Shown here one piece after another: positions 1 through 64,000 of a stretch of 64,000 nucleotides of DNA. The position numbers and the translations under genes are program-made. The stretch comes from Mycolicibacterium insubricum (GTDB lineage: Bacteria; Actinomycetota; Actinomycetes; Mycobacteriales; Mycobacteriaceae), in assembly GCF_010731615.1 (NCBI RefSeq), contig NZ_AP022618.1:3286001-3350000 (forward strand), written 5' to 3'. Positions within the stretch are counted from its first letter, which is position 1. Each line of letters starts with the position of its first letter. The notes below the pieces were generated by a model. It searched no databases, had not been told where the DNA came from, and saw only the letters and a program-made list of their open reading frames with translations.

Positions 1-1717
<1,717 letters not shown>

Positions 1718-1781
1718 GTCCGCGGTGACACCCCTGCCCGAATCGACAAATCAGCCCAAGCCGACGAACAGGAGTGCTCGG

Positions 1782-2618
1782 TTGAATATCTCGCGGTTGT
1801 TCCCAGCGACCGGCGGTGACCGGTCCCGGCGCCGATGGCGCCGCCGGCTGGCCTCGGGTGTGATGCTGCTGGTGGCGCTGGCCATCGCCGGCACCGCGGC
1901 CGCGGTCTTCACCCCGCGCGCGCAGGTCGCCCAGGCCGACGAGTCCAACGCCGCCCTGAAGTTGGGCAAGCAGCTGTTCGACACCTCGTGCGTGTCGTGC
2001 CACGGCGCCAACCTGCAGGGCGTGCCCGAGCGCGGGCCGAGCCTGATCGGCGTCGGCGAGGCGGCGGTGTACTTCCAGGTCTCCACCGGCCGGATGCCGG
2101 CCATGAGCCTGAACTCGCAGGCCCCGTCGAAGGCGCCGGCGTTCACCGAGAACCAGATCGACGCGCTGGGTGCCTACGTGCAGGCCAACGGTGGCGGCCC
2201 GGAGCGCCCGGTCAACCCGGACGGCAGCCTCAAGTCCAATGAGCAGTTGCGCGACGGCAGCATCGCCCGCGGTGGCGACCTGTTCCGGCTGAACTGCGCC
2301 TCCTGCCACAACTTCACCGGCAAGGGCGGCGCGCTGTCCTCGGGTAAGTACGCCCCGGATCTGGGTGACATCAACGAGCAGGGCATCTACACCGCCATGC
2401 TGACCGGTCCGCAGAACATGCCGAAGTTCTCCGACCGGCAGCTGTCCCCGCAGCAGAAGCAGGACATCATCGCCTACATCCACGACGCGACCACCACCCC
2501 GAGCCAGGGCGGCTACGGCCTGGGCGGGTTCGGCCCGACGTCGGAGGCCACCGCGATGTGGTTCATCGGCATGACCGTGATGATCGGTCTGGCCATGTGG
2601 ATCGGAGCACGTTCATGA
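1782..2618 (+). CDS. qcrC: Diheme cytochrome c subunit of the bc1 (bcc) complex
   Basis: Carries electrons from the Rieske centre to the CuA site of the oxidase, replacing a soluble cytochrome c. The protein has an N-terminal membrane segment after a run of arginines, two covalent heme motifs (CVSCH and CASCH), and a C-terminal helix anchor ([17 protein letters not shown]). I prefer the TTG at 1782 because AGGAG at 1770–1774 lies seven bases upstream; the frame is also open from a GTG at 1725. The end overlaps qcrA by four bases (ATGA), implying translational coupling. Length from TTG is 278 aa, close to the 280 aa of M. tuberculosis QcrC. Confidence 0.94.
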
Positions 2619-3784
2619 GCAACGACATTCCCCAGCCCAGCGACGAGCAACTCGCCGCGATGAGCCGAGAGGAACTCGTCGAGCTCGGCGGCCGCATCGA
2701 CGGCGTGCAGACCGTCTTCAAGGAGCCGCGCTGGCCCGTCGAGGGCACCCGCGCCGAGAAGCGCGCCGAGCGCCTGGTGGCCCTGTGGCTGCTGATCGGC
2801 GGCGTCGCCGGCCTGGCACTGCTGCTGATCTTCCTGTTCTGGCCGTGGCACTACAAGGCCGCCGACGACCCGGGCAACTTCCTCTACAACCTGGCCACCC
2901 CGCTCTACGGCCTGACGTTCGGGCTCTCGGTGCTTGCCATCGGCGTCGGCGCGGTGCTGTTCCAGAAGAAGTTCATCCCCGAGGAGATCTCCATCCAGGA
3001 GCGCCACGACGGGGCGTCCTCGGAGCTGGACCGCAAGACGATCGCGGCGAACCTGACCGACGCGCTGGAAGGCTCGACCATCAAGCGCCGCAAGATGATC
3101 GGCGCGACGTTCGGTCTGGCGATGGGCACCTTCGGTCTGGGCACCGTGGTGGCCGGCCTCGGCGGGCTGATCAAGAACCCGTGGGACACCAAGGTCGACA
3201 CCGCCAACGGGCCGGTCTCCGTGCTGTGGACCTCCGGTTGGACGCCGCGCTACCACGGCGAGACCATCTACCTGGCCCGCGCCCTGGGCGCCGGCAGCAA
3301 CAGCCACGCCCCGTTCGTCAAGATGCGGCCCGAGGACATCGGGGCCGGCGGCATGGAGACGGTCTTCCCGTGGCGGGAGTCCGACGGCGAAGGCGAGGAT
3401 GTCCACTCGCACGAGAAGCTCGGGCAGATCATGATGGGCGTGCGCAACCCGGTGATGCTGATCCGCATCAAGCCCGAGGACATGCACCGGGTGGTGTACC
3501 GCAAGGGGCAGGAGACCTTCAACTTCGGTGAGCTGTTCGCCTACACGAAGGTCTGCTCGCACCTGGGCTGCCCGTCGTCGCTGTACGAGCAGCAGACCTA
3601 CCGGATCCTGTGCCCGTGCCACCAGTCGCAGTTCGACGCGTTGCACTTCGCCAAGCCGATCTTCGGCCCGGCGGCCCGCGCGCTGGCCCAGCTGCCCATC
3701 ACCATCGACAAGGATGGCTATCTGGTCGCCAACGGCGACTTCATCGAACCCGTCGGACCGGCCTTCTGGGAGCGCAAGTCATGA
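2615..3784 (+). CDS. qcrA: Rieske iron-sulfur subunit of the bcc complex
   Basis: Rieske [2Fe-2S] subunit that accepts electrons from menaquinol at the Qo site. The 389-aa protein has an N-terminal charged stretch, three membrane helices (about residues 55–75, 100–120 and 165–185; the actinobacterial form has three rather than one), and a C-terminal Rieske fold with both cluster-binding boxes, CSHLGCPS and CPCHQSQF. The ATG at 2615 overlaps the qcrC stop. The gene ends four bases into qcrB, again as ATGA. All metal ligands are present. Confidence 0.95.
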
Positions 3785-5448
3785 GTTCGAAAATCGGAGA
3801 GCGGCTCGCCGAACAGGGTGACGCGATCGATTCGCGGTACCACCCCTCGGCCGCGGTCCGCCGCCAGCTGAACAAGGTGTTCCCCACTCACTGGTCCTTC
3901 CTGCTGGGTGAGATCGCGATGTACAGCTTCATCGTGCTGCTGATCACCGGCGTGTACCTGACCCTGTTCTTCGACCCGTCGATGGCCGAGGTGACCTACA
4001 ACGGCGTCTACGGCCCGCTCAAGGGCATCGAGATGTCGAAGGCGTACGCCTCCACGCTGGATATCAGCTTCGAGGTGAAGGGCGGGCTGTTCGTCCGGCA
4101 GGTGCACCACTGGGCGGCGCTGATGTTCGCGGCGTCGATCATGGTCCACCTGGCGCGCATCTTCTTCACCGGTGCGTTCCGTCGGCCACGCGAGGCCAAC
4201 TGGGTGATCGGCTCGCTGCTGCTGATCCTGGCGATGTTCGAGGGCTACTTCGGCTACTCGCTGCCTGATGACCTGCTGTCCGGCATCGGCCTGCGCGCCG
4301 CGCTGAGCTCCATCACCCTGGGCATGCCGATCATCGGCACCTGGTTGCACTGGGCGCTGTTCGGCGGTGACTTCCCCTGCGGCGGCGTCGGTTACGACTG
4401 CGCGGCGTCCGGGGCGGGCATCATCATCCCGCGCATGTACGGGCTGCACATCCTGCTGATCCCGGGCATCATCCTGGCGCTGATCGGTATGCACCTGGCG
4501 ATGGTCTGGTTCCAGAAGCACACCCAGTTCCCCGGCCCGGGCCGCACCGAGACCAACGTCGTCGGCGTGCGCGTCATGCCGGTGTTCGCGGTGAAGTCCG
4601 GCGCGTTCTTCGCCATCACCGTCGGCATCCTGGGCCTGATGGGTGGTCTGCTGACCATCAACCCGATCTGGACACTGGGCCCCTACAAGCCGTCGCAGAT
4701 CTCGGCGGGCAGCCAGCCCGACTTCTACATGATGTGGACGGAAGGCCTGGCGCGTATCTGGCCGGCCTGGGAGTTCTACCCGTTCGGCCACACCATCCCG
4801 GCCGTCGTCTGGGTCGCGGTGATCATGGGCCTGGTGTTCGTGCTGCTGATCCTGTGGCCGTTCCTGGAGAAGCGGTTCACCGGAGACGACGCGCACCACA
4901 ACCTGCTGCAGCGTCCGCGTGACGCTCCGGTGCGCACCGCGATCGGCGCCATGGCGATCGGTTTCTACATGATCCTGACGCTGTCGGCCATGAACGACGT
5001 CATCGCGCTGAAGTTCCACATCTCGCTGAACGCGACGACGTGGATCGGCCGCATCGGCATGATCGTGGTGCCGGTGGTCGTGTACTTCGTTACCTACCGG
5101 TGGGCGATCGCGCTGCAGCGCAGTGACCGCGACGTGCTGGCGCACGGCATCGAGACGGGCATTATCAAGCGGACCCCGCAGGGTGCCTACATCGAGCTGC
5201 ACCAGCCGCTGGGGCCGGTCGACGATCACGGCCACCCGATCCCGCTGCCCTACGAGGGTGCTGCACTGCCCAAGCGGATGAACAAGCTGGGATCGGCCGG
5301 TGCCCCGGGCTCGGGCAGCTTCCTGACGCCGGATCCGGCGGCCGAGGACGCTGCGCTGACCGCGGCCGCACATGCCGCCGAGCACCGGGCGCTCACCGCG
5401 CTCAAGGAATACCAGGATGAGGAGATCGTCGGCGCCGACCAGCACTGA
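3781..5448 (+). CDS. qcrB: Cytochrome b subunit of the bcc complex
   Basis: Menaquinol:cytochrome c oxidoreductase cytochrome b, the target of Q203-class inhibitors in M. tuberculosis. The 555-aa protein has the N-terminal b-type heme core ([19 protein letters not shown] with heme-ligand histidines, then [14 protein letters not shown]) and a long C-terminal hydrophilic extension after the last helix, typical of actinobacteria. The ATG at 3781 overlaps the end of qcrA. A strong terminator hairpin begins 14 bases after its stop, so the ctaE-qcrCAB operon probably ends here. Confidence 0.96.
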
Positions 5449-5461
5449 CCTCTCCACCTGA

Positions 5462-5503
5462 ACACCTCCGGCCCGGGACCAACTGGTCCCGGGCCGGAGG
5501 TGT
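5462..5503 (+). terminator. Terminator hairpin after qcrB
   Basis: Perfect 19-bp inverted repeat (5462–5480 pairing with 5485–5503) around the four-base loop AACT, very GC-rich, 14 bases after the qcrB stop. There is only a weak T stretch afterwards, as is common for mycobacterial terminators. Confidence 0.85.
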
Positions 5504-5566
5504 CTTTGCGCACCCCATCGCGTTGAGTGCGGGAAACGTCGAGCGTGGGACCTACGCACCCCCACC

Positions 5567-5631
5567 GCGTTGAGTCAGACTCCACGCTGCGCGAAACGGC
5601 GTCCGGCTCGGCGTGGAGTCTGACTCAACGC
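5567..5631. repeat. Perfect 21-bp inverted repeat with 23-base spacer
   Basis: The arm at 5567–5587 (begins GCGTTGAGTCAGACTCC) is the exact reverse complement of 5611–5631. It lies in the 391-base gap between qcrB and the DUF2561 gene and is separate from the qcrB terminator. A related partial motif (CGTTGAGTGC ... GAGCGTGGGA) starts at 5521. It may be a dispersed repeat element of this genome or a terminator facing the leftward genes. Confidence 0.75.
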
Positions 5632-5643
5632 CTACTGGGTGCT

Positions 5644-5715
5644 GGTAATCGCATACTGGGATACCGGCAAGCGCGTGCCGGGTACTGGGGATGGCAATCG
5701 CGTACTGGGCGCCGG
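5644..5715. repeat. Degenerate direct repeats built on TACTGGG
   Basis: Two similar 23-base stretches, 5644–5666 and 5693–5715, share the pattern GG[T/C]AATCGC[A/G]TACTGGG followed by CCGG, 49 bases apart. Further TACTGGG copies occur at 5633 and 5683. I see no open frame or known regulator site here; together with the palindrome it fills the gap between qcrB and the DUF2561 gene. Confidence 0.45.
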
Positions 5716-5839
5716 GAAGGCCGGGCGTGCGGCCACTCCCCTACCCCACTCGTGTCACCAGTAACCACAGGGCGGAATCCGGCTCGGAAATCGCCATCCA
5801 GTTACTGGCGGCGAAGCCGTCTCGCGGGAAATCGGGCCC

Positions 5840-6457
5840 TCAGGCGGCGTGGACGGCGTCGGACTCGGCCAGCCGGTCCTTGAGTTCCTTCAGGAAGACC
5901 TCGGGGATGGCGATCATGCCCAGGCTGACCAGCGCGGCCACCCCGAAGCTGATGTACGCCCCGGTGTCATTGCCCTCGGCGATCAGGTAGGTGGCCAGCG
6001 CGACGGCGCCCATGGCCACCCCGGTCGCGGTCAGCACACCGAGCCCGCCGCGCAGCCACAGACGGTCCAGCGCGGCCGCCGGGATGCGGTTCTGCGGCAC
6101 CGAGGTGGAGAACTCCGGCGGATAGCGGTCGACGGCGCGGCGCACCGCCGGCTTGCTGACGGCGCGACGCGACGGCGCGGACTGCGCGGCCTGGCGGGCT
6201 CGCACCAGCAGCGGCATGGCGCCGGCGATGATCGCCGCCGAGACGCCGATGATCAGCCACAGCCACCAGGTGGAGCCACTGGAGGCCTCACCGCCGGAAT
6301 GCACCTGCGGGCCGGACCCCAGCCGGACCAGCGAGATGATCGCCAGCACGGCCAGTGCCAGGGCGATCAGCCAGACCGTCGAGGCCGCGGCCACGAACAC
6401 CCGGTCGGTGTTCTCCGGCGATTTCGTGAACCGATCGAGTGGGCTCGGGTCTGCCAT
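5840..6457 (-). CDS. DUF2561-family membrane protein (Rv2197c-like)
   Basis: Unknown function. The 205-aa product has about four predicted membrane segments in two hairpins: VFVAAASTVWLIALALAVLAI and a second near residue 75, then a basic linker containing RYPPEF, then two more near the C terminus ending in an amphipathic, charged tail. It occupies the position of M. tuberculosis Rv2197c and shares the LWLRG and AATYL-type segments. I chose ATG at 6457 because AGGGAAG lies just upstream; an ATG at 6475 is also in frame and would abut the end of mmpS3. Likely cotranscribed with mmpS3. Confidence 0.8.
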   Translation of the reverse strand: MADPSPLDRFTKSPENTDRVFVAAASTVWLIALALAVLAIISLVRLGSGPQVHSGGEASSGSTWWLWLIIGVSAAIIAGAMPLLVRARQAAQSAPSRRAVSKPAVRRAVDRYPPEFSTSVPQNRIPAAALDRLWLRGGLGVLTATGVAMGAVALATYLIAEGNDTGAYISFGVAALVSLGMIAIPEVFLKELKDRLAESDAVHAA

Positions 6458-6474
6458 TTTCTTCCCTCGTTCCA

Positions 6475-7446
6475 TCAGCAGGCCGTCTGTGCGGAGTTGC
6501 TCTGGTTGGACGACAGTGTTTCGCCGTCACTGGTTGTGATCGAGCAGTTCAACCTGCTGACCAGGAACAGGCTCGATGCCTGAACCGATCCGATGTCGGA
6601 TTGCGAGATCGGTGTCACCGTGAAGGACCACGGGATGTAGACGTTGCGCAGCGTCTTGCTGCGGCCGTTGGCGTCGGTGTAGGTCACCGTGATGACGTCA
6701 CCGGGCGACTTGGTGCCGGTCACCGTGTAGGTGATCTGCCGGGGTCCGGCCGGCCGGGTCGTGGTGGTCGTCGTCGGCGTCGGCGAGTGGGTGGTCGTCG
6801 GCGGAGGTGGCTCCTCCGTCGTCGGCGGCGGGACGACCGGCGGCGGTTCCGTCGTCGGCGGAGGCGGCGGGGGCTCGGTCGTCGGCGGAGGTGGTGGCGG
6901 CGGTTCCTCGGTGGTCTCCACCGGCGGCGGAGGTGGCGGCGGGGGCGTCGTCGTGATGATCTCGTCCTGCACCGGGGGCGCCGAGATGGTGCTGGTGCCC
7001 TCGTTGGCGGTGTTCGACGTGTTGTTGCCGCGGGTCACCAGCACCGACACCGACACCACCAGTGCGATGGCGGCCAGGATCGCGGTGACGCCGACGATCC
7101 ACGGCCACCGCGGCGGCTTGACGTCCTCGTACTCGGTGACGCCGTCGTAGTCGTCGTATTCGTACAGCGCGATCTCGGCCGGTACGTACGGCGCGCTGGT
7201 GATGTGTTCGGATTCCGGGGCGGAGTAGGCCTGGTAGGTCTGCGGATCGGGCTCGGCGTGCGGATCCCCCTCGGGGTCCCACTCGGACACCGGGGCTTCG
7301 GCGTCGTCGAGCTCGGTCGGCGCGTCGAGATCGGGGTGATCGTCGAGGCCGTCCAGATCGGCGGGCTCGTCGGCGGAGTCGGAGTCGGGTCCCCGATGAC
7401 GGCCACCGGCCTCATCGCCCGGATCCGGTGGGGTGACCCCGCTCAT
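6475..7446 (-). CDS. mmpS3: MmpS3-family membrane protein with proline-rich linker
   Basis: MmpS3-like protein, 323 aa, a conserved mycobacterial envelope protein with no MmpL partner beside it. Order: an acidic cytoplasmic N-terminal region (to about residue 115) with the conserved YSAPESEH and YVPAE motifs; one membrane helix ([23 protein letters not shown]); a long low-complexity linker of proline, threonine and glutamate; and a folded C-terminal domain (about residues 240–323) with two cysteines that could form a disulfide outside the membrane. I chose ATG at 7446 because M. tuberculosis MmpS3 begins MSG; an ATG at 7470 is also in frame. Confidence 0.9.
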
Positions 7447-7600
7447 CTCTGCGCCTGTCCTTTTCGGCATCGTCCGCCCGCCACGGCAGATGTTCCTGTC
7501 GGTTTACCTTACCCAACGGGGTACACCCGACCCGGGATTGGCACGGCGGGGAAACCGGGTCGGCCGCAGGTGACGGCGCTGCCCGGAGGACGGCGTCGGG

Positions 7601-8017
7601 CTAGTGCTTCTCGGGGCCGACGTAGTACTCGAAGACCAGCCCGGAGACCGAGCCCAGGACGAACACCACACCGGTGATCAGCAGCCAGGGCAGCCACAGC
7701 GCGCCACCGACGGCGGTGACCGAGGCGGACAGCGCGATCAGGATCGGCCACCAGCTGTGCGGGCTGTAAAAGCCCAGTTCACCGGCGCCGTCGGCGATCT
7801 CGGCGTCGTCGTAGTCCTCGGGGCGGGTGTCGAGACGACGGGCCACGAACCGGAAGAAGGTACCGATGATCAGCGACAGACCGGCCGACAGCGCCAGCGC
7901 GGTGGTTCCGGCCCATTCGATGCCGTCCGCGAACTTCGCGGTCAGCACGCCGTAGACGACGGTGGCGATGGCGAAGAACGCGGTCAGCAGCTCCAGCAAC
8001 CTGGCTTCAATATGCAT
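7601..8017 (-). CDS. ctaF: Cytochrome c oxidase subunit IV (actinobacterial)
   Basis: Small membrane subunit of the aa3 oxidase. The 138-aa product has helices near residues 5–25, 38–58 and a hydrophobic C-terminal pair around residues 90–130, plus the conserved [10 protein letters not shown] motif before the third helix. It sits 32 bases downstream of ctaC in the same direction, as in M. tuberculosis (Rv2199c), so the two are probably cotranscribed and feed the supercomplex with ctaE-qcrCAB. Confidence 0.93.
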
Positions 8018-8049
8018 TGCGGTCCCTTAAGTCCTAGATCCTGCCGAGG

Positions 8050-9099
8050 CTACTTCTTGGTCTCGGGGTCGACGACCTGCTCGCCGCGCCGGGTGTCGAA
8101 CGGGTGGGTGACGGTGGCCACCGGCGACCCGCCGATCGCCACCAGCGCCTCGGCGTTGGACTTACCGGACTGACGCGCCACGATGTAGCGGGCGAACTTG
8201 TCCGGCGAGACCACCCGCACCTCGAAGTTCATCATCGAGTGGTAGGTGCCGCACATCTCGGCGCAGCGCCCCACGTAGGACCCCTCGGTCAGGTTGGTGA
8301 CCTGGAACCTCGACTGCGAGTGGTTGGCCTCCGGGTAGGGCATCACGTCACGCTTGAACAGGAACGTCGGAACCCAGAACGAGTGCACGACGTCGGCCGC
8401 GGCCAGGTCGAACTCGACGCGCTTGCCCGAGGGCACCACCAGCACCGGGATCTCGTCGCTGGTGCCCAGGGTGCGGATCTTGTCGACCTTCAGGTAGCTG
8501 CGGTCCTCCGGGTTGTGGCCGCGGATCGCACCGACGACCTCTTTGCCGTGGTGGTCGGTGCCCTCCGGCTTGGACTCCAGCATCTTGCGGTATTCCTCTT
8601 CGTACCCGGGAGGGTTGAGGTTGTTACCGTCGATCTCGCGGTAGCCGAACTGCCAGTTCCACTGGAAGGCGGTGACATCGACGACCACGTCGGCCTTCTT
8701 CAGCTCGGTCATCTTGTTCTGCACGATCACCGTGTAGTAGAAGAGGCCCGCGATGATCAGGAACGGGATGACCGTCAGCACCAGCTCCAGCGGCATGTTG
8801 TAGCCGAACTGCCGCGGCAGCTCGGTGTCGGTGTCCCGCTTGCGGTGGAAGATCATCGTCCAGAACAGCAGGCAGAACACGATGGCACCGACGACGGCGG
8901 CGGCCAGCACCGCGGCGATCCAGAAGTTGTAGTTCTCCCGCGCCTGGTCGCTGATGCCTTCCGGCCAGCCCAGAGCCGCGCCCTTGCGCCAGTCGCAGCC
9001 GCTCAGGGCGAGGGCCAGAACGCCCAGCATTCCGGCCACAGCAAAGGTCCGGAGCCGGCTGTTACGGCTCCGGGAAATGCCTCGGCTGCTGGTTCTCAC
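8050..9099 (-). CDS. ctaC: Cytochrome c oxidase subunit II, CuA site, lipoprotein signal
   Basis: Receives electrons from QcrC at the binuclear CuA centre. The 349-aa product starts with a lipoprotein-type signal (hydrophobic run ending LALSGC), then two membrane helices (the second followed by [14 protein letters not shown]), and an extracytoplasmic cupredoxin domain. That domain carries HSFWVP and the CuA ligand block [15 protein letters not shown] at 9099 is preferred over upstream in-frame codons because a perfect AGGAGG (9107–9112) lies seven bases ahead. It is divergent from asnB. Confidence 0.95.
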
Positions 9100-9106
9100 G
9101 GTGGCG

Positions 9107-9112
9107 CCTCCT
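9107..9112 (-). promoter_or_regulatory. Strong ribosome site fixing the ctaC start
   Basis: On the minus strand AGGAGG is followed by a seven-base spacer and the GTG at 9099. The frame is open to 9204, so this site decides the start. Confidence 0.8.
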
Positions 9113-9209
9113 GTGTGCAATTCCAGTCGCATGGGCTGCGTCGCGAATCGAATACTACGCAGCGTAGACCACCGGGGTTCGCCGGGCGTGACACACCTGC
9201 CCAATCGGG

Positions 9210-9222
9210 CATACTTGCCTTA
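9210..9222 (+). promoter_or_regulatory. Probable leaderless promoter of asnB (-10 CATACT)
   Basis: CATACT at 9210–9215 lies seven bases before the asnB ATG, in the same geometry as upstream of ctaE. No ribosome site is present, consistent with a leaderless transcript. Confidence 0.42.
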
Positions 9223-11154
9223 ATGTGCGGACTGCTTGCCCTGGTGTGTGCCCCGGAAACCCCCGTAACCGACGATCTCGTTGATGCCGTGGCCGGCGCG
9301 TCGCACCTGATGCGCCACCGCGGTCCCGACGAGCCCGGAACCTGGGCCGACGGGCACGTCGTCCTCGGCTTCAACCGGCTGTCCATCATCGACATCGCAC
9401 ACTCCCACCAGCCGCTGCGCTGGGGGCCGGCCGAGTCTCCGGACCGCTACGCCATGGTGTTCAACGGCGAGATCTACAACTATCTGGAACTGCGCGAGCA
9501 GCTGGCAACCGCGCACGGTGCCCAATTTCACACCGAGGGCGACGGTGAGGCGATCGTCGCCGGCTTCCACTACTGGGGTGCTGACGTGCTGCCCCGGCTG
9601 CGCGGCATGTTCGCGTTCGTCATCTGGGACACCGAGACCGACGAGGCGTTCTGCGCCCGCGACCCGTTCGGTATCAAGCCGCTGTTCATGGCGACCGGCG
9701 CCGGTGGCACGGTGCTGGGCAGCGAGAAGAAGTGCCTGATGGACCTGGCGCCGCGGCTGGGCATCGACACCCGCATCGACGAGCGCGCCGTGCAGCACTA
9801 CACCGTGCTGCAGTACGTGCCGGAGCCCGAGACCCTCAACGTCGGGGTGCGCCGGCTGGAGTCGGGCAGCTACGCCCGGATCCGGCCCGGGCAGGGTCCC
9901 GTCGTCACCCGGTATTTCACCCCCCGCTTCACCCCGGTGCCGTTCGTGGCCGGGTCCGAACAATCCCGGTACGACGAGATCACCGCCGTGCTGGAGGATT
10001 CGGTCGCCAAGCACATGCGCGCCGATGTGACGGTCGGCGCGTTCCTGTCCGGCGGCATCGACTCGACGGCGATCGCCGCGCTGGCCATCCGGCACAACCC
10101 GAACCTGATCACCTTCACCACGGGCTTCGAACGCGAGGGCTTCTCCGAGGTCGACGTCGCGGTCGCCTCGGCGGAGGCGATCGGCGCCCGGCACGTCACC
10201 AAGGTGGTCTCGCCGAGCGAATTCGTTGAGGCGCTGCCGGAGATCGTCTGGTACCTCGACGAGCCGGTGGCCGATCCGGCGCTGGTGCCGCTGTACTTCG
10301 TGGCCCGCGAGGCCCGCAAGCACGTCAAGGTGGTGCTCTCCGGCGAGGGTGCCGACGAACTGTTCGGCGGCTACACCATCTACCGCGAGCCGCTGTCACT
10401 GCGGCCGTTCGACTATCTGCCGGCCCGGGTGCGCAAATCGGTGGGCCGACTCTCCAAGCCGCTGCCCGAAGGCATGCGCGGCAAGAGCCTGCTGCACCGC
10501 GGCTCGCTGACCCTGGAGGAGCGCTACTACGGCAACGCCCGCAGCTTCTCCGACGAGCAGTTGCGCGCCGTGCTGCCCGATTTCCGGCCGGACTGGACGC
10601 ACACCGACGTCACCAGGGCGATCTATGCCGCTTCGGCGGGCTGGGACCCGGTGGCTCGGATGCAGCACCTGGACCTGTTCACCTGGCTGCGCGGCGACAT
10701 CCTGGTCAAGGCCGACAAGATGACCATGGCCAACTCCCTGGAGCTCCGCGTGCCGTTCCTGGACTCCGAGGTGTTCGCGGTGGCCGCCAAGCTGCCGTAT
10801 GACCAGAAGATCACCCGCACCACCACCAAGTACGCGCTGCGCCGGGCGCTGGAGCCTATCGTCCCGGCGCACGTGCTGCACCGCGCCAAGCTCGGTTTCC
10901 CGGTGCCGATCCGGCACTGGCTGCGCGCCGGTGAGCTGCTGGATTGGGCCAATCAGCTGATCGCGACGTCCGGGGCCGGGGAGTACGTCGACATCCCGGC
11001 GGTGCGGCAGATGCTGGAGGAGCATCGCACCGGCGAGATCGACCACAGCCGGCGGCTCTGGACCGTGCTGATCTTCATGCTCTGGTACGCCATCTTCGTC
11101 GACGGCACGGTAGTGCCGGCCATCGAAGACCACAGCTACCCGGTGCAGCTGTAG
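9223..11154 (+). CDS. asnB: Asparagine synthetase, glutamine-hydrolysing
   Basis: Cytoplasmic class II amidotransferase making asparagine from aspartate, ATP and glutamine. Of 643 residues, the N-terminal glutaminase domain begins MCGLLAL, so Cys2 is the nucleophile after Met removal, with RHRGPDE, FNRLSIIDI and FNGEIYNY. The C-terminal synthetase domain carries the ATP pyrophosphatase loop SGGIDST near residue 283 and SGEGADELFGGY. The ATG at 9223 is required to place Cys2. It is the last ancestral gene before the island: in the restored chromosome its stop would lie six bases from the end of cbhK. Confidence 0.96.
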   Translation: MCGLLALVCAPETPVTDDLVDAVAGASHLMRHRGPDEPGTWADGHVVLGFNRLSIIDIAHSHQPLRWGPAESPDRYAMVFNGEIYNYLELREQLATAHGAQFHTEGDGEAIVAGFHYWGADVLPRLRGMFAFVIWDTETDEAFCARDPFGIKPLFMATGAGGTVLGSEKKCLMDLAPRLGIDTRIDERAVQHYTVLQYVPEPETLNVGVRRLESGSYARIRPGQGPVVTRYFTPRFTPVPFVAGSEQSRYDEITAVLEDSVAKHMRADVTVGAFLSGGIDSTAIAALAIRHNPNLITFTTGFEREGFSEVDVAVASAEAIGARHVTKVVSPSEFVEALPEIVWYLDEPVADPALVPLYFVAREARKHVKVVLSGEGADELFGGYTIYREPLSLRPFDYLPARVRKSVGRLSKPLPEGMRGKSLLHRGSLTLEERYYGNARSFSDEQLRAVLPDFRPDWTHTDVTRAIYAASAGWDPVARMQHLDLFTWLRGDILVKADKMTMANSLELRVPFLDSEVFAVAAKLPYDQKITRTTTKYALRRALEPIVPAHVLHRAKLGFPVPIRHWLRAGELLDWANQLIATSGAGEYVDIPAVRQMLEEHRTGEIDHSRRLWTVLIFMLWYAIFVDGTVVPAIEDHSYPVQL

Positions 11155-11160
11155 CGCGTT

Positions 11161-11232
11161 CTACAGCAGCGCGGCCTGGATGTCGCTGGCGGCCTCGGGG
11201 CCGTAGGCGCCGCGGATGCGCTCGATGCCGGC
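11161..11232. repeat. Left 72-bp direct repeat (attL-like)
   Basis: Identical over all 72 bases to 36712–36783, and the identity stops at both ends (T versus C before, G versus T after). It starts six bases after the asnB stop. Confidence 0.93.
11161..11232 (-). pseudogene. Orphan 3' end of cbhK (last 23 codons plus stop)
   Basis: Read on the minus strand, this is the C-terminal tail of the carbohydrate kinase ([18 protein letters not shown]... to the stop codon), cut off from the rest of the gene by the island. If the island inserted into cbhK, this fragment is the original chromosomal 3' end and the intact gene now uses the copy brought by the element. It has no start or expression signal of its own. 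Confidence 0.9.
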
Positions 11233-11343
11233 GCAATACGGCCCTCGACGTTTACTTCGAGCTGTCGTAAATTGGTACCGCCTATTGTCGAACTGGCAAT
11301 CCAGGAAGCCCGGCAATTGTGCAGGTGTCCAAAGGGGTGGGCA

Positions 11344-12339
11344 ATGACGCAAGTGCCGAGCATCGCTCAGAGTCCTGCGGAATCCATACCCTGCCTCAAC
11401 GTCAAGCTACTCGGCGACCCCGAATTCCGATGCAGCACGGGTCCGCTAACTCTCAGCACAAGCTGCCGCGCAATCCTGGCAAACCTCGTTCTGCAGGACG
11501 GTCATCGGTCCAAACGCAGCCGACTGATGTTGGATATCGCCCCCGACGCCGCTCCAGGATCGGCCCGGCGTCGACTCAACACCGCAGTGTGGCGACTCAA
11601 GCGCGCGGTCGATCCGGCAGCACACGCACTGCCGCTGGTCCTCAGCGACGCGCATTCAGTTTCCATAAATCCGCACTATCACGTGGTCAGCGATGTCTCC
11701 GACTTCGAAGCCGCGTGCGACCGTTCACACAGTTCCGTCCAACAATGGGGAGAAGAGGAACTCGGAGCGGCCAATACGGCACTTGACCTCTACCGGGGCG
11801 AATTGTTGTCCGGAATTGCCGACGAATGGGTGCTGGGCCGCCGTGACCAATTGTCGGAACTGCAGACTCAAGTCGCATTGCAGCTGTCCCAATGGCATCG
11901 CATGCGCCACCAATGGCAACAAGCACTCCATTACGCCGAGCACGCCCTTGCCACCCATCCGCTCTCCGAGACCCTGCACAGATTGGTCATCGGAATCCAC
12001 CTCGAGTCCGGCCAGCCTTGGCACGCTCTCCACCACTTCGAAACCTGCCGAAACGTGCTCGCCACGGAGCTGGGAACCGCGCCCGAGCTTGCCACCAACC
12101 GGCTTGCCGAGCGGGTTCGCTCGACACTGCAGACCAGTACCCCGGCAGCAGCCTCGGAATCGACGCGACTGCTCGATTCGACCATCGAATCGGTGATGTC
12201 CGAACTCGCCGACGCCCGGGCATCCCTCGAACGGTGTCGGATCGCCGTCGACGCCGCGACCACGCGGCTGCGTGCCCTCCGGGCCGCGGACCGAATTCCG
12301 CCGACGCCGCAGTCGCCGGTCGCCTCGCCAGCGCGGTAA
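11344..12339 (+). CDS. SARP/BTAD-type transcriptional activator
   Basis: Probable regulator of the CIS operon. The 331-aa product has an OmpR-like winged-helix N-terminal region (about residues 15–110, starting LNVKLLGDPEF and including RRRLNTAVWRLKRAV) followed by a bacterial transcriptional activator domain of helical repeats (about 120–265, with LDLYRGELLSGI and HPLSETLHRLVIGIHLESG). The C terminus is a predicted coiled coil (about 280–315) and a proline-rich tail. This is the AfsR/DnrI/RedD architecture without an ATPase. ATG at 11344 has AGGGG upstream; the frame extends to 11272. Its lower GC suggests a different origin from the core genome. Direct-repeat sites follow immediately downstream. 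Confidence 0.82.
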   Translation: MTQVPSIAQSPAESIPCLNVKLLGDPEFRCSTGPLTLSTSCRAILANLVLQDGHRSKRSRLMLDIAPDAAPGSARRRLNTAVWRLKRAVDPAAHALPLVLSDAHSVSINPHYHVVSDVSDFEAACDRSHSSVQQWGEEELGAANTALDLYRGELLSGIADEWVLGRRDQLSELQTQVALQLSQWHRMRHQWQQALHYAEHALATHPLSETLHRLVIGIHLESGQPWHALHHFETCRNVLATELGTAPELATNRLAERVRSTLQTSTPAAASESTRLLDSTIESVMSELADARASLERCRIAVDAATTRLRALRAADRIPPTPQSPVASPAR

Positions 12340-12343
12340 CCAA

Positions 12344-12388
12344 CCGGTGATCGACCGGCCCGGCGCGGAGATCACCCGGTGATCACCC
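12344..12388. promoter_or_regulatory. Operator-like repeats before the sheath gene
   Basis: GATCACC occurs at 12370–12376 and 12381–12387, an 11-bp period with a CGGT spacer, the arrangement described for SARP-binding heptamers. The same bases form an inverted repeat, GATCACC-C-GGTGATC (12370–12384). CCGGTGATC at 12376–12384 is repeated at 12344–12352. All of this lies in the 94-base gap between the regulator and the sheath gene. That the regulator binds here is inferred. Confidence 0.5.
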
Positions 12389-12433
12389 GCCGGTAGAAAC
12401 TCCCCATATCGGCGCGTACCGGAGGAGTTTCAA

Positions 12434-13960
12434 ATGGTCATGCTAGACAAGGGACCCGGCGTCTACGTCGAGGAACTGTCCTCGGGTGTACGCACAATCA
12501 GCGGTGTCGCGACCTCCATCACGGCATTCCTCGGCCGGGCCCAACGCGGACCGGTCGGTGAACCCGTCATGGTCAACAGCTTCACCGAATTCGAGCGGAC
12601 CTTCGGCGGCCTGTGGTTGGAGAGCCACCTCGGGTATTCGGTGCGTGACTTCTTCGCGATGGGCGGCGGCAAGGCGATCATCGTGCGTATCCACCATCCC
12701 AAGTCCACCAACGATGACGGCCGCGCCAAGCTGACCTTCGGGTCCGACAAGGAGCAGCTGGTGCTGTCCGCCGCCAGTGCCGGTTTGTGGGGCTCAAAGC
12801 TGGTCGCCACCCGGGATCGCAAAGTCCCGAAACCATCGGATAACCCGACCCGGTTCAACCTCACGGTCACCGGCGCCGGCAGGACCGAGACGTTCCTGAA
12901 CGTGTCCCGCGCCCCCAATGAACCCCGCTGCGTCAAGCAGGTGCTGGAAAATGAAAGCAAGCTCGTGCGCGTGTCGGGTGCACTGCCGACCAATGCCTCG
13001 GGTCTCAACGATGTGGAGAAGGCAACGGTCACGGGCGGCAACGACGGGGAGAAGATCACCAACGACGATGTGACCGCCGGCCTGTCCACGCTCGACCGGG
13101 TCGACCTCTTCAACATGCTGGTCATCCCGCCGTACCTGGGCGACGGCGACGTGGGGCTCCGTGAGGTCGATGGAACCGTGCTGACGACGGCCATCAAGCT
13201 GGCCACCAAACGCCGAGCCGTCGTCATCATGGACAGTCCACAAGGCTGGACGGACACGGACACCGTGACCGCCAAGCTGACAACCGATACCCCGTTCGTG
13301 GACCGCAGCGACAACGCCGTGACCTATTTCCCGCGGATTTGTCAACCCGACCCGCTACGCGACGGCGCCATCGGCACGTTCGCGCCGTCGGGTGCGATCG
13401 CCGGAATCATCGCCGCCACCGACGCCCAGCGCGGCGTGTGGAAATCGCCCGCCGGAGTCGACGCGAAGCTGGCCGGGGTGTCCGGGCTCAGCGTCACGTT
13501 AACCGACGACAACATCGGCACCCTGAACTCCTCCGGGGTCAACTGCCTGCGCCGGTCGCCCGGCACCGGGGGCCACGTGGTGTGGGGAGCCCGCACCATC
13601 AACGGTGCCGACGCCATCGGATCGGAATGGAAGTACCTCGCCGTCCGGCGCACTTCGCTGTTCCTGCAGGAAAGCCTGCGCCGCGGTCTGCAATGGGTGG
13701 TATTCGAGCCGAATGACGAACCGCTGTGGTCCCAAATCCGTTTGAACGTCGGTTCTTTCATGAACACCTTGTTCCGGCAGGGCGCCTTCAAAGGTTCCAG
13801 CCCGCGCGAGGCCTATCAGGTGAAGTGCGATAGCGACACCACCACGCAGGACGATATCGACCGGGGCGTGGTCAACATCCTGGTGCGGTTCGCGCCGCTC
13901 AAGCCGGCGGAATTCGTCGTTCTTCAACTGCAACAGCTGGCCGGTCAAACCAGCGTTTAA
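12434..13960 (+). CDS. CIS contractile sheath protein
   Basis: Forms the contractile outer sheath of the particle. The 508-aa product has the sheath N terminus (PGVYVEELSSG then ITAFLGRAQRGP), a central variable insert (about residues 90–330), and the conserved C-terminal sheath domain (SLRRGLQWVVFEPND, FRQGAFKGSSPREAYQVKC, VRFAPLKPAEFVV). GGAGGAG six bases upstream supports the ATG at 12434. It is the only sheath gene here, whereas Afp and PVC clusters carry three. First gene of the structural operon, 94 bases after the regulator. Confidence 0.95.
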   Translation: MVMLDKGPGVYVEELSSGVRTISGVATSITAFLGRAQRGPVGEPVMVNSFTEFERTFGGLWLESHLGYSVRDFFAMGGGKAIIVRIHHPKSTNDDGRAKLTFGSDKEQLVLSAASAGLWGSKLVATRDRKVPKPSDNPTRFNLTVTGAGRTETFLNVSRAPNEPRCVKQVLENESKLVRVSGALPTNASGLNDVEKATVTGGNDGEKITNDDVTAGLSTLDRVDLFNMLVIPPYLGDGDVGLREVDGTVLTTAIKLATKRRAVVIMDSPQGWTDTDTVTAKLTTDTPFVDRSDNAVTYFPRICQPDPLRDGAIGTFAPSGAIAGIIAATDAQRGVWKSPAGVDAKLAGVSGLSVTLTDDNIGTLNSSGVNCLRRSPGTGGHVVWGARTINGADAIGSEWKYLAVRRTSLFLQESLRRGLQWVVFEPNDEPLWSQIRLNVGSFMNTLFRQGAFKGSSPREAYQVKCDSDTTTQDDIDRGVVNILVRFAPLKPAEFVVLQLQQLAGQTSV

Positions 13961-13989
13961 GTCCCGACCGACACCGAGAGCGAGACATC

Positions 13990-14511
13990 ATGGCAACGTT
14001 CACCGTCAACGCAAGCCGGTTCGACCCCTACAAGAACTTCAAGTTCCGGGTGAAATGGGATGGGCGATTCGTTGCCGCGGTGAGCAAGATAAGCGCTCTC
14101 AAACGCACCACCGAAGTCGTCGAGCACCGCGACGGCGCGGACCCCTCGACGGCGCACAAGTCGCCCGGCCGCACCAAGTACGAGGCGATCACACTGAGCC
14201 GCGGAGTCACCCACGATGTGGAATTCGAGCAGTGGGCCAACAAGGTCTGGAACCTCGGTTCCGGGCTGGGATCGGAAGTGTCACTGCTGGACTTCCGCAA
14301 GGACCTCATCATCGAGGTGTACAACGAGGCCGGTCAGCTGGCGCTCGCCTACAAGGTTTTCCGGGCCTGGGTATCGGAATACCAGCCACTTCCCGATCTG
14401 GATGCCAACGCTAACGCGGTTGCCATTCAGACCCTCAAACTCGAACATGAGGGCTGGGAACGCGACTACGACGTAGCCGAACCCGCCGAACCGTCCTACG
14501 TCGAACCGTAG
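13990..14511 (+). CDS. CIS inner tube protein (Afp1/5-like, gp19-like)
   Basis: Inner tube subunit, 173 aa, of the phage tail-tube family: YKNFKFRVKWDGRFVAAVSK at residues 14–33, KRTTEVVEHRDG, a central YEAITLSRGV, and a C-terminal QTLKLEHEGWERD. Twenty-nine bases follow the sheath stop, giving the usual sheath–tube order. Only one tube gene is seen. The acidic, proline-containing tail ends in YVEP. Confidence 0.94.
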   Translation: MATFTVNASRFDPYKNFKFRVKWDGRFVAAVSKISALKRTTEVVEHRDGADPSTAHKSPGRTKYEAITLSRGVTHDVEFEQWANKVWNLGSGLGSEVSLLDFRKDLIIEVYNEAGQLALAYKVFRAWVSEYQPLPDLDANANAVAIQTLKLEHEGWERDYDVAEPAEPSYVEP

Positions 14512-14515
14512 TCCC

Positions 14516-15211
14516 ATGCGCAACGACCAGCTTCTCGCCATCCACGAACTCGCAGGAAAAACAGCCGGAGCACCGCGGGGACTGCTGCTCGCCGTACTCC
14601 TGGACGAGGCGGAAGTCCAGCCGACCGAACCGGTCGGACGCACCCACGCCCGGCTGCTACGACTGCACGGTCAGCTCGCCAGCGGTCCACTCACCGCCAC
14701 CGCGGTGTGCACCGACTGCGAGGCAGTCGTCGAGTTCGCGGTCGATATCGCCGACCTGTGCATGCTGGAGGCCGGCATCGTCGACCACCCCGCGCCGCTG
14801 CAGCATGACGGCGAGTTGATCCGGTGGCGCCCAGCGTCACTGTCGGACCTCGGTGCCATCGACATCGAATCCAGCCACGCCGCAAGTGACCTCGTGGCGC
14901 GTTGTCTTGCCGAGGAACACCGACCATTGGCCGGCGAGCTGCGTGCTCAGGTCGCCCAGGCCATGACCGAGGCCGATCCGCTCGCGGAGATCATCGTGAC
15001 CGTGGCCTGTCCGGAATGCGGCAGCGGCATCGACACGCTGTTGGATCCCGTCGACTTCGTGTGGTCTCACGTCGATGCGCGGGCCCGAGAGCTGCTGAGC
15101 CAGGTCGACCTGCTGGCCCGTGGCTACGGCTGGAGTGAACGGGACATCCTCGACCTGCCGGCTGCCCGACGAAACCACTACGTGGACCTGTTGATCGGTG
15201 ATGACCTGTGA
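14516..15211 (+). CDS. Putative CIS baseplate or assembly protein with four-cysteine zinc site
   Basis: A 231-aa protein not firmly assigned. It has two CxxC pairs, CTDC (about residue 64) and CPEC (about residue 165), that could bind one zinc ion. The C-terminal half carries a motif (YGWSERDILDLPAARRNHY) resembling the T4-baseplate-type helper proteins found in the same place in other CIS loci. It starts four bases after the tube gene and its stop overlaps the next start. A role in baseplate or tube assembly is inferred from position. Confidence 0.6.
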   Translation: MRNDQLLAIHELAGKTAGAPRGLLLAVLLDEAEVQPTEPVGRTHARLLRLHGQLASGPLTATAVCTDCEAVVEFAVDIADLCMLEAGIVDHPAPLQHDGELIRWRPASLSDLGAIDIESSHAASDLVARCLAEEHRPLAGELRAQVAQAMTEADPLAEIIVTVACPECGSGIDTLLDPVDFVWSHVDARARELLSQVDLLARGYGWSERDILDLPAARRNHYVDLLIGDDL

Positions 15212-16035
15212 CCGACCTCGTGGGCCGTCTGGTGGACAGTGCGCGGGGCCGTGCCCGGCATGCACGACTACGCCCCACTCCCCCGATCGTGTGGCAGACC
15301 CGCCCCGGCGATGGGCCGGGCGCCGGGCTCCCGTTCGCCGATTCCGCCGCCCTCCCGGCAACAAGCAGCCCGGTGCAGTTACACCCGGCCACGGTGGGCA
15401 TGCGCAAACTGGTTGAGCTCAAAGAGCATTGCGTTGCCCCCAGGTCGGCCGATCCGGCACCGCCGAGCCGAAAGGAACCACCGCAGGCCGTGCCGGTTTC
15501 TTCGCCCGTGCGCCCGAGCGTGTCACCGGCGACGGTAGTCCTGCCGGCGGCGGCGCAGGCTCCGGTATCCCGTCCGGCGCTCTCGACAAAGCTGTCGACC
15601 ACGGATCGAACACCCAACGATCACGCCCCCCGACGAGGGCTACCGCTGCCGGTTCCACCGCCGATCCCGACACCCGAATCGGCCCCGCGGCCGACCGAAT
15701 CCGATCCGGCACAGGCGGTACGCCCCGAACCGGTTCGGGCCGAGCCTCACAACCTCGATGGACCACCAGCACGCCAACGCGCACTTCCTGTCTCCGACCC
15801 CAGCCCGGTGCTGGCCCCGCGACCCACCTTCTCCAGCGTCGCGAAACCGTCGGCTGCCATTCACGTCCACATCGACCGCATCGAAATCCAGGGCGCGCCG
15901 CCTGCACCGGTCGGCGCGGCCGCACCGGCACCGGCACCGGTGCCGCCCGGCCCGCCCGGCGCCGCGGCGCCAGCCGTGCTCTCGCTCGCGGACTACCTGC
16001 GCGGGAGCCGCGCTACCGGACCGGGGCAGACATGA
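15208..16035 (+). CDS. Proline-rich CIS-associated protein with C-terminal RIEI...DYLR motif
   Basis: 275 aa, mostly low-complexity proline, alanine and serine (about residues 50–215), probably disordered. A short structured C terminus reads IHVHIDRIEIQG and, after a second proline run, LSLADYLRG. This RIE(I/V)…(D)DYL ending recurs, to my knowledge, in proteins between the tube and Afp7-like genes of many CIS loci, but its role is not known to me. GTG at 15208 overlaps the preceding stop by four bases; the end overlaps the next ATG. Confidence 0.65.
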   Translation: MTDLVGRLVDSARGRARHARLRPTPPIVWQTRPGDGPGAGLPFADSAALPATSSPVQLHPATVGMRKLVELKEHCVAPRSADPAPPSRKEPPQAVPVSSPVRPSVSPATVVLPAAAQAPVSRPALSTKLSTTDRTPNDHAPRRGLPLPVPPPIPTPESAPRPTESDPAQAVRPEPVRAEPHNLDGPPARQRALPVSDPSPVLAPRPTFSSVAKPSAAIHVHIDRIEIQGAPPAPVGAAAPAPAPVPPGPPGAAAPAVLSLADYLRGSRATGPGQT

Positions 16036-16292
16036 CGTACACGCGGCGCGGTACTGCGCAACCCGGAATCGTCGTGCTCAATGTCGGGCACCTGGTGGTG
16101 TCGGGCGTCCCGCACGCGGCGGCGCAGCAGACCATCGCGGCATTCCAGCAGCGGTTGGCCACGGTGCTGCCATACGTAACCAACGGCGTCGGACAGACGC
16201 CGGTGAGCACCGAACATCCGGGTGGCCCGGCGTTTCTCGGGTTGGTCGCCGCCGACCGCATCGCAGCGGCAGTCAGATTCGAGATCACCTGA
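16032..16292 (+). CDS. Small CIS-operon protein, unknown function
   Basis: 86 aa with no family I recognise. It has a beta-rich N terminus (IVVLNVGHLVVSG), an alpha-helical middle (HAAAQQTIAAFQQRLATVL), and ends FEIT. The frame is open far upstream, but ATG at 16032 overlaps the stop of the previous gene, and its own stop overlaps the next ATG by one base (TGATG). This tight packing is the main evidence that it is translated. Confidence 0.6.
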   Translation: MTYTRRGTAQPGIVVLNVGHLVVSGVPHAAAQQTIAAFQQRLATVLPYVTNGVGQTPVSTEHPGGPAFLGLVAADRIAAAVRFEIT

Positions 16293-16924
16293 TGTTCGCA
16301 CGCACCCTGAAAGCCGGCCTGGTGACCGTCGACCCGACCTCCGGCACCGTGGGGCGAGTCATCGCCATGCAGTACAACCCGGAGACCGTGACCCGCACGC
16401 TGGCCCTGCAATCGGCCGGCAGTGACCCCGGCCAACCGCTGCGGCTCAAGGGGGTCGCCGTCGAGACCATCCGGGTCGAGGCACACCTCGACGCCACCGA
16501 CGAGCTGGCCGATGCGACCAAGTATCCAGACACCGTGCAGTTCGGCATCCACCCGCAGCTCGCGGCGCTGGCATCGCTGGTCAACCCGACCGTCGCGGCG
16601 ATCAACGCCAATCAGCAGCTCGCCGCCGCCGGGTCGTTCGACGCACTGGCCGAGGAATCCCCGTTGACGCTCATGGTGTGGTCCCGGGAACGCGTGGTAC
16701 CGGTGCGGCTCACCGAGCTCGGCATCACCGAGGAACTCTTCGACACCCGGTTGAACCCCATCCGCGCCAAGGTCAGCCTTGCGCTGCGGGTGCTCTCCGT
16801 CGATGACCTCGGTGTGGCGCATCACGGTGGCGGCGTGCATCTCGCCTATCTCGGAAACCTGGAGAAGCTCGCCGCACGGGCTAAGTCGTCCGCACTGGAA
16901 ACATTGGGAGTGACGGTGCTGTGA
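16292..16924 (+). CDS. CIS tube-initiator / Afp7-type N-terminal domain protein
   Basis: 210 aa matching the CIS_tube domain of Afp7/Pvc7-like proteins, which joins the tube to the baseplate hub: an early beta strand leads to MQYNPETVTRTLALQS, then a charged strand (ETIRVEAHLDATDELA), SPLTLMVWSRERVVPVRL and the closing LNPIRAKVSLALRVLS. In Afp the same protein also carries a LysM domain; here that part seems to be the separate next gene. Overlaps both neighbours. Confidence 0.78.
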   Translation: MFARTLKAGLVTVDPTSGTVGRVIAMQYNPETVTRTLALQSAGSDPGQPLRLKGVAVETIRVEAHLDATDELADATKYPDTVQFGIHPQLAALASLVNPTVAAINANQQLAAAGSFDALAEESPLTLMVWSRERVVPVRLTELGITEELFDTRLNPIRAKVSLALRVLSVDDLGVAHHGGGVHLAYLGNLEKLAARAKSSALETLGVTVL

Positions 16925-17292
16925 TGGACGAGGCGATGGATCAGCTCCTGGGCGGCACCCCGGCCGGTTCACCCACCGACCCGACGAGTCGCTACCACGA
17001 TGTGGGTACGTCGATTTTCGGAGATGGCCTGGATGCCGTCACCTACTACCGGCGTCGGCTGATACCCGAACCACGCGCACACACCCTGCTGTATCAGACC
17101 CGCATCGCCGACGGAGACCGCCGGGACAATCTGGCGCAGCGTCACCTCAATAGCCCTTATCTGTGGTGGATCCTCGCCGACGCCAACGCCATTCGAGATG
17201 CATCGGAACTGGAGGGACCAGCCGGTCAGGCGCTTCGGATCACCACCCCGGCCACGCCGGAGGCCACCGACAGCGATGACGAGCATGCGTGA
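16921..17292 (+). CDS. LysM-like baseplate protein (gp53 / Afp7 C-terminal type)
   Basis: 123 aa from GTG 16921 (or ATG 16924). The core resembles T4 gp53-type LysM-like proteins: TYYRRRLIPEP, then a YQTRIADGDRRDNLAQRHL hairpin and YLWWILADANAIRD, ending in a PATPE acidic tail. In this family the fold clamps baseplate subunits rather than binding peptidoglycan. Overlaps the previous gene by four bases and the next by about 17. Confidence 0.75.
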   Translation: MMDEAMDQLLGGTPAGSPTDPTSRYHDVGTSIFGDGLDAVTYYRRRLIPEPRAHTLLYQTRIADGDRRDNLAQRHLNSPYLWWILADANAIRDASELEGPAGQALRITTPATPEATDSDDEHA

Positions 17293-18412
17293 CCTGCCCC
17301 CCGGTCCCGTTCGGGTCCAACTCTTCCTCGGGCCCGGTGTTCCGATACCGGTGAACGCCGACATCTTGAACGCCCTGACAGCAGTGAAGGTGGAAAGCTC
17401 CGCCGGTGAGGCACAGAGCGGTTTCGAGCTGACCTTCACCATTCCGCGCGACTCACCGATCCAGGCGCTGGCTCCGATCGATGTGCCCTTGTTGCGCTGT
17501 GTCATCGCGGTCAGCCTGCGCGGAACGACGACGGTCCTGATGGACGGGGTTGTCACGCACCACGACGTCGCGACCAACGGTCCGCAACTGACCCTGCATG
17601 TCAAGGGCAAGGATCTGTCCGCGGCGATGGACGTCATCGCGTTCGACGGAGTGCCCTACCCGGCGATGTCGCCCTCGATGATCGCGCTCACATGTCTGGC
17701 CAAATACGCTGCGCTGGGTTGTGTTCCACTGGTGATTCCCGGACCCGCCGAAGATATCCCGTTGCCGACGGAACGCATCCCAACACAGCAGGGCACGGAC
17801 TACAAGTTTCTCAAGGGTTTGGCCGAAACCGTCGGACACGTGTTCTACCTCGATCCCGGGCCCACGGTGGGTGTCAGCCGCGCCTACTGGGGCCCGGAAG
17901 TGCGCACCGGCGTGCCGCAGCCGGCGCTGACCGTCGGGCAGGGCGCGCATATCGACAACGTGACCTCACTGTCGTTCAGCTTCGACAAGGAGCGCAAACA
18001 ACTGCCGGTGGTGATGATCCACGAGAAGACCAGCCACGCCTCAATCCCCGTCCCCATCCCCGACGTGACGCCGCTGAACCCTCCGTTGGGACTGGTCAGC
18101 CCCATTCCGCCGAAGCAGCATCGACTAGCCGAGACCGCGAACCTGAGTCCGATCGCCGCCCTCGCCAAGGGCATCGGGTACGCAGCGGCACACCAGGATT
18201 GCGCATTCGGCTCGGGCGCACTGGAGGTGGCCAGGTACGGACACGTCCTGCAGGCCCGCGCCCTGGTGGGGGTCCGCGGCGCCGGGCTCGCCTACGACGG
18301 CCTCTACTTCGTCACCAAGGTAACCCACGACATCCGCCGCGGCGGCTACACCCAGCAATTCAGCCTGGCCCGCAACGGGTTGATCTCCACCGTCCCGGCG
18401 GTGCCGGCATGA
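17276..18412 (+). CDS. CIS baseplate hub, gp27/GPD-like
   Basis: 378-aa hub that holds the spike, of the phage late-control D/gp27 type: a beta-barrel N terminus (VNADILNALTAVKVESSAGE, FTIPRDSP), the GKDLSAAMD strand, a PAMSPSMIALTCLAKYA helix, YKFLKGLAETVGHVFYLDPG and a C-terminal barrel ending in GLYFVTKVTHDIRRGGYTQQF. ATG 17276 or ATG 17285 are possible starts. The four-base overlap with the gp5-like spike gene downstream matches their physical partnership. Confidence 0.85.
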   Translation: MTSMRDLPPGPVRVQLFLGPGVPIPVNADILNALTAVKVESSAGEAQSGFELTFTIPRDSPIQALAPIDVPLLRCVIAVSLRGTTTVLMDGVVTHHDVATNGPQLTLHVKGKDLSAAMDVIAFDGVPYPAMSPSMIALTCLAKYAALGCVPLVIPGPAEDIPLPTERIPTQQGTDYKFLKGLAETVGHVFYLDPGPTVGVSRAYWGPEVRTGVPQPALTVGQGAHIDNVTSLSFSFDKERKQLPVVMIHEKTSHASIPVPIPDVTPLNPPLGLVSPIPPKQHRLAETANLSPIAALAKGIGYAAAHQDCAFGSGALEVARYGHVLQARALVGVRGAGLAYDGLYFVTKVTHDIRRGGYTQQFSLARNGLISTVPAVPA

Positions 18413-18936
18413 CCGATCTGCAGGACACCACCCGGCCACGCTACCTGGGTAAACACCGGGGCACCGTGGTCAACAATGTCGACCCACAGCACCTGGGCCG
18501 GATCCAGGTAACGGTTCCCGATGTATCACCGGGCATTTCGAGTTGGGCCATGCCGTGCGTGCCGATGGGCGGTCAGGGGCACGGCATCTACACCGTGCCG
18601 TCGATGGGGTCGGCGGTGTGGGTCGAGTACGAACACGGCGACGCCGACTACCCCGTCTGGGTGGGGTGCTTCTGGGGCAGTCCGGCAGAAGTGCCCGCGA
18701 TCACCGCGACGGTTCCGCCCGGGGTGAACGGAGTGTCCATTCAGACACAGGGTGGACACGTCCTGACGATCAGCGACACACCGGGACCGACAGGCGGGAT
18801 TCTGCTGAGAACAACTGGGGGATCCATGATCTCGGTGAGCGAAGTCGGCATCACGATCACCAACGGCAAGGGTGCCGCCATCACGCTCACCGGACCCACC
18901 ACCGATATCAACACGGGCGCATTGACGGTGATCTGA
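18409..18936 (+). CDS. CIS spike protein, gp5/VgrG-like OB fold and beta needle
   Basis: 175 aa. The N-terminal OB fold (YLGKHRGTVVNNVDPQHLGR, VTVPDV) is followed by a WVEYEHGDADYPVWVGCFWG loop and a C-terminal stretch of short beta repeats (about residues 105–175) expected to form the trimeric beta-helical needle. It lacks a lysozyme domain. Lies between the hub and the PAAR tip gene, as expected for the central spike. Confidence 0.9.
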   Translation: MTDLQDTTRPRYLGKHRGTVVNNVDPQHLGRIQVTVPDVSPGISSWAMPCVPMGGQGHGIYTVPSMGSAVWVEYEHGDADYPVWVGCFWGSPAEVPAITATVPPGVNGVSIQTQGGHVLTISDTPGPTGGILLRTTGGSMISVSEVGITITNGKGAAITLTGPTTDINTGALTVI

Positions 18937-18937
18937 G

Positions 18938-19255
18938 ATGCCCGCGCCCGTCCTGACCGCCTCCGCCACCGTGTTGTGCTCGCACGCGGGCACCGCCACC
19001 CCGGTCACGCCCACCCCGCGGGTCCTGCTCGACGGGGCTCCCGCGGTCACGATCAGCTCCCCGTACGCCATCGCCGGATGTACACTCAGCGCCACCCCGA
19101 CGCCGCCGTGTGTCACCGGGCAATGGCTCTCCGGCGCGATCCGCGTCAGCTCGGCGGGACAACCACTGGCCGTGCAGGCCGCGTCCTCGACAAGCATCCC
19201 GACTGGCACCCCGATGCTGGCGGTGGCAACCCAGGCCAGGGTGGTGGCAACATGA
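18938..19255 (+). CDS. PAAR-like spike tip protein
   Basis: 105 aa with the short-strand, glycine- and proline-rich pattern of PAAR-like tips: LCSHAGTATPVTPTPRVLLDG, a central PYAIAGCTLSATPTPPC and a PLAVQAASSTSIPTGTP end. PAAR proteins sharpen the spike and can carry effectors; no extra C-terminal domain is attached here. Starts two bases after the spike gene and overlaps the gp25-like gene. Confidence 0.85.
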   Translation: MPAPVLTASATVLCSHAGTATPVTPTPRVLLDGAPAVTISSPYAIAGCTLSATPTPPCVTGQWLSGAIRVSSAGQPLAVQAASSTSIPTGTPMLAVATQARVVAT

Positions 19256-19656
19256 CAACCCCGGATATCGGCAACCGTCGGGTCGATGCCCGTCGCATCG
19301 CCTTCCCCTACCGGATCGACCAACGCGGCCGCACGGCGCAGTGTCCGGAGTCCGACCACATCCGGGATCTCATCGAGCAAGTGCTGCTCACCACCCCGGG
19401 CGAGCGAGTGATGCGCCCGGAGTTCGGGGCGGCGCTGCTGCAGCGGGTATTCGAGCCCGCCGGTCCCGAATTGGTGGCTACCACCCAGTATTTGGTGCAA
19501 ACTGCCCTGGTCCGTGAACTCGCCGAGCGCATCCGGGTGGACAACATGGAGCTGACCGCCACCGACAACACTCTGGTCATCACGGTGGCGTGGACTCAGC
19601 TGAGCACCGGCGCGACCAACACCACCGCGGTCACGGTGCCGACGGACTCGATATGA
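19252..19656 (+). CDS. gp25-like baseplate wedge protein
   Basis: 134 aa of the gp25/Afp9 family, which starts sheath polymerisation from the baseplate. Signature segments: HIRDLIEQVLLTTPGERVMR directly followed by PEFGAALLQRVFEP (about residues 37–70), then a two-strand end containing ITVAWTQLSTG. The last four bases are shared with the start of the gp6-like gene. Confidence 0.92.
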   Translation: MTTPDIGNRRVDARRIAFPYRIDQRGRTAQCPESDHIRDLIEQVLLTTPGERVMRPEFGAALLQRVFEPAGPELVATTQYLVQTALVRELAERIRVDNMELTATDNTLVITVAWTQLSTGATNTTAVTVPTDSI

Positions 19657-22175
19657 CCGCCACACGCAACACCGACCGCCTCCGGGTCCTCATCGACGCC
19701 GGCGCTTCGGCGACGGTCAACGCGATCGAGTACGCCGAGGTTCGCGACCGCGACGAAACCGTCGCGGCATTGCGGCAGCGCACGCTGTACATTCGTACCA
19801 CCCGTCCCGTCCCGCACAACAGCCTGACCCCGGCGCAGATCAGCATCACCGGCGGGGATCGCATTCCAGAAGTTCCGGTGTCTTGGCTGGCGCGGGCCGA
19901 CGCCGGTCCCGCCGACATCCCAGGCGGGCTGCCCACCGGCTGGGCAGCATTGGTCGACGGATGCGACGAACCCAACCATGTCCTAGTGATTCGCACAGCG
20001 CGGCGGGGCGATTTCTCCACCTACCGACTGGCAGTCAAGATGCCCGGAACGGGCCTGCCGCCCTCCGATTGGGATCCGCAGCTGAGCTCGGTAGAACTCA
20101 GGTTCAAGGTGGAATGCCCCACCGATCTGGACTGTGCCACGCCGGCCGCACACCGCGCCGCAGACCACGTTCCGGAGCCCCGAATCGATTACCTAGCCAA
20201 GGACTTCAACGGCTTTCGACGAATCATGTTGGAACGACTGGCCGCCTTGTCACCGGCCTGGACAGAACGAAGCTCCGCCGACCTCGGCGTCACCCTGGTA
20301 GAGCTGTTGGCCTACGCCGCCGACGAACTGTCCTGGCGTCAGGACGCCGTCGCGACGGAAGCGTTCCTGGGCACCGCGCGCAGTCGCATCTCGCTACGTA
20401 GGCATGCGCGACTGGTGGACTACCGCATCCACGAAGGGTGCGCGGCCCGGGTCTGGGTGCGGGCCAGGACCGATGCGACCAGCACCACACTTCCCTCCGG
20501 AAGGCAGTTTCTGACCAGGCTCAACGGCATCGAGGCGGCCGTCGTGTCGAACGACGACGCCAGAGCCAGTTCGGCCGCGTCCGCCAGTTCCCTCCCGCCG
20601 GAGGTGTTCGAGACCGTCGTCGACCACCAACTGCATCGCAGCCTGAATACCCTGCGGTTCTACCAATGGGGGCGGCTGGGCGCAGTCCTGGAACGGGGTG
20701 CCACCTCAGCGACGCTGGCCGGCCACCACCCAGATCTGGCCCCCGGAACCGTGCTGATACTCGCCGAACAACGGTCCCCGGTCGACGCCGGCCCTGCCGA
20801 CCACCGGAATCGGTACCCGGTGAGGCTGACCACGGTGACGCCGAGCCAGGATCCCGTCGGAGGCCTGTTCACCGGCACACCCACCAGCACACCGGTCAAC
20901 GTCACCGAAATCACTTGGGGCAGCGCCGATGCCCTACCCCGGGCGCTGCCCCTGAGCCATCCCACCCGGGGCTTCTCCTGCGCCATCGCATGGGGCAACA
21001 TCGTACTGGCCGAACATGGCTCGACGGTCGTCGAGACGCTCGACCCTGAACACCCGGTGTTGCAGCAAGGCCCGTTGACCTACTCTGCCGCTGCGGCCCC
21101 CTCGTCGGCGCCCGAGACCCCGGCAGCCACCGCGACGGTTGGCGATACTGATCCCCACCGGGCGATCGCCGCGATCACCATCATCGAAACCCAACCCGGG
21201 ACACAGCCGGAAGCACAGTTCCGCTGGTCCGTACAAGCGGACCTGCTGGCGAGTCGGCCCGAGGATCGACACTTCGTCGTGGAAACGGAGACGTCGACCG
21301 GCGCGGACTCGACAACCCTCAACGGCGGCACCGGGACGGCAACCGTCCGATTCGGCGATGACGTCAACGGACGACGCCCACCCCCGGATTCCACGTTCAC
21401 CGTCACCTATCGGGTGGGCAACGGGAGCGCGGGAAACATCGGCGCTGAGTCGATCCGACATCTCGTGGCTCCCGGATCTGCGGTCACACACGTCACCAAT
21501 CCGCTACCGGCTGCCGGTGGTGTCGATCCGGAGACGGTCGACGAGGTTCGCCGGGATGCCCCCGTACGGTTCCGCACGCCTGAACGCGCCGTGACCATGG
21601 CCGACTACGCCTCACGCGCCTCGGCTCTGGCCGGAACCCAGCGTGCGACGGCCTCGATGCGCTGGACCGGATCCTGGCACACCGTGTTCCTCACGGCTGA
21701 TCGCCTCGACGGCGTTCCCGTCGACACCGACTTCGAACGGGAATTGCTGCAGTGGGTGGAGCCCTACCGGATGGCAGGGTACGACCTCGAGGTCGACGAA
21801 CCCGTCTTCGTTCCGCTGGAACTCGAGGTCGCGGTCTGCGCCGGACGTGAGCACCTGCGTTCCGACATCACCCGGGCGCTGGCCCAAGCACTGAGTGCGC
21901 AGGACAATCCGGACGGGTCCCGCGGGTTCTTTCACCCCGATCTGTGGACCTTCGGGCAACCGGTCTACCTGTCCTCGATCTACCGGCTCTGCCAGGACAT
22001 CAGTGGTATCGACTCGGTGGACGTGCGAGCCTTCCAGCGCCTAGGGCAGGACCGCACCGCCGGATTGCAGTCCGGAGCGCTCCGGATGGCCAGGCTCGAA
22101 ATCGCTCGTCTGGACAATGATCCCAACTACCCCGAGCGGGGCCAGCTGCGCATCCGGGTAGGGGGCGGACGATGA
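19653..22175 (+). CDS. gp6-like baseplate wedge protein 1 (Afp11-like, baseplate J family)
   Basis: 840 aa. The N-terminal region includes RIDYLAKDFNGFRRIMLERL and a LGVTLVELLAYAADELSWRQ helix (about residues 170–230). The middle is strand-rich, and the C-terminal baseplate J core has TVRFGDDVNGRRPP, VTNPLPAAGGVDPET and RFRTPERAVTMADY. It builds the wedge around the hub that holds the first sheath disc. The following gene is a paralogue with the same landmarks, so the wedge may be built from two different gp6-like chains. Confidence 0.88.
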   Translation: MTATRNTDRLRVLIDAGASATVNAIEYAEVRDRDETVAALRQRTLYIRTTRPVPHNSLTPAQISITGGDRIPEVPVSWLARADAGPADIPGGLPTGWAALVDGCDEPNHVLVIRTARRGDFSTYRLAVKMPGTGLPPSDWDPQLSSVELRFKVECPTDLDCATPAAHRAADHVPEPRIDYLAKDFNGFRRIMLERLAALSPAWTERSSADLGVTLVELLAYAADELSWRQDAVATEAFLGTARSRISLRRHARLVDYRIHEGCAARVWVRARTDATSTTLPSGRQFLTRLNGIEAAVVSNDDARASSAASASSLPPEVFETVVDHQLHRSLNTLRFYQWGRLGAVLERGATSATLAGHHPDLAPGTVLILAEQRSPVDAGPADHRNRYPVRLTTVTPSQDPVGGLFTGTPTSTPVNVTEITWGSADALPRALPLSHPTRGFSCAIAWGNIVLAEHGSTVVETLDPEHPVLQQGPLTYSAAAAPSSAPETPAATATVGDTDPHRAIAAITIIETQPGTQPEAQFRWSVQADLLASRPEDRHFVVETETSTGADSTTLNGGTGTATVRFGDDVNGRRPPPDSTFTVTYRVGNGSAGNIGAESIRHLVAPGSAVTHVTNPLPAAGGVDPETVDEVRRDAPVRFRTPERAVTMADYASRASALAGTQRATASMRWTGSWHTVFLTADRLDGVPVDTDFERELLQWVEPYRMAGYDLEVDEPVFVPLELEVAVCAGREHLRSDITRALAQALSAQDNPDGSRGFFHPDLWTFGQPVYLSSIYRLCQDISGIDSVDVRAFQRLGQDRTAGLQSGALRMARLEIARLDNDPNYPERGQLRIRVGGGR

Positions 22176-24715
22176 GTGATCTGCCCTGCGCCGGATCCGG
22201 TCCCGCGCCGCGGAACCGGCCCGGATTGCCGCACATCCGCTACCGCGACCGCAGCTGGGCCGACTATCGGCAGGCCATGCTCGACGGGTTGCCGCGCGAC
22301 CGGGAGCCGCTTGCCGGTCTCAAAACCGATGATGCCGAGGATATTACGATCGCCCTGCTGGATTCCTGGGCGACGGCCTGCGACGTACTGTCCTTCTACA
22401 CCGAGAGGCTGGCGCAGGAGAGCTATCTGGGGACCGCAGCCGAGCGCACGTCACTGGCCGAACTCGGGAAGCTGATCGCCTACCGGATGGATCCGGGTGT
22501 GGCCGCCACCACCCTGCTCGCGTTCACCCTGGAACGCCCACCCGCCGTTGCCGTGCCGTCCACCGATCCCGGCATGGCCGTCCCGCCGCTGCCGGGAGTC
22601 CTCACCCTGCCTGCCGGCCTGCGCGTGCAAAGCGTGCCCGGTCCGGGGCAACTCCCGCAGACGTTCGAGACAATCGAACCGATCGTAGGGCGCCCGGAAT
22701 GGAATTCGCTGCCCGTCGTCGCAACGGCGGTCGCCCCGCTGACACGCGGTACCAAATCGGTGTTCGTCGGCGCCGCGGATACCCGGCTTGCTGCCGGTGA
22801 CGCGGTGCTCCTCGCCGGTGTCACCCCTGCCACCACCAACCTGACCGGAGATCGATGGGACCTGCGCACCGTCGTCGAGATCGAGCAGGTGCGCGTCGAC
22901 TGCCTCCGGCTCGAGCTGGACCGCGCCCTGGGCTCGACCCATCCGCGCAACCCTCCGGCCGATGACGCCGCCGCATTCGCCATGCGTAAGCGGTTGAAGG
23001 TGTTCGGCCACAATGCTCCGCAGTGGGCGGCGATGAGCGGAAAGTTCCACGCCGACTATCCCGGTGGCGCCGGCCAGTGCGACTGGCCCGGCTTCCTCGG
23101 GGTTACGCCCAACGACAACACCGGGATCCGGGTCGACATCGACGGCACCCACCCAGATATCGTGGTCGGCAGCTGGGTGGTGGTCTCGCGGGAAGTCGAT
23201 CAGTTCTACCGCGAACTCTACGAAGTCATCGCCGTTGCGCAGCAGTCCCGAGCGGAATTTGCTGTATCCGGGCCCGTCACCGTACTGACGCTGCGCGGCG
23301 AAATCCACCAGGAGTTCGGCACGCCGCGCGATCTCACGGTCTATGCGGTGTCCGAACAACTGCGCATCGCCGAGGAACCCGACATCCGACCGCTGGACGA
23401 GAATGTGCTCATCGTCGACGGGGACTGCACCGACCTGCCTCCGGGCCGCACACTGGTGGTCGCCCACCTTGGCAACGGTACCGCTGGCCACACCGAGCCA
23501 GCGGTGCTGCTCGAAACCGTCCAGTTGAGGGCACAGGACGGGGCGGCCCGCACGAAACTCACGCTGACCAAATCGCTGCAGTCTTCATTTCCGCGGGCCG
23601 ACACCGTCGTCTACGCCAATGTTGCGGCAGCCACGCACGGCGAGACGGTGCGCGAGGTGCTCGGCAGCGGTGATGCCCGGCGGCGATTCCAGCGGTTCAC
23701 CCTGCAGCAGGGGCCGCTGACCCACGTCCCGGCCGCGACCGTCGATGGCAGCGCGTCGACACTGCGGGTGAGCGTGGACGGGGTCACCTGGACCGAGGTG
23801 GATTCCTTGTGCGGCGCTGCGGCCACCGCACGCGGCTACTCCCGCGACGTATCGGCCCGCAACAATCCGACGACCGGCCAGCCCGCCGACGTCGTCGTAT
23901 TCGGCGACGGGCACTCCGGTAGCCGGCTCACCACGGGCACGTTCAACGTGCGCGCCGTGTACCGCAAGGGAATCGGCGCGGCGGGCAACCTGGCGACCGG
24001 ACAACTGAGCCAGGCGACCGACCGCCCGCTGGGCCTGCGGGCGGTCACCAACCCAATCCCGGCCGCGGGCGGGGTCGATCCGGAGCCCGGTGACGCTGCC
24101 CGACAGATGATCCCCATATCGACCCGAACGCTGGGCCGCGCGGTGTCGGCCGCCGACTACGCCGACTTCGCCGCCGGCTTCACCGGAGTCGCGCTGGCCG
24201 TGGCCACCGTGGTTCCGTTGAACACCGGACCCACCATCGTGGTGACGGTCAGCGGCCCTGACGGCAACACGGTGCCCGAGCACACCCTGAACCTGCTGGC
24301 CGCCGCACTGTACGAACTCGGGGATCCGCTTGCCCGGCTTCGCGTGCTCGCTACGACACACTCCACCTTCCGCCTCGCCGCACGTCTGGCGACCGACCCG
24401 GACCGCGACCGCGACACCGTTACCGGTGCGATGAAGGCCAACCTGGCAACCGAATTCGGTGCCGGCTCCCGCTCGTTGGCACAGCCGGTGCACGCCTCGG
24501 AGGTGATCGCGGCGATGGCCGCGACGCCGGGTGTCGTCGCCGTCGACTTGGATCGGCTGTACTTGTCACCGCCCGACGGCCAGCTGCCACGGCCCGGACT
24601 GACCCGCCGGTTGCTCGCACTTCCGGCCCGGCTCACCGGCCCCGCCACGGCCGCCCCGGCCGAGTTGCTCACCGTCGCCTCCGAGCCCTTCGACTGGCTG
24701 ACGGAGCTGACATGA
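22172..24715 (+). CDS. gp6-like baseplate wedge protein 2 (putative baseplate assembly protein)
   Basis: 847 aa, homologous to the previous gene in order and motifs: DDAEDITIALLDSWATACDV and FYTERLAQESYLGTA near residues 50–90, a long strand-rich middle with FGDGHSGSRLTTG, then VTNPIPAAGGVDPEPGD and TLGRAVSAADYADFAAGF. It carries an N-terminal CAGSGP stretch not seen in copy 1. The start overlaps copy 1 (ATGA) and the end overlaps the next gene, so expression is coupled. Confidence 0.88.
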   Translation: MSDLPCAGSGPAPRNRPGLPHIRYRDRSWADYRQAMLDGLPRDREPLAGLKTDDAEDITIALLDSWATACDVLSFYTERLAQESYLGTAAERTSLAELGKLIAYRMDPGVAATTLLAFTLERPPAVAVPSTDPGMAVPPLPGVLTLPAGLRVQSVPGPGQLPQTFETIEPIVGRPEWNSLPVVATAVAPLTRGTKSVFVGAADTRLAAGDAVLLAGVTPATTNLTGDRWDLRTVVEIEQVRVDCLRLELDRALGSTHPRNPPADDAAAFAMRKRLKVFGHNAPQWAAMSGKFHADYPGGAGQCDWPGFLGVTPNDNTGIRVDIDGTHPDIVVGSWVVVSREVDQFYRELYEVIAVAQQSRAEFAVSGPVTVLTLRGEIHQEFGTPRDLTVYAVSEQLRIAEEPDIRPLDENVLIVDGDCTDLPPGRTLVVAHLGNGTAGHTEPAVLLETVQLRAQDGAARTKLTLTKSLQSSFPRADTVVYANVAAATHGETVREVLGSGDARRRFQRFTLQQGPLTHVPAATVDGSASTLRVSVDGVTWTEVDSLCGAAATARGYSRDVSARNNPTTGQPADVVVFGDGHSGSRLTTGTFNVRAVYRKGIGAAGNLATGQLSQATDRPLGLRAVTNPIPAAGGVDPEPGDAARQMIPISTRTLGRAVSAADYADFAAGFTGVALAVATVVPLNTGPTIVVTVSGPDGNTVPEHTLNLLAAALYELGDPLARLRVLATTHSTFRLAARLATDPDRDRDTVTGAMKANLATEFGAGSRSLAQPVHASEVIAAMAATPGVVAVDLDRLYLSPPDGQLPRPGLTRRLLALPARLTGPATAAPAELLTVASEPFDWLTELT

Positions 24716-26910
24716 CCGCGCCGACCACCGCCGAACGCCTCTATCGCTTGTTGCCTGTCGCGGTCCGCCGCCGCGACGCGGAACTGGCCGTCTCCCCCCA
24801 ATCCCACGGTCCCCTGCGAGAGCTCCTCGAGGTGCTTTCCATCCAATTCGATTCGCTGAGTGATGATCTCGACCAGTTCTACGACGACCTGTTCATCGAG
24901 ACCTGCGCCGACTGGACCGTCCCCTACATCGGAGAGCTGGTCGGATATCGAGTCATCGGTGCGCAATCACCGGGCATCAGCTCACTACGCGCAGATGTCG
25001 CGGCCACCATTTCCTACCGCCGGCGCAAGGGCACCGGACCGATGCTCGAACAGCTGGCCATGACGGTCACCGGCTGGCCGGGGGCGCACGTCGTGGAGTA
25101 CTTCACCCGGATTGCCGCCACCCAGTACGTCAACCACGTGCGGCCGGCCGCAATCGCCGTCGCCGACCTGCGCAATCGAGCCGGTTTGACGTTGGCCACC
25201 GCGCATCGGGGCGCCTTCGACGAGAACGCGCACACCGTCGACGTCCGGCAGATCGACGCGACCGCTCCGCGCAACCGAGGCCGGTACAACGTCAACAACA
25301 TCGGAGTCTTCCTGTGGCGAACCGAACCGATGCGCATGGAACGCAGCCCGCTGCGCCCGCACGGCACGGACCGCCGGCGGTACCGGTTCGAACCCGAGGG
25401 CCACGATCGGCCGCTGTTCGGGCTGCCGCGGTCCCGGTCCATCGTCACTGAGTTCGGCGCCCCCGCCGACGTCCCGCTGGCACTGGACGTGCGCTGGGTC
25501 GCCGAGCGGACTGCCGACTACTACGGTCCGGGTCGGTCAATCCTGCTCGAAATCGGCGCGCCCGCGAACCAATCCGCCGACATCGAACCGGTGCCGGACT
25601 CGGCGGTGCGGATCTGCAATCTGGGCGAAGTCCCGGACGGCAGTGGGAATTGGGCGAACGAACCGCCAGCGGGTGTTGTCGCCATCGATCCCGAACGCGG
25701 CCGCGTGTACTTCGGCACTCCGCTCGACGCCACGCGGACGCCGCTGGGCACCTTCTGCCGCGGCCAGGCGGTTCCTGCCGGAGCGCGCGCGGCGCTGCGC
25801 GCCGACCCCGGCACGCGCCCGCCGGCGCTCGGCATTGCCTCGCCACTTCCCGAGCCGGCAGGGGTACTGCGATCCGGCGGGGCGCTGCACGACGAACTGA
25901 ACGCCATCCTCGCCGGCGGCACCCTGCAACTCGACGCCAACCAGCGCTGGTCGCTGAATTCGGCGATCACCGTCGGCGATGCCGGGTCGGCGGAGCCAAC
26001 CACAGTCGCGGTAACCGCAGGCAGACACAGCCGCCCGGTGATCGACATCGACGGTGTCACCGCGCTCAACCTCCTCCCGCAGGCCACCCTGCTGTTAGAC
26101 GGTCTGGTCATTGAGGGCGGAGCGCTGGTGCTCAACGAGGTCGGCGACCGCCGCCCCCGCACGATCGTCCTCAGGGACTGCACGCTGGTACCCGGGTGGA
26201 GTCGACAGGCCGACGGGACCGCCACCGCACCGGAGCGCGCCAGCCTGATCATCCTGGACCCGTTCACCCGAGTGGTGCTCGACGGGTGCGTGACGGGCCC
26301 GGTGATCACCGTGGCGGAAAGCAACACCGTGCTGCACAACTGCATCGTCGACGCCGGCGCGGCGACGGCGGTCGCCATTGCCGGCCGGCCTGCTGCGGCC
26401 GCGCCGCGCTCCGCCGGCACCGCCGCCGACTGCGTTGTCGGTCCGGGCACCGACGAAGCCGGTTCCGTGCAATTGCGCAACTGCACGGTGCTCGGCGGGC
26501 TGCACGTCACTGAACTCAGCTGCACCAACACGCTGCTGCACAGTGCACTAGCCGTCGGCGACCCGCGACCGGCCGCGGTCCTCGCTGTCCGCCGACAAAG
26601 CGGATGTGTGCGCTACTCCTGGCTACCCCTGGACAGCCGCACCGGTCAACGACACCGCTGCCAACCCACCCCCGATCAGAAGAATCCGGACGCCCTACGG
26701 CCGATCTTCACGTCCCTCAAATACCACGAGCCCGGCTACGGCCAGCTGTCCCGGGCCACCCCCGACGAGATTCGCCGCGGCGCGGACGACGAGAGCGAAA
26801 TGGGCGCAGCTCACGATCAGTTCGCGCCGCAGCGGGAACAAGATCTCGCCACCCGGCTGGACGAGTACGTCCGGTTCGGATTGGTGACCGGAATTTTCTA
26901 TGCGAGTTGA
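24712..26910 (+). CDS. gpI/Afp12-like baseplate protein fused to beta-helix
   Basis: 732 aa. The N-terminal part (about residues 1–140) resembles tail protein I/Afp12: ERLYRLLPVAVRRRD, LRELLEVLSIQFDSLSDDLD and CADWTVPYIGELVGYRVI. It continues into a long strand-rich domain with irregular right-handed beta-helix-type repeats (about residues 410–620; VLLDGLVIEG, VLHNCIVDAG). The end (HEPGYGQLSRATPDEIRRGA and a GIFYAS tail) is a conserved-looking cap. It probably links the wedge to outer appendages. Ends 28 bases before the next gene. Confidence 0.78.
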   Translation: MTAPTTAERLYRLLPVAVRRRDAELAVSPQSHGPLRELLEVLSIQFDSLSDDLDQFYDDLFIETCADWTVPYIGELVGYRVIGAQSPGISSLRADVAATISYRRRKGTGPMLEQLAMTVTGWPGAHVVEYFTRIAATQYVNHVRPAAIAVADLRNRAGLTLATAHRGAFDENAHTVDVRQIDATAPRNRGRYNVNNIGVFLWRTEPMRMERSPLRPHGTDRRRYRFEPEGHDRPLFGLPRSRSIVTEFGAPADVPLALDVRWVAERTADYYGPGRSILLEIGAPANQSADIEPVPDSAVRICNLGEVPDGSGNWANEPPAGVVAIDPERGRVYFGTPLDATRTPLGTFCRGQAVPAGARAALRADPGTRPPALGIASPLPEPAGVLRSGGALHDELNAILAGGTLQLDANQRWSLNSAITVGDAGSAEPTTVAVTAGRHSRPVIDIDGVTALNLLPQATLLLDGLVIEGGALVLNEVGDRRPRTIVLRDCTLVPGWSRQADGTATAPERASLIILDPFTRVVLDGCVTGPVITVAESNTVLHNCIVDAGAATAVAIAGRPAAAAPRSAGTAADCVVGPGTDEAGSVQLRNCTVLGGLHVTELSCTNTLLHSALAVGDPRPAAVLAVRRQSGCVRYSWLPLDSRTGQRHRCQPTPDQKNPDALRPIFTSLKYHEPGYGQLSRATPDEIRRGADDESEMGAAHDQFAPQREQDLATRLDEYVRFGLVTGIFYAS

Positions 26911-26938
26911 TCAGATCATGGCGGAAAGGGGTTAGCAG

Positions 26939-29900
26939 GTGGGCACTGATATCGCCGGAGTGCGCTTCGACGCCGTCCGCAACTACAACCGGGTCATCCG
27001 ACTGCAGGGCCGACTGAGCCTGGATGCCGACGACAACGAGCAGCACGCGATCTATGACCGCCGGTCCCGCGCCGCCGCTGCCGACTTGGGCAGTCCTGGC
27101 CCCCGACCCGGCATCGCGGGTACCGCCGTAGTCCCGCGCACCACACCCGATGCCTTCGCGCTGTCGGTCTCCGGGGGCTCCCTGATGATCGGGACCGGCC
27201 GAATGTACATCGACGGAATTGCCGCCGAGAATCACGGAGTTCCATCGGCGCCCGGACCCGTCCCCGTCGATCCACTGCTGGGCGGCACCGAGTACGGAAC
27301 GCCGGTGCCGTACCCCACTCAACCGTATTTCACCCCGGCACCTGCCCTCCCCACTACCGGTACCCACCTGGTGTACCTGGACGTGTGGGAGCGGGAGATC
27401 ACGGCTGTCGAATCGCCGGATCTGATCGATGACGCCCTAGGCGTGGACACTACCGCTCGTTCACAGGTGGTGTGGCAGGTGCGGGTACACGCCCCCGACA
27501 GCCCCGGAATAGACTGCAAAACCATCGATTCCGCCATCCCGGGCTGGATCGAGGTCATCGCCGCATCGGCGGGTCGATTGACCGTGGAAACCACCCCCGT
27601 CGACCCCGACGACAACCCGTGCTGCCTTCCGCTATCCGGGGGGTTCCGCGGCCGCGGCAACCAAACCTACCGAGTGGAGATTCACGACCCCGGACCCGCG
27701 GGAACCGCCACCTTCAAGTGGTCCCGGGAAAACGCTTCCATCACCCTGGCGGTCACCGAGGTCCTCCCGGACCACCGGCTCCGCCTGACCTCGCTCGGTC
27801 ACGATGACATCCTGGGACTGCACACCGATGACTGGTGCGAAATCATCGATGACCATTGTGAACTCGATGGCCGCCCAGGAGCCATGCGCCGGATCATCGT
27901 GGACACCGACCGCAACGAGGTGAGTTTTGACAGCGCGCTTCCCGCCGAGCTCGCTGTTGATACTGCAGGCGCACTACAGCGTCACCTCCGGGTGCGGCGC
28001 TGGGATCAGTCCGGACTGGTCCGCACCAACACCGGCGCGACTGTTGCCGACCTCGACCTACCCACCGCCACGGGCATTCTGACTGTTCCCGCGGTTGCCA
28101 CCCCGATCGTGCTCGAGGACGGGATCACGGCCACTCTCACCGCACCCGGTGGCGTTTTCCACACCGGCGACCATTGGATCTTCGAGGCGCGCACCGGCAC
28201 TGCCTGGGTCCGCCCACTCGTGGATGCACCCCCCGTCGGACCCCTGCACCATTACGCACGGCTTGGCATCCTGGTCAACGGCGTTCCCGCCTCGGATTGC
28301 CGAGTCCCCTGGCCACCGGAGCCCGGCGGCGACTGCGGAGACTGCGCGGTGTGCGTGAGCGCCGAGGAACACAACAGCGGAGCGCACACCATCCAGATGG
28401 CCATAGACGACATTGCGGCCACCGGCGGTGTGGTGTGCCTGGGACCCGGCGACTTCGTGCTCGATCGTCCGGCGGAACTCATCAAGATCGGCGACGTGCA
28501 CATTCATGGTCAGGGCGCCGCCACCCGGCTGGTCGGGTCTAACGACATTTTCGTCATCATGGTCTCATTCGGAATCACGCTCAGCGACTTCGCCGTTCTG
28601 TCCGGCGGCCTGAGAACATCTGTCCCCCTCATCGACTACGAGGGGCCGGCTGCGGCGATTCGGATCATCAGTGCCGAACGCATCCACGTCGAGCACCTCG
28701 CCATCGACATCAAATCTGTGGCGGATCAGCCGGGCCGTGCAGTCAAGATGCACGAATCACTGCTCGATGCCACCTTCAGGAACAACAGAATTCACGCTCC
28801 GATCGGATTCTGCGGCTGGGAGAACAACGATCATCCACTGCTGCTAGACAACGTCGCGATCCGGGAGAACACCATGGTGGTCGAGGCCGCCGGTGTCCAT
28901 ATCGACGGCCAGGCATATTTCCGCGGCGATGTCACCGTCGCGGACAATCGGATCAGCGGTTCGGCCCAGAGGGCAGCGATTACGGCACGCGGGTCGACAA
29001 GCGACGACGGTGCGACACTGGTGAAACGTAACCACATCACCATAGCCGAGGGCGCCGGGATCCTCGTCGGCTCGGCGGGAATCACCGTCACCGACAACAT
29101 CGTGACAGCGCATCCACCCGACATTGCGGACATATTCGTCGCCAACGGCATCACCAGCGACCCCAACGGAGAGAAGAGCGAAAACTCCTGTCCCACGCGC
29201 ATCTGTGGTAACCAGGTGTCGGGCTTCCTCGGCGCTGCCATCGACGTGCGACACGCCACCGTCGCTATCGACGTATGCGACAACCAAGTGCACGACACCG
29301 GAGATGGCATCGCAATCCGCTTTCAGGTTTCAGATATGTCGGCCCGAGTATCCGGCAACACGTTGCGCGACATCTTGTCACGTTTCGGTGGCGGTGCGCA
29401 GATGGTCGCGGGGATCCTCATCGCCGGCGCCGCCGGCGCCGAGGTCGCCGACAACACCGTGATCCGGGTGGGCCCGGAACGAAACCCCGAATGCACAGCG
29501 GTGGGCGTGCTGCTGTACGGGATTGCCGGGTGCCGGGTGCTCGGCAACGACATCACCGATGTGGGATATCCGATGGACCCGGGGCAGTCGTTCGACTGTA
29601 CCGTCCTCGCGGTAAGCCGAATCACTCTGCACGGCAATCAATCGGCCCGACAACGTGGATACCCCACTGCTGACAGAGCGAGAGGAGTCGGGTTGCTGGT
29701 GCAGTCCGTGCTGGGTGATTTCGCGGCAGCGCTGAACCCCGATACCGCCTACATTGACGACCAGGTGGTCTATTCGGACGGCGGATCCTGGCTGGGCAAT
29801 CCAGCCCTGGAACCGGCATGCGCCATCGATGGGAACACCTGGACGGGCAGCATCGAGCAGCCCGCCGTGGTCATCGAGACGCGCGAACATCCCGTGGTGC

Positions 29901-30127
29901 TGGCCAATAATATTTGCAACGCACCGGACTTCAGTACGGCGTTCACCGTCCAAATCGCGGGCCATTCGGCAGCAATTACCGGCAATCACATTCGGGGTGG
30001 CCAGCACTCGCTCGCCCTGGGGGTGTCCAACACACGGCTGAGTGTGCTCGGCAATCTGGTCTCCGCAGGTTCGATCAGCGGTCTTCCAGCAGGATTCGCA
30101 CCCTTCAACATCTACGGAGTGAACTGA
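26939..30127 (+). CDS. DUF6519 N-terminal domain plus beta-helix; candidate receptor-binding protein
   Basis: 1,062 aa, the largest island protein. The N terminus (residues 1–40; FDAVRNYNRVIRLQGRLSLD, then a NEQ motif) is a DUF6519-type attachment domain usual in CIS loci. From about residue 480 to 960 runs a right-handed parallel beta-helix with recurring NxI/V...GNxV turns (for example ICGNQVSGF, DNQVHDTGDGI, SGNTLRDI). No catalytic triad is evident. GTG at 26939 has AAGGGG upstream. In the absence of a trimeric fibre gene, this is the best candidate for target recognition. Confidence 0.75.
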   Translation: MGTDIAGVRFDAVRNYNRVIRLQGRLSLDADDNEQHAIYDRRSRAAAADLGSPGPRPGIAGTAVVPRTTPDAFALSVSGGSLMIGTGRMYIDGIAAENHGVPSAPGPVPVDPLLGGTEYGTPVPYPTQPYFTPAPALPTTGTHLVYLDVWEREITAVESPDLIDDALGVDTTARSQVVWQVRVHAPDSPGIDCKTIDSAIPGWIEVIAASAGRLTVETTPVDPDDNPCCLPLSGGFRGRGNQTYRVEIHDPGPAGTATFKWSRENASITLAVTEVLPDHRLRLTSLGHDDILGLHTDDWCEIIDDHCELDGRPGAMRRIIVDTDRNEVSFDSALPAELAVDTAGALQRHLRVRRWDQSGLVRTNTGATVADLDLPTATGILTVPAVATPIVLEDGITATLTAPGGVFHTGDHWIFEARTGTAWVRPLVDAPPVGPLHHYARLGILVNGVPASDCRVPWPPEPGGDCGDCAVCVSAEEHNSGAHTIQMAIDDIAATGGVVCLGPGDFVLDRPAELIKIGDVHIHGQGAATRLVGSNDIFVIMVSFGITLSDFAVLSGGLRTSVPLIDYEGPAAAIRIISAERIHVEHLAIDIKSVADQPGRAVKMHESLLDATFRNNRIHAPIGFCGWENNDHPLLLDNVAIRENTMVVEAAGVHIDGQAYFRGDVTVADNRISGSAQRAAITARGSTSDDGATLVKRNHITIAEGAGILVGSAGITVTDNIVTAHPPDIADIFVANGITSDPNGEKSENSCPTRICGNQVSGFLGAAIDVRHATVAIDVCDNQVHDTGDGIAIRFQVSDMSARVSGNTLRDILSRFGGGAQMVAGILIAGAAGAEVADNTVIRVGPERNPECTAVGVLLYGIAGCRVLGNDITDVGYPMDPGQSFDCTVLAVSRITLHGNQSARQRGYPTADRARGVGLLVQSVLGDFAAALNPDTAYIDDQVVYSDGGSWLGNPALEPACAIDGNTWTGSIEQPAVVIETREHPVVLANNICNAPDFSTAFTVQIAGHSAAITGNHIRGGQHSLALGVSNTRLSVLGNLVSAGSISGLPAGFAPFNIYGVN

Positions 30128-30648
30128 TGCCCTACCTCATCACCGGCAAGCGGATCGGCGTCGATCGGCTGGTCGACGGACTGCTCACCGCCCGGGCCGG
30201 CACGACACAGCGGGAATGGGCGAAAACCGCCCTGATCGACGCCAATCCGGCGCTCGGCCGCGCAGCGGTGCCCAGGGGCACCCTGTTGCGGATCCCGAAG
30301 ATGACGAACCTGCGGCAGGATCTCAGCGCCCTCGGCGAGGTGCTCGAGAGCGCCCGTCGTGCCGACGTTGCCGCGACCATCGCCGGGTTACCCGCTCGCG
30401 CGGCCAAGGACTGCGCCGCGGCGCGCAACCTGCAGAAACAGCGGTCCGAGCATCTCGATCGACTCGCGGCCGGCGCCGCCAATCGCGGACCTGGTCTGGG
30501 CAAGCGCAGCCTCAGCCGGCTCCGCAACGGCCTGGATCAAACTGTCGCAGACGCCGATGCCCGCGCCGAACGACTTTCGGCGGCCGTACCGAACTGGCTG
30601 GACCGCCTAGCGGCGCTCGACGAGCTGCAAGCCCAGCGACGGTACTAG
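30127..30648 (+). CDS. LysM/phage-tail-X-like protein with helical C terminus
   Basis: 173 aa. The first 60 residues resemble a tail protein X/LysM-like fold: EWAKTALIDANPALGRAAVP followed by RGTLLRIP. The remainder (about residues 75–170) is charged and predicted helical, with possible coiled coil (QRSEHLDRL, ADARAERLSAAV). The start shares a base with the previous stop. It could be a short structural linker. Too short to be a normal tape measure. Confidence 0.6.
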   Translation: MPYLITGKRIGVDRLVDGLLTARAGTTQREWAKTALIDANPALGRAAVPRGTLLRIPKMTNLRQDLSALGEVLESARRADVAATIAGLPARAAKDCAAARNLQKQRSEHLDRLAAGAANRGPGLGKRSLSRLRNGLDQTVADADARAERLSAAVPNWLDRLAALDELQAQRRY

Positions 30649-30676
30649 CGCACACGCGACGGGAGGGTGTGATGCC

Positions 30677-31900
30677 ATGAGCAACGCGCGGGCGGCGGCT
30701 GGCGTCACCGCGGCATTGGTCACGCTGGTGCAGCAGGCCGTCGACACCCTGGGCATCACGCCCGGCCCGGTGGTCACCGCCTCCAGTCTGGAGGACAGCG
30801 GCGATCACGGCCGAATCAGCATCACGCTGTACCGAATCACGCGAAACGGATACCTCGGCAACGACACCCTGCCCAGCCGGCACGGTACCGGGCGAATACA
30901 CACGACCCCTCGGGCAGCTTTCGATCTGCACTATCTGCTCTGTTTCCGTGCCGATTCAGATTTCGACGCCCACACCATGCTCGCAGCGGCGGCCGTTGCC
31001 GTGGAGGCACAGCCCACAGTGTCGGCGAACCTGCTGGCGCTGGCAGCGGCCGATCATCCGGAGATCGTCGGCAACGACCTTGCCGACGCTGCCGAGTACG
31101 TGCGATTGAGCACCGAAACCCTCGGCTCCGACGAGGTCGCCCGGCTCTGGGCGCTGTACCCGCCCGGTTCCTTCGCTCCGACCCTCGCCGTCACTGCCGG
31201 GCCGGTGGTGATCGACTCGACCTTGGTGGCCCCGCCGACGTATCCGGTCCGCACGGTGGGCAATTCGATTCGGCCGAGCACGGCGGGCCCGCGGCTGGAT
31301 ACCATCGCGGGGCCCGACGGTATCGGGGCGCCGATCCGAGCCACATCCGCGCCGGCGCCGCTTACGTTGCGCGGTGCCGGATTTTGCGCCGGCGGGCAAA
31401 TGGACGCACTCATCGACGGCGTTGTCGCACCTACCACTGTCGTCGACGACGGCGAGATCACTGTCGCGACGCCCATTCTCGACGCCGGCGGCCATCGGAT
31501 TCAGGTACGCCGCAGCGATCCCCCGGGAGACAGTCAGGTGTCAAGCACTCGACAGCTCCAGTTCAGCGAAACCCGGGTGGCCTGGATCGTGCCGAGCATC
31601 GACGGCACACCCACGGTGGCGGCCGCGGCACCCCCGGCCATCGGCTCGGGGGTGATCAGCGCAACGGTGCACCCCCCGGTTCGGCGGGGTCAGCGGGTTT
31701 CGCTGATCCTGGACACCGACGCACGTACTCTCGTGCTGCCGTGCGCACCCCTCGCGGATGCCCCCGGCACCGGCGTGGACTTCCCCTTCCTAGACCTGCC
31801 CTCGGCTACCTATCGGATCACACTGGACGTCAACGGGGTACGCAGCATTCCGCCGGTCGATGCCAGCGACAGGTACGCACCGATAGCGGTGACGCTGTGA
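30677..31900 (+). CDS. DUF4255 sheath/tube terminator (Afp16-like) with IPT-like domain
   Basis: 407 aa. The N-terminal DUF4255/Pvc16 domain (about residues 1–190; VVTASSLEDSGDHGRISITL, FDLHYLLCFRADSDF, AEYVRLSTETLGSDEVARLW) caps the distal end of the sheath and tube. A second domain (about 215–300) looks like an IPT/TIG Ig-like fold (LTLRGAGFCAGGQMDALIDG). GGGAGGG upstream supports ATG 30677. Order relative to the ATPase is reversed compared with Afp. Confidence 0.85.
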   Translation: MSNARAAAGVTAALVTLVQQAVDTLGITPGPVVTASSLEDSGDHGRISITLYRITRNGYLGNDTLPSRHGTGRIHTTPRAAFDLHYLLCFRADSDFDAHTMLAAAAVAVEAQPTVSANLLALAAADHPEIVGNDLADAAEYVRLSTETLGSDEVARLWALYPPGSFAPTLAVTAGPVVIDSTLVAPPTYPVRTVGNSIRPSTAGPRLDTIAGPDGIGAPIRATSAPAPLTLRGAGFCAGGQMDALIDGVVAPTTVVDDGEITVATPILDAGGHRIQVRRSDPPGDSQVSSTRQLQFSETRVAWIVPSIDGTPTVAAAAPPAIGSGVISATVHPPVRRGQRVSLILDTDARTLVLPCAPLADAPGTGVDFPFLDLPSATYRITLDVNGVRSIPPVDASDRYAPIAVTL

Positions 31901-33882
31901 ACAGCCCCGACCCACGCTGTCCATCGGCGACTGCAGAACTGCAGCGCTGGTGGTATCGCGAGAATCAACGCCATCTGGCGCTTTCTGCCGCTGCCGTCAC
32001 CGCTCGGCTCGTCGGTGACCTGGCTGCCGCCGAGACCGGTGAGCAGGCCGCCAGGGATGTGGCCAGCGACGTATTGCATCGCACCGGCATCCGGGTGGGA
32101 ATAGAAACTGTCTCCACACTGTTTGACCTGACCCGGTTTGAAACCAGCATTGTGGTGGCCGCCGCAGCCCCCGAGCTGGGCGTGGCGGAACCCGGCGGCA
32201 TCAGCTTTCAGCAAGCCCTGGAGAACTTGCCGGAACCGCACTGGAGTGCGGTACTCCCGGACCGGCCGTTGCGAGGTTGGCGACTGCTGACTCTTCCGGG
32301 GTCCGCTACCGGCATCGGGATGACCAACATCGCCCTGACGCTCGATGAGCGGGTCCTACACGGACTGCTCGGGGCCCGCACCGTCGACGGGCAGCTCGCC
32401 GGGCTGGCCGAACTGGCCAGCCCGGTGTGCGAACTGACCGACGCACAGACGACCTCAGCGCAGCGCCTGGCCCGGATGTGTGCTTCGGCGGCCGGCGGGG
32501 GGCCAGGCTTCGAACCGGTGGTGCTGACCGGCGAGGATCAGTTGACTCGCCGTCAGGTCACAATCACCGCCGGCGCCGAACTCAGCTATGAGGCGCTGGT
32601 GGTGCGCGGTGACGGGCTGCGGCCGGCGACGCGTCTGCCCGAGCATCCGGCGGACCGGGCGGCTCTCACTCGACTGCTGGCGCGTGAAGCGGGCCTGGGC
32701 CGGCGACTGCTTCTCATCGAGGCCGAGAGCCTCGACGATATCGCAGAATTCGGCCGCCAGACGGCCGCGCACGGCGCTCCAGTAGTGCTCTCGGTGCCCG
32801 TGGTGTCAGCTGAGAACAGCCATTCCGATCTACCGAGAATCCTCATCCCACCGTGCACCGTTGCCGACCGCGTGGCGCTGCTGCAGGCCGATCTCAGCCT
32901 GCACGGGCGGCCGATCGAGAGCGACGCTGCGCGCGACCTTGCCGCCAGGCATGCACTGACCGCCGCGCAAGTTCCCACCGTGGTTTCCCGTGCCGTCCGA
33001 TTGACCGCCGAAGACGGTCCGGTATCCCTCAACGAACTGGAGGAGGCCGCGCACTCCGCTGCCGCTCAACCTCTCTCAGGACTGGCGATGGTGCGTCGCG
33101 CCCACGCCCAACTGTCCGATCTGGTGTTGCCTGATTCGGCGCTGCGCAGCCTGCACGCCTTGGTGGCCACCGTGCGCCAGCGCGAGCGGGTGTACGGCGA
33201 GTGGGGTTACCGCACCCGGCTGCGCGGCACCGGTGTCACCGCCATGTTCGCCGGGCCGTCGGGCACCGGGAAGACCACCGCGGCCGAAGCCGTCGCGCAC
33301 GAGCTGGGGCGCGATGTCGTCGCCGTGGATCTCAGCCAGGTGGTGAGCAAGTACATCGGCGACACGCAGAAGAATCTCGCCACGCTGTTCGCCGCCAACG
33401 AGGGCGGTTCGGTCCTGTTGTTCGATGAGGGGGATGCGTTGTTCGGCCGTCGCACCGCTGTGCGGGACAGCCATGACAGGTACGCCAACCTCGAGGTGAG
33501 CTATCTGCTGCAACGTATGGAGACATTCGACGGCATTGCGATCATCACCACCAATACCCGGGAGAACGTCGACTCCGCCTTTACCCGCCGATTTCGCTTC
33601 GTGGTGAATTTCCCGTTCCCCGATCAGGCCCAACGTGCGCAGCTGTGGAGCGCCGCATTTCCGGCCGGGGTGCCTACCGAGGGCCTGCAACCGGAGCGAC
33701 TGGCCCAGCTATCGGTCAGTGGCGGCACGATCAGCCAGATCGCCATGCACGCAGCGTTCCTCGCCGCCGACGAAGGCTGCCCGGTGACCATGTCACATCT
33801 GCTGCAGGCCGTGCGCATCGAATGTGACAAACTGGAACGCGCGCTGGCAGCCAATGAGGTCAAGGGCTGGGTTACCCAGTGA
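31897..33882 (+). CDS. AAA+ ATPase, Afp15-like
   Basis: 661 aa. The C-terminal AAA+ module has Walker A GPSGTGKT at residues 453–460, Walker B LLFDEGDA (Asp510-Glu511), sensor 1 TTNT, and an arginine-finger-like FTRRFRF. The N-terminal half is a degenerate, helical domain that places ring assembly near GLAMVRRAHAQLSDLVLP. Afp15-type ATPases are needed for particle assembly in relatives; their presence distinguishes CIS of this class from R-type pyocins. GTG 31897 overlaps the DUF4255 stop, and the next gene's GTG overlaps its own. Confidence 0.9.
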   Translation: MNSPDPRCPSATAELQRWWYRENQRHLALSAAAVTARLVGDLAAAETGEQAARDVASDVLHRTGIRVGIETVSTLFDLTRFETSIVVAAAAPELGVAEPGGISFQQALENLPEPHWSAVLPDRPLRGWRLLTLPGSATGIGMTNIALTLDERVLHGLLGARTVDGQLAGLAELASPVCELTDAQTTSAQRLARMCASAAGGGPGFEPVVLTGEDQLTRRQVTITAGAELSYEALVVRGDGLRPATRLPEHPADRAALTRLLAREAGLGRRLLLIEAESLDDIAEFGRQTAAHGAPVVLSVPVVSAENSHSDLPRILIPPCTVADRVALLQADLSLHGRPIESDAARDLAARHALTAAQVPTVVSRAVRLTAEDGPVSLNELEEAAHSAAAQPLSGLAMVRRAHAQLSDLVLPDSALRSLHALVATVRQRERVYGEWGYRTRLRGTGVTAMFAGPSGTGKTTAAEAVAHELGRDVVAVDLSQVVSKYIGDTQKNLATLFAANEGGSVLLFDEGDALFGRRTAVRDSHDRYANLEVSYLLQRMETFDGIAIITTNTRENVDSAFTRRFRFVVNFPFPDQAQRAQLWSAAFPAGVPTEGLQPERLAQLSVSGGTISQIAMHAAFLAADEGCPVTMSHLLQAVRIECDKLERALAANEVKGWVTQ

Positions 33883-36662
33883 CCGAACCCCGCGATGGCA
33901 GTCGCGACTGGGTCGCGCCGCCGGCCCCCTACACAGTCGACTACGGCGGCGAGCAACGCACCATCACCCGGGAACAGTGGAGCCCGGAAGATCCCACGTT
34001 CGCCCGGATTAACCTCGGAGCGTTCAACATTCCGCGGTCCAAGGGCCCATGGCAGCAGCACTATGACAGGTTGGCGAAAGACAATGCCCTGCAGGCGGTC
34101 ACCTCGGTCAGCTCCGGGAGAATCAGTGCGGCGCTGTGGCAGCAACGGGCGCCCACCGCCGAGCTGCGCAACCTGTGGCTGCTGCGGATGGGATGGCCCA
34201 GGGCCCAGGCCCCCAGCTGGTGGGAAGAAGCCGGCGGAAACAACAGCGACGGAACCGAGTTCAATCCCCGTGCCGGTGGCAAAGCCGCCCAAATCGACCA
34301 CATCGTGGAACTGCAGCTCGGGGGGACCAATGTGCCGGAGAACCTTGCACCGCACACCGACACCGACAATACGGCCAGCGGGCGCGAGATTTGGACGGGT
34401 CTGCGCAGCGCGGCGCAGTCCGCTGCCACTGAGATAGCCAAGCGGCCGGGCGGCAACAAGCTGACAAGCCTGGCGCTGCACTTCGATTCGGCAAAGCAGT
34501 CGGGCGCCTATGACCTCGGGGATCCACTTCCCGAGCTGCCGGCTCCCGGTGCCTCCAATCGAGCAGAGGTGCTCGCCAGCCGCAAGGGCAAGGCGAAAAC
34601 GGCGCTGCGTGTGCATTTCACCGCGGAGAAGGATCGCGAAAACCGGACGCGGCCGACCGAAGCGGATATGACTGTTCAAGCGGCGATGAACTCGACGCTG
34701 CCGGAGTACCCCATCCGGGCCGCGACCTCGGCTGTGCTTCGGGTATCCGAGACCGCAGACAAGGACCAGATCGAGAACTCCACTATTCCTGAGAACCACG
34801 CGGCTCGTGAGTTGATCAGCGGGATGGTGCTATCCCAGCTGCACCGCCCAAAGGGTTCCGGCAAGACCCACACCATCGACGCCTGGCTGGATTCACCCGC
34901 CCATCCCGCCGAGGGCGGCCGTAAGAAGACGCGCAATCCCATCAAGTTCGACCAGGGCGACAAACCGATCAAGCTCACCGTCACCGATCCCAAGGGCACC
35001 GGGAAGCTTCAAATGCCGGACAAGGGGACGGCCGTGGCCTTCACTTATCCGTATCTGTCCCGCGGCCAGATGACGCTCAAACTCAACGACGCCGGCGAAC
35101 TTTCCGGACACGGCACGTTGACCCCAAGCGTACCGCTGCTGTCCAAGGTGCCGATCATCGTCGACTGGGATTCGACGGGATTGCGCGGATCGATACAGCC
35201 GCCTGTTGACAAGCTCAGCCTGCCGCCCTTCCGGATCACCGAGGCGGCTCTAACGGTTTCATTCGCCCCCGAGTTGTCGGCCGGCGGGCACATCGCCTTC
35301 GTGATCGGCAGCTTCGCCGAGGGGCGGATCACCGCCGGAGTCGACACCCGGGGGCTTTACGCCACCGGCGACCTCGCTGCCAAGATACCGGGGCTGGACG
35401 CCGCCGGCGGCCATGTCGAGTACCGACCGTCCACGGGTTTGACCGGGTGGGCCGAGGCGCGCGCCAGCAAGGGCACCGGCGTGATCCGATCCGGGTTGTT
35501 GAGGGTTGACCTCGCCCAGGGTAATTGGAGCGTCCAGGGCGAAGTTTCCGCGATGCTGCCGGGTGACTCGCCGGCCGTTCTGTCTGCCAAGCGGGTCGGC
35601 GACAAAGTGGTGTATTCGGGTCGGGCCACACTGAATGTCCCCGGCCTGCATCCCGTAGAGGTCACCGACCTCAGCTATGACGGCACACAAGTGTCCGGCA
35701 GCGCCCGTACAACATTTTCCGTTCTCGGAGCAACGGGCACGTTGGTGCTGGGTTACCGCGACGGTAAGTTCACCGGCCGCGGGGACGCTGAGCTGAAGCG
35801 AGGCAAATTCACCGGTAAGCTCGGCGCCGAACTGCATCCGACCGGAGCGCTAACCGGGACGGGTTCCGGACAGATCGAGTTCAAGCCTGGCTTGGTCGGG
35901 GCCGTCAGGCTCGAGTACGGAGCGGACCGACGGTTGAAGACAACCGGCGAAATACGTTTCCCGCCTTACACTTTCCTGCAGCCACACAGCAACCGAAGGC
36001 AGATATTTCAACGCAGCTTACCCGATATTCCGCTATTCGCCATCCCGCTCGGAGTCGGGGCAGTGGGGCTCGTGGGACGCATCGGCGGCGGTTTGGCGGT
36101 GCGGTACGGATACGGGCCGGGTGTGCTGCGCGACATGGTAATTCGCGCGACCATGTATCCGCTCGAACCGGATCATCAGCTCGAGGCGGCCGCCGAGGCC
36201 ACCCTGGACCTGCCCGCCGAGGCCGGTATCGAACTGTCAGTGCGGGCCGGGATAGGGGCATCGGTGGCCTTTGCCAGTGCTACCGGGGGAATCACCGTTG
36301 TCGGTGGCGTGCTGCTGCGCGGCGGCATGTCGGCAAAGGCGACGCTGAGCTACGCGCGCGATGTGCTGATTCTCGATGCCGCCGCGAAGATTTCCGCCAC
36401 TCCGATTCTCACGCTGCGGGTTGACGCCGACATCGTCATCGAGGCGGTGACCGGCGGCTCGTGGCGCTGGCCCTACAACCTGGCCGCCTATTCGTTGCCG
36501 CTCGGTGGCGAGTTCGGTTTGATCGCGCCGTTTTCCTACCGCAGTGATCAACCCCTGCGCCTACCGGCGGTAAGCGACATCCGGTGGATCGTGCCCGACA
36601 TCGATGTCACGGCCCTTGCTACCCAGGTCGGCAACCGCGTTCGCGCGGCGATCAGCAGCTAG
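33879..36662 (+). CDS. Large CIS-linked protein with HNH-like motif; candidate payload
   Basis: 927 aa, last gene of the operon. Near residues 140–164 lies an HNH-nuclease-like pattern: Asp140-His141-Ile, Gly148-Gly149, Asn155-Leu, and Asn164 followed by TASG. The rest is strand-rich. From about residue 380 to 690 come repeated Gly-rich strands (GHGTLTPSVPL, GRGDAELKRGKFTGK, GTGSGQIEFKPG), and the C-terminal 240 residues have a further glycine-rich module. No signal peptide or clear membrane helix is seen. Position after the ATPase is typical of CIS cargo, but nuclease activity and loading are inferred. It could instead be structural. Confidence 0.6.
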   Translation: MTEPRDGSRDWVAPPAPYTVDYGGEQRTITREQWSPEDPTFARINLGAFNIPRSKGPWQQHYDRLAKDNALQAVTSVSSGRISAALWQQRAPTAELRNLWLLRMGWPRAQAPSWWEEAGGNNSDGTEFNPRAGGKAAQIDHIVELQLGGTNVPENLAPHTDTDNTASGREIWTGLRSAAQSAATEIAKRPGGNKLTSLALHFDSAKQSGAYDLGDPLPELPAPGASNRAEVLASRKGKAKTALRVHFTAEKDRENRTRPTEADMTVQAAMNSTLPEYPIRAATSAVLRVSETADKDQIENSTIPENHAARELISGMVLSQLHRPKGSGKTHTIDAWLDSPAHPAEGGRKKTRNPIKFDQGDKPIKLTVTDPKGTGKLQMPDKGTAVAFTYPYLSRGQMTLKLNDAGELSGHGTLTPSVPLLSKVPIIVDWDSTGLRGSIQPPVDKLSLPPFRITEAALTVSFAPELSAGGHIAFVIGSFAEGRITAGVDTRGLYATGDLAAKIPGLDAAGGHVEYRPSTGLTGWAEARASKGTGVIRSGLLRVDLAQGNWSVQGEVSAMLPGDSPAVLSAKRVGDKVVYSGRATLNVPGLHPVEVTDLSYDGTQVSGSARTTFSVLGATGTLVLGYRDGKFTGRGDAELKRGKFTGKLGAELHPTGALTGTGSGQIEFKPGLVGAVRLEYGADRRLKTTGEIRFPPYTFLQPHSNRRQIFQRSLPDIPLFAIPLGVGAVGLVGRIGGGLAVRYGYGPGVLRDMVIRATMYPLEPDHQLEAAAEATLDLPAEAGIELSVRAGIGASVAFASATGGITVVGGVLLRGGMSAKATLSYARDVLILDAAAKISATPILTLRVDADIVIEAVTGGSWRWPYNLAAYSLPLGGEFGLIAPFSYRSDQPLRLPAVSDIRWIVPDIDVTALATQVGNRVRAAISS

Positions 36663-36711
36663 CCAAGCACGCAGTAGACAACCAATCTGTGCCAGCACGG
36701 TGTCGGCAGGC

Positions 36712-37845
<1,134 letters not shown>

Positions 37846-37860
37846 TCAGGAGAACCCTCG

Positions 37861-38739
37861 ATGCACGACGCTCCCCCGCCGTCACCGGACCCCCAGCCCG
37901 ACGGGCCGGTGGGCGCCGCACCGGAGTCGGTGGACACAGCGCAGGCCGTCGCACCCGAGACCGCGGAGGCCGTCGCACCCGCGGCCGCGGAGGCCGTCGC
38001 ACCCGCGGCCGCGCAGGTCCAGCCCGCGCCGTCCGAGCCGGCCGCCGAGGAGTACCCGTCGGGCTACGCCGAGCCCTATCCTGATCCCGCGGCGCAGCAG
38101 ACCTATGTCGCGCCGCCGATGACCTATCCCGGCTACCCGGGCGCGGCCACCGCGCCGGCGCCGTTTCCCGGATCACCGGAGTACCGCCAGCTCTACGGTT
38201 CCAGCCCGGGCTACCCCGGCACCATGCCGCCGCCGGTGGCCTATCCGGCCCGGCGCCGACGCTGGCGCACCTGGGCCGGCGCCGCGGCGGCCGCCCTGGT
38301 CGCCGCGGGCGCGGTGTTCGGTGTGGCGGCCCTGGCCCGCAGCCACGGCTCCGGCAGCGTCGGGTCGATCACCGATGCCACCGCCAAGGACTCGATCCAG
38401 CGGTTCCTCAACGCCCTGGCCGAACAGGACCTGGAGACCATCTCCCGCAATCAGCTCTGCGGCCTGTACGACGGGATCACCGACCGGCGGGCCGACGAGG
38501 CGGTGGCGAAGCTGGCCAGCGCGGCGTACCGCAAGCAGTACTCCAAGACCGAGGTGACCTCGATCGACGCGCTGGTGCCGACGTCGGACCTGGCCGCCCA
38601 GGTGCTGTTCACCATGAAGGCCACCCCGGCCGGAAGTCAGCGCGGGACCGCCGAGCGTCAGGGCATCGCGCAGGTACAGCTGGTCAAGGACCAGGTGCTG
38701 ACCTGCTCGTACATCCCGCACGTCGCGATGACCTTCTGA
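37861..38739 (+). CDS. Membrane-anchored protein, Rv2203-like
   Basis: 292 aa, unknown function. A proline/alanine-rich cytoplasmic N terminus (to about residue 135) includes a short tandem VAPAAAEA repeat and tyrosine-proline-glycine motifs. One membrane helix follows (AGAAAAALVAAGAVFGVAALA), then an extracytoplasmic domain (about 170–292) predicted to have a mixed alpha/beta fold with two cysteines. M. tuberculosis Rv2203 (230 aa) holds the same place. AGGAGA precedes the ATG. A terminator hairpin follows. Confidence 0.82.
   Translation: MHDAPPPSPDPQPDGPVGAAPESVDTAQAVAPETAEAVAPAAAEAVAPAAAQVQPAPSEPAAEEYPSGYAEPYPDPAAQQTYVAPPMTYPGYPGAATAPAPFPGSPEYRQLYGSSPGYPGTMPPPVAYPARRRRWRTWAGAAAAALVAAGAVFGVAALARSHGSGSVGSITDATAKDSIQRFLNALAEQDLETISRNQLCGLYDGITDRRADEAVAKLASAAYRKQYSKTEVTSIDALVPTSDLAAQVLFTMKATPAGSQRGTAERQGIAQVQLVKDQVLTCSYIPHVAMTF
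37941..38010 (+). repeat. 24-bp tandem repeat inside the Rv2203-like gene
   Basis: Two perfect 24-base copies (37963–37986 and 37987–38010) preceded by a diverged copy from 37941. They encode AEAVAPAA units in the disordered N-terminal region. In-frame repeat number could vary among strains. Confidence 0.75.
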
Positions 38740-38764
38740 TCCGCACAGCCTGACCCGCACAACG

Positions 38765-38801
38765 CAGCGCGGCCGCACCCGGATCGGGTGCGGCCGCGCT
38801 G
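38765..38801. terminator. Bidirectional terminator between convergent genes
   Basis: Perfect 17-bp GC-rich inverted repeat (38765–38781 with 38785–38801) around GAT, placed between the convergent Rv2203-like gene and the Fe-S carrier gene. Symmetric, so it can serve both. Confidence 0.8.
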
Positions 38802-38816
38802 TGCTGTGCTGTGAGG

Positions 38817-39185
38817 TCAGTTGAACGAGTCGCCGCAGGCGCACGAGCCGGTGGCGTTGGGGTTGTCGATGGTGAACCCCTGCTTCTCGATGGTGTCAAC
38901 GAAGTCGATGACGGCGCCCTGCACGTAGGGGGCGCTCATCCGGTCCACGGTCAGGTTGACCCCGGCGAAGTCGACGACCAGGTCGCCGTCGAGGCTGCGG
39001 TCGTCGAAGAACAGGTTGTAGCGCAGGCCCGCGCAGCCGCCGGGCTGGACCGCGATGCGCAGCGCCAGGTCGTCGCGACCTTCCTGGTCGAGCAGCGAGC
39101 GTGCCTTGCTCGCCGCCGCCTCGGTCAGGGTTACGCCGTGTGCCTCGGTTGCGGCCTGAGTAGCCGCGTCGTCCTGAACAGTCAT
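38817..39185 (-). CDS. A-type iron-sulfur carrier (HesB/ErpA-like, Rv2204c)
   Basis: 122 aa of the HesB/IscA/ErpA family, which accepts or delivers Fe-S clusters. The three conserved cysteines are present: one in QPGGCAGL and two in the C-terminal SCACGDSF. The first half has the helical LTEAAASKARSLL segment. ATG 39185 has AGGAG upstream; the open frame extends far beyond by chance. It may supply Fe-S targets encoded nearby such as LipA or QcrA, but this is inferred. Confidence 0.9.
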   Translation of the reverse strand: MTVQDDAATQAATEAHGVTLTEAAASKARSLLDQEGRDDLALRIAVQPGGCAGLRYNLFFDDRSLDGDLVVDFAGVNLTVDRMSAPYVQGAVIDFVDTIEKQGFTIDNPNATGSCACGDSFN

Positions 39186-39256
39186 TGTTTCTCCTCGATT
39201 GCGCGGCGCACCGGCCGCGGAATGTCCAGCTGCTTTAACGGTACCCCGAATGCCGG

Positions 39257-40330
39257 TTATTCCCGAGTCGCCCACCCGTCGACGCCCTCGGCGGTGACTA
39301 GGGCCAGGCCGTGCAGCTGGTTCGCGGCGTCGTCGATGGCCAGGCGCAACGAGCCCGCGTAGTCCACCAGCGAGGCCGCCCGGGCCACCCCGGCGGCGTT
39401 CAGTGTCCGCTCGTCGAGGTCGACCTGCCCGGCCAGCACCACCACCGGTACCAGGCGGCGACCGGCCGCGACGGCCAGCGCGCTGATCACCTTGCCGTGC
39501 AGCGACTGGTCGTCGATCCGGCCCTCCCCGGTGACGATCAGGTCGCTGCCGTCGATATCGGCGCGCAGCCCGGTGTGATCGGCGATGACGGCCGCGCCGG
39601 ACTCGCGGCGCGCGCCGAGCGCCAGCAGCGCCGCACCCAGTCCCCCGGCGGCCCCGGCACCCGGCAGCCCGGATACCGGCCCGGCGCCCATCCCGTCGAG
39701 CACGACCGCCCATTCGGCCAGCCGGTCTTCGAGTTGCGCGACGGTGTCGGCGTCGGCGCCCTTCTGCGGCCCGAACACCGTCGCGGCACCGCCGGGGCCC
39801 AGCAGCGGGTGTTCGACGTCGGTGGCGGCGATGAGCTCGACGCCGGACAGACGGGCCCGGGCGTCCACGGGACCACCGAGCGCCTCGATCATGCCCCGGC
39901 CGCCGTCGGTGCAGCAGCTGCCGCCCAGCCCGACGACGATCCGGCGCGCCCCGCCGTCGCACGCCGCCGCGATCAGGTCTCCGACGCCCCCGCTGTGCGC
40001 GGCCAGCGCGGTGTGCGGCGTGGGCGGTCCGGGCAGCAGCGCCAGCCCGCAGGCCTGCGCGGATTCCAGGTAGGCGGTGTCGCCGATGGACACCCAGTCG
40101 GCGTCGACGGTGTCGGCCAGCGGGCCGGCGACCGGTACCCGGTGCCTGGTGCCGTTTCGGGCGGCCAGCACGTCGACGAACCCCGGGCCACCGTCGGACT
40201 GCGGCGCCAGCTTCAACACGTCGTCGGGCCGCGCGCTCCGCCAGCCCGCCGCGATGGCCTCGGCGGCCGCCACCGCGGTCAGGCTGTCACCGAAACAGTC
40301 CGGAGCGATCAGCACGCGCAGCACGGTCAT
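39257..40330 (-). CDS. Glycerate kinase family protein (Rv2205c)
   Basis: 357 aa, GarK/GlxK-type glycerate kinase: begins [19 protein letters not shown] with the family's early FxxSLTA motif, then [10 protein letters not shown], a central [14 protein letters not shown] and GPQKGADAD. It should phosphorylate glycerate to a phosphoglycerate with ATP. Lies divergent from the DUF3043 gene, as in M. tuberculosis. The start is an ATG with only a weak ribosome site. Confidence 0.88.
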
Positions 40331-40353
40331 CCCGGCAGGGTACGGTGATCTGC

Positions 40354-41037
40354 GTGAAGTTGCTGGGCCGAAAGCGCGACGACGACGGCACCGAGGACCC
40401 CGAGGGTGCGTCCGACGCCGTCGAAATCACCACCTCAGACGCCTCCGAAGAGGGAGCGAAGCGGACCACCGCGCCCAAGGGCCGGCCCACGCCCAAGCGT
40501 GACCAGGGCCGGCGCGGCCCGGTTGTCGCCGCGCCGCAGACCATGGCCGAGGCGCGGGCCCGCCGCAAGCAGATGGCCGGGCCGAAGCTGAGCAGGGAAG
40601 AACGCAAGGCCGCGCGGCTGGAACGGCGCGCCGTGATGGACGACCGCCGGGCTCGGATGATGGCCGGCGACGAGCGCTACCTGATGCCCCGCGACCAGGG
40701 ACCGGTCAAGCGCTACGTCCGCGACCTGGTGGACTCCCGGCGGTTCAGCCTGCTGGGCATGTTCATGCCGGCCGCGCTGGTGATGCTGGCGATGATGTTC
40801 GCCATGCCGCAGCAGGCCGCGGTATTCGGCTCCACCCCGATGCTGATGTTGATGCTGATGATGGCGATCGACGCGGTCCTGCTGGGCCGTCAGGTGTCGC
40901 GGCGGGTCGACGAGAAGTTCCCGGACAACACCGAGGGCAAGTTCCGCCTCGGCATGTACGCCGCCGGGCGGGCTTCCCAGCTGCGCCGGATGCGGGCACC
41001 CAAGCCCATGGTCAACCGTGGCGCCGACGTCGGCTGA
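40354..41037 (+). CDS. DUF3043 membrane protein (Rv2206)
   Basis: 227 aa, unknown function. A very basic N-terminal half (residues 1–120, with [19 protein letters not shown]) is followed by two close membrane helices ([20 protein letters not shown] and [19 protein letters not shown]) and a basic C-terminal tail. I chose GTG 40354 because homologues start (M/V)KLLGRK; GTG 40345 is also in frame. Overlaps the start of cobU by 20 bases. Confidence 0.84.
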
Positions 41038-41578
41038 ACCGGGCACCCGGGTCCTGATCCTGGGCGGCATCCGGTCGGGAAAATCCGTTGTCGCCGAACA
41101 GATCATCGCCGAGCTCGCCTGCGGCATCCCGGTGCGCTACCTGGCCACCGGCACCGGCAACGACGAGGAGTGGGAACGCCGGGTCGCCGCGCACCGGCTG
41201 CGCCGGACGCACGGCTGGATCACCGTGGAGAGCACCGACGTCGCGGGCATCCTGACCGACGACACCGTGCCGACCCTGGTCGACGACCTCGGTGGCTGGC
41301 TGACCTCGATCTACGACCAACGTGGGTGGTGCGGCTCCGTCGAACCCGAGATCGACGCGTTGGCCACCGCGGTCGACGGCCACCGCGGCGCGGTGGTGCT
41401 GGTCAGCTCCGAGGTGGGCCTGACCCTGGTGCCGACGACGGCCTCCGGGCGGCTGTTCAGCGATGCCCTGGGCACCGTCAACCAGCGGCTGGCCGCGGTG
41501 TGCGACCGGGTACTGCTGGTGGTGGCCGGGATTCCCGTGGAGATCAAGGGGTCTGCCGCGGCCAAGGGCCTGCGGTGA
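41018..41578 (+). CDS. cobU: Adenosylcobinamide kinase / guanylyltransferase
   Basis: 186 aa. Activates cobinamide for coenzyme B12 nucleotide-loop assembly. The P-loop GGIRSGKS sits near residue 17, the guanylylated histidine in [10 protein letters not shown], and the DDLGGWLTS strand follows; the end is GIPVEIK. It overlaps Rv2206-like DUF3043 upstream and cobT downstream (GTGA). In M. tuberculosis cobU lies elsewhere (Rv0254c), so this grouped cobU-cobT-cobS operon differs. GTG 41018 is the likely start. Confidence 0.9.
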
Positions 41579-42618
41579 CACCGTTTACGGTGACCTGGCC
41601 CAAGATATCCCCGCCCGATGCGGCCGCAGCGGCCGACGCCCGGGCCCGCCAGGACCGACTGACCAAACCGGCCGGCGCGCTGGGCCGGCTTGAGCAACTG
41701 TCGATCTGGGTGGCCGGATGCCAGGGCGCGTGTCCCCCGCGCCAGTTCACCCGCGCCCGGATCGTGGTGTTCGCCGCCGACCACGGGGTGGCCGCGGCCG
41801 GGGTGTCGGCCTACCCCAGCGAGGTGACGGCCCAGATGGTGGCCAACATCGAGGCCGGCGGCGCGGCGATCAACGCGCTGGCCGCCGTCGCCGACGCCGG
41901 GGTCCGGGTCGTTGACATCGCGGTGGACTCCGAGGCTCCCGGCCCGCACCGGGTCCGGCGAGCAAGCGGCAACATCGCCGTCGAGGACGCGCTGAGTCCC
42001 GCCGAGGCCGACGCCGCGCTGGCCGCCGGGCGGGCGATCGCCGACGAGGAGGTCGACGGCGGCGCGGATCTGTTGATCGCCGGGGATATGGGCATCGGCA
42101 ACACCACCGCCGCCACCGCCCTGGTCGCCACCGTGTCCGGCACCGAACCGGTGGCCGCCGTCGGGCGCGGCACCGGCATCGACGACGCCGGCTGGATGCG
42201 CAAGACGGCCGCGGTCCGCGACGCCATGTTCCGCGCCCGTCGTGCCGAACCGGCGGAACTGCTGCGCATCGCCGGCGGCGCCGATCTGGCCGCGATGACG
42301 GGATTCCTGGCCCAGGCCGCGGTGCGGCGCACCCCGGTGCTGCTCGACGGCCTGGTGGTCACCGCCGCGGCCCTGCTGGCCGAACGGCTGGCGCCCGGCG
42401 CCCGCGCCTGGTGGCAGGCCGCCCACCGCTCCCCCGAACCGGCCCACACGCTGGCATTGAATTCCCTTGGCCTGGAACCGATCCTGGATCTCGGCATGCG
42501 CCTGGGCGAGGGCACCGGCGCGGCGGTGGCGCTGCCGGTGCTGCGCGGTGCGGTCGAAACGCTGAGCTCAATGGCGACCTTCGACGCGGCCGGGGTGACC
42601 GACCGGGCTTCCCGGTGA
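41575..42618 (+). CDS. cobT: Nicotinate-nucleotide–DMB phosphoribosyltransferase
   Basis: 347 aa. Makes alpha-ribazole phosphate, the lower ligand precursor of B12. Family segments: [63 protein letters not shown] and the C-terminal [19 protein letters not shown] loop containing the catalytic glutamate region. GTG 41575 overlaps cobU by four bases, and the stop overlaps cobS (GTGA). Confidence 0.94.
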
Positions 42619-43340
42619 TCCGGTCGCTGGCCGGGGCGCTGACCTTCGGCACGGTGGCGCCGGTCCGCAGTTCGACGCCGCCGGGCCGCGGGGTGCTGAC
42701 CGCGCTCCCGGTGGTCGGTGCCGCGCTGGGCGGTATGGCGGCCGCGGTCGTCGTCGGTGCCCGCGAGGTGTTCGGTGCCGGCTCTCCGCTGGCCGGACTG
42801 TTGGCGGTGGCGGCGCTGGTGCTGGCAACCCGCGGTCTGCACATCGACGGGCTGGCCGACACGGCCGACGGGCTGGGTTGCTACGGCCCGCCGGAGCGGG
42901 CGCTGGCGGTGATGCGCGACGGCAGCACCGGTCCTTTCGGGGTGGCCGCGGTGTTTCTGGCACTGGCGTGCCAGGCCATGTCGTTCTCGGTGCTCGCGCC
43001 GGCGGCGATTGCGCTGGCCGTCGGGACCGGCCGGGTGGCCGCGGTGTGCGCGGCGCGGCGCGGGGTGCCGGCCGCGCCGGGCAGTTCGCTGGGCGCCGAG
43101 GTGGCCGGCAGTCAGCCGGTCTGGGTGGTGGCGGCGTGGGTGGCCGTCGCCGCGGTGGCCGCGGTGTTCGTCACGGCGCGCCCGTGGCAGGGCCCGCTCG
43201 TCGTCGTCGCGGCATTGCTGCTGGTCGCCGGGCTGGTCGCGCACTGCGTGCGGCGGTTCGGCGGGATCACCGGCGATGTGCTGGGCGCCGGGATCGAGCT
43301 GACGGTCACCCTGGTTGCGCTGGGGCTGGCAGCGAGCTGA
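42615..43340 (+). CDS. cobS: Adenosylcobinamide-GDP ribazoletransferase
   Basis: 241 aa, polytopic membrane enzyme that joins adenosylcobinamide-GDP to alpha-ribazole. The Mg-binding [11 protein letters not shown] motif lies near residue 76, followed by [17 protein letters not shown] and five or so hydrophobic segments. It ends convergent with, and overlapping by 35 bases, the P-type ATPase gene. Confidence 0.92.
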
Positions 43341-46089
43341 CCGGCACGGGCCGGCCCGTCGAGGATCGCCGGCGGCGCACCACCGCCTTCTCCAGCTCGA
43401 CGACGACGAACACCATTGCGCCCACACCGGCGGCCTTCAGCCAGTCCAGATGGCCCAGCGGGGTCGATCCGAACACCGAGTTCATCGCCGGGAGGTAGGT
43501 GAACGCCAGTTGCAGCCCTACGCACGCCGCCACCGCGGCCACCGCGACCTTGTTGCCGAACAACCCGGTCCAATTGAGCACCGGGGCCAACAGGTACCGG
43601 TTGTTGAGCACGTAGAACATCTCGGCCACCACGATCGCATTGACCGCCATGGTGCGGGCGGTCTCGACCGAGGTGCCGGCGCGCAACTCCAGCAGAAACA
43701 TGGTCAGAGCTCCGCCGGCCATCAGCACCGACACCAGGCACACCCGCCAGAGGAAATACCCGGACAGCAGGCTCTCGCCGGGCGGGCGGGGATCGCGGGC
43801 CATCACGTCGGACTCGGACCGCTCGAACGCCAGCGCCACACCGAGCGTGGCCGAGGTCACCAGGTTCACCCACAGCACCTGCGCGGGAGTGAGCGGCAAC
43901 GTCAGTTCGAACAGGATCGCGGCGACCACGACGAGCGCCTCACCGCCGTTGGTGGGCAGCATGAACAGGATGAACTTGCGGATGTTGTCGTAGACGGCGC
44001 GCCCCTCAGCCACCGCCGCCGCGATGGTGGCGAAGTTGTCGTCGGCGAGCACGATGTCGGACGCTTCCTTGGCCGCTTCGGTTCCCTTGCGTCCCATGGC
44101 CACACCGACATCGGCGCGTTTGAGCGCGGGCGCGTCGTTCACCCCGTCGCCGGTCATCGCCACCACGTCGCCATTGGCCTGCATCGCTGTGACGAGTCGC
44201 AGTTTGTGTTCGGGACTGGCGCGGGCGAAAACCTCCCGCTCGCGTACGAGTTCGCGTAGCGCGGCGTCGTCGGCCGCCTCGATCTCCGGGCCGGTCACCG
44301 CCGGTTTGCCCGCGCCGATGCCGAGCTCGGCGCCGATGGCGCCGGCCGTCGCCGCGTGATCGCCGGTGATCATCGCCACCCTGATCCCCGCCCGGTGGCA
44401 GTCCCTGATCGCCGCAGCCGCCTCCGGCCGCTGCGGATCGATGAACCCGATCAGACCGAGCATGGTGAATCCGCCCGCAACATCGCCGCGGTCCAGCCCC
44501 CGGCGGTCGGCTCCGCTGTCCCGCCGCTGCGCGACGGCGAGCACCCGCAGTCCCTGCCCCGCGGTCTCGGCGGCCTGGCGCTGCCAGTAGTCGGCGTCCA
44601 GCGGCTGCTCGCCGCGTGCGTTCAGCTGGGTGCCGCACAGCGCCACCACCTGTTCGGGGGCACCCTTGACGAACACCACCGAACCGTCGCCGTCGGCGTG
44701 CCGGGTGGCCATGATGCGGTGCTCGGATTCGAACGGCAGCTCGCCCGTGCGGGGCAGTTCGGCCGCCGCACTGCGATACGGCAGGCCCATCTTCTCCCCG
44801 AGCACCAGCAGCGCCGCTTCGGTGGGATCGCCGGTGATGGTCCATTCGCCGTCGGACTCGTCGAGCTGGGCGTCATTGCAGAGCAGCCCGGCCCGAACGG
44901 CCGACCGGAACGTGGGATAGCGGTCGGGATCGATGACCCGGCCGTCGACGCTGACGTCGCCGACCGGTGCATAGCCGACCCCGCCGACGTCGAACTCGTG
45001 GCCGCCGCACAGCACCCGTTGCACCGTCATCTCATTGCTGGTGAGCGTGCCCGTCTTGTCCGAGCAGATCACGGTCACCGAACCGAGCGTCTCCACGGCG
45101 GGCAGCCGCCGCACGATCGCCTGCCGGCGCGCCATCCGCTGCACGCCGATCGCCAGGGTGACCGTCAGGATCGCGGGCAGCCCCTCCGGGATCGCCGAAG
45201 CCGCCAGCGCCACCGCCATCATGAACATCTCGTCGACCGCGTGCCCCCGCCACAGCACACCGAGGGCGTAGGTGACGGCGGCGAGGACGACGATGACCTG
45301 CGCGAGGATTCGGCCGAAGCGGCCGATCTGGCGGAGCAGCGGGGTACTGGACACCGAAATGCCGGAGAGCAGCACGTCGATCCGCCCGATCTCGGTGTCG
45401 CTGCCGGTGCCGACGGCCACCCCGGTCGCCATCCCGTGCACCACCAGCGTTCCCGAGTACGCCATCCCCGTACGGTCACCGACCGTGGCATCCTCGGCCA
45501 CCGCCGCAACGGATTTCTCCACGGGCAACGACTCCCCGGTCAGCGCCGCCTCGTCGATCCTCAACTCGGTGGCCGACACCAGACGCAGGTCGGCGGGAAC
45601 GCGATCGCCGGATTCCAGCCGCACCAGGTCCCCGGGTACCAGATCGGCGGCGTCCACGTCGATGGTGCGTCCGCCGCGCACCACGGTCGCGTGCGGAGAC
45701 AGCATCGACCTGATGGCGTCCATCGCCGCCTCGGCCTTGCCCTCCTGCAGGAAGGCGACCACCACGTTGACCAGCACCGCGGCCATCAGCACCGCGGTGT
45801 CGACCCAGTGTTGCAGCAGGGCCGTGATCACCGCAGCGGCCATCATGACGTACAGCAGCACGTTGTGGAACTGCCGGATGAAGCGGACGACGGGGTTGGG
45901 CGGCTTGGTCCCGGGCAGCCGGTTCGGGCCGTGCTCGGCCCGGCGCCGCGTCACCTCGGCGGCATCGAGTCCCAGCGGCCCGCAACCGAGTTCGTCGAGT
46001 ACCTCCTGCGCCGCCATGCCGTGCCAGGACTTCCCGGATGGGCTCGTCGACCGCCCGGATTGCCGGTGCTGCTCGGTGAGGGCGTCCAT
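43306..46089 (-). CDS. P-type cation ATPase (P2 type, CtpF-like)
   Basis: 927 aa cation-transporting ATPase. N-terminal cation-ATPase domain ([13 protein letters not shown]), actuator motif LTGES, ion-site motif PEGLP in the fourth helix, phosphorylation site CSDKTGTL, and hinge [21 protein letters not shown]. Six helices follow in the C terminus. The PEGLP and helix pattern suit calcium or related divalent ions; M. tuberculosis CtpF is the nearest I know. ATG 46089 has AGGGTG upstream. Divergent from a histidine kinase, 77 bases away, which may control it. Confidence 0.92.
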
Positions 46090-46166
46090 GACACCCTCAG
46101 TCTGCGCTTCGGTGGGTGGCGCGCGACATCGGGCGCAACACCCATTCTTCCGGGGATCGGAGCCGT

Positions 46167-47204
46167 ATGGACAAGCCGTCGCAGAGCACTCAGTCTGGAT
46201 GGATGGACTGCCGGGCGTCGTTGCGGCGACGCGGCCACCCGACGGGCAACGCCGTGAACGCACTGTTCCTTCGGCTATTCACGATCAACGGCCTGATTTT
46301 CGCGGCGGGCACGCTGGTGCTGGCGATCTCGCCGGCGTCGGTGTCGTCGCGGGTTCAACCGGCCGAGATCCCGGTCCTGGTGGTCGGCCTGGTGCTGATG
46401 GTGGCCGCGAACGCGGTTCTGCTGCGTTCCAGTCTCGCGCCGCTGGACCGTCTGGTCGGCGCGATGCGCCGCGTCGACCCGCCGTCGGTGAGTGACCGCG
46501 TCCTCGACCGGGGCAACGGAGATCTCGATCACCTGATCTCGTCGTTCAACGCGATGCTCGACCGGATGGAGGCCGAGCGGGCGTCGGCCAATGCCGCCAT
46601 CATCTCGGTGCAGGAGAACGAGCGGCAACGGATCGCCCGCGAGCTGCACGACGAGATGGGCCAGAGTCTGACCGTCGTACTGCTGACGCTGAAACGGACG
46701 ATGGATCGTGCTCCGGACGCGTTGCGCGATGAACTGCACAGCATTCAGGAAACCGTGCGGGAGTGTCTCGACGAGGTCCGCGAGATGGCCCGACGGCTGC
46801 GGCCCGGCGTGCTGACCGATCTCGGCCTGCACAGCGCGCTCAACGCGTTGTGCAGCGAGTTCACCGCCGCGACGGGAATCGGGGTCGTCAAGCGTATCGG
46901 CGGGCAACCGTTGACCCCCGATGTTGAACTGGTCTGCTACCGGATAGCCCAGGAGAGCCTGACCAACGTCGCGCGTCATGCCCGGGCCAACCGCGTCACA
47001 CTGGACCTGCACACCGACGTCGGGCAGCTGACCCTGCGCATCGTCGACGACGGCGTGGGCGGCATCTCCGACTACGGCGGCGGGATCACCGGGATGCGCG
47101 AACGCGCCCTGCTCGTCAACGGCCGATTCACAGTCTGCACCTCACCGGGCGGTGGCACCGAGGTCCGGCTGACCGTTCCGCTGACCCCGGAGCACCAGCG
47201 GTGA
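46167..47204 (+). CDS. Sensor histidine kinase, NarX/DevS class (HisKA_3)
   Basis: 345 aa. Two membrane helices (LFLRLFTINGLIFAAGTLVL and VLVVGLVLMVAANAVLL) enclose only about 16 outside residues, so there is no real sensory domain. A HAMP-like linker follows, then the HisKA_3 dimerisation box with phospho-histidine in ERQRIARELHDEMGQSL, and an ATPase domain (DDGVGGIS, GITGMRERA). ATG 46167 has GGAG upstream; GTG 46254 is an alternative. Couples to the response regulator by a four-base overlap. Confidence 0.88.
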   Translation: MDKPSQSTQSGWMDCRASLRRRGHPTGNAVNALFLRLFTINGLIFAAGTLVLAISPASVSSRVQPAEIPVLVVGLVLMVAANAVLLRSSLAPLDRLVGAMRRVDPPSVSDRVLDRGNGDLDHLISSFNAMLDRMEAERASANAAIISVQENERQRIARELHDEMGQSLTVVLLTLKRTMDRAPDALRDELHSIQETVRECLDEVREMARRLRPGVLTDLGLHSALNALCSEFTAATGIGVVKRIGGQPLTPDVELVCYRIAQESLTNVARHARANRVTLDLHTDVGQLTLRIVDDGVGGISDYGGGITGMRERALLVNGRFTVCTSPGGGTEVRLTVPLTPEHQR

Positions 47205-47860
47205 CCGCCGCCTCGCCCGCGCGCATCGTGCTGGCCGACGACCACGCCCTGGTCCGCAGCGGGCTTCGGCTGATCCTGGACGCCGAGCCGGATCTCCAGG
47301 TGGTGGCCGAGGCCGCCGACGGATACGAAACGCTGGCCGTGCTCGACCACACCCCCGCCGATCTGGTGATCCTGGATATCGCGATGCCCCGGATGACGGG
47401 TCTGCAGGCGGCCCGGGAGATCCACCGCGCACACCCGCACCTGCGGATTCTCATCCTCTCGATGTACGACAACGAGCAGTACTTCTTCGAGGCGCTCAAG
47501 GCCGGCGCGTCCGGTTACGTGCTCAAATCGGTGGCCGACCGGGATCTTCTGGAGGCGTGCCGGGCGACGCTGCGCGGCGAGCCCTTTCTGTATCCGGGTG
47601 CCGTCACCGCCCTGATTCGCGAGTTTCTGCACCGCACCTCCCAGGGCGAAGCCCTGCCGGCCAATCTGTTGACACCCCGCGAGGAGGAGGTGCTCAAGCT
47701 GATCGCCGAAAGCTACTCCGCTCGTGAGATCGCCAAAACGCTGGGCATCAGTGCGAAGACCGTGGATCGTCACCGCGCCAACGTGCTGAAAAAACTCGGG
47801 CTGCGGGACCGCCTCGAACTCACCCGCTACGCCATCCGGGTGGGTCTGATCGAACCCTGA
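47201..47860 (+). CDS. LuxR/NarL-type response regulator
   Basis: 219 aa. Receiver domain with acidic pair Asp13-Asp14, phospho-acceptor Asp59 in LVILDIAMPRMTG, and Lys in GYVLKS. The C-terminal LuxR helix-turn-helix (LTPREEEVLKLIAES through KTVDRHRANVLKKLGL) spans about residues 155–210. Forms a two-component system with the preceding kinase and probably regulates the divergent P-type ATPase; this is inferred from gene arrangement only. Confidence 0.93.
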   Translation: MTAASPARIVLADDHALVRSGLRLILDAEPDLQVVAEAADGYETLAVLDHTPADLVILDIAMPRMTGLQAAREIHRAHPHLRILILSMYDNEQYFFEALKAGASGYVLKSVADRDLLEACRATLRGEPFLYPGAVTALIREFLHRTSQGEALPANLLTPREEEVLKLIAESYSAREIAKTLGISAKTVDRHRANVLKKLGLRDRLELTRYAIRVGLIEP

Positions 47861-47872
47861 ACCGGCGCCGGG

Positions 47873-48979
47873 CTATCCCAGCCGGGTCATCCAGCCGTGG
47901 GTGTCGGCGAAGGTGCCCCGCTGGATCCCGGTGAGGGTGTCGCGCAGCGCCATGGTCACCTCGCCGGGGGTGCCGTCGCCGATGGTGAACTCGCCGCCGT
48001 CGTAGCGGACGGTGGAGACCGGAGTGATGACGGCCGCCGTGCCGCAGGCGAACACCTCGGTGATCTCCCCGCTGGCCGCGCCCTTGCGCCACTCCTCGAC
48101 GTCGATCTTGCGTTCCTCGACGGTGAATCCCGCATCAACGGCCAACTGCAGCAACGAATCCCGGGTGATTCCGGGCAGCAGTGAGCCGGACAGCTCGGGG
48201 GTGACCAGGCGCGCCGACCCCCCGCTGCCGAGGACGAAGAACAGGTTCATCCCGCCCATCTCCTCGACGTAGCGCCGCTCGGTGGCATCCAGCCACACCA
48301 CCTGGTCGCAGCCCTGCTCGGCGGCCTGGGCCTGGGCCAGCAGCGACGCCGCGTAGTTGCCGCCGAACTTGGCCGCGCCGGTACCGCCGGGGCTGGCGCG
48401 GACGTACTCGGTGGACAGCCACACGCTGACCGGGGTGATCCCGCCGGAGAAGTAGGCGCCGGCCGGCGAGGCGATGACCAGGTAGCGGTACTGCTTGGCC
48501 GGGCGCACACCCAGTCCGGATTCGGTCGCGATGGCGAACGGCCGCAGGTAGAGCGCCGCTTCCCCGCCGGCGGCCGGCACCCAGGCCTCATCGACGGCGA
48601 TCAGCTCGCGCAGCGAGGCCAGGAACAGTTCCTCGGACAGTTCCGGCATGGCCAGCCGGTGCGCCGAGGCCTGCATCCGGGCGGCGTTGGCCTGCGGCCG
48701 GAACGACACGATGGAGCCGTCGGGCCAGCGGTAGGCCTTCAGCCCCTCGAAGATCTCCTGGGCGTAATGCAGCACGACGGCCGACGGGTCCAGCTCGATG
48801 GGCCCGTAGGGCAGCACCTGCGCGTCGTGCCAGCCGCGGCCGGCGTCGTAGGTGATCGACACCATGTGATCGGTGAAGTACTTGCCGAATCCGGGGTTGG
48901 CCAGGACGGCGTCCCGCGCCTCATCGCTCGCCGGGTTGGGGTTGCGGGCAAGCGTGAACTCCAGCGGCGCGTCGGTCAT
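47873..48979 (-). CDS. ilvE: Branched-chain amino acid aminotransferase
   Basis: 368 aa, equal in length to M. tuberculosis Rv2210c. Transfers amino groups for leucine, isoleucine and valine, and for methionine salvage in mycobacteria. PLP-binding lysine in [30 protein letters not shown] and [16 protein letters not shown] are the family's C-terminal signatures. Convergent with the response regulator, 12 bases apart. Confidence 0.96.
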
Positions 48980-49030
48980 GAAAGCGATTCTATAGCCGCG
49001 CGTCCAGCCGATATTCGCCGCGGTCGGCGG

Positions 49031-50128
49031 CTATTTGGGTGCGGCGGTGACGAACGGCGGCTTGACGACCTCGCACTCGATACCGCGGCCGCGGACGTCG
49101 ACGGTGACGGTGTCCCCGTCGGCGATCCCGGCCGCCGAATCGATCAGCGCCAGGGCGATGCCCGTTTTCAGCGTCGGGGAGAAGGTGCCCGACGTGGTGA
49201 CCCCGACCCGGTTGCCGTCGGCCAGCACGTCGAGGTCGGCGCGCAGCACTCCGCGGCCCAGCGCGCGCAGGCCGCGCAATCGGCGCTTGGGGCCGGCCTC
49301 CTTCTCGGCCAACAGCGCATCGCGTCCCCAGAACGCGTCCTTGCGCCACCCGACGGCCCAGCCACAGCCGGCCTGCACCGGGGTGATGGCGGTCGAAAGT
49401 TCGTGGCCGTGCAGCGGATAACCCATCTCGGTGCGCAGGGTGTCGCGGGCGCCGAGCCCGGCCAGTTCGCCGCCGGCGGCACCGACGGCGGCGACCAGCG
49501 CGTCGAACACCACGGGCGCCTGATCCCACGGCGGCAGGATTTCGTAGCCGTGTTCGCCGGTGTAGCCGGTGCGGCACACCCGGACCGGAACACCGGCGTA
49601 CTCGGCGTCGGCCCAGGCCATGTAGTCCATGTCGGTGGGCAGTCCCAGTTCGGTGAGCACCCGGGTCGACTCCGGTCCCTGCACGGCCAGCACGGCGCGC
49701 GAACGGTGTTCGTCGGTCACGGTGATGCCTTCGGGTACAACGGCTTTCATCGCGGCGACGACGGCCGCGGTGTTCGCCGCGTTGGGTACCAGGAAGACCT
49801 CGTCATCGGAGACGTAGTAGGCGATCAGGTCGTCGATCACCCCGCCGTCGTCGGTGCAGCACAGCGTGTACTGGGCCTGGCCGGGTCCGATCCGGTTCAG
49901 GTCGTTGGTCAGCGCGGAGTTGACGAACGCGGCGGCGCCCGGCCCGCGCACCAGCGCCTTGCCCAGGTGGCTGACGTCGAACAGGCCGACGGTGCCCCGG
50001 GTCGCGTTGTGCTCGGCGACGGTTCCGGCGTAGGACACCGGCATCAGCCAGCCGCCGAACTCGGCGAAGCTCGCACCCAGGGCGCGGTGGCGATCCTCCA
50101 GGGGCCCGTGCAGCAGGTTATCGGTCAC
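49031..50128 (-). CDS. gcvT: Glycine cleavage system aminomethyltransferase (T protein)
   Basis: 365 aa. Transfers the methylene group of glycine to tetrahydrofolate. Early [13 protein letters not shown] and [25 protein letters not shown] and [16 protein letters not shown], and the C-terminal barrel. It lies 37 bases from the divergent pepB. The adenylyl cyclase gene Rv2212 that separates these in M. tuberculosis is absent. Confidence 0.94.
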
Positions 50129-50165
50129 GGGCGTTCAGCCTAGTGGGTGATTACTGTGGGTCCTC

Positions 50166-51695
50166 GTGAGCACCGAATCCGACCGCCAGTCCCCCGCCGT
50201 CACCGTCGCCGCGACCCTCTCCGACGCCGTCTCCGCCACCGATACCCGCGATCCTCAGCCGCGGGCGCTGGTGGTCGGGATCGTCGCCGGAGAGGACGGC
50301 GGCCCGGCCGTCGTGCTGGCCAACCCGTTCCTCGACGCCGAAGCCACCGGGGAGATCGAGAGCCAGCTGCGCGCGCTGGGCGCCAAGACCGGCCCGGAGC
50401 AGGTGACCCGGGTGGTGGTCCCGTCGCTGCCGTTCGAACAGGTACTGGCCGTCGGCGTGGGCCGCAGCGCCGAGGACCTGTCCGCCGATCTCGTCCGGCG
50501 CTGCTCGGGTGCGGCGGCCCGCGCCGCCTCCGGGGTCCCGGTGCTGGTCACCGCGCTGGCCGACGTCGACGTGGCGGCGGCGGTCGAGGGCACGGTGCTC
50601 GGCGGCTACCGGTTCGCCGAGTTCCGCAGCGCCAAGACCGCGCCGACCGACCCCGCGCTGAACACGGTGGTGGCGCTGTCGGTGGCCGCCGACGCCGAGG
50701 CCACCGCCAACCGGGCCGCCCTGGTCGCCGACGCCGTCGCGACCGCCCGCGACCTGGTCAACACCCCGCCGAATGCCCTGTTCCCGAAGTCGTTCGCCAA
50801 GCGCGCGCGCAAGCTCGGCGAGGCCGCCGGCCTGGAGGTCGAGGTGCTCGGCGTCGAGGAACTGGAGAAGGAGGGCTTCGGCGGCATCCTCGCGGTCGGC
50901 CAGGGCTCGACGCGTGCGCCGCGGCTGGTGCGGCTGCGGCACAAGGGCGCCAAGGGCGGCAAGAAGGTGGCGCTGGTCGGCAAGGGTGTCACCTTCGACA
51001 CCGGTGGCATCTCCATCAAGCCGGCCGCTTCCATGCACCACATGACCTCCGATATGGGCGGTGCCGCGGCGGTGATCGCCACCGTGGTGCTGGCCGCCCG
51101 GCTCAAGCTGCCGATCGACGTGACCGCGACGGTGCCGATGGCCGAGAACATGCCGTCGGGTTCGGCGCAGCGTCCCGGGGACGTGCTGACCCAGTACGGC
51201 GGCACCACCGTGGAGGTGCTCAACACCGACGCCGAGGGGCGGCTGATCCTGGCCGACGCCATCGTGCGGGCCTGTGAGGACTCCCCCGACTACCTGATCG
51301 AGACCTCGACGCTGACCGGGGCGCAGCTGATCGCCCTCGGCGCGCGGATACCCGGGGTGATGGGCTCCGACGACTTCCGCGACCGGGTCGCCGCGCGCTC
51401 GGCCGACGTCGGCGAGAACGCCTGGCCGATGCCGCTGCCCGACGAGCTCAAGGACGACCTGAAGTCGACGGTCGCCGATCTGGCGAATGTCAGCGGCCAG
51501 CGGTTCGCCGGCATGCTGGTGGCCGGGGTGTACCTGCGCGAGTTCGTCGCCGACGGCGTGGACTGGGTGCACATCGACATCGCCGGGCCGTCGTACAACA
51601 CCGGCAGCGCGTGGGGCTACACCCCCAAGGGCGGTACCGGTGTTCCGGTGCGGACCATGCTCGCCGTCCTGGAGGACATCGCAAGCAACGGCTGA
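50166..51695 (+). CDS. pepB: Leucyl aminopeptidase (M17 family)
   Basis: 509 aa cytoplasmic metallo-aminopeptidase. The N-terminal macro-like domain lies to about residue 180. The catalytic domain has [15 protein letters not shown] (metal-binding Lys and Asp), the SDMGGAAA strand and the [13 protein letters not shown] signature. GTG start at 50166. A 172-base gap precedes dlaT; the epoxide hydrolase ephD of M. tuberculosis is not here. Confidence 0.95.
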
Positions 51696-51867
51696 GGCCC
51701 ACCCAAAGCTACTGGTGGGTAATAAATATCTGGTGTCGACCTCGGTGGGAAGCCCAGCGGTAACAGTGACAGGATGGTGTCGTAAACCGCCTGCCACCCG
51801 GCCGACCCGTCGTTGTGGTAAGCCAGAGCCGTACCCGTCGCGCCAGAGTCTTCGAGGAGCCAAACAC

Positions 51868-53601
51868 ATGGCCGTGTCCGTACAGATGCCCGCACTCGGT
51901 GAGAGCGTCACCGAGGGGACCGTCACCCGCTGGCTCAAGCAGGAGGGCGACCCGGTCGCGGTCGACGAGCCGCTGCTGGAGGTGTCCACCGACAAGGTTG
52001 ACACCGAGATCCCGTCGCCGGTGGCCGGCGTCCTGACCAAGATTGTTGCCGCCGAAGACGATGTGGTCGAGGTCGGCGGCGAGTTGGCGGTCATCGGCGA
52101 GGCCGGCGAGGCGCCCCCGGCCGCGCCCGCGCCCGAGCCGGCGGCAGCCCCCGCGCCCGCTGCGGCACCGGAGCCGGCGCCCGCTGCGGCACCGGCTGCA
52201 CCCGCGGCGACCCAGACTCCCTCGCCGTCGGTCGCCACCGCCGCCGCCGCGGCGTCGATCGTGATGCCCGAGCTCGGCGAGTCGGTCACCGAGGGCACGG
52301 TGACCCGCTGGCTGAAGAAGGTCGGCGACCCGGTCGCGGTCGACGACCCGCTGGTCGAGGTGTCCACCGACAAGGTCGACACCGAGATCCCGTCGCCGGT
52401 CGCCGGCGTGCTGTTGTCGATCACCGCCGAGGAAGACGTCGTCGTCCCGGTCGGCGGCGAGCTCGCCGTGGTCGGTGCCGCCGACGCCGCGCCCGCTCCG
52501 GCTCCCGCCGCACCCGCGCCCGCTCCGGCTCCGGCTCCGGAGCCCAAGCCCGAACCTGCGCCGGAACCCAAGCCGGCCCCGGCCGCCGCCGCACCGGCGG
52601 CACCTGCCCCGGCCGCGGCCGCGCCGTCGGCCGGTGACGACGGCCCGTACGTCACCCCGCTGGTGCGCAAGCTGGCCGCCGAGCACAACGTCGACCTGTC
52701 CGCCGTCACCGGCACCGGTGTCGGCGGGCGCATCCGCAAGCAGGATGTGCTGGCCGCCGCCGAGGCCCAGAAGCCCGCCGCGGCTCCGGCTGCCGCCCCC
52801 GCGACCGCGGCGCCCGCCGCTGCCGCACCGACCCCGTCGGTACCCGCGGTCTCCTCGGCCCCGAGCCCGCTGGCCCACCTGCGCGGCACCACCCAGAAGG
52901 CCAGCCGGATCCGGCAGCTCACCGCGAAGAAGACCCGCGAGTCGCTGCAGGCCACCGCGCAGCTGACCCAGACCCACGAAGTCGACATGACCAAGATCGT
53001 GTCGCTGCGGGCCCGCGCCAAGGACGCCTTCGCCGAGCGGGAGGGCGTCAACCTGACCTACCTGCCGTTCATCGCCCGCGCGGTGATCGACGCGCTCAAG
53101 CAGCACCCGAACGTCAACGCCAGCTACAACGAGGACACCGCCGAGATCACCTATTTCGACGCCGAGCACCTCGGCTTCGCGGTGGACACTGAGCAGGGCC
53201 TGCTGTCGCCGGTCGTGCACAACGCCGGTGACCTGTCACTGGGTGGTCTGGCCCGGGCCATCGTCGACATCGCCGCCCGCGCCCGCTCGGGCAACCTGCG
53301 GCCCGACGAGCTGTCCGGCGGCACCTTCACCATCACCAACATCGGCAGCCAGGGCGCACTGTTCGACACCCCGATCCTGGTCCCGCCGCAGGCCGCCATG
53401 CTGGGCACCGGCGCGATCGTCAAGCGCCCGCGCGTCATCGTCGACGACTCCGGCAACGAGTCGATCGGTGTCCGTTCGGTCTGCTACCTGCCGCTGACCT
53501 ATGACCACCGGCTGATCGACGGCGCGGACGCCGGCCGGTTCGTCACCACCATCAAGCGACGCCTGGAAGAGGGCGCGTTCGAGGCCGAACTCGGCCTGTA
53601 G
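51868..53601 (+). CDS. dlaT: Dihydrolipoamide acyltransferase (E2), two lipoyl domains
   Basis: 577 aa. E2 of the mycobacterial pyruvate dehydrogenase complex, also linked to antioxidant defence in M. tuberculosis. Two lipoyl domains, each with the [11 protein letters not shown] lipoylation loop (Lys43 and Lys169), are joined by Ala-Pro linkers. A peripheral-subunit-binding domain ([17 protein letters not shown]) and an acyltransferase core ending with DHRLIDG and its His/Asp follow. AGGAG precedes ATG 51868; the longer open frame upstream is pepB's shadow. Lipoylation by the nearby LipB and LipA is expected. Confidence 0.96.
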
Positions 53602-53606
53602 AGCCG

Positions 53607-54512
53607 ATGGCGCCCGACCGGTCCGTCGTCGCGATCGCCGGCTCGTCGGGCCTGATCGGTTCGGCGCTGGCGGTGGCGCTGCGCGACGCCGGCCGGCCGG
53701 TGCTCCGGCTCGTCCGGCGTCCCCCGGCCGGGCCGGACCAGCGGTACTGGAACCCCGACACCGGCGAGCTGGACCCCGGCGTCCTCGACGGCGTCGCGGC
53801 AGTGGTGAACCTGTGCGGTGCCCCGGTTGCCGGGCGGCGGTGGTCGGGGGCCTATCAGCAGCAGCTGCGCAACAGCCGCATCATCCCGACCGACGTGCTC
53901 GCGACGGCCGTCGCCCGAGCCGGCGTTCCCGTGCTGGTCAACGGCAGTGCGATCGGCTTCTACGGGGACACGGGATCCCGCGCGGTCGACGAAACCGCCT
54001 GCGCCGGTGCAGGATTCCTGTCCGGACTGTGTGTGGACTGGGAGGCCGCGACCGCCCCGGCCGCGGACGCCGGCGCCCGGGTGGTCAACATCCGCACCGG
54101 CCACGTGCTGTCGGCCACCGGCGGCCTGCTCGGGGCGCTGCGGCCGCTGTTCCGGCTCGGCCTGGGTGCCCGGTTCGGCGACGGGCGCCAGTACCTGTCC
54201 TGGATCAGCCTGGCGGACACCGTTGCGGCGCTGCAGCTGATCATCGACGACCCGGGGATATCCGGGCCGGTGAATCTGACCGGGCCCGAACCGGTCACCA
54301 ATGCCGAGTTCACCACCGCACTGGGCCGGGCGCTGGGCCGGCCGACACCGCTGCGGGTGCCGGGTTTCGCCGCCCGGGCGCTGCTGGGCGAGTTCGCCGA
54401 GGAGGGTCTGCTGACCGGCCAGCGGGTGTTGCCCGCGGCGCTGGCCGCCGCCGGATTCCAGTTCCGGCACAACACCCTCGGCGAGGCCCTGGACTACGCG
54501 GTCCGCGGGTAG
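53607..54512 (+). CDS. TIGR01777-family SDR epimerase-like protein (Rv2216)
   Basis: 301 aa. N-terminal NAD(P)-binding [14 protein letters not shown], the [10 protein letters not shown] strand, [12 protein letters not shown] and a C-terminal substrate domain with [16 protein letters not shown]. Specific substrate unknown; the family is annotated as nucleoside-diphosphate-sugar epimerase-like. Begins five bases after dlaT, as in M. tuberculosis, so probably cotranscribed with it. Confidence 0.9.
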
Positions 54513-55810
54513 ATCCCGGCGGCCGGGTCCGCGGTGATCTGCTCGGTTTCGGCGTCGTAGTCATACAGCTCGCCGTAGCGGCCCCAGTCGACGGCGGTGT
54601 CGAGTTGCCGGCGCGCGTCCTCGGGTCCGAAGCCGCGGCGCAGCACGTCCAGGAAGAACCCGGCCCGCAGGGTCCCGTCGGCGGAGGCGCCCAGGGCCCG
54701 GCAGACGGTCCGGACCAGCGGCGCGCGCTCGCGGGCCTGCGCCGCGAAAATCTGCTTGCTGCGCCGGATGTCGGCCGTGGTGAACTCCACGCCGACCGGT
54801 GTCACCGAGATGCGGCCGGCGCTGACGGTAATGAACCCGAGCAGCTCCGCGGCGTCGACCAGCGGCAGCAGATCGTCGAGTTCGAAGTTGAGCTCGGCTG
54901 CGATATCGGGCAGATCGAGGTGTCCGCCGGCGGCGTGGGCGATCTGCACCAGGCCGGCCAGCCCGCCCACCGAGGCCTCCGGCAGCGGCCGGCCGGTGGC
55001 GCTCGCCGCGGCGGGCGCGGGCGCCGGTGCGGACCCGGCGGCGCCGGTCAGCAGCGCGTACAGCTTGTCGACGACGGCTTCGAACCCGGCGGCGCGCCGG
55101 TCCCGCGGCCGGTCCAGGCCGACGGTCAGCTCGGCGCGGATGCGGCCGGGGTTGGCGCCGAGCACGATCACCCGGTCGGCCAGCAGCACGGCCTCTTCGA
55201 TGTTGTGGGTGACCAGGCAGATGGCCTTGGTGGGGAACTCGTTCCCCGACCACAGCTGCATCAGTTCGTTGCGCAGGTTCTCCGCGGTCAGCACGTCCAG
55301 CGCCGAGAACGGCTCGTCCATCAGCAGCAGATCCGGTTCGAGCACCAGGGCGCGGGCGAATCCGACGCGCTGGCGCATGCCGCCAGAAAGCTCCTTGGGA
55401 TAGGCGGATTCGAAGCCGTCCAGGCCGATGGTGTCGATGGCGGCCAGCGCCCGGGTCCGGCGTTGGGCGGGTGGCACCCCGCGGGCGGCCAACCCGAGTT
55501 CGACGTTGTCCTGCACGGTCAGCCACGGCATCAGGGCGAAGGTCTGAAACACCATCGCGGTGCCCGGGTTGGCGCCGTTGAGCTCCCGGCCGCGGTAGCC
55601 GACCATCCCGGAACTCGGTGCGATCAGTCCGGCGATGGTACGCAGCAGGGTGGATTTGCCGGAGCCGGACCGGCCCAGCAGCGCGACGATCTCCCCCTCG
55701 CGCAGGTCGAGGTTGATGTCGTCGAGCACCAGCAGCTGCTCGCCCGACGGTCCGGGGAAGCTCTTGGTGAGGTGATCGAGCGAGACGATCACCGGAGTGT
55801 TGTCGGTCAT
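54494..55810 (-). CDS. ABC transporter ATPase with AAA-associated C-terminal domain
   Basis: 438 aa. NitT/TauT-class ATPase: Walker [10 protein letters not shown], signature LSGGMRQR, Walker B LLLMDEP and switch THNIEEA. After about residue 260 an extra C-terminal domain follows a proline-alanine linker (helical, with [15 protein letters not shown]), typical of the AAA-associated type found with fused permeases. Overlaps the end of the SDR gene by 19 bases on the opposite strand. The partner permease lies 20 bases upstream. No substrate-binding protein is encoded nearby, so the substrate is unknown. Confidence 0.88.
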
Positions 55811-55830
55811 CGGTGGTTCTCCCGTTCGGG

Positions 55831-57570
55831 TCAGGCCGGCGAGTAGCGGCGTTCGGCGAGCACGTAGAGGCGCCGCCAGAGGGTGCGGTTGGTGCCGACG
55901 ACGAACATGCTCATCACCATGACGCCGACCAGGATTCGGCCCCAGTCGCCGTCGGCGGTGGCGGCGGTGATGTAGGAGCCCAGGCCGGTGGCGGTCAGCG
56001 TCTGGCCGCGGTAGGTGACCACCTCGGCGACGATGGACGCGTTCCAGGCGCCGCCGGCCGCGGTGATGCCGCCGGTGACGTAGCCGGCGAAGATCGCGGG
56101 CAGGATCAGCCGGCGCCATTTCAGCGCGGTCGGCAGCCCCAGGTTGGCGGCGGCCTCGCGCAGGTCATTGGGGATGGCGCTGGCACCGGCGATGACGTTG
56201 AACAGGATGTACCACTGCGAGCCGAGCGCCATCAGCACGATGCCGCCGATGTCGAGGCTGACGCCGGTGGCGATCAGGGCGGCGGTCACCAGCGGGAACA
56301 GGAAGTTCGCCGGGAACGAGGCCAGCACCTGGACCACCGGCTGGGCCAGCCGGGATACCCGCGGGTTCATCCCGATCCACACCCCGACCGGCACCCAGAT
56401 CAGCGTGGACACCACCACGACGACGGCGACCCGCGCGAAGGTGGCCAGGCCGAGCAGCCCGGCGTGGCCGACTTCGGCGAACCCCACGCCGTCGTGGATG
56501 AACCTCACCGCACGGTAGGCGCCGTAGCCGATGATGGCGGCCACGGCCGCGGCGAACACGACATCGCCGAGTCGGCGGCGCGCCACGGGAGTGCGCAGCG
56601 GGTGGTCGGCCACACCGAAGACCGCCATCACCCGGTCCAGCGGGTACACCAGGTGCCCGAGCGGTCGGCCGACCAGACGCGGGAGCCGGGACCGGCGCAG
56701 CACCTCGAGGGTGAGGCTGCGCGGTGCCTCCGCGGATTCGGACTCCTCCACCCGGAACCGTTCGGCCCAGGCCGTCAGCGGCCGCCAGAATGCCACGTTG
56801 ACCGCGATGACCAGCGCGATCATCACCAGGATCGCCAGCCCCACCCGGCCCAGTTCCCCATTGTCGCCGGCGGCCGCGACATAGGCGCCGATGCCGGGCA
56901 GCGCGAATTGGTGCCCGTTGACGCTGAGTGCCTCCGAGGCGGTCAGGAAGAACCAGCCGCCGCCGAAGCTCATCATGCCGTTCCAGACCAGCGGGATCAT
57001 CCCGCCGGGCAGGTCGACCCGCCAGAACCGTTGCCAGCGCGACAGCCGCAGCAACCGGGACGCCTCGTCGAGGTCGCGCGGCTGCGACTTCAGCGAGTAG
57101 TAGAACGCGAACGTCATGTTCCACGCCTGCGAGGTGAAGATCGCGAAGACCGACGCGCATTCCAGGCCGAGCTGCGAGCCCGGGAACAGCGCGATGAACC
57201 CGGTGACGGTGATCGACAGGAAGCCCAGGATCGGCACCGACTGCAGGACGTCCAGCGCCGGGACGAGGACCTTCTCGGCGCGGCGCGAGCGGGCGGCCGC
57301 GGTGGCGTAGACGAAGGTGAACACGATCGAGACGCCGAGCGCGATGAACATCCGCAGCAGCGAACGGGCCGCGTAGTAGGGCAGATTCGCCGGGTCGGTG
57401 GACGCCGACGGCGGCGCGGTGTCGACGGTCCACGGCACGCTCGCACCGGAGCCCACCCGGACGAGCAGCCAGACCAGCGCGGCGGTGCCGACGAAGACGG
57501 CGGCGTCGGCGGTGCGGCTGCGGATGGGCCGGGCGGCAGCCCGGGCGGGAACGGAGGCAAGCGAAACCAT
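55831..57570 (-). CDS. ABC transporter permease, two fused permease domains
   Basis: 579 aa, with two copies of the inner-membrane permease domain in one chain (about residues 70–270 and 355–560). Each has the EAA-type loop ([39 protein letters not shown]). Starts [16 protein letters not shown] candidate leader peptide and hairpin lie upstream. Probable import of a nitrate-, sulfonate- or cyanate-like compound by family resemblance; not established by the sequence. Confidence 0.85.
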
Positions 57571-57603
57571 GCGCGGGTCACCCCGGCTTTCCGGTTTGGG
57601 CGC

Positions 57604-57643
57604 GACGGTGGTGCGCGGTGATCAGCCGATCACGCGCACCGTC
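57604..57643 (-). promoter_or_regulatory. Hairpin between leader peptide and ABC permease (possible attenuator)
   Basis: Near-perfect inverted repeat with the four-base loop AGCC (57624–57627): 57604–57623 pairs with 57628–57643, with a bulged G and a few unpaired bases. On the minus strand it lies between the leader ORF stop and the permease start, the layout of a transcription attenuator. There is no T-run. Confidence 0.42.
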
Positions 57644-57665
57644 ACGGCGACGGGTCAGGAGCCTG

Positions 57666-57734
57666 TCAGAACCGGATCCGGGCGGCGGTGTGCACTGACG
57701 ACCGACCGGACCCGCGACTACTTCCCTCGATCAT
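57666..57734 (-). CDS. Candidate 22-aa leader peptide ahead of the ABC transporter
   Basis: A GGGAGG ribosome site about ten bases before the ATG at 57734 opens a 22-codon frame rich in Ser, Arg and Gly and ending ARIRF before TGA. It sits 96 bases upstream of the permease start and is followed by the hairpin above. It is too short for homology and I do not recognise a family. A leader role is inferred. Confidence 0.35.
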
Positions 57735-57874
57735 CGGCACTCACCTCCCAGCGTCTGCCCGCGCGCCGTCGTTCGGTGCGCTGCCGGGGCGAACCCTACG
57801 TTCGCCGCGCCGCCCGGGTCAAGCCGAATCACCTGCGGGATTGCGGACAATGCGGCGCGCGTAGCGTGAGGCAG

Positions 57875-58582
57875 ATGACGCCTTCCATCCGGTCCTCGAC
57901 CGCCCCGGTCGACGTCCGCAACCTGGGGCTGATCGACTACACCGCGGCCTGGGATCTGCAGCGGGAGTTGGCCGACGCCCGGGTGGCCGGCGGCCCGGAC
58001 ACCCTGCTGCTGCTGCAACATCCGCCGGTGTACACCGCGGGACGGCGCACCGAGGCCCATGAACGGCCGTTCGACGGCACACCCGTCATCGACACCGACC
58101 GCGGCGGCAAGATCACTTGGCATGGGCCCGGGCAGTTGGTGGGCTATCCGATCATCGGCCTCACCGAACCCCTGGATGTGGTGAATTTCGTTCGGCGCCT
58201 TGAGGAATCGTTGATCGAGGTGTGTGCGACATTCGGCCTGGACGCCGGGCGGGTGGACGGGCGGTCCGGGGTGTGGCTGCCCGACGACGGCCTGCGCCGC
58301 ACGCGCAAGATCGGGGCGATCGGGATCCGCGTTGCCCGCGGCGTCACCCTGCACGGGTTCGCGCTGAACTGCGACTGCGATCTGAGCGCCTTCGGCGGCA
58401 TCATCCCGTGCGGCATCGCCGACGCCGGTGTCACCTCGCTGACCGCCGAGCTGGGCCGACGGGTGAGCGTCGACGACGTGCGCGCGCAGGTCGCCGACGC
58501 GGTGTGCCGGGCCCTGGACGGAGAGCTGCCCGTCGCCGAGCACAACCTGACCGAGGCCAGCCGCGTAGCATCACAGCCGTGA
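57875..58582 (+). CDS. lipB: Octanoyl-[ACP]:protein N-octanoyltransferase
   Basis: 235 aa. Transfers octanoate to lipoyl-domain lysines. [27 protein letters not shown], the catalytic lysine in [10 protein letters not shown] and catalytic cysteine in FGGIIPCGI are all present. The ATG at 57875 has GAGG upstream. Overlaps lipA by four bases (GTGA). Targets would include DlaT and GcvH. Confidence 0.95.
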
Positions 58583-59553
58583 GTATCGATCCCGGGAACC
58601 GCAAGCTGCTCCGGCTGGAGGTGCGCAACGCGCAGACCCCGATCGAACGCAAACCCTCGTGGATCAAGACCCGCGCCAAGATGGGCCCGGAGTACACCGA
58701 GCTGAAGTCCCTGGTGCGGCGGGAGGGCCTGCACACGGTGTGCGAGGAGGCCGGCTGCCCCAACATCTACGAGTGCTGGGAAGACCGCGAGGCCACCTTC
58801 CTGATCGGCGGCGACCAGTGCACCCGGCGCTGCGACTTCTGCCAGATCGACACCGGTAAGCCGGCCGAGTTCGACCGTGACGAGCCGCGCCGGGTGGCCG
58901 AGAGCGTGGCCACCATGGGGTTGCGCTACGCGACGGTGACCGGGGTCGCCCGTGATGATCTGCCCGACGGCGGTGCCTGGCTTTACGCCGAAACCGTGCG
59001 CGTCATCAAGGAGTTGAACCCGGGCACCGGGGTGGAGCTGCTGGCGCCGGACTTCAACGGTGACGAGGATCTGCTGCGCGAGGTCTTCGAGACCCGCCCG
59101 GAGGTGTTCGCGCACAACGTCGAGACGGTGCCGCGGATCTTCAAGCGGGTCCGCCCGGCGTTCCGCTATCAGCGCAGCCTCGACGTGCTGACCGCGGCGC
59201 GCGAGTTCGGTCTGGTGACCAAGTCGAACCTGATCCTCGGTCTGGGTGAGACCCCCGAGGAGGTCCGCGAGGCGCTGGCCGACCTGCTCGACGCCGGCTG
59301 CGACATCGTCACCATCACCCAGTACCTGCGACCCTCGGCCCGCCACCATCCCGTCGAGCGCTGGGTCAAGCCCGAGGAGTTCGTCGAGCATCAGCGCTTC
59401 GCCGAGGAACTCGGCTACGCCGGGGTGCTGGCCGGGCCCCTGGTCCGCTCGTCGTATCGAGCGGGCCGGCTGTACGCGCAGGTGATGGCCTCGCGCGCGG
59501 CGGCCCAAACCGGTGCCGCGGCGTCGGTGCCGAACGCCGCCGCCGTATCCTGA
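58579..59553 (+). CDS. lipA: Lipoyl synthase
   Basis: 324 aa radical-SAM enzyme that inserts sulfur into octanoyl lysines. The auxiliary cluster motif ([12 protein letters not shown]) comes first, then the radical SAM box CTRRCDFC, the [12 protein letters not shown] strand, the RPSARHHPV loop and the C-terminal RSSYRAG arginine-serine motif that binds the auxiliary cluster. GTG 58579 overlaps lipB. Confidence 0.96.
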
Positions 59554-59557
59554 ACCC

Positions 59558-60316
59558 ATGGCAAAACCCCGTAACGCTGCCGAGACGAAGGCGGCCAAGG
59601 CCGAGGCCCGCAAGGCCGCCAAGGCGGCGTCCAAGGCGCGCCGCCAGCAGCTGTGGCAGGCGTTCAACATCCAGCGCAAGGAAGATCGTCGGCTCATCCC
59701 GTACATGGTGCTGGCGTTCGTCCTGGTGGCCGGCGCCTCGGTGGCGATCGCGGTGCTCACCGGGACCGGGCCGATCAGCACCACGCTGTTCTGCGTCTTC
59801 GGGGTCGTGCTGGGTGCCCTGGTTGCGTTCATCATCTTCGGGCGCCGTGCGCAGAAGTCGGTGTACGCCAAGGCCGAGGGCCAGACCGGGGCGGCCGCCT
59901 GGGCGCTGGACAATCTGCGCGGCAAGTGGCGGGTGACCCCAGGGGTGGCCGCGACCGGGCATTTCGACGCCGTGCACCGGGTGATCGGCAAGCCCGGGGT
60001 GATCTTCGTCGCCGAGGGTGACCCGGGACGGGTGAAATCGCTGCTGGCACAGGAGAAGAAGCGCACCGCCCGGCTCGTCGGCGAGGTGCCGATCTACGAC
60101 ATCATCGTCGGCAACGACGAGGGCCAGGTTCCGCTGGCCAAGCTGGAGCGGCACCTGAATCGGTTGCCCGCCAACATCTCGGTCGCGAAGATCGACACCA
60201 TCGAGTCCCGACTGACGGCGCTGAGCACCAAGGGCGGCCCGGGCGCGATTCCCAAGGGCCCGATGCCCGGTGGCGCCAAGATGAAGGGCGTGCAGCGGCG
60301 CGTGCAAAGGCGCTGA
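59558..60316 (+). CDS. DUF4191 membrane protein (Rv2219)
   Basis: 252 aa, unknown function. A basic alanine-lysine-rich N terminus, two helices (VLAFVLVAGASVAIAVLTG and LFCVFGVVLGALVAFIIFG) and a soluble C-terminal domain (about residues 90–252) containing GVIFVAEGDPGRVKSLL. Directly downstream of lipA by four bases, as in M. tuberculosis, so likely cotranscribed. Confidence 0.88.
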   Translation: MAKPRNAAETKAAKAEARKAAKAASKARRQQLWQAFNIQRKEDRRLIPYMVLAFVLVAGASVAIAVLTGTGPISTTLFCVFGVVLGALVAFIIFGRRAQKSVYAKAEGQTGAAAWALDNLRGKWRVTPGVAATGHFDAVHRVIGKPGVIFVAEGDPGRVKSLLAQEKKRTARLVGEVPIYDIIVGNDEGQVPLAKLERHLNRLPANISVAKIDTIESRLTALSTKGGPGAIPKGPMPGGAKMKGVQRRVQRR

Positions 60317-60342
60317 GTCGGCCGGAGCTCGCAGGCCCTCTT

Positions 60343-60810
60343 CTACCGGCGGACCACGGCCGTCGCGGTGACCCGGTCCTGGACGCCGCGGCCGTCGGAG
60401 TCGGTGAACAACGCCGGCACCACCAGACCCACCAGCACGCCACGCACCAGCGCACGGCCGATCCCGACGTGCAACCGGTTGTCCACCGAGGCCACCCGCA
60501 GCCCCAGGGCCAGCTGGCCGGGGGTGAATCCGTACAGCCGTACCGAGATCACACCCAGGATCAGCCAGATCACCAGCACCGCGGTCGACAACCACTGGAT
60601 CGGGTAGATTCCGAGCGCCATCAGCAGTCCGGCCAGCCCGTAGGCGATCAGCCAGTCGACCAGCAGCGCGGCCAGCCGTCGGCCCATCCCGGCCAGCGAT
60701 CCCGGCCCGCTGGGCGGCAGGCCCATGCGCTGTCCGGGATAGTCGCCCCGGCCGGTGCCGGGTTCGGGCAGTTCCGCCCCGGACAACCAGTCCCCATATG
60801 GTCGGCTCAT
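60343..60810 (-). CDS. RDD-family membrane protein (Rv2219A)
   Basis: 155 aa. RDD domain: arginine in MGRRLAALLVDWLIAYG with the aspartate in the first helix, a second helix (IQWLSTAVLVIWLILGVI), then GFTPGQLALGLRV and the C-terminal strand-rich end. Convergent with the DUF4191 gene. ATG 60810 chosen; the frame extends to 60903, but the N terminus matches family members from here. Function unknown. Confidence 0.86.
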   Translation of the reverse strand: MSRPYGDWLSGAELPEPGTGRGDYPGQRMGLPPSGPGSLAGMGRRLAALLVDWLIAYGLAGLLMALGIYPIQWLSTAVLVIWLILGVISVRLYGFTPGQLALGLRVASVDNRLHVGIGRALVRGVLVGLVVPALFTDSDGRGVQDRVTATAVVRR

Positions 60811-60885
60811 GACCTCCAGTTTAGGTGGCCCGATTCGTGTCACCACCGACCTCACCGCGCGGCACGGCCCGGGTCCGGTGATTGT

Positions 60886-60923
60886 GTAACCTCCGCGCAA
60901 CATTTGGTTGACTGCCGCGCAAC
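60886..60923 (+). promoter_or_regulatory. GlnR-binding box upstream of glnA1
   Basis: Four five-base half-sites separated by exactly six bases each: GTAAC (60886), GCAAC (60897), TTGAC (60908), GCAAC (60919). This is the spacing of the actinobacterial GlnR box (gTnAC-n6-GaAAC repeated). It lies 100 bases before the glnA1 start, so nitrogen-limitation control by GlnR is expected. Confidence 0.8.
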
Positions 60924-61022
60924 ATCGACTTCATAGCGTCAGCCGCGAGTGATCCGCACGCTTGTGCCCGATGCAGTGCATATGCGCGACTTGGTTCGGA
61001 TACATACGCAAAGGAGCAGTTC

Positions 61023-62459
<1,437 letters not shown>

Positions 62460-62469
62460 GACAGGTGGG

Positions 62470-62506
62470 AAAAGCCGGGCGGCGCGCGAGTGCCGCCCGG
62501 CTTTTT
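62470..62506 (+). terminator. Intrinsic terminator of glnA1
   Basis: A 14-bp GC-rich stem (62470–62483 with 62492–62505) with an eight-base loop, followed by a run of Ts (62502–62506), 11 bases after the stop codon. Confidence 0.92.
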
Positions 62507-62528
62507 CTCGAGCGATAGGGTGATCGGC

Positions 62529-62945
62529 GTGGCTGCGACAACACCGAACCCCTGGCAACGCATCACCTACGCCTACGGTCGCCGGCTGCCCGACTCGATG
62601 AGGGATTGGGTGCGCCAGGACCTCACCGGCCCGGGCGCGGTCCGCCGTCACCTCATCCGGATGGCGATTCCGTCGGCGCTGGTGCTGGCTCCGGTGTGGT
62701 TGCTGCCGGCCCCGGTGTCGATCCTGCTCCAGATGACGGGACCGCTGTTCTTCTGGGCGGTGGTGATGGCGATGGCGCTGAACAAGCCGTGGCGGCGCCA
62801 CCGGCTGGCTCAGCACGGCCTGCCGATGGAGCTGATCGAGGCCAAGAAGTCCAAGCGCGCCCAACGGATGCACGACAACTACATCGAGAAGTATGGGCCG
62901 CGCCCCGAAGAGGCGCGCTGGCAGGCCAACAGCAGCCCGTTCTGA
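62529..62945 (+). CDS. DUF5313-family membrane protein
   Basis: 138 aa. NPWQRITYAYGRRLPDSMRD and WVRQDLTGPGAVRRHL are the DUF5313 opening. Two hydrophobic segments follow (LVLAPVWLLPAPVSILLQMT and FFWAVVMAMAL) and then a basic C-terminal tail. GTG 62529 has AGGG eight bases upstream. Unknown function; common in mycobacteria. Three bases separate it from dtd. Confidence 0.82.
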   Translation: MAATTPNPWQRITYAYGRRLPDSMRDWVRQDLTGPGAVRRHLIRMAIPSALVLAPVWLLPAPVSILLQMTGPLFFWAVVMAMALNKPWRRHRLAQHGLPMELIEAKKSKRAQRMHDNYIEKYGPRPEEARWQANSSPF

Positions 62946-62948
62946 CCC

Positions 62949-63386
62949 GTGCGGGTTCTGCTGCAGCGCGTCACGTCCGCGCAGGTGCACGTCGACGGTG
63001 AGGTCGTCGGGGCCATTTCGCCCGCCACCCAGGGCCTGGTGGCTCTGGTGGGTGTCACCCACACCGACGACGCCGCGGTGGCCGCCAAGCTGGCCGAGAA
63101 GTTGTGGCGGCTGCGGATCCTCGACGACGAGCGCAGCGCCGCCGATATCGGCGCCCCGATCCTGGTGATCAGCCAGTTCACCCTGTATGCCAACACTGCC
63201 AAGGGCCGGCGACCGGCGTGGAACGCCGCCGCGCCCGGGCCGGTGGCCGAACCCCTGGTCGAGGCGTTCGCCGAGGCGCTGCGGGGGCTCGGCGCCGAGG
63301 TCGCCACCGGCGTGTTCGGCGCCCATATGCACGTCGAGCTGATCAACGACGGCCCCGTGACCCTGCTCCTCGAATCAGAAAGATAG
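62949..63386 (+). CDS. dtd: D-aminoacyl-tRNA deacylase
   Basis: 145 aa. Removes D-amino acids from tRNA. Begins [19 protein letters not shown]; active-site [14 protein letters not shown] and [10 protein letters not shown] with the family Gly-Pro motif are present. In M. tuberculosis dtd lies elsewhere (Rv1897c). GTG 62949 start; 10 bases before the acyl-CoA dehydrogenase. Confidence 0.94.
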
Positions 63387-63396
63387 AGTGATCTAT

Positions 63397-64000
63397 ATGG
63401 TGACGAAGTACATCCCCTCCTGGTACGACGACGAGGTCAGCGCCCTCTACGAGCTGGCGCTGGGCTTCTTCGAGCGCGAGGTCGTCGGGCAGCACGAGAA
63501 GTGGGACGCCCAGCGTCACATCGACCGCAGCGTGTGGCTGGAGGCCGGCAAGCTGGGTCTGCTGCTGTGCTCGGTGCCCGCCGAGTACGGCGGCGGCGGT
63601 GGCACCTTCGCCCACGACCTGGCCGTGCTGGAGGCCCAGGGCTACGCCGGGGACCTGTCGCTCGGGGTGGGCGTGCACAGCGGGATCGTCGCGCACTACG
63701 TCCTGGCCTACGGCTCCGAGGAGCAGAAGCGCTACTGGCTGCCGCTGATGGCCAGCGGTGAGGTGCTCGGCGCGATCGGTATGACCGAGCCCGGCGCCGG
63801 TTCCGACCTGAAGGCCATCCGCGCCACCGCCATCCGCGAGGACGACCAGTATGTGATCAACGGCTCCAAGACCTTCATCACCAACGGTGGTTCGGCCGAC
63901 ATGATCGTGCTCGCGGTCAAGACCGACCCGAAGGCCGGCGCGCGCGGTGTGTCGCTGCTGATCGTCGACCTGCGCGATTGCCCCGGCTACCAGGTGACCC
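63397..64000 (+). CDS. Acyl-CoA dehydrogenase, 3' end cut by window
   Basis: 201 codons visible. FAD-dependent acyl-CoA dehydrogenase: N-terminal helical domain (WLEAGKLGLLLCSVPAEYGG, VGVHSGIVAHYVLAYGSEEQ) and the start of the middle beta domain with GAIGMTEPGAGSDLKAIRAT and TFITNGGSAD, which contact flavin and substrate. The catalytic base would be in the missing C-terminal part. Substrate chain length cannot be judged. ATG 63397 directly precedes GTG in frame. Confidence 0.92.
   Translation, partial: MVTKYIPSWYDDEVSALYELALGFFEREVVGQHEKWDAQRHIDRSVWLEAGKLGLLLCSVPAEYGGGGGTFAHDLAVLEAQGYAGDLSLGVGVHSGIVAHYVLAYGSEEQKRYWLPLMASGEVLGAIGMTEPGAGSDLKAIRATAIREDDQYVINGSKTFITNGGSADMIVLAVKTDPKAGARGVSLLIVDLRDCPGYQVT

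What the first reader, a model, noticed from the sequence alone, without database searches (positions are those of the whole stretch)
11233..36711. A near-complete extracellular-type contractile injection system in a mycobacterial chromosome
Seen: 19 consecutive plus-strand genes after the regulator, including sheath, tube, hub, spike, PAAR, gp25, two gp6-like, DUF6519, DUF4255 and an AAA+ ATPase. Known: Afp, PVC, MAC and Streptomyces CIS carry this core. CIS loci are well known in Streptomyces; I am not aware of one characterised in mycobacteria. No lysis, capsid or secretion genes are present.
Basis: partly seen in the sequence, partly recalled or inferred. Interest (0 to 1): 0.92.

Follow-up and report, generated by a model that had tools for sequence, protein, structure and literature searches.

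The report
Repeat-flanked mycobacterial injection-machine gene island
A mycobacterium carries a complete-looking set of genes for a phage-tail-like molecular syringe, apparently acquired from other soil bacteria and inserted beside a housekeeping gene, and its only likely payload protein has lost the domain that its relatives carry and that is thought to load such payloads.

Summary
Confirmed. A regulator and exactly 19 plus-strand genes encode a complete-looking contractile injection system (CIS): sheath, tube, hub, spike, gp25, two baseplate-J proteins, DUF6519 fibre, Pvc16-type cap, AAA+ ATPase and a terminal 927-aa protein. No capsid, lysis or integrase gene was recognised. The island interrupts asnB-adoK, close neighbours in 31 of 32 measured relatives, and lies exactly between two perfect 72-bp copies of the adoK 3' end. 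GC3 is 0.79 against 0.91 in the flanks. Gene order matches Streptomyces tanashiensis and a Kitasatospora; a tree groups it with them, not with four other mycobacterial CIS loci. Mycobacterial CIS are not unique: 34 of 396 genus genomes have a sheath relative, 25 of these also a tube match. A 508-aa Mycolicibacterium insubricum sheath, possibly this one, is in a 2022 table. The 927-aa protein is an HNH-nuclease-like candidate effector; 44 of 50 family members carry N-terminal DUF4157, this one does not, and no DUF4157 was detected in its genome, though the 14 other CIS-bearing genomes searched have it. Best reading: a horizontally acquired, fibre-bearing eCIS that either loads cargo without DUF4157 or is losing its payload. 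Expression, release and target are untested.

The parts
11161..11232 (.). left copy of the 72-bp perfect direct repeat (duplicate of the adoK 3' end); attL-like
11344..12339 (+). SARP-type regulator with BTAD domain (a TTG start at 11272 is also possible)
   Evidence: PF03704 E 9e-20; 29% to the regulator at the same place in S. tanashiensis and Kitasatospora
12434..13960 (+). contractile sheath, 508 aa
   Evidence: PF04984, PF17482; profile to Pvc2 E 2e-58, Afp3 E 4e-50, AlgoCIS sheath E 6e-48, top hit 8bky E 7e-104
13990..14511 (+). inner tube
   Evidence: PF06841 E 1.2e-44
14516..15211 (+). T4_baseplate-family protein, probably hub assembly chaperone (role recalled)
   Evidence: PF12322 in 9 of 9 aligned members, best 2e-9, own member 0.046
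15208..16035 (+). Pro/Ala-rich protein, C-terminal motif shared with the S. tanashiensis locus
   Evidence: no family
16032..16292 (+). small 86-aa protein
   Evidence: open frame overlapping both neighbours; no family
16292..16924 (+). CIS_tube-family (PF19266), Afp7-like baseplate protein
   Evidence: PF19266 E 2e-5, below its cut-off; profile to 9rce_H E 8e-5
16924..17292 (+). LysM-like baseplate protein
   Evidence: profile to a LysM domain-containing protein 9gtp_P E 1e-5; PHROG baseplate wedge E 4e-5
17276..18412 (+). spike hub (VgrG/gp27-like)
   Evidence: profile to VgrG 9rce_F E 7e-13
18409..18936 (+). spike OB-fold protein
   Evidence: PF04717 E 4e-22
18938..19255 (+). PAAR-like tip (by position and conservation only)
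   Evidence: no useful family hit
19252..19656 (+). baseplate wedge gp25
   Evidence: PF04965 E 1.5e-13
19653..22175 (+). baseplate J / gp6-like protein 1
   Evidence: PF04865 E 1.5e-7; PHROG baseplate wedge
22172..24715 (+). baseplate J / gp6-like protein 2
   Evidence: PF04865 E 1.5e-8; PHROG baseplate wedge
24712..26910 (+). tail protein, possible fibre adaptor of the Tail_P2_I kind (inferred)
   Evidence: TIGR02242 in 2 of 7 aligned members, PF10076 weakly in 5 of 7; own member no confident hit
26939..30127 (+). DUF6519 (eBAP5) tail fibre with beta-helix
   Evidence: PF20129 E 2e-45, PF13229 E 8e-12
30127..30648 (+). 173-aa protein of unknown role
   Evidence: 31% to a gene at the same place in G078; no family
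30677..31900 (+). Pvc16/DUF4255 tail terminator (cap)
   Evidence: PF14065 E 1.8e-25
31897..33882 (+). AAA+ ATPase (Pvc15-like)
   Evidence: PF00004 E 1.3e-24
33879..36662 (+). 927-aa HNH-like candidate effector without DUF4157
36712..36783 (.). right copy of the 72-bp repeat = 3' end of adoK (36712-37686, minus)

Best explanation
The island encodes a horizontally acquired, fibre-bearing eCIS. Shown: an intact 20-gene cassette collinear with Streptomyces and Kitasatospora loci, set between two copies of the adoK 3' end. Inferred: a SARP regulator turns it on; sheath, tube and baseplate assemble in the cytoplasm, with the AAA+ ATPase loading cargo and the Pvc16 protein capping the tail; particles leave when the cell lyses (no lysis gene was recognised); the DUF6519/beta-helix fibre binds the target and the sheath contracts. 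The terminal 927-aa HNH-like protein is the likely payload. Unlike 44 of 50 family members it has no DUF4157, and only about ten residues precede the shared body, so it is either packaged by its own body or not packaged. The island probably entered by site-specific recombination at the adoK 3' end; no tyrosine recombinase lies in it.
For: Family and profile hits for nearly every structural part. Collinearity from regulator to terminal effector in S. tanashiensis and Kitasatospora sp. DSM 101779. Tree of 13 proteins in 9 loci (some proteins missing from single loci): window with those two, 100/100; one clade of the five mycobacterial loci rejected, p-AU 0.0005. GC3 0.79 in 16 of the 20 genes against 0.91 in the called flank genes. 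asnB and adoK close in relatives: stop-to-stop gap 107 bp or less in 31 of 32, 747 in one; 25,557 in the window, 6 if one repeat copy and the island are left out. Perfect 72-bp repeat, found twice in this genome. DUF6519 as fibre class (PMC12923769, passages). HNH residues D140, H141, E144, N155 and N164 invariant in 49 of 49 aligned rows. A DUF4157 protein binds a tube-initiator protein in S. lividans (PMC13277306, passages).
Confidence: 0.6

Rival explanations
1. It is an intracellular CIS, like those of Streptomyces coelicolor and S. lividans: it stays in the cytoplasm and acts on the producer under stress.
For: Nearest whole loci compared are in Streptomyces and Kitasatospora; no lysis gene recognised; no tape-measure gene recognised; no immunity gene between the nuclease candidate and adoK.
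Against: The studied Streptomyces CIS lack a fibre (PMC10066040 and PMC13277306, passages), whereas this locus has a DUF6519 fibre with beta-helix. Whether one of the 20 proteins is a membrane adaptor is open: a plain hydropathy scan gave 19-residue means of 1.66 to 2.04 in five proteins (highest in fibre and hub), which neither shows nor excludes one; no membrane-helix predictor was run.
Confidence: 0.2
2. It is a decaying island: the machine may assemble but its payload has lost the loading domain and the system is on its way out.
For: Effector lacks DUF4157; no PF13699 match in this genome while the 14 other CIS-bearing genomes searched have one; no integrase found in the island.
Against: All 20 frames are open and 12 of 19 junctions overlap by 1-4 bases; the effector keeps its HNH residues and full body; DUF4157-less family members recur elsewhere on the tree.
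Confidence: 0.15
3. It is a prophage tail remnant or an R-type tailocin.
For: Sheath, tube, gp25, spike and J proteins match phage tail families.
Against: AAA+ ATPase, Pvc16 and DUF6519 present, no head, lysis or integrase gene recognised; sheath closer to Pvc, Afp and AlgoCIS sheaths than to T4-like phage sheaths.
Confidence: 0.03

Closest known systems
CIS loci of Streptomyces tanashiensis JCM 4086 and Kitasatospora sp. DSM 101779 (public genomes; I know of no characterisation)
   Same: same gene order from SARP to terminal HNH-like effector; sheath 59%, tube 87-88%, hub 64-65%, AAA 54%, effector 54%
   Different: both have a PF13699 (DUF4157) match just ahead of the effector body (Kitasatospora protein P0023); in S. 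tanashiensis the next long frame after the effector is on the other strand and is not adoK-like by its sequence start; the Kitasatospora site was not examined
CIS of Streptomyces coelicolor / S. lividans (CISSc, SLP; type IId)
   Same: actinobacterial CIS with sheath, tube, spike, gp25, baseplate and cap proteins; no typical tape measure
   Different: those lack a typical tail fibre and stay intracellular (PMC10066040, PMC13277306, passages); this one has a DUF6519 fibre
eBAP5/DUF6519 eCIS class (PMC12923769)
   Same: DUF6519 fibre with beta-helix end, downstream of baseplate J and a tail protein, in an Actinobacteriota genome
   Different: the paper says eBAP3/5 loci largely lack Afp12 homologues, while this locus has two baseplate-J genes; read in passages only; whether it lists this genome is unknown
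AlgoCIS / PVC / Afp
   Same: same core parts and AAA+ ATPase
   Different: AlgoCIS cargo proteins Cgo1 and Cgo2 carry DUF4157 (PMC8894135, passages); PVC/Afp fibres are of another class (PMC12923769, passages)

Membership tests
extracellular contractile injection system (eCIS) | at least ten core parts and one eCIS-specific part (Afp12, 13, 14 or 16), the criterion in PMC8213781 | tested here: met
   Pvc16_N PF14065 E 1.8e-25. Its own HMM set was not used
extracellular contractile injection system (eCIS) | sheath of CIS rather than phage type | tested here: met
   Pvc2 E 2e-58, Afp3 4e-50, AlgoCIS 6e-48, Anabaena 2e-47; 8kee 'sheath' 6e-18, gp18 7e-11. The top hits 8bky, 8bl4 and 9ezm bear only the name phage tail sheath; I recall the first two as archaeal CIS
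extracellular contractile injection system (eCIS) | eCIS core domain DUF4157 in or near an effector | tested here: not met
   0 matches in the own genome; 14 of 15 CIS genomes chosen by me positive, only this one negative. The domain is common, not obligatory
extracellular contractile injection system (eCIS) | particles released and acting on other cells | not testable with these tools
   needs electron microscopy and fractionation
eBAP5 fibre class | DUF6519 domain in a fibre-like protein downstream of the baseplate genes | tested here: met
   PF20129 155.9 bits against cut-off 22.4, plus beta-helix
Streptomyces type IId intracellular CIS | no tail fibre | tested here: not met
   DUF6519 fibre present
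prophage tail / R-type tailocin | head, lysis or integrase genes nearby, no AAA+/Pvc16 | tested here: not met
   20 genes in Pfam and PHROGs; ten flanking genes; tyrosine recombinases lie elsewhere
type VI secretion system | membrane complex TssJLM and ClpV | not tested
   no search made
HNH endonuclease (PF01844) | conserved D-H ... N ... N motif in a beta-beta-alpha unit | tested here: met
   invariant in 49 of 49 aligned rows; strand 135-141, strand 156-160, helix 161-187 in a model of mean pLDDT 92.6
HNH endonuclease (PF01844) | score above Pfam's cut-off | tested here: not met
   14.5 against 21.4 bits; PHROG HNH family E 0.005
HNH endonuclease (PF01844) | structural match to solved nucleases | tested here: inconclusive
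site-specific integrated island | direct repeat of a host gene end at both borders | tested here: met
   perfect 72 bp; longest shared exact word in 486 random stretch pairs of the window was 14
site-specific integrated island | own integrase | tested here: not met
   10 tyrosine-recombinase matches in the genome, none in the island; serine recombinases not searched genome-wide, none among the 20 genes

The most novel reading that the evidence does not exclude
A mobile injection-machine island without a recombinase of its own: a complete fibre-bearing eCIS that moves as a bare cassette into the adoK 3' end with help in trans, and packages a large nuclease effector through the effector's own body, without DUF4157 or a long leader. 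The effector's very long beta-rich C-terminal half (predicted, with a loose resemblance to outer-membrane barrels) might then serve both for docking and for crossing the target membrane.
Probability: 0.2. Interest if true: 0.78.

Novelty: new variant of a known kind. Interest (0 to 1): 0.58.

Why it matters
The role of DUF4157, the highly conserved eCIS core domain, is an open question; the papers seen propose loading, chaperoning and docking. A complete natural system in which the effector body survives while the domain is gone, beside the same gene order elsewhere with the domain kept, makes that question testable by looking inside purified particles. It also adds a defined insertion site and repeat for horizontal spread of a CIS island into mycobacteria, and shows that part of the genus carries fibre-bearing CIS, which bears on the belief that actinobacterial CIS act only inside their producer.

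Tried and rejected

Rows dropped or limited: P0034 was left out of alignment A9 and of the effector tree (a fragment lacking the HNH part); P0051 is marked partial, so its lack of DUF4157 is unsure. In the asnB-adoK count L154 (contig edge) and the window's own locus were not counted. The genus searches scored at most three or two candidates per genome, so weak second copies can be missed. In one search the tube may lie in another locus than the sheath.
Full report
What is there. The window is bases 3,286,001-3,350,000 of a single-contig genome of 4,577,045 bp. A regulator (11344-12339) is followed by exactly 19 plus-strand genes, 12434-36662; 12 of the 19 junctions overlap by 1-4 bases. Pfam recognises regulator, sheath, tube and spike and gp25, two baseplate-J proteins, DUF6519 with beta-helix, Pvc16 and AAA+ ATPase. 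Profiles built from relatives add the hub (VgrG, E 7e-13), an Afp7-like protein, a LysM-like protein (also PHROG baseplate wedge) and a T4_baseplate-family protein (9 of 9 members, own member weak). The tip is PAAR-like only by position and conservation. The sheath profile finds Pvc2 at E 2e-58, Afp3 at 4e-50 and AlgoCIS at 6e-48; its top hit, 8bky at 7e-104, is named only 'phage tail sheath' in the listing. The genome has one sheath match and one tube match.

Not a prophage tail. All 20 genes were scanned in Pfam and PHROGs: none was recognised as capsid, portal, terminase, lysis or integrase, though five have no match at E 0.01 in either library. Ten flanking genes are respiratory, asparagine-synthase, PfkB, Fe-S, glycerate-kinase and cobalamin genes; the names asnB and adoK are recalled from mycobacterial annotation and rest here on Pfam Asn_synthase and PfkB. 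The ten listed of 245 phage records hold sheaths of 23-28% identity.

An inserted island. asnB (9223-11154, +) and adoK (36712-37686, -) are neighbours in relatives: of 32 measured loci, 31 have 107 bp or less between the stop codons and one has 747; in the window it is 25,557. In the two genomes whose adoK end scores best (85% and 83% over 100 bp; adoK 87%) the site is empty. The island is bordered by a perfect 72-bp direct repeat, 11161-11232 and 36712-36783; the right copy is the end of adoK. In 486 pairs of random stretches of the window the longest shared exact word was 14 (500 draws, near pairs skipped). The repeat occurs twice in the genome. The finding's coordinates are the interior of this repeat. 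GC3 is 0.79 in 16 of the 20 island genes and 0.91 in the flanks. This looks like site-specific integration into a gene end, yet the ten tyrosine-recombinase matches of the genome all lie elsewhere; serine recombinases were not searched genome-wide.

Origin. Gene by gene, the island is collinear with loci of Streptomyces tanashiensis and Kitasatospora sp. DSM 101779, including the regulator first and the terminal effector last. In G078, G367, G133, G276 and G052 the Pvc16 and ATPase genes lie upstream of the baseplate genes instead. A tree of 13 proteins in nine loci, a few proteins missing from single loci, puts the window with the Streptomyces/Kitasatospora pair (100/100) and rejects one clade of the five mycobacterial loci (p-AU 0.0005). 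The terminal effector itself is nearest to unnamed proteins (P0004-P0006) and to P0009 of Nocardioides salsibiostraticola, so the immediate donor is open.

How common. Of 396 genomes of the genus (drawn evenly from a larger group) 34, the window's included, have a sheath relative; 25 of these 34 have a PF06841 tube match somewhere in the genome and 11 a DUF6519 protein. The terminal effector was found in 1 of 396, the window's own, at E 1e-10. So CIS in mycobacteria are scattered and of several lineages, and among those sampled only this one carries this effector.

How it may work. From established knowledge of CIS: cytoplasmic assembly, loading, binding by fibres, contraction, delivery. Published passages support DUF6519 as a fibre class (PMC12923769), DUF4157 proteins as cargo in AlgoCIS (PMC8894135), and binding of a DUF4157 protein to a tube-initiator protein in S. 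lividans, where it may bridge to an effector without the domain (PMC13277306). The window's system has neither the domain in its effector nor a detectable partner with it. Either the effector docks by itself, or it is not loaded. Which holds cannot be told from sequence.

What is known. Seen in passages: Geller 2021 (PMC8213781; its only 'mycobacter' occurrence is a reference), Casu 2023 (PMC10066040), PMC12923769, PMC13277306, PMC8894135, PMC11297309, PMC12067865, PMC12113844, PMC10654092, PMC12607691, PMC5819568. PMC12067865 reports DUF4157 domain-containing proteins next to ripC in several mycobacteria; no such match rang in the window's genome, which I did not follow further. PMC9230969 lists a 508-aa sheath of Mycolicibacterium insubricum JCM 16366 among chromosomal sheaths; the window's sheath is also 508 aa. 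That the window is this species is a guess from the length alone. PMC10654092 has a table row with one prophage for one M. insubricum genome (passage); whether that is this island is not told in the passage. Searches for CIS in mycobacteria (25 of 40, 11 of 11, 2 of 2 and 8 of 14 papers listed) showed no paper that, from title and abstract start, describes one functionally; supplements and subscription papers were not seen, and Chen 2019 was not held.

Verdict. It is a new variant of a known kind: a repeat-bordered, fibre-bearing CIS island without a recognised recombinase, in a mycobacterium, with a DUF4157-free nuclease-like effector.

Noticed in passing
genomes G152, G165, G194, G297, G323, G324, G349, G352, G391 (e.g. 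L031:5649-6764): Nine of the 34 mycobacterial genomes with a sheath relative have no PF06841 tube match; in the G352 and G391 regions read, no other window gene has a match beside the sheath-like gene.
   Followed up: partly
L037:5345-15694 (G177) and similar in other mycobacteria: A second, distant CIS type in the genus: sheath 33-36% identical to the window's, in G177 without DUF6519 and with two tube matches.
   Followed up: partly
G276:C1, 3534039-3534109 and 3560718-3560789 (L040, L039): This mycobacterial CIS also lies between two direct repeats of 72 nt, 92% identical, 26.7 kb apart. Whether they are attachment sites was not examined.
   Followed up: no
P0014, P0043, P0045 (database proteins): Other family members without DUF4157; P0043 and P0045 have about 46 residues ahead of the shared body in its place, Pro/Ala/Thr-rich in P0043.
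   Followed up: partly
window 16924-17292 and 17276-18412: The hub gene starts inside the LysM-like gene, an overlap of 17 bases if the ATG at 17276 is used; the true start may be 17285.
   Followed up: no
whole genome: PMC12067865 describes DUF4157-like proteins beside ripC in several mycobacteria, yet no PF13699 match rang in this genome; distant members may simply score below the threshold.
   Followed up: no
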